DNA of 64,000 bases from Haliclystus octoradiatus (taxonomy: Eukaryota > Cnidaria > Staurozoa > Stauromedusae > Haliclystidae). Below the pieces are notes generated by a model. That model was not told the origin of the DNA, did no database searches, and was given only the letters and a program-made list of their open reading frames with translations. The stretch spans positions 6,865,345 to 6,929,344 of the forward strand of contig OU744451.1 of assembly GCA_916610825.1 (NCBI GenBank), read 5' to 3'. Of this stretch, positions 1 through 64,000 are shown piece by piece. Each line of letters starts with the position of its first letter. Within the stretch, counting starts at the first letter, position 1. Made by a program: the position numbers and the translations under genes.

Positions 1-310
1 ATCATTTTACACCAATAACACCCTGCATTTAAACATGCAAGTAATTCAATAGTGTATAACGCGCTGCATTTATCATCCAATCGGCACTAAATTTTTTCAA
101 ACATAATTAAAAGTTAGCTATCTAAATTTAAAAAGAAAAACAATATCCTGGTATGTTTATTAAGTAATGTCTACGAGTAATAAACTATACTGATGGAATC
201 ATGGATATTTCAATGATTGTTAAACCCGTTATTTGTTAGTGTTTAATATTTCCTTTACAATTCATGCCCCTGAACTCTGATTTTATTCAGTTTCTGATAT
301 TTCTGATTAG

Positions 311-3300
311 GTCTTGACCAAACTTACTCATCGACTACATCGATTGTCAACAACCAACTTTTATTGGCTGAAATCACTGCTGAAAGTGTTGTAAAAGATA
401 TCCAAGCGGAAGGATTGGAGCAGCATCGCAGCAGACGATCTTTGCCTGATGTTGGACGATGCAAATTTGGTGAATATTTGAGAGTATTTGCAGGCTGTGG
501 CTATGTGCTTTATCGAAACTTTAGACAAGGCGTTTCATTCTCATGCCCGTAAGATCACATATACATAATTATTCTCTATCTTAGTTGCCCAGTTCAAAAA
601 GATACGCTGGGTATCTCAAAACAGCCTGATCTGGGTTTCTATAAGCTGAATCATTGATATTCACTCCTTGTTGAATATATAATATAATGCATTAGATTCA
701 TTGCAGGCGAAATTATAATACTAATGTCATTATTTTAAAGTTCCAGATATTTCAAAATTTAATGTTTCCAACTTTTTCTATTGCTATAAGCATTGATGCA
801 AATAACAAACCTGCATGTACTGGCAACAGACTCTTTCTTTTCAAATTCAAAAACATTTTCTAGCATTTTCCAGTACCTATGATCGATATTGTTTTTATTG
901 CTGGCTGAAATTATAGTTGTGTCTTTCTCTTCCATCATAGAAATTGAATTGAATAGAAATTAACCTTATTACTTGTATCACACGAACATATGAAATGATA
1001 TATACGAATTTTCCTGAGAAAGAATGGCAAGAAGTTCACCCCAAAATGCTGAAATGGTATCTTTATTGTTTATCATTTGCCAATAACACCACCATAGAAA
1101 GGCGTTCTTTGACACTATTTCTTGATATCTGATATGTAAATTACTGGCAAAATGCTAGCAAAGGGGCCAAATGAAGAATTTTAACAACATTGAAAAGAAC
1201 AATAGAATACTGGCAAATTGCTTTATCATCTTCAAATTTACTACCAACATGAACGTAATTGGTGACCAAATGTTGACTTCATTTTGCCATGCCTTAAAAT
1301 CATCATATCTGGTCACATTCACATTTCTATAATCATTTTATTTTTAAAGGATGGTATCGTATTATTTATAGAACGTCTTTAATTCAACTGTAGTTATTTC
1401 TATCAGGAATTATCTGAAAACAAAAGGTTAAAGACATTGCTTGCCATTTTCTATAAATAAATAACGTACTATCATCTGAGCATAACATCAATAATTAACA
1501 TTGAAAAGCTGTGATGAAAAATAGAAGTAATTTGCAAATAAAATGTTTCAATAAATATGTACGCCAGTGGCTTCTTATCAAAAAGTTATATTCCATTTTA
1601 CTCTTTGATTTTATTTTCATTGTACTTGTGTTTAGGTGGCGATATAGATCAATATATCTTACCTGCGTTGGACAGGTTCTCAGAGGATGCCTTCGTTCTA
1701 CCATTACCAATTCATTAATGGAGAAAACAATACACAGGGCACAAGCTAAAGTCAACACTCAAGCTTTTATAAAGGTAAGGAAATATCAGCACACACAAAC
1801 ATCATAATCAATACTTCTCCATTTTTAAATCATATATTTTTGTTCCGTCTTGCATATTTTTTGATAGTCTTCGAAGTACTACGATAATGTTTTGTTTGTG
1901 ATGTTATAACATGCTTCTACAAGTTTATTTGTAGTCTATGCACAAGGGAAGTACTTTCCTACTAGTTGCTTGAGGCAGTGTCAATTTGAGAATCGTGCTC
2001 CTATTCTTAACTTGCATGTTTTGATGGGAATGATAACCTGAGTTTTAGTCTGAAATTGCCAAAAAGATCTTAATTACGACTTTTTGCATATATTTTGGAC
2101 AATTCAGGGCGTATACCAAATTCATAGCTGAAAGCCGGAATTTCTGCAACAGGGAGCAATAATTAAATATTTGTTATTCAAAATGCCAATTCACAATAGA
2201 GCTGGATAGAACTAATTGATCCATTTCAGCAGCAAAATACTTTCTTTCTTCCCCAGGAATCCTTGCTGTTTTATTAATCGTTTTGATGGGAAAAATGTTG
2301 AAATAAACCATATCAAATACGTTACTTCGAAAATAAAGTTGTTGTTTAATTGAAATAAATGAAAATTGATATGTCAACATAATTACAGCCTTGCGGGTCC
2401 ACAAAGGAAGAAACTTCTAATAAATCATTGGGTAAACACTTGCTAAATTATGGAACTACAATATTTTATTAAAAAATCTACCGCCGCGTTTTCTATAAAT
2501 ATAATGATTCATCCAAATCCTTGTTCTTATGTTTCACTCATAAACAGTATGTGTTGATCTTTAATGTTAGAATAAAAGAAAATTTCAAGCTTTGAATAAC
2601 CAAACAATTGAAACAAACAAAACAGATGCACGACTACAACGAATTTGAATTCACATATTGTCATTACGAGATATTCATATTGTCGATTTGAAAAAGAAAA
2701 TTTGAATTAATTATCTCCAGTTCTTTTCAATTAAAGCGTACTTAAATATATTTTCATTCTCATCGTCCACATCGACTTACTTTTTTGTGATGGATAATTT
2801 GGAGTCAAATCATGTTCAACAAAAATCTACTATATACTACAACGGTTAATTTTTTGTCTGAATCGCAAAGTAAACCCTTTCTCCAAATGTCAAATAAATT
2901 TGCTTCTACCTAATTTGCTGCTGGTTTTTGAATTATAGTTGCGACTTTTATTGTCTGATGTAGAAGGTTTCAATGTCTGCGGAAATAAATTGTTGAGTCG
3001 CTTATTGTTTTGTCGCTGTCAATGAATTATTCGGTCGCTAATCAATAATAAGTTGTCGCTTGATTTAACCATTTTGTCATTCTAAACTTAGTCGCGGTTT
3101 AGTAATCATTTAGTCGTGGTTTTGATTTTATCCCAATGCTAAAAGATCAATATAAGTAGTAGATCAAAGGTCACGAGTTTACTCCGCTACTCTGACATTC
3201 GCGTAAAGACACTCTTCAGACGGTTTATTGAATCGTATGACTATTTCTATAGAGAGATTACTTCATAGGTAGTGCTTTGTACACATTTTATCTACCTGTT

Positions 3301-6300
3301 TTTTGTATCAGAAAACTCATGAATAAAATCCGTACCCATGATCAGTAATCTTTTTATGTAAAATGCAGCGAGAAATCTACATCAACAACTATTGTTATTA
3401 TTGTGATCGAAAAAAGGGATTTTCTATTATGCTTGGATGAGGTATGCTTCTTATTTTGTTTTATTATTGATGTGGGTTTATTCAGATTCCTACTACAGTG
3501 AAACCCCGTTAATATCACGACCACGGTGCAAGCAAGAATCGTGATATTAAGCGGATCGTGATATTAAGCGGATTGAACACAGGGAGTACAAATAGTTCAT
3601 GAAACAATAGAGGACAAAAGAAACAAGAAACAATAGAAATGGCGAACGCAGAAATAATAATCCGAAGTTCTGAGACAGGTAACAAAATAGACATTTTTGT
3701 AAACAAACAATTTAGAAAACATTCAAATAAAATCAAGAATAGAAATAACAATAAGTAATGTACAGAATAAATGTAATATAAATTAGTAATTTAAAATGGT
3801 TAGTTTTCCCAGAGTCAGTCTTCGACATTAGTTTATAGAATTCATGTGATAGTTTCAACGCGCTTCATGTTTCATCACGTCTGTTCGATCAATTAATTGT
3901 CATAGCAACAGAGTCTGAAATAGAACTAATGGCGCGTAACTTGAGATTTTCTTTGTTATGGTAATTAGGGGAAGTCCCGCCATTCAAACATTTAAAGGGT
4001 CAAAACAGACCGGGAAACCTTGCGCATGCACACTTTGAATAGTACACGTAAAATTCAAACACTCGTTTCCAAACATGGATTTGCCTCGTCTAGAATGCGT
4101 TTGTCGTAAAATATTTTTGAACCATTCTTGAACAAGAGCTTTACTTACTAGCGTATTCTTTATTTCTAATCTTCGATAATTTTAATAACACGAATGCCAA
4201 GTTTCCTGAAGATCCAGAACATGGTGGTAAAAGGGAAGGAGCAGGTAGAAGGCTACCGATAACTCAAGAGCTTTCACTTATACATCAGGATATCTGTTCA
4301 TATGCTGTGGCGATAAACCATAACAAAGTTTTACCGAAATTTCGTGATTTGCAAAGACTGGTATAAGGAATTTAGTCTAAAGGAACACCTGAGTGAAGAC
4401 TTGACAATGTTTTCCTGTTTACAAACCAATCAATACGAGATCCCTTCAAAGAACAATAAGCGAAGCTCCATTTTCACAACCTCAAATCAACAGCTTATTT
4501 TCAAATTTCAATCACACTTGATATTTATGGAACTTCGATCGAGATGAAATAAACATCATATGTAATTTCTGGACCCATGAAATATATGAATTTCTACAGC
4601 AAAATTAATTACAATAGTATTTTATTATTGATCAGTTTTGCCATTCCTTCGTGTATTTCTCTCTGTGGTTTGAGTATGTTTTGATAAAAATTTCAGACTG
4701 TTCCGCATGGTTTGATGTTAATGTTTCACGGTCGTACATAATTACCATAGTTTTCATTATCCTTATTCAATTCGCATTGTTTCGCTCCTATTTTCATGTT
4801 GTTTTTCAGAAATATCCATACAAAATTAAAAGGTTGCTACGGCACAAATGAAATTATGAGGAATGCTATGACGTTGATAAAAAGGCTGCGAGACTCCATT
4901 TTGAAAAAAGTTGAATGCAAAGGTTGCCGGTCTGGTTTGACCCTTTAAACATGCAAAAGACGTAGCTTTGAAATATTTGTCGCGTGTTTGTTTCGTATTT
5001 TATATTTTGTCTAGTCAATCTATGGCTAAAAAGAGTGAAACCTGAAAGAAAATTTTCCGCCAATCAGGAAACAAACCATGTATCTATCATGTACTGAAAG
5101 AAAAGAAAAATCGCACACGAATACAGTACTTGTGTTCAATTTCTAAAGAACAACAAACCGTGTGATAATTACTTTCTAAAGTAGAATTCACAAGTCAAAC
5201 TAGAAATTAATAGCACTTCTTTTTTTGAATAACTTGCAGTATGTGATCAAATTCAAAGAAATCGCGACACAAAGCGGGTTTTCAATCAAAAAGCCGCCTA
5301 GAAATCGTGATATAAAGTGGAATCGTGATATTACGAGAGTGATATTAAGCGGGTAAAATTAGTTGAATTTCATAGAGAGCGGTCAATGGTTTCGGAAAAA
5401 TCGTGATAATAGGCGGGTCGTGATATTAACCGAGGTGATATTAACGGGGTTGTACAATTATTATTTTATTCAATTTCATGAATAGTGTTGCATAAATTAA
5501 TAACAAAACAAAATTCAGTTTTACAAATGTTTATCAAAATTATTAACCCCACTCATTTAAAAGACAAATGTTAACAAAAAAGCTAAGAGAAATGTTTAAC
5601 AATAAAACCGAACAAAACATTTTTTTAAAATGAAACAACTAACTAAGAACTTTGTGTAACTAAAAACGCAATTAAACTACAACGCTCTGATATTGTTCAG
5701 TCTGTGTAAGAATGCATCTTCTTCGTTTTCTATTCTTTTTCAATTCTACTTTTGGTGAGTGATTCAATGTATTAGGATTTACAGTACAGTTATATTGAAT
5801 TCACCACCGTGGATTGAAGCTCCTTCGAATAAATTTGGTGGGATTTCCCTTCGTGTGATAGTTGATGTGCTTGTTTTTATTTTACGCGCTTGAGTCTCAA
5901 TTATATGTGGTACATTTTCATCGTGTTCAGCAGACGGACCACTCAAGATATTTGACATTCTTTTCTGTCGGTTGATGTTTAAATATCTATAATTGGTGAG
6001 ACTCTGCAAATTTCGATGTCTACTGATTTACATTGTATGAGACGGAGGTATTTCCTTATCGTTCAGCGTTTGCATCATGTGCTTTCTTAAGCTATGATTT
6101 ACAAGTCTCTCATTGTCAATATTTGCTTTTTCAGCTATGGTTTGCATCAATGAATAAAGTCTATTTACCCCCATAAGAGTTACCTAGTTGAACCATTTTT
6201 TATCACTATCTATTTCTCGTAGATGATTTATTTCGATATAAAAAGCTGATTTCGGGGTGAAGTACATGATACAAACAATATGATTGGTTTTATCGTTTTC

Positions 6301-9300
6301 TTTACGTGCGATAATATGATATTGATTACTGATTGCTTAAAATAAAAAAACAGACAAAAATTACAGCAACAAGAGAACAATGGGAAATCTCGCCGGGTAT
6401 AAGATAAATAAATATATAGTTGAAATTTTTGAGCGTTTCTTCATTGACTTTGTGTATTAATTTACGAGGGGCATTAAGCGCCTATTTTCCAATATTTTTT
6501 GCGTCTACTTAATACTTTGTATACAGGTGATCCTTAATCAGTTTATATGCATCTATATTGAAAAAGTTTTTTCTCCTCTTCAATTCCCAATGCAGGTATT
6601 TCTAGGTTATTGATATGCAAGAGAAAACAGTGTTAGTTGATTTTAATTTCATAAACATATAATTAATTGCAAAAGGGTCAATCAAGGAATGTGATTCGCC
6701 AAGCTAAGAATTAAATCGAGCGGAAATAACAATATGTAGTCAATGAAACGACTAAAGCGGTGAGTAAATTTCACCTTAAAGTACTATCCTATAGAGTGAC
6801 TCCCTTAACCGCTCATGTAGCAGCTGTGTGCCAATTTTCCCTGTGTGACGTCTTGAGTATAATTGGAATATTGTTTTTTTTATTGCATTTTCGATCCTGG
6901 TGTTGCTTTATGTTGATATAACTCAATCATCATCATGATCATCAAAATACGTAAAGTAACAATTACAGCATGATCTGTATCTAAGCATAGATTATAGAAT
7001 ACAGAGATTGAAAACTCTACTGTCCTCGTCCGCACGGTCAGATGATGTCGAATTTGCCGCAAAACGGAGTCACATGATCTTCACCCGACACAAGAATTAA
7101 ACCGAGAAGTCAAAACCTTGTAATCTTAGCAACTTGCGTACTATAATATCCTACGTTTCTCAAACAAATTGAAGTTTTATGTTTTGACAATGTTAAATAG
7201 AGCTTACTTTAAATGTTCATATCAATTTAATTGCGTTTAAACAAAATATCGAGTAGATGTGGCCAATTTAATTCACCATACTTTGCGGTATATTTCACCA
7301 AAATATTGCTTTGTTTACTTTCCCAATTTGCAAATTAATGTTTGTAACTTTTCAAAAGGACATGTATGTGATTGAATTATTCTACAAATATATTTATAAC
7401 TTACAAATCACAATCAAGCTGAAATGTTCACTGAAAAATAATTGCGCTTCTAAACGACAGGAATACAGTATACAGCTAGGCCTACGACATACAGTATAGC
7501 ACAAAACGCACTCAACAATTTTCATCACAAAACACATAATCCGGATTGTGTATGTATGACAGCAGAGGGAATACAATAAACACAATTAAACAAGCAATAC
7601 ACAGAGTAAACAAGATAAGGTGCAAATATCGATAACTGATTTGGTAAATTAAAACATTTTTTTAAAACATTCAGTGTTGGTACGTTTGACATTTCTAATA
7701 TTATTACTATATATATTTATAATTACGTTATGCTACACTTACATTTACAATGCATTTTACACAGCATCAAATTATGGATGTATACTTATTTTTCAAGTTA
7801 ATGAAGAATTGCTTGTACTTTAGAGTTTGAATTTTCTTTAAATTGTTCATTAGCAATTTATTTTTAAACTCCACTTTCTCTTTCAAGCTATAGGCAGTTT
7901 AGCAGTTAGGCCATGTCGTTCGTGTGCGAAAATTATCTCACTTTCACATATTAAATTTCAATACTGCACTTTGTAGGCAAATAAAAATAGTTTCATCAGT
8001 ATTGTTATCTTCTAAACCAAAGTGTTGTAGCCTACAGTTACATCCAAGGTAGATTAATTTTTTGGTTTTGCGAAACATTCAAGCGTGTCTATTTCATTCA
8101 AGAGTCCATCTGATCTCCTTATGAATAAATACAAAACTCTTCTTCACAGTTCCACAACAATAATAAATAAGATGCCCATCCATGCCATGACTTTCAGATA
8201 GATGTTCTAATTACTGACGAACAGATTTGTAGGGAATAGTTCAAATTGTTGAATATATCTGACACATATAATCTCCAGAAATGCCCGAGAAAATAATTTT
8301 ATTTGTAGAAGTCTAGTAACTTTTCAAGAGCAGATTCATTCGGCCGTGAACATTCTTCTTCATCGATGGACAATTTTATATCAGTATGTTTTTATTATGT
8401 TTGAAGGGTTAAACCCCCTTTACATTTACAAATCTTTCAACAATATTAGCACAACACAGGCACAGCGTAAACGTTTCTGTAACCCGCGCTCTTCTAAAAT
8501 TTCATTGATTGTGTTCGCCATTTTATATCGTCTTCTATGTTTAAGAAATTCAAGTACTAAAAAGTATTGCTATTAAATTGACCATCCATTTGAAAATAAT
8601 AAAATTATCAAGTGAGCTTTTACAAGCCAGCTTGAAGATATGAGCGATGATGAAATGAGTAGGACAGTCGACCGTGTTGTTGAAATGACACTTGTGAAAA
8701 TTTCTCACAAAATTCTGTGTCGGGTGGAGATCACGTGTTTCCGGAAAATCTCAAACAAAAACATATTTCATGCCCAGATCTCAGTTGCCAATTTCTGTTT
8801 TCTATAATCTATGATCTAAGTGAGCTGGTAGATTGGCAATTATTCAAGTCAAACAAACAAATATCATCAGCATCATAATGATTTATTATGAAACCTGATA
8901 AATTACAAGCTTTTTTCACTAGAAAGATTCATGGAATCCATCTCGTCATTATATACATCCAAGGTCATAGGTTATTATTATTTTTCTATGATTCTTTTAC
9001 GAGATATAACTGGAATAAAAGGTACTAATATTTGATTAATTATTTCCTTGTAGAGATTTTGCACTGATGGATCATTTGAGCGAACTGCTCCAGTGGCTCG
9101 CCAACGGTACTGCAAATTAGCACAATCGGAATATTCGACTTGTGTGCGATCGTTTCATAGGATGTTTGACAATAACCCTGGTAGCACTGTCCTTTGCCAG
9201 TAAGTACAACCTTTAGTATTTTATGCTATGGATAACCGGCGGTATATGAACACGAATAATGCAAGCGTAAATAATTCAAGCATTATTTACTCGTGGAATA

Positions 9301-12300
9301 CCACGTGATGGAATATGCGTGGATTTCGCCTAACAGCGCACAGCAAATACGCTGGATGCATTTAATTGGTTTAAATGCCAAATTATGACTTGGTTAGCCT
9401 CAACTATGCAGACAATGTCAATATTTACAAATTAATTATGTTTAAGATATTTGTATAATTCCTCAGATTAAAGTCTAAATCTATATCTCGCTAAGCGGGT
9501 AAAAATAATGAATAGTTAAATTTTTAATAGTTAGTTAAATATAGTGAATAGTAAATGTGTATGAAGCGTTTAACAGAAGAATAACAATGAACAATTGTTT
9601 AGAAAGTAGCATAGTAAACGGCCATGCCTTTTACATTTAAAAAGAAATTTTAATTTTATTCATAAACACATCCAAGCAAAAATGATCGATTCTGATTGGC
9701 CAAGAGCAGTGCAGTTTCGAGGAGATCAAATGCTATTTTTTGAAATTGCACTCAGTGTAAAATCAAAAATCAAAATATGATTGGTTGATAGAATAATCGA
9801 ACAAAATATTAACAAACGAAAACAGAGTAGAGAAATCGAAAAATGTGAACCATGGTAACGCAAAATTAGAACATGGTCCTTTGAAGTGATATTTATTTTT
9901 GATGACGTGTTCTCTTCTTTCTCTATTTTTGCAAACGTTTTTTCCATTTTTCTTTGTGAGTTTTATGAAGATTGTTTAGGTATACATGGTTAACATTTTC
10001 TTTGAAAAACATTTTAGTATGAAAGATAGCGAGAAAAAATCAAAAATAAATTTGTTCCATATTGATCATCACGTGTATTGTGGATCGTCCAAGCTGCGAA
10101 ACAATGACTGTAGAAACGTAAATGCTATAACAATTAATATTGAATTACTAAGATAACTCAAAATGATACAAATATTAAAGAAAATCGCTTTCTCGATACA
10201 GCCTTGTTTTAAAGGATACGCGCTTTGATAAATAAGCAGATTTTCACGTCTTTTTGATCAACAAGACAAAACAGAGGGATAATAAGGGATTACATCATGT
10301 AACATAACCTTTGTCTGGAACATCAAATCTCTCATCAATTTCAAAACAAATATGATTTGTTTTCTAATTCAATGGGTCATTGGTTTTTCATTAAATAGAA
10401 TTTTAATGAAATTTGTTACGAATATCATTTATATTAACGTATTTTAAAATATAACGCTAAGAATTCAACATGTTTGCAATATTAGAAATATATAGTAGAA
10501 GTTACATCTCAATATAACAAATCCCAAGCTGTTACATTTTTTAATTTCTCAATTGAAGTTTCAATTACAGAGTATACATTTAAGTTGATTTTATGGAAAA
10601 ATATTTAATCTGTCGCAGCTCAGTGCCATTTTCAAAACATTTGTTCTAGTTGTTTGGCTAAAACCGTGCAGGTATAGGTCTATAACCGCACACGTGCGGA
10701 TATGTAGACCTATACCTGCACGCTTTTAGGGGTTGCCATGGAATTTCGTGGGTTGTCTTGACATAACTGCTAAACACGTGGTACAAATCCATCAATCATG
10801 ATACAAGTTTTTTCAAGTGATTATTAATGTCTTTAATTACTTTTCAAAAATTTAAAAATTAAGCATAAACAAAAAGCTGTTATTAATTATAATTCCTTAA
10901 AAATCAATCTATAATTACGGCATTCTTGTTATCGAACAACGTTCGTTGTTGGTACACTATTATCCCGGGGTTGTTACTTCCATTGCCCTTCGGCGGGGTC
11001 GTTCAAATGGAACTTTGGCAGAATGACCATATAAAATTTTCATTCAATGTTTGTTAGACTGGTCCAAAAAACATGAAAGTTTGAAATGTTATCGGGCCCA
11101 TCGATTTTCTTGTTCAGGATGCTTTGAAAAAAAGTTGTGCACAAATTTTATTGTAATTCGACGTTGGAAAATGGGGTCCCAAGGCCCCTCTAAATCAATA
11201 CGTGAAGTTAATGGGGAAAACGCTGATATTTTTCAAACGCAAATACGTCATCTTTTTGAAAACATATTCTAATTTTGCTCATATGGCAGTGGAGGTAATG
11301 ATCTGAATAATCTGGATTTATCTATATACAAATAGAGATCCGTGCGTGCCTGTGTGTATGTATGTGTTCTTTTCACGTATTTATTAATCTATGAAATGTG
11401 ACAAACTATAGCTTAAAATGATCGTCGTTGTCCAAACAGCGAGCTGCGCTAATAATTTATTCTAGATTTTTATTTTATGAAGAGATATTAACGATTTTCT
11501 GCAAAGAAGTAAGATATTTACAACGCCAGTGTCGTTCTTTTTGTCGAGTAGGTGTCCGTTTCTCTGTTGACCGACGATCGTCGCCGCTGCTATTGTTTTA
11601 ATGTAAACAGGTTTAGAATAACAAGGATGTATCAAGTAATTATATAAAGGCCCACGGAAATAATAAAATTGTAAAATTCCAATTTAAATATTTCGATATG
11701 CTTTAGAAATAGCATAACTATGGGAACTTATTTTTACACAAGAAGGAAATTTTACAGGAATACATTCTGCTGAATCCAAGTATTTTAAATTTCAATTATC
11801 TATCTAGGCCACTTATCTATATACAAATAGAGATCCATACGTCGTGCCTGTGTGTATGTATGTGTTCTTTTCATGCATTTATTAATCCATGAAAGTAACA
11901 ATTGTACCGCTGCTATTGTTTAAATGTAAACAACATTAGAATGACATGGATGTATTTATTAAATACGGTGGCCCACAACTGCCACTTACAACAACTTCAC
12001 TTGCCTGCCACATTAACTTCACTTGCCTGCCACATTAACTTTACTTGCCTGCCACATTAACTTTACTTGCCTGCCACAATAAGAAAATCATGCAGCATTA
12101 ACTTTACTTGCCTGCCACAACAAAAACATGAATTACAACAACTTCACTTGCCTGCCGCATTAAGAACTTACATTACAACAACTTCACTTGCCTGCCACAT
12201 TAAAAACTTACATTACGGAAGTGTTGCATTTATTACGGAAGTATATTCTTCCACGCGTCCGTTTGAAAACGAGATGCTGTGAAGAAATTTTCTATTCTGA

Positions 12301-15300
12301 GCCTCGGAATTCGGATAAAAAACATGGCCGCTGATTGTCTATTATTTTAGTCGATGCAGTTTTCTGTATTTAATAAACTGTGACTGAATGTTATAACAAC
12401 TCAAAGATAATCAATAACAACCAGGTAAAGCCATCATCTGTTTAATCGCCTAGGAACTTGCATGTTTTTTTTGTTATAATTGCAAATCAGATAAGACAGA
12501 CAGTGAAGCATAAATTAATCAGATAGCAAAAAGCAAAACAAACATTAGTACTGTCACAAATTGGCTTAGAACAAAGCTAGATCGTTTGTGACTTTGCGAT
12601 CAGCTATCTTATGCATAAGAGGCTCAAGGACAACCTCATCACACGCCTTTGCATCAACAAATGTTAATGACATTGAACAAAGCAGAGCTGTTGGATCCCT
12701 TACCTAGAGTTCAACATGATTTAATAATATAAACTGTATAAAGTAAAAATTAGAAAACAGATTCACTGTACAATATGTTAAAAATTTCCTATATATATTT
12801 TATGATTATCAAATAAATTAATCAGATTATCCTGTTATCCATGTAGGCTAGACTTTGTATAATGTACATCCACCCTCTCCCTGATCAACTGCTGTTAATA
12901 TGCTTGCAAATGACTATTTACATTCACCTTGATACACTAGTTTGTCATTATTAGGGCTCCGTAGTGCAGAGGACAGTCCCATTATTTCATGATTATATAT
13001 TCATAAGAAAATCTATAGTACATTCACTGCCAAGCGTTACACGTTCTTGAATTGGAATAATCAATTAATTAACATGGTAATATGTATGAACTGATAATGA
13101 CTAATAATTTATTATTTCAAAGTTAATAAGTGTATACAAGTCACTTGTTCCAATTATTCAATACCAATTTAATATAATATTTTGTAAGACTTGATAAATA
13201 TAACAATCAAATCAAGCTATTCGGCACGAAGGAATCTTGTAATGGCCGAGTTTGCCAAGGGACTCATACAATTTGTGCAGCTTGATGATTTGAAACCGAA
13301 GAAAGAATATCTTTGAATTGATTGTATGTTTTCATATGCTGTAGTTGCAACGATATGGGCTTTTCACAGGCACTGACCAGTGGATAGCATATTGTATGGG
13401 CCGTATCTCCTGTACAGTCATGATTGAAACTGACCATGATGCTCTGAGATGTTTTGTTCCGTGGGACGTGCCGTGTTCCTGTCAGCCATCCCAATAGTCC
13501 TGCTGACGTGGCTTCTACAGTTACCGTTTTTTGTTCTGATTCTGAAGTGTCAACATCCATTGGCTCAGATTCTGCTGCCGGTGTATTGATGTATATCACA
13601 TGTTAAAGTGTGTCCAGCAATTGCGTGAGCCTATTACATAAGCACGACAGGAGCAAGACGAGTTAAAACTCCGAACTCAAGAATGCAAGTTGTAAACAGG
13701 CACAAACGAGGATATAGATTTGATACGTATAGCTCGAACAAAATGTAAAACTGTAAATTAAAACCCTGAGTGAAATACACACATTCTTAAAACAGCACTA
13801 CAAATGTTAATCATGATGATATTATCATCATTCAAGTTTCAAATGAAATAGTTTTCAGATTGCATTCAGGTAACAAATGTCACAAATCGTTGGTACCGGT
13901 GCTGCCCAGTGGTCAACTAAATGTGATCTGATTGAATTAGTGAAAGAGAATAGAGGGCAATAGAATCTCACTTAATATCCTTTTCAAATTCAGATTACTT
14001 AGAAGTAGCATTTAGGAATGCTTTGCTTCGTTATTACAACTTAGAAAGAACATTTGCGTTAATAAACTCAATTTACGGAACACGTGATGAATTTGATGAT
14101 GATGATTCTACAAGAATGTTATTATAAATTAAACTACTTACAGAATCCGATTCAAATATGTTGAATCTGATTCGCCTATAACTATCCGATTTATCTCGGA
14201 CCGCTATGAAATTATTTCTAGACGATAATGAGAAGAAGAAATTGCAAATATGGCAAAGAAATTATGAAATTCAATTTTATAAACTCATGGTCAGCTATAT
14301 GTAGCATGCTCCAGGGTTATCCACGGTATCCCGTAAATATATAAATTGCCATCACTAAGTCTCACAGTTAAAGAACAATAAATAATGTTAAATAAAATAA
14401 TTTTGCCACATAAATGTGTAAATGATGCATCTCTTATTATCTGCTATTAATCAATTTTTTGATATTTGTGGAGTTATAGCCCCTCATGCATGTAGCTAAT
14501 ATATGCATGTAGCATCTACAACACGCATTGCGTGTAACTGGTATTCTAGTTAATTAAATGTTTGAATCTTTATCATTGCCTTAAAACTATGGGGTTGAAT
14601 ACGATGAATAAAAAAACGTGGCTTCCGCTGTGAAAAAGGATTAATCTACAAGTGTCTGCTATCTATCTGTCAATCAAAATATATTTCCGTGAAAGGTGTC
14701 GCCGCCGTTGATATCGTAGTTTGAAGAAAGTTTGAAATTCGAGAAGGTCATTCTGTTGAACGGTGACTGTTTTATAGATTCAGATCATAATTGATGTTGT
14801 TATTGAGATATTCATTATTGTTACGGTCGCTATTATTTAGATAAACAAAATATGGAATAAAGTTAAAATAAAGTTTCTAATAAAGCGTTGGAATCGAACA
14901 AAGATATCGCATACATTCGAATGTCGATTCCTATTTATATTCATATTCATATTCATCGATTTATATTCAAATTTAAAAAACATACAATAAATTTTAGGCT
15001 ACGGAGAACGGTGAGGCAAGAGCGATCAACGGTTCGAGACTTCGAACGATGATAAAGTTCAGTAATCCACGAATAATTTTACGAATGCATTTTCGGAAGT
15101 CACATGTGAGCGGTTAAATGTTCAAGCTTCAATTTTATGAAGACATCGAGTTAATCTTTGACAAGTAGAAAGGAATATAGCTCTTTAAAAGTTTTTAAAC
15201 ATTTTGAGATTCAAGTAATTACCTTCGTAAATCAAGCTGAACAATGTCAAAGGCTTTGTTTCCGAAGTTTTGTTTCCCAAATGGCGGCTAGTTCTGTTAT

Positions 15301-16883
15301 ATATTGTTACTGAGTTGAACAAAATGAACAGTTTTCTGAGTAATATTTCTCCTATCTGAGTAAAGCGGCCGTAGAAAGAATTAATATTTTGATAACAAGT
15401 TAACAACATATTGTGTCTATAAAACAGTCACCGTTCAACAGAATGACCTTCTCGAGTTTCAAACTTTCTTCAAACTACGATATCAACGGCGGCGACACCT
15501 TTCACGGAAAAAATTTTTGATTGGCAGATTGACAGCAGACACTTGTAGATTTATCCTTTTTCACAGCGGAAGCCACGTTTTTTTATGCATCGTATTCAAC
15601 CCCATAGTTTTAAGGCAATGATAAGATTCAAACATTTAATTAATAAATCCAGATTATTCAGATCATTACCTCTACGGCCATATGAGCAAAATTTAGAATA
15701 TGTTTTCAAAAAGATGACGTATTTGCGTTTGAAAAATATCAGCGTTTTCCTCATTAACTTTACGTATTGATTTAGACGGGCCTTGGGACCCTATTTCCCA
15801 ATGTCAACTTACAATAAAATTTGTTCACAACTTATTTTCAAAGCATCCTGATCAAGAAAATCGATGGGCCCGATAACATTTCAAACTTTCATGTTTTTTG
15901 GACCAGTCTAATGTTTGTTTTGAACCATGAAAAACTGCCAAGGCGTCAAAAGGATACCTCAAAAAGAATTATCACTCAGCATACCCAAAAAATGTTTTTG
16001 AGAATTTTGAAAAAGGCACCCTTTAATATTTGAACCTCCTCGTATATCCAAAGTATGGAAGTTACCCCCAGGGACTATTATCTCATTCGAATTTATCGCT
16101 AATGATCCCAAATGATTTTTACACTGTTTAAGAAGTGATAAAAAACCTTATCAAAACCGCTTCAGAAATGGTCAAAAAGTAGCCTCCAAATCCGTTTCTC
16201 TTAGCAGCGGCATTTTGTCGAAGAACTTGCCTTCGCAGAATCAACGCCTTTTGTCTTTTTGGCATTTATCTAACTTTGCACCCCACTTGCTTACCCGCAA
16301 AGCATTATGCGATCACAATATATTCCTGAGAAAATAAACATTAGCGTTTTTCTAGCATCATAGGATAAACCGGTGACAAAACAATGTGTCAAAAACAACA
16401 TCAGAATTAGTTACAGCTGATTGAAAACATAATCAATTACCCGCAATTATATTTGCCTTCGAATACGAAAAGTCACAATTACATCGACCTTACGGGGAAA
16501 ACCTTCAAAACCCACCCTGGGAGCCATAACATGTCAATCAGGTATGAAGCTGAAGGTACTGAATATATACACTCTTTGCTAGTACTGGATATTTTTTATC
16601 TTGCAGATTGTATGATGATGCTCTCCGATGCGACATAAGAAATATGGAGCAGAATTGTAGAAGTTCATCAGCTATTACAGAGGCAAAAGCATTAATGAGA
16701 CTTGTTTCAAGAAAGGACGCTAATCCTTTTTGTAGCTTGAGCCAAGGGGGTTCCGATGTCGATGCAATCATGTTGGGTAATTGGAGTCCAGGAATTTCTG
16801 GATCGAATAAAATCACCTACCAAACTAGTATCGTCTCATTTGCACTATGCATGGCTTTGATTTTATCATGTTCCATAGTATAA
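311..16883 (+). CDS. Cysteine-rich GPI-anchored secreted protein, paralogue 1 (exons 2-5; exon 1 outside window)
   Basis: Four exons can be read: 311-548, 1636-1774, 9054-9199 and 16607-16883. Each has an AG acceptor, a GTAAG-type donor (GTAAGA, GTAAGG, GTAAGT) and matching phases (1, 2, 0, 2). Together they give one open frame ending at TAA 16881-16883. The signal-peptide exon seen in the second paralogue at 50792 has no counterpart here because the window starts too late. The product keeps the RSRR furin-like site, twelve ectodomain cysteines and a C-terminal hydrophobic tail after a small-residue stretch (ISGSN), as in GPI-anchored proteins. I recognise no named family. It differs from paralogue 2 at 15 amino acids, 11 of them within residues 63-100 (paralogue 2 numbering), including LRVFA against SGAIG between the first two cysteines. 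Exon 5 is identical in both. Intron 3 is 7.3 kb and full of transposons. Function is unknown; a surface recognition role is inference only. Confidence 0.8.
2196..3130. mobile_element. Truncated MITE with GCGAC(A)A subterminal repeats (copy 1)
   Basis: This is the right-hand part of the element seen more fully at 54098-55230. It carries several scattered GTCGC and TTGTCGC motifs (about 2990-3125), which are subterminal repeats. The left end and the upstream foldback sequence present in copy 2 are missing, with a clean join near 2195. There is no coding capacity, and it lies in intron 3 of paralogue 1. Confidence 0.5.
3496..5452. mobile_element. TA-flanked TIR DNA transposon, non-autonomous (pogo/Tc1-mariner-like)
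   Basis: The element starts CAGTGAAACCCCGTTAATAT and ends with the inverted ATTAACGGGGTTG, flanked on both sides by TA. Copy 2 gives the empty site: CCTACTA joins directly to CAATTATT near 55590, so this is a true insertion into copy 1 after the duplication, or a clean loss from copy 2. Subterminal GTGATATTAAGCGG motifs repeat at both ends (3540-3575, 5300-5440). A CAGT start with TA target duplication fits the pogo/Tigger or Tc1-mariner group. No transposase frame is visible. Inside it lies a second element at 3996-4944. Confidence 0.8.
3996..4944. mobile_element. Nested TTAA-flanked TIR element (piggyBac/Kolobok-type MITE)
   Basis: The inverted ends are AGGGTCAAAACAGACCGG on the left and its near-perfect complement CCGGTCTGGTTTGACCCT on the right. 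Both are flanked by TTAA (3992-3995 and 4945-4948), the target duplication used by piggyBac and Kolobok transposases. It sits wholly inside the TA-flanked element 3496-5452, so it inserted later. An unrecognised open stretch of about 55 codons lies near 4190-4360; no transposase motif was found. Confidence 0.7.
5453..9053. other. Rest of intron 3 of paralogue 1
   Basis: Apart from the recombinase relic this is AT-rich intron with no exon-like frame conserved between the two copies. A stretch near 6425-6500 (minus strand) is one copy of a dispersed repeat also found near 11160, 15710 and 45600. The short open frames near 8346-8576 change length between copies by single-base indels, so they are probably not coding. 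Confidence 0.5.
5779..6185 (-). pseudogene. Crypton/DUF3504-like tyrosine recombinase C-terminal fragment (copy 1, broken)
   Basis: On the minus strand the translation matches the better-preserved copy at 55912-56325. It keeps the box with His and Arg (NHSLRK), but the catalytic GH motif has become RH and a TAA replaces Gln just before it, near 6033. It is a dead relic in intron 3, antisense to the host gene. Confidence 0.6.
9200..10963. other. Intron 4 of paralogue 1, left part
   Basis: Non-coding. Up to 9947 it aligns with copy 2; from 9948 the sequence is present only in copy 1. The notable item is the perfect-arm palindrome at 10665-10722. No gene was seen. Confidence 0.5.
10665..10722. 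repeat. 58-bp palindrome (hairpin/cruciform)
   Basis: The outer arms CGTGCAGGTATAGGTCTA and TAGACCTATACCTGCACG are perfect 18-bp complements. Between them sits a second inverted repeat, CCGCAC/GTGCGG, around an AC spacer. The complementarity continues weakly outwards (CTAAAA...TTTTAG). It has no coding sense. It may be a very small foldback element or the remains of one. Confidence 0.85.
11987..12206. repeat. Minisatellite, about 22-bp unit, inside the Helitron
   Basis: About eight copies of a unit built on ACTTCACTTGCCTGCCACATT, some separated by AT-rich spacers such as AAGAACTTACATTACAACA. Tandem repeats of this kind are common inside Helitrons. A short plus-strand open frame here only reflects the repeat. 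Confidence 0.8.
13264..13599 (-). pseudogene. Captured gene fragment inside Helitron (C-terminal HECT-like/TE-linked domain?)
   Basis: A 111-codon minus-strand frame with the look of real protein: an acidic linker (SEPMDVDTSESEQ), then LLGWLTGTRHVP, FNHDC, HTICYPLVSAC and an H-x3-Y-x2-FKDIL stretch. I recall the order W-L-T-G, F-x-H-x-C, HTICYPxVSAC and H-x3-Y-x2-FK from the C-terminal regions of multi-domain, often HECT-associated proteins in fish and marine invertebrates. That link is from memory and unverified. The frame stops at a TGA where the family seems to continue, so it is a fragment. Its position inside a Helitron suggests gene-fragment capture. Confidence 0.4.
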
Positions 16884-16905
16884 ACATTGTTATCATTATA
16901 CTTAT

Positions 16906-18059
16906 CGTAGTGCCTATAATGGGGCCACTTTACATTGCGCATGTCTTGAAAAATAACGCGTGCGATTGCTCTAAGTCTCTCACATGTTGGTAATACAAAA
17001 TGGCGTCATCTGTTATTGTTATGAACAAGAAGGTGGAAATATTTGTTTTAAATTTATATGCATGCTTAGATTATTTGAAAGAGTTAGGAAAGTATCGCAA
17101 TTCAAAAGAAATAAATCATTTAACATAATTATACACTCGTGTTGGGTTTATTCCGAGTGGTTACATATTATTGACTGTTTACTATAAAAGCGTAGGTCAT
17201 TGTGGCGTTGTTAAAGAAATGGTCAATTATCCAGCTTATTTTTCGTTCTAGGTTTGATATGTCAGCTTGAAAACTTTGATATACAGTTATAAAATATTCA
17301 AATGTTTTATTATTCGACATAAACATTGTCCATAGCATGCTATACAGAATTTAAGTTAAACTATTTACAAAAGCATGGACGGGTAGATTTTATGTAAAAT
17401 ATCAAAGCGGCTTATTATTAAAATATTTCATATTGAGTCTCTATACTGAAAAGTATAAATTCTGTAAATTTATTATGATCTTTAACATGGAAAAGGTAAT
17501 CTCAAAAACAACAACAAACAACACCGAGTGTGAATATCATTTCTTGCATCGCGGAGATGTGTGAATTGCCGTGACGACATGGCTAAAACAATGGCGAGTA
17601 CGAAGGATAATGCCAGTTCACTGTAGGAAAATGCCTCGGAGGGGAATTTTACTCACATTTAGATCTAAAAATAAATAAAAACTGGCCAATCATAGATTTC
17701 CCTACCAGGAACTAACTGGGTTGATGACTTCCTTTCACTATACTCAACGTTATCTTGATATTTTGCTCGCGATTCAACACGCGATATTTTACTTGGCCAT
17801 ACAAACCCTTGTTGATGAGTTTAAAAATTGACGATGTTTGACAAGCTTGGAGGGGAATTTCTTAGAAGGTAACTAAAATCTAACACCATTTCTATGTTTC
17901 GTTTCATGTCAAGATAATAGAATTGGCTGGGTTGTGACGATTGATAATGCTTATTTATTATAAATAGTCTATTTTGCTTCAAAATGTTAGTATTTTTGCG
18001 TGATTTGTGTGATTTTGACGCGCCCGCAAATACGCGATGGCTCGATTATTGGCACTACG
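16906..18059. mobile_element. TIR DNA element inserted in the 3' UTR of paralogue 1
   Basis: The ends CGTAGTGCCTATAATGGGGCCA and (inverted) CGTAGTGCCAATAATCGAGCCA are near-perfect inverted repeats. Copy 2 shows the empty site at 61555-61565. TA flanks are likely on both sides, though the left flank has one extra base. The element begins 22 bp after the stop codon of paralogue 1 and pushes the conserved downstream AATAAA (18234) 1.15 kb further away. No recognisable transposase; the 67-codon open frame at 16984 shows no motif. Confidence 0.75.
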
Positions 18060-19671
18060 TAATTAATAATCAGATGAGTCGTCCGTCAATCTCAGTTCAG
18101 GATCAAATAGAATCCGTGAAAGAAATATCTTTAATTTTGTGATTTGTATTGCATTAACTACAATGTTATATTTCTAAGGAGGTGTTTATAATAATCACAT
18201 ACTTTCCAATAATAATATGAATGCACACATGCTAATAAATGTAATTTCATAACCACTTCCTGCCTCCATGCCTTTGTATCCTCGCATTCCCAAGCGTTCT
18301 GAGATCCGGAGATAAGATTAAGATGCAAAATAACGGTCGCTCAAAAAACTTTTAGTCTAAAGGTATACACACATCGAGCTAAATCTCCTGAAGGGTCAAA
18401 TATCCCAGCTGCTGTGATATTATCTGGACAACTTTGAATATGATTAAGAGGCTATGTGGCTTGAAAGTGAGATTTGACACGAGAGGAATCGTATTCAATT
18501 GCTTCCGTAGAGAGTAGCTTATATAGTGAAACCCACTCCAGTATAGGGCAGAGCATATATTGTATCGTATTCAAGCGCCGTCAGGTATTCTACACGAATA
18601 CGACACGAAAGTCAGTACGCTACGCTGTCAATCCGGCACAGTGTAATTCCCACCTGAGGCCCTTAATACACGTGTCGATTTTTGTACAGTATAAAAAGTG
18701 TTATCGTCGTGGAATGCATACAATCTTCGTTGCTGTCAAACAGTAAGACACTACTCTACGATTGAACTACACCACGGTGGCATAAAGCGATAACGTAATC
18801 TTGCTTATATTCTCTCTTTAAGCTGAAATGTTTTAGAGTTTAGAGAATAAGCCCGAAAATAAGACATCGTTTTGCGAAATTCCATTTTGAAATATCAGCT
18901 CACTGAAATGGTATGACGTAGATCGACATATTATTAATAAACTCCATTTCGAACATCTTCATACAAATGATTACTATTTCAAAGGATGATACAAAATATG
19001 GCTATTCTTTCCAACAAAGATGATATCCATATATCAAACTATGAACTCATCAAAATGTCCAGCGTTTCTTTTCAAGAGGTGAATTCAGTCTGACATTGCT
19101 ATTTTCACAACAATACAGATTTTTCACAGGATCTCCAAATGAGTCCCAAGAGAATTATTCGAAGAAAAGATTGATTACCCGTGTGGTGTGTTCCCGGGGG
19201 TGTATTTTGAAAAGAACGTGACCTTGACCGTGACCCAGGGATGTATTGCTATACCACGTCAATATGGCAGATGTGAAAAAGCTCTAATCAAAAGTATAGA
19301 AAACGAAACAAACACTAACACATTTCAAAACTATTCTAAGCAACAAATTAAATTATGAAGCAGCACAAACGTTTGCACTTCATTATGTTAATTTGAGATT
19401 TATCGAGGCAGATTTATCGAGGCAGATATGTCGAATTATAGAATTCAAATATACAAATATCATCGATCAAAAATATATGCTTAAATCGATTGTGTGGCCG
19501 ATATTGATATCATTTAAGCATATCCAGGTCTATAACTAAATACTTTTATTATTAATCAGTAAGCACATAAATGTATGCAGGTTTATAAGATGGAGCACAA
19601 TAAAATTGAGGTAATGCACAGTTTCAATGTAATCATATTAGGTTGGTAGGGGATTTTATTCGACCCAGATG
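18060..19671. other. Downstream flank of paralogue 1
   Basis: Matches 61558-63160 closely. It contains a candidate poly(A) signal AATAAA at 18234-18239. An open frame of 90 codons (18474-18746) is kept in copy 2, but it has no splice structure or motif I trust. An exon-like patch near 19131-19358 (counterpart at 62631-62846) has a 4-bp indel between copies. No confident gene. Confidence 0.4.
18234..18239 (+). promoter_or_regulatory. Candidate poly(A) signal AATAAA, paralogue 1
   Basis: A canonical AATAAA present in both copies (18234 and 61733). In copy 2 it lies about 196 bp after the stop codon, a plausible 3' UTR length. In copy 1 a transposon separates it from the stop codon. Confidence 0.35.
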
Positions 19672-19776
19672 TTGGTTGACGCCTTGTAGGTGTAATAGAT
19701 TTTGATTGACACTTTGTAGGTGTAATAGATGATGATTGACGCCTTGTAGTTGTAATAGATGTTGGTTGACGCTTTG
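19660..19776. repeat. 30-bp minisatellite, about 4 units (copy 1)
   Basis: Unit GTTGACGCCTTGTAGGTGTAATAGAT plus four variable bases. Copy 2 has about 13 units at 63152-63545. The duplication homology ends inside this array, so the array may have been the recombination breakpoint. Confidence 0.9.
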
Positions 19777-20279
19777 GTTGATCGCTTACAAGGATTTTTT
19801 ATAAGTATCAAGTATAAATTTCCTTGAAACGACAATATTTGGCTGTTCCGTTAGGTAAGAATATTTGGATTGTGTAAGAATATAAATTGTTGTTTCAAGT
19901 CAAAATTTATGTTTTATTTCGCACTTAATTGCTGATACTTTCTTGTTCCAAGAATAATTATCTACATAGAATCAGAGACTCTCGCACCTTCTTTAGATAA
20001 GATTCTCTTTTCAATTTTTTTTTCTTAATTGGAGAATATTTCTGTTCAACCAAGTATAGTAATATAGCCCTTTCCTGGCAGAAATAGAATCATAATCCAA
20101 ACAACAAACGATATAACTTAAATAATTTAATGATTTCAATTAAAATATTATAGTTCATTTATAAAAAATACCAAACATCTTATTCAACAACCAACATGAA
20201 TGATTCCAAGAATGTTTACATATATTAATAGTTACTAGACCCAATCAATGTAACTTCAATACATATCACTTATCACTTA
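19777..20279. other. AT-rich intergenic DNA
   Basis: Nothing recognisable. It ends with TCACTTA (20273-20279), a 7-bp sequence repeated directly after the tandem dimer at 26386-26392. Confidence 0.5.
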
Positions 20280-23200
20280 TATACATAATACTGTCTGTTT
20301 ATATATCACAATATTTCTATATTTCTATATTTCGATATTTCTGTGTCTGTCCGCGACTTATGTACGTCTTACTGGCGATATAATACGGATAATCCGTTGT
20401 CGGGAAATTATGCAAACATTTGTGTCGAGATAACCGTGTACAGTAACAAATTTGTTGTATGAAAAGTATGGGTCTATGGCGTTGTTTTAAAATAATATAC
20501 TTCATCTGATATTTTATTTGATATCATTGCATTAAAAAATTCAGAGATTTTGAAAAATTTCATAGGTCGATAATCTAGCGGGCAGCCAAATCGACTTCAA
20601 ATTGAAATCTCCAGAACAAAAATATTTTGCTTTAAATTTAAAAGCTGCGTGTAAATTGTTTGAACAAGTGAAACTTGAAACTGAATCAGTTTTATGATAA
20701 TTAAAGCAATACGAAATACTGAATTACATTGAATTACCAGTATAACTAGGCCAGACAAAATATGTTTTGAAATCAAAGAAACGTAGACATATTTCATGTA
20801 GTGTTGATATCAGCAATACATATAGCGCGGCACAAACGCTATGAAATTAAAGAGACTTGAGGTCTTAATTTAATTTATTAATGAAACAAAATGCCGTTCA
20901 TTACTTTTCTCAAAATCGAGATATAAAACATTTCACTTTTAAAAAGGCTATTTTGATACATAATTTGTGAGAACACTGAGCAAACAATCTGTTTTGAAAT
21001 GAATAATCTATCGCGGGGCTTAAAAACAAATTAATTTGCAAGAATTTTCAAATTGGCGTTGGCGTTCGACTATTTCGAAAAATATTCAAAGTTCGAAGAG
21101 ATTATCTGTCTACAGTCTAAAATCATAGAGTTTAGAATTAATCAAGGCATTGCACAAAAGTATTTTTATAATTTATTATTTAATATAAAAAAACGAATCA
21201 TTTGGTTTTAAGCAGCAAGGCTTTTATTTTCAGATTTTGCTTCCATAATTAACGAAGGAATTATACTGGCATCGATTAATATTAAAATTTCATTTTGTTG
21301 ACTTGCTATACGAATAAGACACAGTATGTTACTACAGTTTCGAGAATAAAAATAGCGATGTCTTGTTATTATCTTTGATCAACATTTAATAAAGTTAATT
21401 TCAGGTATATCAAATTTAACAAAGTTAAATTGAATTGAGCGTATGATTTGTGATAAATAATAATAATTATAATATTTTCAGCGTTCAAAAATTTTGCTTT
21501 GAATTTAAAAGCACAAAAACATAATTCAAAAACATTTTTAAATAGTTAATACAGTTTGGATGAGTGTAACAAACCTTGTGTTACAAAAATAAAAAGTGAA
21601 AAGGTTGCACGAAATAATCGATCATAGCAAACAATATTTATTAAAATAAAACTTACCATTTTCCAAATGAGATCCAAATAAAAACTATACGAGCGGCATA
21701 ATCTCCCAACAACATTTAAATACATAATAGCGGGTTCTCTGAGTTAATACACCAATCAATAGTAAGTTAACAACCATATTTTATCGAAGGAGAATGTACG
21801 CCCGATAAGAATAAAATAAAGATTGTCTTTTATTCGAAATAATTCTGACAAAAATGATCATTTCATATCGTAATCAAATGCATGGTAAAGTAGATTCATT
21901 TTCTACATAGTAAATTATCCTTTTCGTCAGACATCATAACATGAGCATTTAAATATTACCATCGGCTATGGTATTTTATATCTTTGAAGCTGCACTAAAC
22001 ATTTCCACTCTATAAACCATCGCGTCCGTTTCAATAAATTCTGAATAAATATGCATATCACGAATCTGGCAAAATGAGTTGTTTTCGTTTTTCTATCAAA
22101 ATAATTAATTTATTCATAATCGTCTTTCCTTTCATTCGACATCTGTAATGTATTATAAATAGCGCGTAGAAATATTGACAACAAGATGTAACATAATATC
22201 AATATCGAATTAGTATAGCGATTTATTATAGAATTTTATTTCCTTTTAAAAGAATGTTGATGCTATTAGTCTGGAAAATTTGATAACAAGAAGCACTATG
22301 AGTTCAACATTTCACATCTTTTGTTTACTTTTAAAATTTTATTTTCAACGAACTCTTAGTATTTTGATAGACTGCCATGAAAATCACAGGCCTACTTGCT
22401 GAGATTGCAAAGATCAAAAATATATAGGCTCATATACTATCATATCATAATATTATCAGATTATATATATAGTTTGAAATCAATACACGCGCTGTCGCCT
22501 TGTTCAGTAATACGTTGTCGAAGCAATAGGTTTGTTGATTAGTACAGTCAAGGCGCGTACAACAGTATGTAAGGGGTTGGCTCATTGGTTAATGCTCTGG
22601 TATTACAAAATCAGGGTCGTAAGTTCAAATCTGCCATTCGGCAGTTTTTATCAACGATTTTTCTGATTTTTTTTTTAATATGAAGCAGTAAATCATTGTT
22701 AATTAACAAAAGATATCGTTTGATCATGTTAATAACAGAAATTAGTGGACCATGTGTCTTGTCGAAGCTAAATTAATTTAATACTGAATATATTGCATGC
22801 AATGCCACGAGTTTGACCGGCCACATCTTGACGGCGTTATTTTGTGAACACCACATTAGTGTTGTATATATTGCAATAAAGATTTATGAATTCGAACCGA
22901 ACGCGATCCGATCGTGTCGGGTCAGATTCGGGTTAATATTTTAGGTCTTCGGATCTGATCGGATTTGAAGTGATTTTTTATGGATAGTTTCAGATTTCGA
23001 AATTTGACTGAGTATTTGTAATTTATAATAATTAATGTGTTCTGGCTTCCTTTCAACACATAAAATAAAGTTTTTCTATGTAGACAAAGCTACGTTAAAT
23101 TATACATTTCAATCGACTCAATTGATGTGAAATAAATTAAATTTTTATTAAAGGAATGATTAAGATGTATTGATTAATGCTACATCGTTTCAATGCGTAT

Positions 23201-23332
23201 TGTGTCTCATGTTCTCCTCCAGAGTTCATACTCCGTATTATACAGCGATAGAAAGCTTAGTCAATTGTTTAATTATAAGTGATCTGAAAGTTTTATCATA
23301 GAAGGTCCATTATGGACTACACTCATTGCTAG
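20280..23332. mobile_element. 3053-bp tandem unit A (Helitron-like 3' end)
   Basis: The first of two head-to-tail copies of a 3053-bp non-coding unit. It begins TATACATAATACTGTC and ends GTCCATTATGGAC, 11 bases, CTAG (23329-23332). A short hairpin about 11 nt before a terminal CTAG is the Helitron 3' signature. The 5' end is not the classic TC, so a Helentron-like or unrelated origin is possible. No open frame beyond short noise. It contains a tRNA-like segment at 22573-22644. Confidence 0.65.
22573..22644 (+). repeat. tRNA-like (SINE-like) segment in unit A; repeated at 25626-25697
   Basis: It contains a Pol III A-box match, TGGCTCATTGG, and a B-box-like AGTTCAAATCT about 37 bp further on, the spacing of a tRNA gene. 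The acceptor and T stems do not pair, so it is not a working tRNA. It is best read as a tRNA-derived relic carried in the 3-kb unit. Confidence 0.4.
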
Positions 23333-26300
23333 TATACATAATACTGTCTGTTTATATATCACAATATTTCTATATTTCTATATTTCGATATTTCTGTGTC
23401 TGTCCGCGACTTATGTACGTCTTACTGGCGATATAATACGGATAATCCGTTGTCGGGAAATTATGCAAACATTTGTGTCGAGATAACCGTGTACAGTAAC
23501 AAATTTGTTGTATGAAAAGTATGGGTCTATGGCGTTGTTTTAAAATAATATACTTCATCTGATATTTTATTTGATATCATTGCATTAAAAAATTCAGAGA
23601 TTTTGAAAAATTTCATAGGTCGATAATCTAGCGGGCAGCCAAATCGACTTCAAATTGAAATCTCCAGAACAAAAATATTTTGCTTTAAATTTAAAAGCTG
23701 CGTGTAAATTGTTTGAACAAGTGAAACTTGAAACTGAATCAGTTTTATGATAATTAAAGCAATACGAAATACTGAATTACATTGAATTACCAGTATAACT
23801 AGGCCAGACAAAATATGTTTTGAAATCAAAGAAACGTAGACATATTTCATGTAGTGTTGATATCAGCAATACATATAGCGCGGCACAAACGCTATGAAAT
23901 TAAAGAGACTTGAGGTCTTAATTTAATTTATTAATGAAACAAAATGCCGTTCATTACTTTTCTCAAAATCGAGATATAAAACATTTCACTTTTAAAAAGG
24001 CTATTTTGATACATAATTTGTGAGAACACTGAGCAAACAATCTGTTTTGAAATGAATAATCTATCGCGGGGCTTAAAAACAAATTAATTTGCAAGAATTT
24101 TCAAATTGGCGTTGGCGTTCGACTATTTCGAAAAATATTCAAAGTTCGAAGAGATTATCTGTCTACAGTCTAAAATCATAGAGTTTAGAATTAATCAAGG
24201 CATTGCACAAAAGTATTTTTATAATTTATTATTTAATATAAAAAAACGAATCATTTGGTTTTAAGCAGCAAGGCTTTTATTTTCAGATTTTGCTTCCATA
24301 ATTAACGAAGGAATTATACTGGCATCGATTAATATTAAAATTTCATTTTGTTGACTTGCTATACGAATAAGACACAGTATGTTACTACAGTTTCGAGAAT
24401 AAAAATAGCGATGTCTTGTTATTATCTTTGATCAACATTTAATAAAGTTAATTTCAGGTATATCAAATTTAACAAAGTTAAATTGAATTGAGCGTATGAT
24501 TTGTGATAAATAATAATAATTATAATATTTTCAGCGTTCAAAAATTTTGCTTTGAATTTAAAAGCACAAAAACATAATTCAAAAACATTTTTAAATAGTT
24601 AATACAGTTTGGATGAGTGTAACAAACCTTGTGTTACAAAAATAAAAAGTGAAAAGGTTGCACGAAATAATCGATCATAGCAAACAATATTTATTAAAAT
24701 AAAACTTACCATTTTCCAAATGAGATCCAAATAAAAACTATACGAGCGGCATAATCTCCGAACAACATTTAAATACATAATAGCGGGTTCTCTGAGTTAA
24801 TACACCAATCAATAGTAAGTTAACAACCATATTTTATCGAAGGAGAATGTACGCCCGATAAGAATAAAATAAAGATTGTCTTTTATTCGAAATAATTCTG
24901 ACAAAAATGATCATTTCATATCGTAATCAAATGCATGGTAAAGTAGATTCATTTTCTACATAGTAAATTATCCTTTTCGTCAGACATCATAACATGAGCA
25001 TTTAAATATTACCATCGGCTATGGTATTTTATATCTTTGAAGCTGCACTAAACATTTCCACTCTATAAACCATCGCGTCCGTTTCAATAAATTCTGAATA
25101 AATATGCATATCACGAATCTGGCAAAATGAGTTGTTTTCGTTTTTCTATCAAAATAATTAATTTATTCATAATCGTCTTTCCTTTCATTCGACATCTGTA
25201 ATGTATTATAAATAGCGCGTAGAAATATTGACAACAAGATGTAACATAATATCAATATCGAATTAGTATAGCGATTTATTATAGAATTTTATTTCCTTTT
25301 AAAAGAATGTTGATGCTATTAGTCTGGAAAATTTGATAACAAGAAGCACTATGAGTTCAACATTTCACATCTTTTGTTTACTTTTAAAATTTTATTTTCA
25401 ACGAACTCTTAGTATTTTGATAGACTGCCATGAAAATCACAGGCCTACTTGCTGAGATTGCAAAGATCAAAAATATATAGGCTCATATACTATCATATCA
25501 TAATATTATCAGATTATATATATAGTTTGAAATCAATACACGCGCTGTCGCCTTGTTCAGTAATACGTTGTCGAAGCAATAGGTTTGTTGATTAGTACAG
25601 TCAAGGCGCGTACAACAGTATGTAAGGGGTTGGCTCATTGGTTAATGCTCTGGTATTACAAAATCAGGGTCGTAAGTTCAAATCTGCCATTCGGCAGTTT
25701 TTATCAACGATTTTTCTGATTTTTTTTTTAATATGAAGCAGTAAATCATTGTTAATTAACAAAAGATATCGCTTGATCATGTTAATAACAGAAATTAGTG
25801 GACCATGTGTTTTGTCGAAGCTAAATTAATTTAATGCTGAATATATTGCATGCAATGCCACGAGTTTGACCGGCCACACCTTGACGGCGTTATTTTGTGA
25901 ACACCACATTAGTGTTGTATATATTGCAATAAAGATTTATGAATTCGAACCGAACGCGATCCGATCGTGTCGGGTCAGATTCGGGTTAATATTTTAGGTC
26001 TTCGGATCTGATCGGATTTGAAGTGATTTTTTATGGATAGTTTCAGATTTCGAAATTTGACTGAGTATTTGTAATTTATAATAATTAATGTGTTCTGGCT
26101 TCCTTTCAACACATAAAATAAAGTTTTTCTATGTAGACAAAGCTACGTTAAATTATACATTTCAATCGACTCAATTGATGTGAAATAAATTAAATTTTTA
26201 TTAAAGGAATGATTAAGATGTATTGATTAATGCTACATCGTTTCAATGCGTATTGTGTCTCATGTTCTCCTCCAGAGTTCATACTCCGTATTATACAGCG

Positions 26301-26385
26301 ATAGAAAGCTTAGTCAATTGTTTAATTATAAGTGATCTGAAAGTTTTATCATAGAAGGTCCATTATGGACTACACTCATTGCTAG
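23333..26385. mobile_element. 3053-bp tandem unit B
   Basis: Nearly identical to unit A; I noticed only a handful of substitutions (for example at 24760, 25771, 25811, 25837 and 25879). It ends with the same hairpin and CTAG (26382-26385), followed by T. The junction A-B is exactly CTAG|TATACATA. Head-to-tail dimers without spacer are expected from rolling-circle transposition, but recent unequal duplication or an assembly duplication would look the same. Confidence 0.7.
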
Positions 26386-27868
26386 TCACTTAATATATAA
26401 TTTCAGTAGTTAAATGTAATAAAAATGTTTATGCCTGTTTTATGAATTTCTTAGAATTAATTATTCAATATTGTTTCCATTGCATAAATAACAGTATTTC
26501 CGTCCTATGTCATTTTATAAGAATTACATCAGTAATAGTTATATATAAATATTAGTATATTAGATTGCAGATTAGAAATAGATCATCTATGCGCTAATCA
26601 GTGATTGCGCTAAATTTATTTCAGACACGTAACCTTAATTCAGATGTTAACATACTACATAAACAATAATTTTCGCATAACGAGCATTTTTATTGTAAAC
26701 TTTTAGCGTATCACTTTATGCTGAGCATATCATAAGCATAAATTTGCTGAATCATGAAACAAATGTAGATACATAAACGTAACTAACTGTTACCGATATT
26801 GTAACGGACATAATTGTCACGTGACAACGCCCTTTATGTATTTAGAATTAGTAATATTTTGTAAAATTTAATTGTAAAATGCCTCCGCTGTGTTAGGAGT
26901 GTATATGTATTGGTTGGTTTCAGTGATTTAGGATAACTAAACTGAGATAAATATTTGTTACTTGTCAATTATTTTCTATATAAACTGTATTGATTATATG
27001 ATAATTGCTTTATTTTTATTAATTTAATGTTTTAATTTGTTTTAGAAAACCGTTTCATTTGAAAAATATAATATAGAGATTTGAAAATATTACGTGGTTT
27101 TATTGTTTCAACTCTTGGTTAGATCGAGTGAGCAAGCATTTTAATTTTCTGAGTTCTACTGTACAACGAAGAAATTCTAAATCTATAATCAAATCTTCAA
27201 GAGCAATAATACTCAATCAATGGCTAATGTCGATAAACTCAGCAAAACCTTTCCGCCATTTGCCCTGGTGAGAACGGGAGGAAGAGCTGCCAATACTGTG
27301 GGACTCATCATTTCCTTAGCCAGAAATAGGGGGCTTTGCTAGATTGGTGAACACTTTTTGGTGTTCAGTAATAGCTAACAATATTTGTTTCAAACCTTGT
27401 GATTATTTCAAATCACTATGGTGTGGTTTGTGATGTGATATATATGTGTTTGTAAAAGCATAAAGATATATTACAAGCTGAAAAGATTAATCAAAAAGCT
27501 GAAGCTGAAACAATCGAAAAGGATCTAAATAAGATTAATTCATTAGGACCTAGTTTTGGTTTGTCAATAAAACTAAAGTAAATGTGAAATCACGTGACTA
27601 AAAAGTTTTGAAAAACCAGAATTTCTGAGTGATTTCTCTGTAACTGATATTGTAGATATTGATAGATATTACCTTTAAGGAGCCCCTTTAGAATAAAATC
27701 TTTAGAAAAAATCATACACTTGAAGGCAAACAATTTGAAAACAATGTGAGAACGAGTGAAACATTTATCATCCCATCAAGCTTTTTATTTACTCAAAAAC
27801 TGTTTTGCATCGCCTTATAAGTTGATGCATGTTTTACGATGCTCGTCATGTTTCCAGAGCAATGAAGT
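26386..27868. other. AT-rich intergenic DNA
   Basis: No gene, RNA or clear repeat recognised. It starts with the TCACTTA that mirrors the left flank of the tandem dimer. Confidence 0.5.
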
Positions 27869-28720
27869 GTGCATTTTGGATTCTATTCTGAAGGATATTT
27901 TGCAAGATATTACCAATTAAACATCCATCCAAATGCTTGGGCACAGGCTACATTACCAGTAACTTTTGGTGGTCTAGGTTTAGCACTGCCAGCCTTTCTT
28001 TCATCTGTGAGAAGCACTGCAGACATGATACAACCGATACTTCCTGCATCCTTTACTGGATGTACCGTACCAGGTATGCTGAGGCTATCAAACAATGGAC
28101 AAATATCGCAGAAGAACAAGACACACCAACATCAGGCAAGCAGAAAGAATGGGACATCCCTTTTGTGAAAAAGAAAACCATCTATACTCGAACAAAACTC
28201 AGATACGATAAATATCGATCTCGATTACTTGCAAACTTCGAAAAAGAACTAGGACCCTGGATTCAAACAATTTCATCTGTTCCACGTGTTCTTGATCTGC
28301 AAGATGATCAACACGTATCGCAATCTGCATGCTCCTTGGTGTAGATATCTGTCAACGACATCCATGTATTCGTAGCATATTAGAACCACCTGTGCTGTCA
28401 AGGAAAGAGGGTAGTAGACCCAACGGTTTGTCCCAGATCCCATAGAAAAGGGCAAATATCATTTATGAAATTTTACTTGCACAGACACGTTCGCTCCAAC
28501 GTTAATTCAGCAATCTTCAACTTTAGCTGGTTCAGCAGCTCTGAAGGCAGAAACTAGAAAATTAAAAATGACCAAAATCTTGCAGACAAACACATTATTC
28601 AAACTTTAGTTCATCGACAGGCGAGCATCCAGGAATTATTTTATGGGGATCAAAATTAATTAAGTCATTTGCCAAGCCTATTTTTAACCATGCTTATTTT
28701 GTACACCAAAGAAAGATTGA
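27869..28720 (+). pseudogene. LINE-type retrotransposon ORF2 tail (degenerate)
   Basis: Motifs from the region after the reverse transcriptase of metazoan non-LTR elements appear in order but in different frames. They are ATLPVTFGGLGL (about 27950), QKEWDIPFV (28140), RLLANFEKELGPW (28225), ICMLLGVDICQRHPC (28330), SRPNGLSQIP (28415) and TLAGSAALKAETRK (28525). Frameshifts near 28060 and 28320 and several stops break it. No upstream polymerase core is visible, so this is a 5'-truncated dead copy. The element clade is not assigned. Confidence 0.6.
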
Positions 28721-29169
28721 GCAAGAAGAAACGAGTGAGTAAAAAAATCCACAAGGCTAAATTCATGGTCTATTCCAGGGATGACATTTTTAAGGTAAAT
28801 AGTTGTAGCATTGCGCTCCATTGCCCTATTTTTATGTCAACAATGAGGCCGGCTCGCTGTGCTTTCTAATTGCGGTAATCAAATTTTGATGCCAGTTTAG
28901 ATTTAAAACAATTTGCAAGAGACATAATAAAGATTAGCAGCAAAATGGACCCAAAAAGGACGGACAAGCATAACACTGTAAATCAAAATTAAATTAAATC
29001 AGAAATACAACAGTAATTATTTCAAATATAACATTTCTTATGGCTTTTCTGACTTTGCCCTGTTCTGGTTGCTTTTGTCAGGTTATAATTTATTTATTCT
29101 ATGTTGACCTTGGAAATTGTGACACAATGAGTTCAGGTTGAAATGATATAAACAACGTTATTTATATAA

Positions 29170-29925
29170 TAGACGTACTTACACATTGCCTCCAAGTTCT
29201 CTACAGTTTTTCCATTTTTTAATTTCTGCCGTATAATTTCTGCATGTAAATCTATCGGCCTTCCAATTCATTCTTCCGAAAGTCTTGATAAAATAGGTAA
29301 TCTCCTTCGTCATGACCATTACAATAAACATGGTTTGTAGAGTCGCTTTCCCGGGAGGGGTTAACTCCAGCTCTTCAGGCACGGGGGGGGGGGTGCCACT
29401 TTGGAAAGTACACAAAACAAAAAGTTCCAGAAATTCTATTGATGCTACCCAAAAAGTTCCAGCAGGTTGATTGATTTTAAGTAAATACAGAACAACGATG
29501 CAAAACTTTTTTAAAACTTCTTGAAAAACTAAAAAATAGGATACCCAAAAGCTCCAAATTTGAAATCTCATACCCAAAAAGTTTTTTTTCAACTTGAATA
29601 TGGACCCAAAAAGTGGCACATCCCCGTATAGCCGTCATAGTAGAGTTACCCCCCCCCCGGGTCACTTTAATTTGTTCCGATGCTTCTTCGCTGATAGTCA
29701 CACGAGGCAAAAATAAAAATGCAAATTATTCTTCCAAAAATATCTCGCTGTTGAGTAACGGAAATCAATTTGCAATAAGTCGAGGAATGCTTTCATAAAA
29801 TAAGTAATCTCTTTCTTCATGACCAATGCAATAAACATGGTTTGTAGTAGAGTTAGATTCTCATTTTGAATTTGTTCTGATGCTTCAGCGCTGATATTCA
29901 CACTAGAACAAGACCGTTGATTAAA
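29170..29925. repeat. Pair of diverged direct repeats, left one split by a MITE
   Basis: The segment 29295-29345 plus 29662-29705 aligns with 29795-29915: shared CATGACCA, AATAAACATGGTTTGTAG and GATGCTTC..CGCTGATA. On the minus strand both translate to a similar peptide (EASEQI, TMFI-x-x-VM-x-KEITYF), so they may be decayed tandem exons of an unrecognised gene or copies of a dispersed repeat. Confidence 0.5.
29350..29661. mobile_element. MITE with CCCGGG-type TIRs
   Basis: The ends CCCGGGAGGGGTTAACTC and (inverted) CCCGGGGGGGGGGTAACTC continue into a second shared patch ending GTGCCACTTT, about 60 bp of imperfect TIR. The flanks GTCGCTTT and GTCACTTT look like an 8-bp target duplication with one change. 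The neighbouring direct repeat at 29838-29880 lacks it and acts as an empty site. It belongs to the same terminal-repeat style as 10964-16073 and 49040-49312. Confidence 0.6.
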
Positions 29926-30770
29926 ACTGCAGAAATATCTAGAAGCGCCATGTGAAATGACTTTGAATTTATCCAATCAGATACTAAGATTGAGCACAAC
30001 GCGAGCAATTTCTGCGAACAGTTTTGCGAACATATTTTGAAATTACGACCCTGAAACACAGGCAGAATTTTTCTCAAATTGTGTAGGTCAAAACCACCAC
30101 ATGGGTAGGTCAATTGTTATTTTTTTCAACCAATTCGCCAATCAGTGCCTCAAACGAACAAAAGAAGTGGGATGGGCGGTCAAAATAGATCCCAGATGAG
30201 TAGGTCAGTCCTGTTTACTCTTTGGGAACAAGCTCGGCGACGGTAGGTCGATTGTTAAAAAAATTTGAGACAGAAACAATAGATATTCGAAAACCGCAAA
30301 ACTGTAGTCGTGACGCTGGGTCGTGGCTAGATCAGGGGTAACTCAAGGACATCGTGACGTCAACAGACAATTATACTATCATTCAGGATTTTTCAGTCTT
30401 GTACGATAAAGCTAAAGTCTCGGGCATCGTTTCGTAATTTTTAAATATGGCGGAAAGTCTTGCAATTTTGGATTGCTGTTGCAACGACTAGAAATTAATA
30501 TTTATCAAAGACTAGTTAGACAAGCCTATTGTTACGTTAAACCAAATCATCGATCTATTACGTAAAAATGGAAAGAAGTTGAAAACGATAAGACTAAGAT
30601 ACATTATATTGTCAGTTCAGTTATGGAATCCATCTAATTTTATACACTCTGCTCTGAGTCTGACCTGACAGTCTGCCTCTACTGCTCAATATGACATGGT
30701 GAAGGTGGGTAAGGTAAGGTTATAAAACAAATCATTCAATGAGGAACTATATATATATTGATTTATAATA

Positions 30771-30858
30771 AAATATAAGAAAAGGAGTCAAAGACTAGGC
30801 TACACATTCATAATTGTGAATTATGAATGTGTAGTCTTTGACTCCTTTTATTATATTT
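30771..30858. repeat. Long near-perfect hairpin inside the MULE
   Basis: The arms AAAAGGAGTCAAAGAC + TACACATTCATAATT pair perfectly with the facing strand across a 3-nt loop (GTG). A 5-nt bulge (TAGGC) sits in the left arm, and a further 8-9 bp of pairing lies outside (AAATATAA/TTATATTT). About 40 bp of stem in total. It could be a tiny foldback element or, if transcribed, a pre-miRNA-like hairpin. Confidence 0.85.
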
Positions 30859-33565
30859 AGCTCTGTCAAATGATATCGAGCACTATTTTTTGCTATTAGA
30901 TAATATCTAATATACATTGATTTATGAATATTATACAGGAGGTAATGTTCCAAACTGTATTTTGGTAAAATAATTTTACAAAATTTTTACAGAAGTTAAA
31001 CGAACGAAGCTATTCGAAGATCAGCTTGTGAGCTTGTTCAGCATCATTTCTAGCTTCTTTACAATCTTTGCACAGCCAATATGCTGTCGGTGTGTCATAG
31101 TCATGGCATGAAGGGTGAAAGTATACTTTGAAAATCTTGCATTCCTCCAGTTTTCCCTCGCCATGCAATAAAAAAAACGGAGTGCTAGAGATAATGTTCC
31201 GTGCATCTCTTGTGCATGTGTAATGCGTTGTTTTCGTTTCTCTCACATTTGTTCAAGCAAGATGCAATGGCAAAGGACGGTCCTGTTCCTCTATCACGTT
31301 AATAACAATTCTGTTCATCAATTTAATGAAAGAATATAAAGTAATTTAACGTTAAAGTGCTGGAGGTTGAAAACACTTTATATGAGGGATTCACGGCGCT
31401 AGATGCAACACCAAACCCGCAAACCGTTCTTCCAAACTTATAGGAAAAGTGAACGAACTTGGCTTCGGTTTTGAGTTTCAGAGTTTTGACTTTTGGTATA
31501 CGACAAAATCAGAATTGGTAGCCCGCATATAGCATCAGTTACAGGAAAAGGAAAAATAAGTAGGTAGGCCTAATAAGTAGGCCTAATTATCCCATATTAT
31601 TAGCCTACAAATTAAGAAAGTAAATTGCTTTGAAATATTGTTAGGCTACATAAATATTCTCTGAAATCTTTCAAGAGCGCCAAATAAATGTCACAACACT
31701 CAAACATTGGAAACGCTGTGTCGCATCGCTGAAAAGCTTCGATAAATCAAACACACAATAAAATGATTGATGCATACATATGTTGAATATCAATTTTGTT
31801 TTATATTTATTTCAAACAGTCGATCCAATCTACGGTGTAGGTGCTATTAATTTTTTACAAACTATTTAAGATTTAATTTGGATTGATCGACACCACCATG
31901 TTTACTATCTACATACGCATGCGCAAAGGACTACATTATCTTTGAGGACAGCTTTCCGGCAGCCAGAACAATATCCACTGCGTTTACAGAAAGCATATTA
32001 CAAAAAATATATGATTCCTTTTATTTAGAATGCTCGTACAATTTGTTCATACATCAGATCTCTTGAATATAATCTGTTCAGACTGATGTCAGAAGCATTA
32101 CCAACAAAGAATTCCTCTGCATGATGAGTAAGTTTAGTTGAATTACTTCAATGCAAATTAACCCACTGGTTAGGCTACTCACTAAGTTTGCTTGTGACAT
32201 CACTAATAATAACACTCACATTGGCACGTAATTGGCTCTTGCGGATTGTGGATTGTGTTTACCAATGATAGTCAATATTCAGGCTAAATGGGCTGATATT
32301 TGCATAGGCCCCTACTGTGTTCATACTTCAGTCAAACCTTTCTATAACGGCCATTTGGTCTTGCATGCCTTATACGAAATGTGTACTTTGCATGTCAACA
32401 GGTGAAACGACACTTCTTATACACGTAGGTTTGACTTTACTTTACTTTGAATTGCGCAGTTCTAAACATTATTCCATTAAAACACTGAAAAAAGAAAAAA
32501 GCATCAATTGAATTACAATTATACACACCATAGCGTTTGGCTTTGTTTTTCTTTCTTGCTTTCAGTTGACGATGTATAGGTGCATTTCTTGATTTCGATT
32601 TCTTTGCTTGCTTAGCTTTCTTAGGTGAGCCATCTTTGTCTTTTAATGGCAATTTGTTGTCTGTTGGTTGTTGGGATCTGAATAATTGAAAACAATGCTC
32701 AAGTTAATCACATGGAATGAACGTTCTTTTTTGTCGATAACATCTCAAATATATTTACTAACCTTGCATACTTCAGGACTTCATTGAGCATGATGTGCAG
32801 CCTACCAAAACACTGTGGATCTGTAATCACATATAATGTATCCATCACAGATTTAACTGTTGAAACACATTTATTACGATTAGAAAGCTAAAGTGGTTGT
32901 GTAGATGGTTTTTGTTCATAGATGATGCCCTCCAAATCCAAGATTAGACCGTTGTTGTCTATATCATCAGATAAATCAATTGACAGATCAGTGGATGAAT
33001 CAGACATACTTAGCACATAGTTTGCTAACTGCCATTGCTCAGCAGATGCACAAGGGGATTGCACAGATGTGGACAGCTGAATAACGGAAGAAGAAAGAGA
33101 ATTACTTTCCAAGACTTTTCTCTCTTCAGCATTGAATACTAATTCATCAAGCCTGAAATATGGATAATTCAAAAACTTTTCCCCCAAAGAGTCCCATTTT
33201 TTCTGATGAGAACTCGCAACAGCACATAAATGCTTGCACAGGCTTCTATTTCTTGAGAAGTCCACACATTGACATGTTAGGAGTTAATTGTCATCTCCTA
33301 GCCAGACATGATATTGCTTCCTTGAATCTTCTTCACTTTGGATTGTAAAATGTCGATCACCAATACGCATTATATTTTTTAAATCCAGAGTTTGTGCCCC
33401 TTCAAGTCTGATGGTAATGTGCTGCACAAGATTTTGTGGCCGATTGTGAAAAAATGTGAGTATGATTGAAGGGTACTGTCGGTACAATGATGTTGCCTGC
33501 ATGTTTAATGTCTTGTACCTATGTTGCAATGAATACATAATTTGTTAAACAAGTATTAACAATAA

Positions 33566-33667
33566 CCTGCGAAAAACAGTTCAGGAGTTCATGAACATTA
33601 GATTGCCTCAAATTTTCATGAACTGTTCATGAACTGTCTGTGAATTCCTGAACTGTTTTTCACAGGG
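33566..33667. mobile_element. Tiny foldback element (about 102 bp)
   Basis: The ends CCTGCGAAAAACAGTTCAGGA and (inverted) CCTGTGAAAAACAGTTCAGGA enclose further palindromic TTCATGAAC motifs, so nearly the whole element folds back. It sits in an intron of the MULE transposase pseudogene. No clear target duplication. Confidence 0.7.
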
Positions 33668-36489
33668 GCTATAACAGAAATATTATATTATAATACAAAA
33701 TCACCCGAAACAACCTAAACTAAGATTGTATTTAGCAGAACATGCTTTTGTAACTGTTTGGTAGGAAAACGGTGACAATTGCTTCCATCAGCTCTTTCAA
33801 GGTCCCATTCTTCTTGTTCTCTAGCGCTTTTGATTTCAATAAACCGTTTTGCCTTTCAATACCGTTATTGGTATACACTGATAAAGCAAGCGATTTCTGC
33901 CGTTGGAACGTCACCCATTTCTAAAGCAGAGAAATGAAATAGCTCAGGCATAATTTATAGCCTATTGAATGTTATTATGTTAACTTATTCAATCAACTTA
34001 ATCATCTCTGTTGCTAGCGTGCAATATACATTTGAAAATAAATTGAAATTACCTCTCCTAATATGTTTAGTTTAACTATAGCCTACAATGAAATATATGT
34101 TTACAGTTCAACCTGTGGTTTTACCGGTTTTGCAGAGGATAAGTGCAAATTCTTAGAAATAATTTATTTCAAAATCATCTTAACATGTTCCCAGTAGTTT
34201 GTAAAGTAATTTGCAGCTTCTCTGACTGCTTCCATATGGCACTTTCTTTAAATATTTCTAAATTGTGTGTATATTGCTCTTCATCTAAACTATCAGCAAT
34301 ACTATTAAGATAGGTTTGTATTGTATCAGAATCAGCAACTACTCTATGTTCATGCTTGGATAACCATTCACTCCAGGCCTTTTTACGGTGGAAATCACAC
34401 AGGTGAATGTATAAGCCTTGAGATTAATAACGCAAACCAATATTAATGTCACACATAAATATGTAGGCCTACTGATGATATCAGAATAGTTAGTGTACAG
34501 TTATTAAAATACTTACCAGGAAAACAACACTCGAGTGCATTCATTTCAGCCAATGAAAAATCAACAATAAAATTTGTTGGTTTCCAATTTGGAATTTTCT
34601 TGCTGGTAAGCTTCAAACCTTCTGCAATTGATTCTTCATCTTCGTTCTCCAGAATTAAAACTGCAACTACCGGTACTACATAGCAGACATTTGTTTTTAC
34701 GCAAACAAAAAAAGAAGGACTTCATACTTGTAAAATAAACGAGAAATTGATTTCATTGAGTGGTGTTCCAAGGAATGCACTCTAATCATATTATGTGAAA
34801 ATTGGATATTCATTATTGCAAGAATATTGGGCAGAGAGCATCAACTTCTATTTCTTAAATTTACGCATCTCAATTGCTTGTGTTTTGTTAGGAAATTTTG
34901 TTTAAAGATATCTTTAGATAGCTTGATATGCATGCATTTTCACAATTTGCAATTTTAAGCAAACCAAAACTTTATCAATATACATACCGGTATCAAAATT
35001 TGTTTGCTTTTTACTATCATGCCATCAAGCTTATAAAAGTTGAATAGCACATTTTCACAAATATTTTACAAAAACTTGACGATTTCATTCAATTTTCATA
35101 GAAGCATGTAAAGCATGTAACTTCTAATAAATGCCTGGTTAATTCACATTTAGTTATGTTACATCTCTGATGCTATTTTCACATTACCTGCAAACCCTGT
35201 ATGTTGCATCAAGAAGACATAAATCTTGGCCATAACGAAGCATCAAACGACGCATTCATTTTGATTTGGTATAGCAGTAAAAATCTCTCTTCAAACATGA
35301 ACTTTGTTAACCATCAGCTCATTAACCTTGTAAATATCAGTTTATGATCATTGTAGACAGAATATGGCATCAACTTAACCGCTAATGAAATTTTGTTTGA
35401 AAGTGTATCAATTTTGATTGGCAAGTTTTATTAAATTTTGCTTGACAGTTAATAGAAATAGGCCATTTAAGACTTATTGACTTCATGAACAAAATTTTGC
35501 TAGGAAAAAATAGCTTATTGGCTATATTGCTTTTTGTACCCGACACTGTGCAATCACATTTTCTTCTCTGTCCCACTCGTTGCATAGCTTTACCACATTT
35601 TCTTGATCATCATGAGAATCCAATCCATCACAGCGCAATCTGTTCGAGATATTTTGAATATCTTTGGGCCTGGGATAGTAGCGTCGACGCATCTCAGAAG
35701 GTTGGTCCTGCCCGTGGAAGAGCACATTATTTACACATTCTTTTAAACTTTTTTCAATTTGACTAAGTGGGCGGATATTGCTTTTATAAAGCTGCTCTAT
35801 CTTTTCCACATTTTCAGGACAGATTGCCTCTCGTAGTTCAGTAACCTGCAATATTTATTGAATTTAGAACTTAAACAGATATATATATATATATGTGTAC
35901 ACTGCATGAAAATAATTTTGGTTTATGTAGCATACCATACCTCTCCAGTTGTTAAATGGTATTTGTGAGTAGAAGAACCTGGATATAAAATATAATAACG
36001 ATCATCTACTGCCACTTCTTGGTTATTATTAATATTTTCTTTTAACTTTTTAGCTGATTCCTTCATTCTCCTTTCACTGCAATTGCCATCTGCGTTTATT
36101 TTAACCTTGAAGAAAAGAAGAAATCTCAATAAGAAATTGCTACCTTGTACTCTGGAAATGCAACAATCCTTGACATGAATATTTTACTGGAGCATCCAAG
36201 TTTATGGTTGATTGAGCAAACCCTCTTCTCTTGATAAAGCCATGATCTCCATCCTACATATGATAAATGTTTCAAGTTAATATAAGTTAATCAGTAATTC
36301 ATCATCATCATTATTATTATTTGGCAGACAAAGCAATTTGTGACAACATAATTTATTATTTTATTAAGATCAACGTTTCAATTACCATAATGATCATTTT
36401 CAAGATAACTAAACATATTTTCATAAGTACTTATATTTATAACAATATAAAAACAATATTTTAATAACTTTTCAACTCCTTTTGTGTGT

Positions 36490-36691
36490 TTAGTGTTGTT
36501 TCAATTTTCTTATAAATAGCATCTCATGCATAGAGCAATCTGCTTTGTTTTTACAGTGCTGTAAAACACTGAACCCTTTAGAGCAGTCGCAAGATTTGAG
36601 GTTGTGTTGTTTAAGAAGGTGCTGTCCAATTGCCTGTGTTTGATGTTCAAGAATGCATTTTTGAAGGGACAGCAAGTAAACCGAGATAGTC

Positions 36692-36700
<9 letters not shown>
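36490..36700 (-). pseudogene. Penelope-like element GIY-YIG C-terminal fragment
   Basis: The minus-strand peptide contains HLLKQHNLK, FSVLQHCKNKADC and HEMLFIRKLK. This matches the pattern F-x-VL-x-x-C-x-x-K-x-DC-x-x-x-EMLFI(R/K) that I recall from the end of Penelope-like GIY-YIG endonuclease domains. It stops where that family would continue (TAA after KLKQH). Its upstream side runs straight into the ATT microsatellite, so the rest is missing. Confidence 0.5.
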
Positions 36701-37665
<965 letters not shown>

Positions 37666-38557
37666 TCATTATTATATGATTATTATCATCATTATGATTA
37701 TTACGGTAACTGTATATTTCAGATCAGATTGTCACATGTCATAGTATTAAGAGATTACTAACTTGAACCTTTTCTTGAGACTTTTTACGTCTCTTTTTTG
37801 CATTTACATCTATGTCATTCCCTTGATGGCAATGGTAACAGGCGGTCCCAATAGATAGAAATGGCACCCCATCAAAAGCATGCGATATGCCTACTCCTGC
37901 TTTGTGCTACCAGTATATTCTGTGCTTCGGGTTTTTTAAGAGAGAAGCAACACTCAATTCTAAGAGCAAAGCACATGAAACAAATGATAATTAGTGGGCT
38001 TTCTATGGTTAATACCGTAGCCTGATTATAGAACAGAGCATCGTATTTTTATATATGATTAAAAGGTTGCATGACATCAAAACTGTAATGCTTGAAGCAA
38101 AATAAAGCATGGATTTGATCGAAACTCACATATGTATATTCCTATCATAAATCTCACATAAGTGTAACGAGCTATTTGACAAAATTCATGTTTAATGGTT
38201 GTCCTACCAAAGTTAGAATGCTTATGTGATCGCCGCCAGTCTGTTCTACTATTTTCTTTAAATTTTTCAAATGCTAACTTCTGTTCTGTTAAATGAACAG
38301 CAACAAATGAGATTGGTGTCGTTTGTTAGCCGTCATGTTCAACCATGCTGAAGCAATTGTTATGTCAAAATGTCAATTTCAATTTCGCGCGTTTTTTGGT
38401 TTCCTAATATTGGACTGTGGACCCAGTGGCTTTCATTCCGCCCGAGACTTTAGCTTTATCGTACAAGCTTGTGAAAAATCCTAAACAATAGTATAATTAT
38501 CGGCTGACGTCACGATGTCCTTGAGTTACCCCTGATCTAGCAACAACCGTGACGCTG

Positions 38558-39844
38558 GTGTGGATCTTTCCTACTTCCGCAGCCTACCACTGCACCGCTT
38601 GACTTCAGTATATTACGTCATCTAATACAACTGCTGAGGGAGTCAAAACGCTAAACGCTGAACATTGAATTCAATAGGCGATTACGATCATTTATTACAA
38701 AATAAATACGGAAATTAAATATCGAAAATTTATCGTTAAAAATTATTGAACAGAAGATAAAAAGGAATGATAATTTTGATAAAAATACAGAAATAAATTT
38801 ATCATTAACAAAAGAACAATAACGTAACTATTTATAGTGACGTCATCTTTAAATTTACCGAAAAATTTAGGCGTGGCATTTGCCCTACTTGCACCCGTCT
38901 GGATCCGTGCCTGTTCATCGATAGACGATTATAGACATTTCAAACGATAACAGAGCACGACGTGTTCTGCTACAGAGATTAAGTATATGTATACAAAGAA
39001 GAAATGCCATATCTATTATGGACACTATCAACAAACCAAATAGTATGTACAAAATTTTCAATTTATCATCATAAGTTTCAACTTAGTTCAATTTAGTTAA
39101 ATTAATGTATGTGAAATTTTAATAAGTTTTAATAAATATTGTCAAGTTGGAAAACAAAAAGTAAGCTGTATAAACTATTACCAGGATCAACCCGTGAGCA
39201 AAATTGCTTGTTTATTTGTGCGACTGTGAAAACACAAAGATGATTTGGTGATGTCACAACTGATATTTGAAAATGGGGTAAAACTCGCAGGTCTGGTGAG
39301 CCCCTTTAATATTGCTTAGTCTGAAATAGGATATATCATAGAATATAACATTATCAGGAGGAAAACTTTTTTTCTCAATGACAATTATACATGAAATACA
39401 TATGCATAAAATACATTTGAGTATTTACACCAGCACTTCTACAGTAAAGGTTTTCTACATACAATCATACATACATGCGTGATACATACATGCATAACCG
39501 AGGAGTGCTTAATATTTTATCAAATAATAATAACATAAGAGTACTATGCAATTTATAAAGCGCTAAATCTATAAATATTCTAAAGCGCTGTTCTACACAT
39601 TCATAATTATATATACGTTATATCTACATTATCTGCTTTTTATTAATTTTTTTTTGCATTAAGTTCTTAAATGTACAATTACGGAAATACGCTTCTCGAA
39701 AGTGACATAATAAGCTAGATACAAACTAGATGATAGATTTATGGTATTATTTATTTATCAAATTACACGTTTATCATAAATTTATATGCATAAACAAAGA
39801 TTAAAAGCAGAGCAGAAAAAAAAGAACAAAGTTAAATAGCATTA
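38558..39844. other. Intergenic DNA right of the MULE
   Basis: AT-rich, no gene recognised. AATAAA on the minus strand near 39744-39755 could be the poly(A) signal of the gene ending at 39845. Confidence 0.4.
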
Positions 39845-41311
39845 TTATATAAATTTGAATTCCAAGGTAGAGCTTTCGCAAGCTTGATAAGTACAAATTT
39901 CTGGACCTGTTCCTGCTTCTATAATATGAACACACATGTTATTTTGTTCCTTCATGTTGAGGAAGAAGTTTGCTTGATGTGTTATCAGACTGAATCCATC
40001 GCTGCATGACAACGAAAGAGTGAAATAAGAATTGGTTGCATATGAGTTTGCTTTCACACACTTATCTGTCCCACTCAAATAAAACCTTCCATTTTCATAG
40101 GTATAGCTCTCATCACACTCATCCTGAGCTTCCATTCTTGTTGTATGATAATTGTATGTAAAACATCGATTTCCCCAGTTAGAGGATGATTGTAATGACC
40201 CTAGAAAAATGATAAATGGGAAGATGATGATTAGTAGCTCCATACAAAATGACGTTACTATTTATCACTGTAATATAAACTGGGTTAGTATGGCACATTT
40301 GTAGAGAATCAGATGACATAAACGTGTTTTAAATGTGTTGGATGTTTTTTTCGTTTTGTTGATATCGAATTTATTCAGAAACAGGATCATTTAAAGTCTT
40401 TTTTCCTCCTTGGGGTGGTTGGCTATTATTTCAAATTCTGTGTACATTTTACGACGGATAATCTTACTAATGGCAATCATTATTTTTCTTATATACGGAT
40501 TGTCAATAAAATACTGTAGGTTAAAACTAAATCCCAATCACTACACCAAGGATGCGCTAGCTTAACGGTGACGTATCGTTTACTTCGACAATAACGATAT
40601 CAACAACATATATAGGGAGGATTATTGTTTATCATTGTTGCTAACACCGATGTTTGAATATTATTATTAGTAAAGTTCTCTATATATAGCAGCTCTATTG
40701 GAGGAAATATCGTATTTTTAAAACGCTACACACAACTTAGTTCATGTTCTTACAAAAAAAATATCCTATGATCAATTCATGAGAAGGCATATAACAGTTT
40801 GGGGAGTGTTTTCATTTTAGCCTGTTTCGGAAAGACGGGAACTCAATGTATGAAATTTCTAGAATAGAAATTGAGTTGATCCGGTGAAATGATTCTAACA
40901 AAGACAATTGTTATCAATGCAAATGTTTGTAAGCAATTAGCATTATCTTCACAGTCTAGAAATTCCGCTTCTGATTATAGATGGAATGTCTGGACTGTGG
41001 AAACGATTCAAACAATTTCTAGCTGAACTCAAATTAAAGAAGTAAGTAGTCATGGTCGCTTTTACATTCTATGCAGTTTTAGCCTTCCCGAATGCTAACA
41101 TGCAGGATATACTTTGGTAAATATTATATACATTTCTTACCACATGGATTCGGCGATGTGCAAGTAAATACATCTGTCTGAATTCCATCACAATCTGGTG
41201 ATGAAATGGGAGCACAATATCTTTTCCTTGTTGGTTTGCGATATTTCAAACATTCGTATGGTGTTCGTGCCTCACAATTATCCGAACACGGTTTCCAGGT
41301 TGTCCAGATCA
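39845..41311 (-). CDS. Thrombospondin type 1 domain protein, last two exons (5' part not found)
   Basis: The exon at 41311-41141 (171 bp, phase 1-1) encodes a TSP1-type repeat. It has paired tryptophans in WTTWKPC, six cysteines in the usual order, a basic stretch RKRYC and a C-terminal NPCG. The acceptor is TTTTCTTAG and the donor GTAAGA. The exon at 40200-39845 continues in the same phase (G|GG) and ends with a stop. It holds eight cysteines, with CFTYNY, DKCVKA, LSCS and NNMCVH motifs, perhaps a divergent lectin-like module; I cannot name it. Upstream exons are not visible, and a Ty3/gypsy element lies 112 bp beyond the TSP1 exon. An alternative is that the last exon is a separate gene, because an ATG at 40243 opens a signal-peptide-like sequence (MELLIIIFPFIIFLGS) that overlaps the polypyrimidine tract. 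Probably extracellular. Confidence 0.65.
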
Positions 41312-41422
41312 CTAAGAAAACGTTAAAGAGCAGAATACTTGTGGAATGCAACTGTTATTTGATGTGACAATTACACCCAAGTATAAGAAAACAGATAACT
41401 CTTAAAAATTCACATAAATAAG

Positions 41423-41585
41423 TGTCATATAACACACAAGATAATAGTCGTAGATACTGCTCGTACGATAGCTAGCGAGAATCTAATCTAAAACATACAA
41501 GGCGTGTAGCTTGATGCCACACGTGGTTACATATATTATGATAGTGAGGTTAAAACACTATAAGGCTAAAGTACGTTATACCACA
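41423..41585 (-). repeat. 3' LTR of the Ty3/gypsy element
   Basis: 163-bp terminal repeat, TG..CA ends, preceded by the ATAAG target duplication. It matches 45290-45455 except for a few substitutions and small indels (for example GATAGCTAGCG against GATAGCTATAGCG). Confidence 0.92.
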
Positions 41586-41626
41586 ACTTCACCTTTTCTA
41601 GGATTAATTAATATTTGATTAAATAA

Positions 41627-44600
41627 CTACGAATCAAATCCATAATATTTAGGCGGATTAGAGTGCCTTGTAGAGCGACGCAACTCAGGCGAGACTGGAA
41701 TGTCATCATTAGGTAACTGATTATCATTATCATTACTATTATTGCTTTCATTATTAGAACAATCAGAAGATATGCGTTCTGCCGAATTACCTGTTGATCT
41801 TGTAGTGTATGCCGTACCCATTGTAGCAGGTGCGTCTATGGAAACTGGAGGGGGTACTTGACCTATCTGATTTTGTGAAGCAAGAATCGTGCGCCCTTCG
41901 GATTGCAACCATGCGGTATTAGTGCCTTTCAAAATAGCAAATTCGGCCTCTTTTGTAGGACCGTTAGGTAAAGGACGATACAGAACATGCTCTCCTGTTG
42001 AAAACTCCGCCACAAAAGGGACTCTTAGGTTACGCCCTAGTAGGATTTCAGCTGGTGATTTACCCCTTGCTATCGATGTTGTACGATGCACCAACAATAT
42101 TTTATTAAGAAACATATCAAATGAAACTCTTAAGCTACGATGCCATGCTTTCATGGCCCGCTTAACAGTCTGGACTGATATCTCCGCCAAACAGTTGGCA
42201 CGTGGAAAGTAGGCGGGTGATTCGGATTTGTAACAGCCAGACTTTGATAGCCAGCCAACGATCTCATCGTTAACAAATTCTCGCGCGTTATCCGAAACTA
42301 AATGTTTTGCCACACCAAAGCGGGAGAACAAAGCTGAGAAAATACGGATAATATTGGGAGTTGATCTATCAGGACAACGAAATGCCTCAATCCAGCCACT
42401 TCCTGCATCGACCATAATAAGTACATTTCCTATGTCGGGTACATGCCCAAAATCCATGTGTAACCTCTCCCACGGTAAAACGGTACGCCATTCATGAACT
42501 GTTTTACTTGTTTTCGGTCGTAAAAATGCACAGTCTTAAAATATACAGCTGGAAACAAATCAATCTGCGTCTCTGGCCATACCTGGCCACCATGCCCCTT
42601 TTTGAAGAAATTGCTGAGTCGCATTAATGCCTTGATGAGTAGAATGCGCCCTACTCAACACAGATTCAAGATTTAAAGCTAGTTGAAGATCAGTCAATGG
42701 TATGACTGGGTGTAAAAAAGCATTTTCACAGGAATCAATAATAGCAATGTTTGCAACAACATCTTCGCGGCTTAACGGGCTTGCAGATAAACGATACAGA
42801 GCATCGGCATGAGCAATCTCGGTTCCTGGACGATGCATTATATCAAAATCAATAGCCATGAGCTTAATTGCCCAACGGCAAAGTCGTGCAGAGGCGGTCT
42901 TCGGAAGAGGCTGATTCGGGGCAAATAAACGTATCAATGCCTTATGATCTGTAATGAGGGTGAAGCGTCTACGCAGCAAAAGTTGTCTTAATCGTTCAAC
43001 GCACTATACAATGCCTAAGGCCTCTCGTTCAGTTGCCGAATAGTTTTGTTCAGCTTGATTAAAAGAACGTGAAACATAAATAACGGGCTTCCCATCTTGG
43101 GTCAAAACCCCTGCAAAGCAGCTTCCTGATGCATCGGCAGTTAACGTTGTCTCTTTGACAAGGGTGTACGGTTGAACAAGTGGATTGCTAGACAATTCAT
43201 TTTTAGACGCTCAAAGGCTCTGTCTCAATGTGTATCCCAAACAAATGGTATGTCTTTTTTGCGCAATTTATTAAATGGTATAAATTTATCTGAAAAATTT
43301 GAAATCAAGGGACCAAAATAATTTATCAGACCTACAAATGCTTCGAGCTCTTTTTTATTCTTTGGTGCTCGAATAGAATTTATTTAACTAACAAGTTGTT
43401 GGTCAGGTTGAATTCCTGCAGCAGAAATTCGGTATCCCAAGAACGAGATTTCTGTTGCATGTTCGGTACATTTTCCTGCATTAATGGACATTTTTCGCGA
43501 ACGAAGCCTTTCTAATATGGCATTTAATCTTTTATTGGGGATTCCTCTGTTTTTGCAAATACTAAAACGTCATCCTGATACGCAATCAAACATTTGAGTC
43601 CCGCAAGGACATCTTCTATAAGGCGCTGGAAAATTGCAGAACTATTTCGCATTCCCATTTGCAGACGAGTGACTCGATAAAGGCCCTTGTTAGTATTTAT
43701 TACTGACAAATTTTGAGCAAAATCATCAAGTTTAACTTGCCAGTACGCCGACTGTAGATCAATTTTTGCAAAATATGCTGCACCCTCCATCTTGGAGAAA
43801 ATTGTTTCAATATTTGGTATTGGATAGTCGTCAACTAAAATTTTGCCGTTTACATGGACACTAAAATCTGCGCACATGCGCAAACCCCCAGACTTCTTTT
43901 TTACCCAAACAACAGAAGCAGCATTTTCTACACCACCCGATTCAATAGGTTCAATTACGCCCATTGAATGCAGTTTGTCTAGTTCATTGTCAACAGCTTG
44001 TTGCAAGGGGAGTGGTACAGGTCTTGCTCTACAAAACATCGGCTTTGCACCCTCCTTTAGCTTCATAGACGCAACCACATCAGTAATATAGGTTAACGGT
44101 TTTACTTTTTGCTCAACAAAATTTATCGGCTGTGCACTATCAAAATTATGTCCTAATAAACCATAGTTACAATTAGACTTAGCAACATAAAATAAGATAT
44201 TATAAGATTTATCACGATAATTAATATTAAGTAAACAACGCCCTAAAACAGTTAGCTCATGTCCGTCATAGCACTTAAGCTTCTTACTGCCTGTCATCAA
44301 CGATGGGCTTCCAATTTCATCCCATATTTTTGTTGAAAGAATTGAACATGACGCACCTGTATCATGTAACATACTAACTGTGCTTTCATTTATAATGACG
44401 GATTCCGTGGCTAGTGATACGTTGTTGACTGCATTTACGTCATCATCAAAAGAATGCAATATACAAGCGATGTCTTCATCGTAATTGGTACAGTCTTCAG
44501 TATTGTTCTGCTCAATCTCAATACAATTGACATTGTTATCTGATTGACGTGTTTTTTTATAACAGCATGATGAAAAACGCCCACGCTTATCACAATTTGA

Positions 44601-44714
44601 ACAGGATTTGTTGAATGCGGGACAACGCCTTGGTGGATGTATAGAGGCACAGAATTTACATTTGTTACTCACGTCATTTTTGTGTAACTGGACTCCTCTT
44701 TGCATCTTTGACAT
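41627..44714 (-). pseudogene. pol: pol region of the Ty3/gypsy element (zinc knuckles, PR, RT, RNase H, IN)
   Basis: The longest open part (44714-43524, 396 codons) has Cys-rich knuckles (CKFC..H..CPAFNKSCSNC), the aspartic protease motif LHDTGAS, and reverse transcriptase with YQDD near its end. Around 43200-43520 the frame is lost. RNase H follows (LTADASGSCFAGVL, 43195-43004), interrupted by TAG where Trp is expected, then TDHKAL. The integrase zinc-finger region (42680-42500) has two stops, and the integrase core (42457-41627) keeps the acidic residues in MDFG, VSDNAREF and CLAEISV. Family: Ty3/gypsy, similar to invertebrate K02A2.6-type polyproteins. Non-functional as it stands. Confidence 0.85.
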
Positions 44715-44719
44715 AGTTG

Positions 44720-45239
44720 ACCGGTGGTAGAACAGAATTTGATGCTTTCTTGACGTTTATAAAATCATCGGATCATATTCCATAGATCATAAAATCATAT
44801 TCCCTCACTCTTTCTCTCGGATCTTCAAATTGTGCTTTCGGTGTATTCCTGATGAAATCCAAGAGCTCTTTCTTTATCTTCGGATCTTCAAAGCAGTTAA
44901 TAAATACCAGCTTTTTTTAGTTCAGATCCAGGGTCTTTCTGCTCTTTTAAGTTTGAAAAATCACATCTGTCTGCCATGTAAGTAATGCGACCATATACAT
45001 CTTCGACTGAATCCTCTGCTCCCTTCTTTATCGCTAAAAAGTTAGTACTCTCAGCAACCAGAAACCTCTCTTTCGGCTCAAGATATAATTTGGCTGCATT
45101 GTGAATGTCATTGAATGGCATTTCTTCTAAAGCATCGGGTTTACCAATCTCGTCAGCGTGATAAATGCCGATTAAAAGCCGAAAACCATGCATTGGCTTT
45201 TTCTGGATCATCTAAAGTTAATCTTCTTTTATTGTCCAT
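44720..45239 (-). pseudogene. gag: gag region of the Ty3/gypsy element
   Basis: An ATG at 45239 opens MDNKRRLTLDDPEKANAW, typical of the start of a gypsy-type Gag. It hits a stop after about 28 codons, and the capsid-like sequence continues in another frame (YLEPKERFLVAEST, EDVYGRITYMADRCDF). A second shift leads into the frame carrying the zinc knuckles. It is broken by at least one frameshift. Confidence 0.7.
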
Positions 45240-45289
45240 AGCGAGATTCTAAGCTGTAGTTAAAGTAATTTTGCTCGCAGCACCAATTT

Positions 45290-45455
45290 TGTCATATGAC
45301 ACACAAGATAATAGTCGTAGATACTGCTCGTACGATAGCTATAGCGAGAATCTAATCTAAAACATACAAGGCGTGTAGCTTGATGCCACACGTGGTTACA
45401 TATATTATGATAGCGAGGTTAATTACACTATGAGGCTAAAGTACGTTATACCACA
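45290..45455 (-). repeat. 5' LTR of the Ty3/gypsy element
   Basis: 166-bp terminal repeat, followed on the plus strand by the second ATAAG. The element promoter should lie here and drive minus-strand transcription. No separate TATA box was assigned. Confidence 0.92.
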
Positions 45456-45460
45456 ATAAG

Positions 45461-47063
45461 CATAAATGATATCGGCATTCTGTGATTGCTTAGATGAAGG
45501 TCATACTGGACAGTAGACCGGTAAAAAAGAAAGTTTGAATGTTGAATTGCATTCTTGATTTTATTGTTCTTATGGGTAAGAAAATCATAAGTGAAAAATA
45601 TCGGGAAATGGGCGCTCGATGCCCCACCAATTTAATACACAAAGTCAATGGGGAAAAAGCTCAAAAATTAAAAAAAAAAATGATTATATATTTGGAAGGT
45701 ATTTTTGAATTATTCTTTATGTCTATGAAGGTAACAATCTCAAAAATATTACTATGGCTTTTGAAAGTCTATTGGATGCTTTCATGCACGGGTTTTGCCG
45801 TGCTCAATCGTCTCGGAAGGCTTGTTTATTCATTGCACTTCACTCGTGTCTTCCAACATCACTCGTGCTAGAATTTTGCGATGAAGCATGGCAACCCGTG
45901 CATGAACCCTTTATGCATTTCTGGCAATTTTTGAAGCTTTTATCGAATATTGTTTTTAATATGAAAGAAATAACAATTTTCAAAAACGTGACGTCGGATT
46001 CTTTTATGTGCATTATTCTGACCCTCGTTTGACCTTCTTTCACAAGAGCTAGTATGAACAAAACAAAGCTAACCCGGGTTAAATGTGTATAGTGTGAAAA
46101 GGGCTATAGAAACAATCAGAATAATTTTAATCACACATTTGAAGGTACGATTTCCTAGCAACACAAATTTTGTAGTATAATTGATTGTCTCCTTCTATTT
46201 ATTATAAATTTTTTATATAAGATATAACATGGTTCAATTAATTCTACAAAAATTTAATGCTGATTTTGTATTGCGTTCAAACATGCAGGTTTTTTACTTA
46301 GGCTACACCATCGTCACTTTATATCATATCCTAAATAAACGATCGGCCACACGAGAAAGCATTTTATCTAAATATTGAATTGACATATCTACTCATGTTG
46401 TTATGATGCTCTGATGAACTGCCCCCGGGACTACAAACAAGCCACTACATGTGTTTGTATTATTATAAATACAGATAATAGTACTTTCATCATGTAATCA
46501 CGTATAGTTAGTATATGATGTAATACCTAATCATGCTAAATCATGCTGGTCATGACAGAGCTTAAATACAAGTTTTAGTCTAACTATAATCAGCTGACTA
46601 CATTACATAATGATTATTTAGTAGTAGTAGTATCTTACTTAATGGCATTATTGTCTTAAACAAATGCCGGGACAAATGCTGACCAATAGTAGATTTCGTA
46701 TATATATATATATATATATTTATGTTATATGTAGTTATATTCAGAAGGTTTTGGATGTCGAGGATGATGGGTTGTCGGCGCTTGCTTAATTAACAACGAA
46801 TATAATAGTGTAGCAGTGTACAACCCTTAATAATGTCATTATCATGATAAATTATTAATTTTTGATATTTTTGATGTAACATTTTAAGATTTTAAATTTT
46901 TAAGGTAATATATATATATAGCCTTAAGCTGTTAAACCAAGATGAAGTTAAAGCATCGCAGCGAACTTAGCCTGTACGTAAACCAATTACAGATCAGTCA
47001 AAATCAAACTTCCATATTAGTAAGTTACGACTTTACTAACGAGAATAAGTTGTGATTGCTAAA
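45461..47063. other. Intergenic DNA with decayed foldback repeats
   Basis: Around 45597-45690 is a copy of a dispersed repeat also seen near 6425-6500 (inverted), 11160-11250 and 15710-15810 (inverted). Around 45725-46035 is an imperfect foldback whose core arms are TCATGCACGGGTTTTGCCGTG (45782) and its near complement (45885-45912). Its outer part resembles the foldback at 53535-54025 (ACAATCTC-AAATATTACT-TGGC). No gene. Short TA runs occur near 46700 and 46910. Confidence 0.5.
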
Positions 47064-47220
47064 GGGGTGATTAGCTCAGTTGGCAGAGCAACCGAATTTC
47101 AGATCGTATCTTATCTGATCGACTGTGGTTCAAATCCCCCTCAGGTCAACTCAGCCTTGACTTTATCTGAAACATCAAATGAGTACCATATAAGGATGGC
47201 GGATGGAATGGTTCAGAAGG
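47064..47220 (+). mobile_element. tRNA-derived SINE
   Basis: The head GGGGTGATTAGCTCAGTTGG carries an A box (TAGCTCAGTTGG), and GTGGTTCAAATCCCC is a B box, at tRNA spacing widened by about 15 bp. The downstream GGTCAACTCAGCCTT and AAATGAGTACC match the conserved body I recall from tRNA-headed SINEs of several marine invertebrates. The stems do not pair as in a true tRNA. The 3' boundary is not certain. Confidence 0.65.
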
Positions 47221-47839
47221 ATTTGCATTGTGAGTAGCTGCGGCGCATCGTTGCGCATTGCCAATCAAGGCCTATCTGCCATGAAATCTGTTGAAATTGA
47301 TCTGCAATGTCGCGGCTGAGATCTAGGGAGGGTTTAACATCATTGCTCTTAGCGAAAAGAGCCACTCCTCTAGAAATAGATAGTGGAACGGGTTTCGGTA
47401 GGGCGACACCGTCCACATTACTACTAACGAGGAAGTTAGATTCTGATACCATGAGGTCTGCGCGCAGGCAAACCAAACTGCAAGACGGTAGGTAGGAAAA
47501 TAGGCTCCAGCTGTGGTGATTTTAGGCTTTCATGGAACTTATTCTTGAGTGGAATTGCCCTGTAAATATCATCTTTATGAAATTAGACAACTAAACGCAA
47601 TTTCTTTGTTACAACAATTTCGACAAAAGGGAATTTTCAATATTTTAATAAATTCGCCGCATTCCATTCGCAAGATAGGAATTATAGTCGTTTTACATAA
47701 TAAAATAATGATAGCGAAAGAGCAAAGAATCAAGGTACACCGTATTATTTCCTGCTATCTTCAGAATTACCTTCCTCTCATAGCAAAATATTTTGTTTCT
47801 TATGACTCCTGCTGTGTTATGGCTACCCGGGGAAAATAA
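47221..47839. other. Intergenic DNA
   Basis: No recognisable gene. Overlapping open frames on both strands at 47213-47495 show no motif; the sequence could be the 3' body of the SINE or unrelated. Confidence 0.4.
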
Positions 47840-48485
47840 GGAACCGTTCATTATTTATCCCACGGGGTTACCGAAGAGATTTGGGGTAGGTAAACTAGAT
47901 TTTGAGTGATGAAAAGGGGGGGGGGATTTTTTTTGACCATGTTTTTCTTTGATCTTGATAAAATATTGAATTTGTTCAAAAATTATTCAACAAAATAAAT
48001 GTAGAATATGTGAATAATATTAAATAAGAAGTCCAAATTAAAGTTACTCCTTATCGCTGTTGATTGGAGAATTATCCAATGTGTTCTTTGAATCAAATTA
48101 TTCCTCATGAGTGATGATTGCTTGTGCCTGTGCTAATAATGGGCAACATGACGTACAACGATAACACGTCCATGAAGGGCTTCAGAATCATGGAAACTTT
48201 TATTTTCTAAATAGATATTGAACTATAATATTGAGTTCAGTTTTACAATATGAAAATAATTAAAAAATCAGTTATGCTTCACAGATACCCAAAATACTGT
48301 TAATAGGCATTCGATTAAAGTTATTATTCTGTCAGTAATTGCTTTTTAAAAAATATTAAAGTATTTGCGGGTGGGTAATTTATTTTTTTCCACTTAAAAG
48401 GGTGGGTAAGAAAAAAATGTCCAGATAATTTCGGTTCTCTTCGGTACCCCCCCCCCCCCCCCGTGGAATAAATAAAGAACCGTCC
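47840..48485. mobile_element. MITE with GGAACCGTTC-type TIRs
   Basis: The left end GGAACCGTTCATTATTTAT CCCACGGGG..TTACCGAAGAGA is matched by the inverted right end GGACGGTTCTTTATTTATTCCACGGGG..TACCGAAGAGA. The TIRs are about 50 bp, and the right one is enlarged by a run of 17 C. No open frame and no clear target duplication. Confidence 0.65.
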
Positions 48486-49039
48486 CTAAGCCGACTATAT
48501 GGATGAGAGGCAACTAATACACTTTTTTCAAATTTTGATTAAAAGGTTCTGACCTTTGTATGTTTTGAGTTGTGGGTTTCTTAAAAAGGAGATACTTGGC
48601 AGAATGTTCAAAATTTATTACCCTTATGTTCAGTTTCTGGAAAATCTACTTTTAACTTTATCGTTTTTACGCTATCTTTGTTTGTATGTCAGTAGAGTGT
48701 AACTCATATAAATGGATTCGTCATTAGCAAACAATGTACATGGCCGGTTTTATTTTTCATAGAACTACATCTAAGTTAATAAAAACCAATAAAAACTGTT
48801 GTGTTTTTCAACAACAACCCTGTCCCAGATTGAAGAACTAGTTTCGCACTTGGCTGACTTTCTATTGTCTCGCAAATGCAAACATTACTATCCTTTGTTT
48901 TGAGACTGGGACAGATAATTTGTGTATTCTCGTTGTAGTAATTCTCAGAATGAATTTCAAACGATAACAAACAAAAACATCTGTTTATATGAAAGTGAAA
49001 AAATGAGATGGGTTATCATCTCATCTTTAGTTGGGTATT
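48486..49039. other. Intergenic DNA
   Basis: Nothing confident. A 64-codon minus-strand frame at 48776-48970 has four cysteines (IICPSLKTKDSNVCICE) but no splice sites or family I can name. Confidence 0.4.
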
Positions 49040-49312
49040 CCCGGGGGGAGGGTACTTCGATATATTTTTGACAGGAGCCGTGGACAGGAGCATGCCATTT
49101 TCAAAAATTGAGGAAGGCCCTAGCATTTCACAACAAATGAGGACGGAGACCCTAAAAGTTCATGTTTTTACGAGTAAACAAAGGGAAAGTTCTAAAAATT
49201 TCGAGAATCTCTAAATTGACACCCTAAAATTTCACAAGAATTTGTAAACAGGAACCGCTTAAAAATGGCATGTGGCGGTCTAGCCAATTTATGGAAGTCC
49301 CCCTCCCCCGGG
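49040..49312. mobile_element. MITE with CCCGGGGG TIRs (273 bp)
   Basis: The ends CCCGGGGGGAGGGTACTTC and (inverted) CCCGGGGGAGGGGGACTTCCATA mark it. It is similar in style to the termini of the foldback element 10964-16073 and the MITE 29350-29661. No open frame with meaning, and no target duplication visible. Confidence 0.6.
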
Positions 49313-50791
49313 TGGAAATTATATAATCAGAAATTATTATTGGAAAACAATTTGGAATAGAACGCTATCAAATTTGTGAACAAACCCGCGTTATGGAAAT
49401 TAAATTACAAATATATAAAATATTTCCTTCCAATTACAGCAAGTAATTGTACAGTGCAATGAAAACAAATAAAATATAGAAACAATATCAATACCATCTC
49501 CCACTTCATCAGTGAGAACAGATAAATTAAAATATTCATTGAAATTTTTCCAGGCAGTGCTGCTGTTGTTAGGTGAAACAGACGTTGATTTGCCCAAATC
49601 CCGAAAAATTGTTACCTTGCAACTTTATGACATTCGGGGTAGTATAATGTTTCTTGGATTTACTTTTTTAGGATATGGCATTGTAGGAACCTTTCCGAAC
49701 CATCTAGAACATTCTAGAACATAGGAGAACCTACATGACTCCCCACATGACTCACAATTACCATGCATAATCTAGCAGCTTCTAGCATTTATCTAAACAC
49801 TTTAAATACAGTAAATGAAAACTATGAGAACTATGAGAACTTAATGTACAGTCTACTATCAACTTGTCAACTTGGAATTAATATTAATATTCATAAGAAC
49901 AAATATACAAATCAATTCAACCTACGTTGCTATTATTATTTCTTCAACATAATTCTACAGTTCTCATCAGCATCTACTAGTTCCAAAAGCTTTGGGATAA
50001 ACTAAAATAGTTCCTAATTTTGTAATTCCTAAAATTTCTGCTTCCTTCAACAGCAAAACATTAAATATTTCTCAGCTAAATTAGGGTTTCGATCGGCTTT
50101 TCTACACAGATTTTTTCATGCATTTATTTTGAACCTGTAAGCCCGATGATTCATAACTCAATATAAGCATGCATTTCATGCATAATGCTTTTGCATACAG
50201 CTTGAATTCTAGTCTTCTATACAGCCCTTTGTTCGGTTTTAAAATTTATTTCCAAAGTTTTTCAATCATTTTCATTTCCCAGAAATTATATTCAATTACG
50301 TGGGTAGGTCTATCGCATGGGCAAAGAAAAACAAAGGGACATTATTTTATTATACCTTATCTGATTGGAAATTCAGATATTTCGAGAATTTGGAAATACA
50401 GTAAAGCCTAGGTAAAGCCCTGCTCGCCGTGAGAGCGATAGAGAGACATAATGACTCATGAATACATTGACAACACATTGACTAAAGAATTCATAACTTT
50501 TTCTACATAACAGACATCCGGTTTTAAGTTATACATGTTCATTTATATCTGCCATAAAAATTTCTGCGAACAACAATAACCCCAGACGACATGTTTCTCT
50601 TCTAGGATCACAATAGTTTAGCAGAACAATCATATTCCTAGTACAACCATTTCAATTAGTGAAACGGTTAACATCCTGATATCATCATTTATATTTCAAT
50701 AGCATGCATCTATCGTCAGTATCATATAAGCATCCGTTCGATAAGCATTAATAAAAAAAAAAAAAAAGGAAAAAGACACGTGCATTCTACA
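49313..50791. other. Upstream region of paralogue 2
   Basis: AT-rich, no exon recognised. It holds a heat-shock-element-like motif at 49707-49719 and a TATAAG at about 50726-50731, roughly 65 bp upstream of the start codon, then an A-run (50753-50767). Confidence 0.4.
49707..49719. promoter_or_regulatory. Heat-shock-element-like motif
   Basis: GAACATTCTAGAA is a perfect three-site alternation of GAA and TTC with 2-bp spacing, followed by one more GAAC. It lies 1.07 kb upstream of the start of paralogue 2. A 9-position match can occur by chance. Confidence 0.25.
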
Positions 50792-53700
50792 ATGGAATCC
50801 TTCTCTGTACTGATCGTTATTACTGTATTGCTTTTAGGTGAGTTTTTGTTGGTACTGTTGTTGTTACAATTATATATTTCAATGCCATAGAGCAGTTGTT
50901 TTTTGCTCAGCAACTTATAAGACTGGGACGTTTATCGTGAATAAACGGGTCAGAAATGTAACTTTAAAGTTCCCCTGGGAAATTGCATATGGAAATAGTA
51001 ATGATGAAAAATGTTTATCTATAATCACAATGTTTGTTGTTGCTGTAATTCTACTTTCAAACCATAGAACAAATTGAAGGCATGATTATGGCTCATATAT
51101 ATGCTTCATATTTAGTTGGTGTTTAAATAGTCTCCAGAGCAAAACATCACTATAATCTGTTTTTCCTTAGCTTTATGTTAAATCTGTCATTTGTTAATTG
51201 CTCTGTAGCATTTTTTTTGCTCTACACATAGTTTATACAGTATCACATAAATATACCAAGCAAACTCTAATGTCAATCATCATTTTACACCAATAACATC
51301 CTGCATTTAAACATGCAAGTAAGTCAATGGTGTATAACGCGCTGCATTTATCATCCAATCGGCACTAAATTTTTTCAAACATAATTAAAAGTTAGCTATC
51401 TAAATTTAAAAAGAAAAACAATATCCTGGTATGTTTATTAAGTAATGTCTACGAGTAATAAACTATACTGACGGAATCATGGATATTTCAATGATTGTTA
51501 AACCCGTCATTTGTTAGTGTTTAATATTTCCTTTATAATTCATGCCCCTGAACTCTGATTTTATTCAGTTTCTGATATTTCTGATTAGGTCTTGACCAAA
51601 CTTACTCATCGACTACATCGATTGTCAACAACCAACTTTTATTGGCTGAAATCACTGCTGAAAGTGTTGTAAAAGATATCCAAGCGGAAGGATTGGAGCA
51701 GCATCGCAGCAGACGATCTTTGCCTGATATTGGACGATGCAAATTTGGTGAATATTCGGGAGCAATTGGAGGCTGTGGCTATGTGCTTTATCGAAAATTT
51801 AGACAAGGCGTTTCATTCTCATGCCCGTAAGATCACATATACATAATTATTCTCTATCTTAGTTGTCCAGTTCAAAAAGATACGCTGTATCTCAAAACAG
51901 CCTGATCTGGGATTCTATAAGTTGAATCATTGATATTCACTCCTTGTTGAATATATATAAAAATGCATTAGATTCATTGCAGGCAAAATTATAATACTAA
52001 TGTCATTATTTTAAAGTTCCAGATGTTTCAAAATTTAACGTTTCCAACTTTTTCTATTGCTATAAGCATTGATGCAAATAACAAACCTGCATGTACTGGC
52101 AACAGACTCTTTCTTTTCAAATTCAAAAACATTTTCTAGCATTTTCCAGTACCTATGATCGATATTGTTTTTATTGCTGGCTGAAATTATAGTTGTGTCT
52201 TTCTCTTCCATCATAGAAATTGAATTGAATAGAAATTAAACTTATTACTTGTATCACACGACTATATGAAATAATAAATACGAATTTTCCTGAGAAAGAA
52301 TGGCAAGAATTTCACCCCAAACTGCTGAAATGGTATCTTTATTGTTTATCATTTGCCAATAACACCACCATGGAAAGGCGTTCTTTGACACTATTTCTTG
52401 ATATCTGATATGTAAATTGCTGGCAAAATGCTAGCAAAGGGGCCAAATGAATAATTTTAACAACATTGAAAAGAACAATAGAATACTGGCAAATTGCTTT
52501 ATCATCTTCAAATTTACTACCAACATGAACTTAATTGGTGACCAAATGTTGACTTCATTTTGCCATGCCTTAAAATCATCATATCTGGTCACATTCACAT
52601 TTCTATAATCATTTTATTTTTAAAGGATGGTATCGTCTTATTTATAGAACGTATTTAATTCAACTGTAGTTATTTCTATCAGGAATTATCTGAAAACAAA
52701 AGGTTAAAGACATTGCTTGCCATTTTCTATAAATAAATAACGTACTATCATCTGAGCATAACATCAAAAATTAACATTGAAAAGCTGTGATGAAAAATAG
52801 AAGTATTTTGCAAATAAAATGTTTCAATAAATATGTACGCCAGTGGCTTCTTATCAAAAAGTTATATTCCATTTTACTCTTTGATTTTATTTTCATTGTA
52901 CTTGTGTTTAGGCGGCAATATAGTACAATCTATCTTACCTGCGTTGGACAGGTTCTCAGAGGATGCCTTCGTTCTACCATTACCAACTCATTATTGGAGA
53001 AAACAATATACAGGGCACAAGCTAAAGTCAACACTCAAGCTTTTATAAAGGTAAGAAAATATCTGCACACACAAACATCATAATCAATATTTCTCCATAT
53101 TTAAATCATATAATTTTGTTCCGTCTTGCATATTGTTTTGATAGTCTTCGAAGTACTACGATAATGTTTTGTTTGTGATGTTATAACATGCTTCTACAAG
53201 TTTATTTGTAGTATATGCCCAAGGGAAGTACTTTGCTACTAGTTGCTTGAGGCAGTGCCAATTTGAGAATCGTGCTCCTATCGTTAACTTGCATGTTTTG
53301 ATGGGAATGATAGCCTGAATTTTAGTCTGAAATTGCCAAAAAGATCTTAATTACGACTTTTTGTATATATTTTGGAAACTTCAGGGCGTATACCAAATTC
53401 ATAGCTAAAAGCTGGAATTTCTGCAACAGGGAGCAAGAATTGAATATTTGTTATTCAAAATGCCAATTCACCAACAATTCACATGGTTTTCTCCAATCAA
53501 AGCAAGGCTGTATAAGCTTTGAAGTTGAATTTCATTCTAAGAAATAACAATCTCGGAAATATTACTGTGGCATTCAAAAGTATATTGGATGAGAACCTAT
53601 ATTGAAGATTCGTACTTCAAAGTGATGCATTTGAATGTATGGATTAAACTGTGATTGTGGAAGATTATCCAAGTGTGTGGTTTTCTATAAAGCTCAAATT

Positions 53701-56700
53701 CGATGTGAGATGGAAAGGTGTTGACAGATTTTTTTTTAATTTGAAGCATTTTATGCTTATATTTCCCAACAAAAATGTCCAAGAAACCCCTGTCCATATT
53801 GGTTTCTTATTTCATAGAGTTTTCAACAATTGTCCGACCAATCATAGAAAATGAAAATCTGTCAACACCTTCACACACTTCTATAATCTGTCAAAATCAC
53901 AGTGGAAGCCATACATTCAAATGCATCACTTTGAAGTTCAATTTTAGTATAGGTTGTCATTCAATAGACTTTTGAATGGAACAGTAATATTTCTGAGATT
54001 GTTACCTTTACTGAGATTTATGAATGATATTATTAAATTTATATAATTTATATATATATATAAATAAAGTGATTGTGTTGGCAAAACATCAATTTGGATT
54101 TAACGCCGCGACAAAAGGGTTACTTTCCGCGACAAATTAGCTTCTTTCAGCATCTAATTGACTAATTTCCGCAGCAAATTGATAGTAAACGCGACTTTAT
54201 TTTCAGCGAACAAATGGTCTAACCATTAGCAGCTAATCAATTAAATTAGCAAACAAATTATTCAGCGACAATTTATTGTATTTCCCGCAGCAAATAAAGA
54301 GCTGGATGGAGCTAATTGATCCATTTCAGCAGCAAAATACTTTCTTTCTTCCCCGGGAATCCTTGCTGTTTTATTAATCGTTTTGATGGGAAAAATGTTG
54401 AAATAAACCATATCAAATACGTTACTTCGAAAATAAAGTTGTTGTTTAATTGAAATAAATGAAAATTGATATGTCAACATAATTACAGCCTTGCGGGTCC
54501 ACAAAGGAAGAAACTTCTAATAAATCATTGGGTAAACAGTTGCTAAATTATGGAACTACAATAGTTTATTAGAAAATCTAATGCCGCGTTTTCTATAAAT
54601 ATAATGATTCATCCAAATCCTTGTTCTTATGTTTCACTCATAAACAGTATGTGTTGATCTTCAATGTTAGAATAAAAGAAAATTTCAAGCTTTGAATAAC
54701 CAAACAATTGAAACAAACAAAACAGATGCACGACTACAACGAATTTGAATTCACATATTGTCGTTACGAGATATTCATATTGTCGATTTGAAAAAGAAAT
54801 TTGATTTAATTTTCTCCAGTTCTTTTCAATTACAGCGTACTTAAATATATTTTCATTCTCATCGTCCCCATCGACTTACTTTTTTGTGATGGATAATCTG
54901 GAGTCAAATCATGTTCAACAAAAATCTACTATATACTACAACGGTTAATTTTTTGTCTGAATCGCAAAGTAAACCCTTTCTCCAAATGTCAAATAAATTT
55001 GCTGCTACCTAATTTGCTGCTGGTTATTGAATTATAATTGCGACTTTTATTGTCTGCTGTAGAAGGTTTCAATGTCTGCGGAAATAAATTGTTTATTCGC
55101 TTATTGTTTTGTCGCTGTCAATGAATTATTCGGTCGCTAATCAATAATAAGTTGTCACTTGATTTAACCATTTTGTCATTCTAAACTTAGTCGCGGTTTA
55201 GTAATCATTTAATCGCGGTTTTAATTGTATCCCAATACTAAAAGATCAATATAAGTAGTAGATCAAAGGTCACGAGTTTACTCCGCTACTCTGAATTTCG
55301 CGTAAAGACACTCTTCAGACGGTTTATTGAATCGTATGACTATTTCTATAGGGAGATTACTTCATGGGTAGTGCTTTGTACACATTTTATTTACTCGTTG
55401 TTTGTATCAGAAAACTCATGAATAAAATCCGTACCCATGATCAGTAATCTTTATGTAAAATCTAGCGAGAAATCAACATCAACGACTATTGTTATTATTG
55501 TGATCGAAAAAAGGGATTTTTTATTATGCTTGGATGAGGTATGCTTCTTATTTTGTTTTATTATTGATGTGGGTTTATTCAGATTCCTACTACAATTATT
55601 ATTTTATTCAATTTCATGAATAGTGTTGCATAAATTAATAACAAAACAAAATTCAGTTTTACAAATGTTTATCAAAATTATTAACCCCACTCATTTAAAA
55701 GACAAATGTTAACAAAAAAGCTAAGAGAAATGTTTAACAATAAAACCGAACAAAACATTTTTTTTAAATGAAACAACTAACTAAGAACTTTGTATAACTA
55801 AAAACGCAATTAAACTTCTCTGATATTGTTCAGTCTGTGTAAGAATGCATCTTCTTCGTTTTCTATTCTTTTTCAATTCTACTTTTGGTAAGTGATTCAA
55901 TGTATTATGATTTACAGTACAGTTATATTGAATTCACCACCGTGGATTGAAGCTCCTTCGAATAAATTTGGTGGGATTTCCCTTCGTGTGATAGTTGATG
56001 TGCTTGTTGTTGTTTTACGCGCTTGAGTCTCAATTATATGGGGTACATTTTCATCGTGTTCAGCAGAAGGACCACTCAAGATATTTGACATTCTTTTCTG
56101 TCGGTTGATGTTTATATTGCTATAATTGTTGACATTCTGCACATTTCGATGTCCACTGATTTGCATTGTATGAGACGGAGGTATTTCCTTATCGTTCAGC
56201 GTTTGCATCATGTGCTTTCTAGCGCTATGATTTACAGGTCTCTCATTGTCAATATTTGCTTTTTCAGCCATGGTTTGCATCAATGAATAAAGTCTATTGA
56301 CTCCCGTAAGAGTTACCTAGTTGAGCCATTTTTCATCACTATCTATTTCTCGTAGATGATTTATTTCCATATAAAAAGCTGATTTCGGGGTGAAGTACAT
56401 GATACAAACAATATGATTGGTTGTATCGTTTTCTTTAAGTGCGAGAAATTGATATTGATTACTGATTGCTTAAAATAAAAAAACAGACAAAAATTACAGC
56501 AACAAGAGAATGATGGGAAATCTCGCCGGGTATAAGATAAATAGATATATAGTTGAAATTTTTGAGCGTTTCTTCATTGACTTTGTGTATTAATTTACGA
56601 GGGGCATTAAGCGCCCATTTTCCAATATTTTTTGCGTCTACTTAATACTTTGTATACAGGGGATCCTTAATCAGTTTATATGCATCTATATTGAAAAAGT

Positions 56701-59700
56701 TTTTTCTCTTCTTCAATTCCCAATGCAGGTATTTCTAGGTTATTGATATGCAAGAGAGCACAGTGTTAGTTGATTTTAATGTCATAAACATATAATTGAT
56801 TGCAAAAGGGTCAATCAAGGAATGTGATTCGCTAAGCTAAGAGGTAATCGAGCGCAAATAACAATAGGTAGTCAATGAAACGACTAGAGCGCGAGTAAAT
56901 TTCACCTTCAAGTACTATCCTGTAAAGTGACTCCCTTAACCGCTCATGTAGCAGCTGTGTGCCAATTTTCCCTGTCTGACGTCTTGAGTATAATTGTAAA
57001 ATTGTTTTTTTTTATTGCATTTTCGATCCTGGTGTTGCTTTATGTTGATATAATTCAATCATCATCATGATCATCAAAATACGTAAAGTAACAATTACAG
57101 CATGATCTGTATCTAAGCATAGATTATAGAATACAGAGATTGAAAACTCTATACTGTCCTCGGCCGCGCGGTCAGATGATGTCGAATTTGCCGCAAAGCG
57201 GAGTCACATCATCTTCACCTGACACAAGATTTAAACCGAGAAGTCGAAACCTTGTAATCTTAGCAACTTGCGTACTATAATATCCTACGTTTCTCAAAAA
57301 AATTGAAGTTTTATGTTTTGACAATGTTAAATAGAGCTTACATTAAATGTTCATATCAATTTAATTGCGTTTAAACAAAATATCGAGTAGATGTGGCCAA
57401 TTTAATTCACCATACTTTGCGGTATATTTCACCACAGTCTTGCTTTGTTTACTTTCCCAATTTGCAAATTAATGTTTGTAACTTTTCAAAAGGAAATGTA
57501 TGTGATTGAATTATTCTACAAATATATTTATAATTTACAAATCACAATCAAGCTGAAATGATCACTGAAAAATAATTGCACTTCTAAATGACAGGAATAC
57601 AGTATACAGCTAGGCCTACGACATACAGTATAGCACAAAACGCACTCAACCATTTTAATCACAAAACACATAATCCGGATTGTGTATGTATGACAGCAGA
57701 GGGAATACAATAAACACAATTAAACAAGCAATACACAGAGTAAACAAGATAAGGTGCAAATATCGATAACTGATTTGGTAAATTAAAACACTTTTGTAAA
57801 ACATTCAGTGTCGGTACGTTTGACATTTCTAATATTATTACTATATATATTTATAATTACGTTATGCTACACTTACATTTACAATGCATTTTACACAACA
57901 TCAAATTATGGATGTATACTTATTTTTCAAGTTAATGAAGAATTGCTTGTACTTTAGAGTTTGAATTTTCTTTAAATTGTTCATTAGCAATATATTTTTA
58001 AACTCCACTTCTCTTTCAAGCTATAAGCAGTTTAGCGGTTAGGCCATGTCGTTCGTGTGCGAAAATTATCTCACTTTCACATATTAAATTGCAATACTGC
58101 ACTTTGTAGACAAATAAAAATAGTTTCATCAGCATTTTTATCTTCTAAACCAAAGTGTTGTAGCCTACTGTTACATCCAAGGTAGATTAATTTTTTGGTT
58201 TTGCGAAACATTCAAGCGTGGCTATTTCATTCAAGAGTCCATCTGATCTCCTTATGAATAAATACAAAACTCTTCTTCACAGTTCCACAACAATAATAAA
58301 TAAGGTGCCCATCCATGCCATGACTTTCAGATAGATGTTCTCATTACTGACGAACAGATTTGTAGGGAATAGTTCAAATTGTTAAACATATCTGACACAT
58401 ATAATCTCCAGAAATGCCCGAGAAAATAATTTTATTTGTAGAAGTCTAGTAACTTTTCAAGAGCAGATTCATTCGGCCGTGAACATTCTTCTTCATCGAT
58501 GGACAATTTTATATCAGTATGTTTTTATTATGTTTGAAGGGTTAAACCCCCTTTACATTTACAAATCTATCAACAATATTAGCACAACACAGGCACAGCG
58601 TAAACGTTTCTGTAACCCGCGCTCTTCTAAACTTTCATTGATTGTGTTCGCCATTTTTATATCGTCTTCTATGTTTAAGAAATTCAAGTACTAAAAAGTA
58701 TTGCTATTAAATTGACCATCCCTTTGAAAATAATAAAATTATCAAGTGAGCTTTTACAAGCCATCTTGAAGATATGAGCGATGATGAAATGAGTAGGACA
58801 GTCGACCGCGTTGTTGAAATGACACTTGTGAAAATTTCTCACAAAATTCTGTGTCGGGTGGAGATAACGTGTTTCCGGAAAATCTCAAACAAAAACATAT
58901 TTCGTGCCCAGATCTCAGTTGCCAATTTCTGTTTTCTATAATCTATGATCTAAGTGAGCTGGTAGATTGGCAATTATTCAAGTCAAACAAACAAAGATCA
59001 TCAGCATCATAATGATTTATTATGAAACCTGATAAATTACAAGCTTTTTTCACTAGAAAGATTCATGGAATCAATCTCGTCATTATATACATCCAAGGTC
59101 ATAGGTTATTACTATTCTTCTATGATTCTTTTACGAGATATAACTGGAATAAAATGTACTAATATTTGACTAATTATTTCCTTGTAGAGATTTTGCACTG
59201 ATGGATCATTTGAGCGAACTGCTCCAGTGGCTCGCCAACGGTACTGCAAATTAGCACAATCGGAATATTCGACTTGTGTGCGATCGTTTCATAGGATGTT
59301 TGATAAAAACCCTGGTAGCACTGCCCTTTGCCAGTAAGTACAACCTTTAGTATTTTATGCTATGGATAAACGGCGGTATATGAACACGAATAATGCAAGC
59401 GTAAATAATTCAAGCATTATTTACTCGTGGAATACCACGTGATGGAATATGCGTGGATTTCGCCTAACAGCGCACAGCAAATACGCTGGATGCATTTAAT
59501 TGGTTTAAATGCCAAATTATGACTTGGTTAGCCTCAACTATGCAGACAATGTCAATATTTACAAATTAATTATGTTTAAGAAATTTGTATAAGTCCTCAG
59601 ATTAAAGTCTAAATCTATATCTCGCTAAGCGGGTAAAAATAATGAATAGTTAAATTTTTAATAGTTGTAGTTAAATATAATGAATAGTAAATGTGTATGA

Positions 59701-61537
59701 AGCGTTTAACAGAAGAATAACAATGAACAATTGTTTAGAAAGTAGCATAGTAAACGGCCATGCCTTTTACATTTAAAAAGAAATTTTAATTTTATTCATA
59801 AACGCATCCAAGCAAAAATGATCGATTCTGATTGGCCAAGAGCAGTGCAGTTTCGAGGAGATCAAATGCTATTTTTTGAAATTGCACTCAGTGTAAAATC
59901 AAAAATCAAAATATGATTGGTTGATAGAATAATCGAACAAAATATTAACAAACGAAAACAGAGTAGAGAAATCGAAAAATGTGAACCATGGTAACGCAAA
60001 ATTAGAACATGGTCCTTTGAAGTGATATTTATTTTTGATGACGTGTTCTGTTCTTTCTCTATTTTTTGCAAACGTTTTTTCCATGACCTCGAGAATGACC
60101 TTCTCGAGTTTCAAACTTTCTTCAAACTACGATATCAACGGCGGCGACACCTTTCACGGAAATATTTTTTGATTGGCAGATTGACAGCAGACACTTGTAG
60201 ATTAATCCTTTTTCACAGCGGAAGCCACGTTTTTTTATGCATCATATTCAGCCCCATAGTTTTAAGGCAATGATAAGATTCAAACATTTAATTAATAAAT
60301 CCAGATTATTCAGATCATTACCTCTACGGCCATATGAGCAAAATTTAGAATATGTTTTCAGAAAGATGACGTATTTGCGTTTGAAAAATATCAGCGTTTT
60401 CCTCATTAACTTACGTATTGATTTAGACGGGCCTTGGGACCCTATTTCCCAATGTCAACTTACAATAAAATTTGTTCACAACTTATTTTCAAAGCATCCT
60501 GAACAAGAAAATCGATGGGCCCGATAACATTTCAAACTTTCATGTTTTTTGGACCAGTCTAATGTTTGTTTTGAACCATGAAAAACTGCCAAGGCGTCAA
60601 AAGGATACCTCAAAAAGAATTATCACTCAGCATACCCAAAAAATGTTTTTGAGAATTTTGAAAAAGGCACCCTTTAATATTTGAACCTCCCCGTATATCC
60701 AAAGTATGGAAGTTACCCCCCAGGGACTATTATCTCATTCGAATTTATCGCTAATGATCCCAAATGATTTTTACACTGCTTAAGAAGTGATAAAAAACCT
60801 TATCAAAACCGCTTCAGAAATGGTCAAAAAGTAGCCTCCAAATCCGTTTCTCTTAGCAGCGGCATTTTGTCGAAGAACTTGCCTTCGCAGAATCAACGCC
60901 TTTTGTCTTTTTGGCATTTATCTAACTTTGCACCCCACTTGCTTACCCGCAAAGCATTATGCGATCACAATATATTCCTGAGAAAATAAACATTAGCGTT
61001 TTTCTAGCATCATAGGATAAACCGGTGACAAAACAATGTGTCAAAAACAACATCAGAATTAGTTACAGCTGACGGAAAACATAATCAATTACCCGCAATT
61101 ATGTTTGCCTTCGAATACGAATAGTCACAATTACATCGACCTTACGGGGAAAACCTTCAAAACCCACCCTGTGAGCCATAACATGTCAATCAGGTATGAA
61201 ACTGAAGGTACTGAATATATATACACTCTTTGCTAGTACTGGAGATTTTTTATCTTGCAGATTGTATGATGATGCTCTCCGATGCGACATAAGAAATATG
61301 GAGCAGAATTGTAGAAGTTCATCAGCTATTACAGAGGCAAAAGCATTAATGAGACTTGTTTCAAGAAAGGACGCTAATCCTTTTTGTAGCTTGAGCCAAG
61401 GGGGTTCCGATGTCGATGCAATCATGTTGGGTAATTGGAGTCCAGGAATTTCTGGATCGAATAAAATCACCTACCAAACTAGTATCGTCTCATTTGCACT
61501 ATGCATGGCTTTGATTTTATCATGTTCCATAGTATAA
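50792..61537 (+). CDS. Cysteine-rich GPI-anchored secreted protein, paralogue 2 (complete, 5 exons, 281 aa)
   Basis: Exons: 50792-50837, 51589-51826, 52912-53050, 59188-59333 and 61261-61537. All introns are GT-AG and phases match (1, 2, 0, 2). Exon 1 is a signal peptide (MESFSVLIVITVLLLG). Then come a propeptide-like stretch ending in a furin-type site RSRR|S (residues 55-58) and an ectodomain with twelve cysteines (66, 78, 94, 105, 113, 144, 161, 171, 189, 198, 207, 232). One N-glycosylation sequon lies at Asn248. The C-terminal tail (ISGSNKI.. then a hydrophobic end to residue 281) is of GPI-anchor type. Exons 4-5 look helical. No known family recognised; the C-x6-9-C/C-x8-9-C pattern could be a lineage-specific receptor or ligand. 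Likely at the outer cell surface. It differs from paralogue 1 mainly at residues 63-100. A TATAAG lies about 65 bp upstream of the ATG, and AATAAA about 196 bp after the stop. Confidence 0.85.
53535..54025. mobile_element. Foldback element in intron 3 of paralogue 2
   Basis: The left arm from ACAATCTCGGAAATATTACT (53547) through GTGATGCATTTGAATGTATGG pairs with the right arm ending ATTTCTGAGATTGTTACC. Pairing continues inward through CTGTGATT, AAGTGTGTG and AAGGTGTTGACAGATTTT, giving about 200 bp of imperfect arms around a short loop. Absent from copy 1. Confidence 0.7.
54098..55230. mobile_element. MITE with CCGCGAC subterminal repeats (fuller copy)
   Basis: The left end TTAACGCCGCGACAAAAGGG TTACTTTCCGCGAC aligns with the inverted right end TTAAAACCGCGATTAAATGA TTACTAAACCGCGAC. 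Inside both ends are further CGACAA and GCAGCAAAT motifs. Copy 1 keeps only the part from 2196 on. No coding capacity. Confidence 0.55.
55912..56325 (-). pseudogene. Crypton/DUF3504-like tyrosine recombinase C-terminal fragment (copy 2)
   Basis: A minus-strand open frame of 123 codons from the ATG (about 135 with upstream in-frame sequence). It carries the C-terminal catalytic block of a tyrosine recombinase: NHSARK (His-x-x-Arg), QISGHRN (Gly-His) and NNYSNIN (candidate nucleophile Tyr). These match the pattern of Crypton-derived, KIAA1958-type proteins. The N-terminal half, including the first catalytic Arg, is missing, so it is a fragment. It is antisense within intron 3. The same fragment in copy 1 has a stop and a lost glycine, so it predates the duplication. 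Confidence 0.65.
60085..60093. other. Deletion junction with filler in copy 2
   Basis: Copy 2 joins the equivalents of copy 1 positions 9947 and 15441 with the 9-bp insert GACCTCGAG. Just downstream is AATGACCTTCTCGAG, so the filler looks templated from the flank. About 5.49 kb is missing, including the left arm, the Helitron and the loop. Confidence 0.7.
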
Positions 61538-61732
61538 ACATTGTTATCATTATACTTATAATTAATAATCAGATGAGTCGTCCGTCAATCTCAGTTCAGG
61601 ATCAAATAGAATCCGTGAAAGAAATATCTTTAATTTTGTGATTTGTATTGCATTAACTACAATGTTATATTTCTAAGGAGGTGTTTATAATAATCACATA
61701 CTTTTCAATAATAATATGAATGCACACATGCT

Positions 61733-61738
61733 AATAAA
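61733..61738 (+). promoter_or_regulatory. Candidate poly(A) signal AATAAA, paralogue 2
   Basis: 196 bp after the stop codon; also present in copy 1 at 18234. Confidence 0.4.
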
Positions 61739-63151
61739 TGTAATTTCATAACCACTTCCTGCCTCCATGCCTTTGTATCCTCGCATTCCCAAGCGTTCTG
61801 AGATCCGGAGATAAGATTAAGATGCAAAATAACGGTCGCTCAAAAAACTTTTAGTCTAAAGGTATACACACATCGAGCTAAATCTCCTGAAGGGTCAATT
61901 ATCCCAGCTGCTGTGATATTATCTGGACAACTTTGAATATGATTAAGAGGCTATGTGGCTTTAAAGTGAGATTTGACACGAGAGGAATCGTATTCAACTG
62001 CTTCCGTAGAGAGTAGCTTATATAGTGAAACCCACTCCAGTATAGGGCAGAGCATATATTGTATCGCATTCAAGCGCCGTCAGGTATTCTACACGAATAC
62101 GACACGAAAGTCAGTATGCTACGCTGTCAATCCGGCACAGTGTAATTCCTACCTGAGGCCCTTAATACACGTGTCGATTTTTGTACAGTATAAAAAGTGT
62201 TATCGTCGTGGAATGCATACAATCTTCGTTGCTGTCAAACAGTAAGACACTACTCTACGATTGAACTACACCACGGTGGCATAAAGCGATAACGTAATCT
62301 TGCTTATATTCTCTCTTTAAGCTGAAATGTTTTAGAGAATAAGCCCGAAAATAAGACATCGTTTTGCGAAATTCCATTTTGAAATATCAGCTCACTGAAA
62401 TGGTATGACGTAGATCGACATATTATTAAGAAACTCCATTTCGAACATCTTCATACAAATGATTACTATTTCAAAGGATGATACAAAATATGGCTATTCT
62501 TTCCAACAAAGATGATATTCATATATCAAACTATGAACTCATCAAAATGTCCAGCGTTTCTTTTCAAGAGGTGAATTCAGTCTGACATTGCTATTTTCAC
62601 AACAATACAGATTTTTCACAGGATCTCCCAATGAGTCCCAAGAGAATTATTCGAAGAAAAGATTACCCGTGTGGTGTATTCCCGGGGGTGTATTTTGAAA
62701 AGAACGTGACCTTGACCGTGACCCAGGGATGTATTGCTATACCACGTCAATATGGCAGATGTGAAAAAGCTCTAATCAAAAGTATAGAAAACGAAACAAA
62801 CACTAACACATTTCAAAACTATTCTAAGCAACAAATTAAATTATGAAGCAGCACAAACGTTTGCACTTCATTATGTTAATTTGAGATTTATCGAGGCAGA
62901 TTTATCGAGGCAGATATGTCGAATTATAGAATTCAAATATACAAATAATATCGATCAAAAATATATGCTTAAATCGATTGTGTGGCCGATATTGATATCA
63001 TTTAAGCATATCCAGGTCTATAACTAAATACTTTTATTATTAATCAGTAAGCACATAAATGTATGCAGGTTTATAAGATGGAGCACAATAAAATTGAGGT
63101 AATGCACAGTTTCAATGTAATCATATTAGGTTGGTAAGGGATTTTATTCGA
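61739..63151. other. Downstream flank of paralogue 2
   Basis: Closely matches copy 1. At 62631-62846 an open frame contains CGVFPGVYFEKN and TQGCIAIPRQYGRC after an AG acceptor (TTTTTCACAG, 62618). It recalls the end of exon 2 of the family (basic residues, then CG...C) and could be a relic or an exon of a further relative. A 4-bp difference in copy 1 changes the upstream frame, so I do not call it a gene. Confidence 0.35.
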
Positions 63152-63545
63152 CCCAGATGTTGGTTGACGCCTTGTAGGTGTAATAGATTTTGATTGACAC
63201 TTTGTAGGTGTAATAGATGATGATTGACGCCTTGTAGTTGTAATAGATGTTGGTTGACGCTTTGTAGGTGTAATAGATGTTGGTTGACGCCTTGTAGGAG
63301 TAATAGATGTTGATTGACGCCTTGTAGGTGTAATAGATGTCGATTGACGCCTTGTAGGTGTAATAGATGTCGATTGACGCCTTGTAGTTGTAATAGATGT
63401 TGGTTGACGCCTTGTAGGTGTGATAGATGTTGATTGACGCCTTGTAGGTGTGATAGATGTTGATTGACGCCTTGTAGCTGTAATAGATGTTGGTTGACGC
63501 CTTGTAGGTGTAATAGATGTTGTTTCACGCCTTGTAGTGCTAATA
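63152..63545. repeat. 30-bp minisatellite, about 13 units (copy 2)
   Basis: Unit TTGATTGACGCCTTGTAGGTG plus TAATAGATG. Because 30 is a multiple of three, the minus strand stays open and would encode a decapeptide repeat (LQGVNQHLLH). Copy 1 has only about four units. Confidence 0.95.
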
Positions 63546-63548
63546 TAT

Positions 63549-63690
63549 GTTTGTTGTACACTGCATACGTTCCTGGGCGCCTGTTAACCGCCAATATTGC
63601 ATCAATATCTGCTCCACCTTTTGAATGGGACACGGAAAGGATTTGCATCTCTGTTCAGGTAGTATTTGGTAGACTGAAGAGTTTTTTTGA
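63549..63690 (-). pseudogene. Inverted, frameshifted relative of exon 5 of the GPI-anchored family
   Basis: On the minus strand, NRDANPF and, one base out of frame, SHSKGGADIDAILAVNRRPG match RKDANPF and SLSQGGSDVDAIMLGNWSPG of paralogues 1 and 2. The nucleotide match runs over about 85 bp. A single extra base separates the two parts, and the C-terminal tail is not found (it runs into the minisatellite). This is a diverged third family member or fragment, in opposite orientation. Confidence 0.7.
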
Positions 63691-64000
63691 TCGCTAATGT
63701 TTGCAAACAGTTTTCTAATGTATTTATCTCACATTTTATGAACATTTCAAAAGCTCTATAAGAACAATAGAAATAAAAGGTATTAATATTTTGTTTTCTG
63801 AAACTAAATTATGTAGTTACACTTGCAATACCAGTAGGTTCGTGGAGAAGTTATTACTTCAGCGTACATATTTAATCAACATTCCCGTTTTATGCTCCCT
63901 GCTTAATCCATAGAAATGATCACTTACATTTAAGAACAAACATCCTAGTTACGACAGTTATCTTCTAAATAAACAAGCACAATTTCAAAAATTTTCGTGG
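63691..64000. other. Right edge of window
   Basis: AT-rich; nothing recognised. Upstream exons of the inverted relative could lie beyond the window, since its 5' side points to the right. Confidence 0.4.

Follow-up and report, generated by a model that had tools for sequence, protein, structure and literature searches.

What kind of surface protein is encoded by the duplicated genes in the 64,000 nucleotides of Haliclystus octoradiatus chromosome 6 analysed here (the window, to whose positions the coordinates below refer), and does it belong to any known family? The preliminary description had seen two five-exon genes with consistent splice phases in the window, and rebuilding the models from the genomic sequence reproduced both, here called genes A and B, each with five exons, a 281-residue product, no internal stops, AG/GT borders and consistent phases at all junctions. 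Gene B lies entirely within the window (50792-61537, plus strand), whereas gene A is whole only when the sequence to its left is added, since its exon 1 is located outside, at -531..-486. In gene B, exon 1 (50792..50837) carries the start codon and the putative signal peptide, ends in phase 1 and has a similar counterpart in the C4:23.19 Mb paralog; exon 2 (51589..51826) encodes the propeptide, the R-x-x-R site and cysteines 1-3, with the furin-type site RSRR (residues 55-58) placed by hand count at 51705..51716; exon 3 (52912..53050) encodes cysteines 4-5, exon 4 (59188..59333) cysteines 6-9, and exon 5 (61261..61537) cysteines 10-12, including the ANPFC motif, as well as the GPI-type tail and the stop. 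Exons 2 to 5 of gene A occupy 311..548, 1636..1774, 9054..9199 and 16607..16883 on the same strand, with RSRR at 427..438. The twelve cysteines first ascribed to these products hold for the ectodomain, but each full precursor has 14, two of them in the tail.

Both genes are members of a family of about 17 loci, genes and gene remnants together, in the H. octoradiatus genome, nine of which fall within 0.80-1.20 Mb of chromosome 6. The suspected clustering is borne out, and the family is larger than the first reading could reveal. Far-diverged paralogs share the intron phases, the cysteines, the R-x-x-R site and the hydrophobic tail. The twelve cysteines stand in register in all seven genes for which exons 2-5 were found (A, B, G1, G2, G4, G5 and, judged by eye, G11), and R-x-x-R lies between signal peptide and domain in 12 of the 12 members with exon 2 found. 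Exon-wise comparison of the diverged copies gave dN/dS values of 0.20-0.71 in eight cases out of ten, the remaining two having saturated dS, which argues that purifying selection is acting between them. Because phases, cysteines, R-x-x-R and tail recur in diverged paralogs, together with these dN/dS values, we take the family genes to be real, beyond chance. In the C4:23.19 Mb paralog, exon 3 breaks frame (by eye).

The furin-type site and GPI-type tail proposed for the two genes likewise recur across the family. Assignment of signal peptides and GPI tails was made by eye and hydropathy; a hydrophobic exon 1 was seen in three genes (A, B and the paralog at C4:23.19 Mb), and the C-terminus is hydrophobic, with at most one charge in its last 12 residues, in all 11 tails examined. 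The tail of G11 is, by eye, of the same kind. This combination of signal peptide and hydrophobic tail with no cytoplasmic part is the one expected of a GPI-anchored protein.

What had been described as a tandem duplication is indeed a duplication, but of another form, namely a pair of segmental copies, one spanning roughly -3.4 to 30.3 kb and the other 45.8 to 68.9 kb, which are 86-99% identical in pieces longer than 250 bases and lie in 104 kb of gap-free sequence. The third, inverted relative reported at the edge is present on the minus strand (63071..63742, a last exon with 30-base TSITPTRRQ-type repeats), yet it is broken: its exon 5 loses frame directly after ANPF, at the twelfth cysteine, and its exon 4, just beyond the window end, hits stops. 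This copy, C, is a pseudogene. A shorter remnant of the inverted last exon is found in the left duplicate (19589..19744, minus strand), and an exon 5 profile detected what is left of a further exon for a GPI-type tail, directly behind gene B on its 3' side (61596..61667, plus strand; E 0.0069), and its twin behind gene A (18097-18168; E 0.0069). A scan of the window with Rfam gave no match.

Given the neighbouring pseudogene and a dN/dS of 1.28 between A and B, the two could be duplicates in decay, or one of them a second haplotype that the assembly failed to merge, instead of two working genes. We consider this improbable, as frames and all junctions are intact in both genes, the 104 kb contain no gap, and the A and B blocks carry different insertions and deletions. 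The ratio of 1.28 is compatible with relaxed constraint. Positive (diversifying) selection on the pair was considered but found no support: 16 of the 20 differences are non-synonymous, which does not depart from neutrality (p 0.80). The differences are skewed towards exons 1-3 (17 versus 3, p 0.003), the other three all being in exon 4 and none in exon 5. This skew partly tracks the lower divergence of the exon 5 stretch, where A/B identity is 98.6% over the whole stretch including the intron versus about 97% elsewhere, and local recombination may therefore explain the excess in exons 1-3. A separate observation, for which the recombination reading does not account, is that a 13-base stretch of exon 2 holds five A/B changes (p 0.001, stretch chosen post hoc).

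As to kinship, the view that the protein fits no known family is right for the protein of the window taken by itself, which had no Pfam match and no PDB sequence match at E up to 10, but not for its paralogs, some of which weakly match DUF19 (Pfam PF01579), the T20D4.11-like domain of nematodes. Three of eight exon 4-5 halves matched this profile (E 0.0018, 0.0014 and 0.0047), as did the consensus exon 4-5 half (E 0.0067), and all matches share one register, from profile positions 80-83 to 143-151. The top score of 18.9 bits lies below the curated cut-off of 23.2 bits; one cysteine-preserving shuffle reached E 0.0077 against a different family, so single matches of such size arise by chance. 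Gene B matched DUF19 neither as a whole protein nor with its exon 4-5 half, and the full-length G11 protein did not match it either. Searching the H. octoradiatus genome with the DUF19 profile returned 0 matches, a result that is uninformative because 14 control genomes also returned 0.

These results can be read in two ways. The family might be real and GPI-anchored yet have no kinship with DUF19, having arisen independently in cnidarians (perhaps in staurozoans), with convergence on cysteine-rich helical sequence behind its weak DUF19 scores; the unmatched window protein, a 9-member profile that found nothing in the PDB, scores that are all under the cut-off, and the lack of a DUF19 match for five of the eight halves and for the full-length consensus would all agree with such an origin. 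We regard it as plausible but somewhat doubtful, since DUF19 is reached in one register by three diverged paralogs as well as by the consensus half, but by none of nine shuffles that keep the cysteines in place. From these profile comparisons, the best, if tentative, reading of the exon 4-5 half is as a very distant DUF19 relative, and the family looks like very distant cousins of the secreted DUF19 proteins of worms and not like something wholly new.

DUF19 is characterised by twelve conserved cysteines. In C. elegans, the excerpt of PMC3534327 gives 51 DUF19 genes, 42 of them with a signal peptide and 14 induced by infection, while that of PMC8410859 counts more than 80 paralogs, describes one 11-gene cluster and reports no knockdown phenotype; an excerpt of PMC3527274 terms the domain Cys-rich. 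DUF19 proteins, mostly secreted and in C. elegans expanded and partly clustered, resemble the jellyfish family in these respects, and the in-register profile match, weak and confined to three paralogs, adds to this likeness. The jellyfish match is, however, limited to the second half, stays under the curated cut-off and leaves gene B unmatched. The jellyfish proteins, in which these features were looked for, have a conserved R-x-x-R and a GPI-type tail.

The AlphaFold model is all-helical (pLDDT 71 overall, 75-93 per block for model residues 91-170) and has no convincing neighbour in the PDB. A likeness to repulsive guidance molecule (RGM) found no support: the structural Z was at background level, and Pfam scans reaching to E 10 showed no RGM family, whether for the N- or the C-terminal domain; that the protein is an RGM-like co-receptor, GPI-anchored and furin-cut, with a three-helix disulfide domain binding TGF-beta-type ligands, seems very unlikely to us. 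DUF1397 (PF07165), the insect 27 kDa hemolymph glycoprotein, was hit by one of nine members at a non-significant E of 0.12. An internal repeat relating exons 2-3 to exons 4-5, hinted at by MAFFT placing exon 2 pieces on exon 4, gained no support when hhalign compared exons 2 and 4, the one pair aligned in this way (probability 0.1%). Ly6/uPAR-type proteins occur in gene clusters and carry GPI anchors. The jellyfish protein resembles them in way of life only, as small, cysteine-rich surface proteins of a duplicated family (so described for the Ly6/uPAR type in an excerpt of PMC4839075), whereas their three-finger domain differs from its all-helical model.

On balance we favour, as the probable explanation, that A and B are young duplicates within the family of about 17 loci whose products are furin-processed, GPI-tethered and disulfide-rich, with a distantly DUF19-related exon 4-5 half. 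Judging from sequence and family-wide conservation, the product would enter the secretory pathway via its signal peptide, a furin-type protease would cut after the conserved R-x-x-R and remove a propeptide of about 40 residues, the remainder would form a compact all-helical domain with six disulfides, and a GPI anchor would tether it to the outer cell surface. Its likely role there would be that of a binding module for a ligand, a neighbouring cell or a microbe, multiplied by local duplication; the recognition role suggested earlier (gamete, allorecognition or immune) may be one such function.

Should the DUF19 link fail, there would still be a clustered stalked jellyfish surface-protein family, of which our literature search gave no description among the matches listed. 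A bolder and rather unlikely proposal is that DUF19, worm-specific according to one paper, is an animal module predating the cnidarian-bilaterian split, the cnidarian form being a membrane-tethered, furin-activated, clustered surface sensor or recognition receptor and the nematode proteins shed derivatives of this ancient cell-surface receptor. DUF19 is still named as a domain of unknown function, and if the link is true, the cnidarian family would offer a second system for domains of this type, in which the conserved tethering and processing signals, together with the cluster, hint at cell-surface tethering as a clue to their role.

A script that followed the splice sites reproduced the two five-exon genes with consistent phases of the preliminary description, each with 281 codons, exons of 46, 238, 139, 146 and 277 bases and intron phases 1, 2, 0 and 2. 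Between genes A and B, 20 of 846 bases and 16 residues differ. They reside in a pair of segmental duplicates, one from about -3.4 to 30.3 kb and the other from about 45.8 to 68.9 kb (negative coordinates lying left of the window), which bears out the proposed tandem duplication. Gene B is wholly within the window; gene A is incomplete there, its first exon lying to the left. The duplicates are 86-99% identical in pieces longer than 250 bases and carry unlike internal insertions, and the 104 kb examined contain no assembly gap. Five of the A/B differences fall within 13 bases of exon 2 (coding positions 215-227; SGAIG in B, LRVFA in A), a cluster with p 0.001 that was selected after looking. 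Remnants of a GPI-type tail exon lie 3' of each gene, at 18097-18168 (+) and 61596-61667 (+), with a third copy at 18709989-18710051 on contig C4, and represent either the end of a gene in decay or a terminal exon that is spare.

Several other elements share the window. LTR-retroelement-like coding stretches lie at 41627-42535 (-), with an integrase core, and at 43524-44756 (-), with an aspartyl protease and a reverse transcriptase, and a tyrosine recombinase fragment in gene B intron 3, within the duplicated block (55912-56316 (-); Pfam Phage_integrase, E 2e-6), is probably a mobile-element remnant. The frames at 32888-33283 and 35522-35854 (-) gave hits to a SWIM zinc finger, below threshold (E 0.0039), and to ALS2CR8 (E 1.9e-8); at a guess they are of transposase origin. 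In addition, there is a very long simple repeat of about 1.1 kb (36587-37744; copy spacing 9 and 12 bases, GC down to 18%) and a 138-residue open frame at 39845-40261 (-) that begins much like a signal peptide and contains several cysteines; its sole match is weak, transthyretin-like and below the cut-off (E 0.0057).

Exon-wise searches of the genome (33 contigs, 261,861,806 bases), with exon profiles then applied to fetched loci, place the family at about 17 loci. Nine lie at 0.797-1.199 Mb of the contig that carries the window (26,960,693 bases; chromosome 6 is given as 26.96 Mb in PMC9975415), three at the window itself (A, B and the broken inverted relative C), four on C4 at 18.70, 18.71, 23.19 and 25.56 Mb, and one, weak, on C2 at 22.67 Mb (best E 0.007). 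These counts are lower bounds because the best candidates alone were scored; sequence was read at a subset of the loci. They also assume that three groups of exons each form one locus: exon 2 (0.8988 Mb) and exons 4-5 (0.9126-0.9135 Mb); exon 4 (0.8875 Mb) and exon 5 (0.8952 Mb); and, on C4, exon 2 (25.565 Mb) and exon 4 (25.553 Mb).

The family genes are real, as seen from their exon and junction models, cysteines, R-x-x-R site, hydrophobic C-termini and dN/dS. Exon 3 was sought by requiring an acceptor in phase 2, a donor in phase 0 and two cysteines. This returned exactly one candidate in each of five members (G1-G5), recovered the exon expected for the minus-strand C4 copy, and gave no candidate in the remaining five intervals tried (G6-G10); the other junctions were read separately. 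Per-exon identity to gene B is just 11-43% among cluster members, yet the twelve cysteines stay in register in all seven genes with exons 2-5 found (one of them, G11, judged by eye). All 12 members with an exon 2 carry R-x-x-R ahead of the first cysteine, a count possibly biased by ascertainment since part of the profile spanned that stretch, and each of 11 C-termini is hydrophobic, its last 12 residues holding no more than one charge. Of ten exon-wise comparisons of diverged copies (Nei-Gojobori), not all of them independent, eight gave a dN/dS of 0.20-0.71, and in the other two dS was saturated. Two observations count against the genes: the ratio of 1.28 between A and B (16 non-synonymous and 4 synonymous changes) is indistinguishable from neutrality, and the copy at C4:23.19 Mb has, by eye, a frame-breaking change in exon 3.

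The third, inverted relative described at the edge, C (63071-63742 (-)), is indeed a family copy, but a pseudogene: exon 5 is out of frame past ANPF and back in frame at the repeats, and exon 4, beyond the window end, runs into stops. Its likeness is to the copy on the minus strand at C4:18.711 Mb: in both, repeats of the TSITTTRRQ kind separate the domain from the tail. A shorter remnant lies at 19589-19744.

The earlier statement that the proteins belong to no known family holds for the gene B product, for which neither Pfam nor the PDB sequences gave a match at E up to 10, but less so for its paralogs, some of which weakly match Pfam DUF19 (PF01579). Two among nine members did so (E 0.0066 and 0.0098), as did three of eight halves encoded by exons 4-5 (E 0.0018, 0.0014 and 0.0047), aligned to profile positions 80-83 to 143-151; the other five halves, gene B's included, gave no DUF19 match. 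The consensus half matched in the same register (E 0.0067), and none of nine cysteine-preserving shuffles matched DUF19, one of them matching a different family at E 0.0077. Neither the full-length consensus nor full-length G11 matched DUF19, and every DUF19 score fell below the 23.2-bit cut-off. Judged from these comparisons, a relationship to DUF19 seems slightly more probable than its absence, and we regard it as a lead, not as membership.

C. elegans is credited with 51 DUF19 genes, 42 with a signal peptide and 14 infection-induced (PMC3534327), and elsewhere with more than 80 paralogs and a cluster of 11 genes on chromosome V; the latter study reports no knockdown phenotype, and shorter adults with growth retardation in one T20D4.11 overexpressing line (PMC8410859). 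A table entry reads "Worm-specific Cys-rich secreted protein, DUF19" (PMC3527274), a label that an oyster protein annotated as DUF19 domain-containing argues against (PMC10058639). No cnidarian appeared in the titles or abstract openings of the 15 DUF19 papers listed, and the family was absent from titles and abstract openings among the matches listed on the Haliclystus genome and allorecognition (best 15 of 933) and on GPI-anchored gene families in Medusozoa or Staurozoa (best 15 of 249; best 8 of 2,598).

A signal peptide is present in three genes, and R-x-x-R, the twelve cysteines and the GPI-type tail are kept family-wide. From these features, furin would cleave the precursor at R-x-x-R, the cysteines would pair as six disulfides, and GPI attachment would be followed by display at the surface; more tentatively, binding of a ligand or partner might have been the cause of duplication. 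Candidate roles of the family may lie in recognition, defence, stress signalling or the nematocyte.
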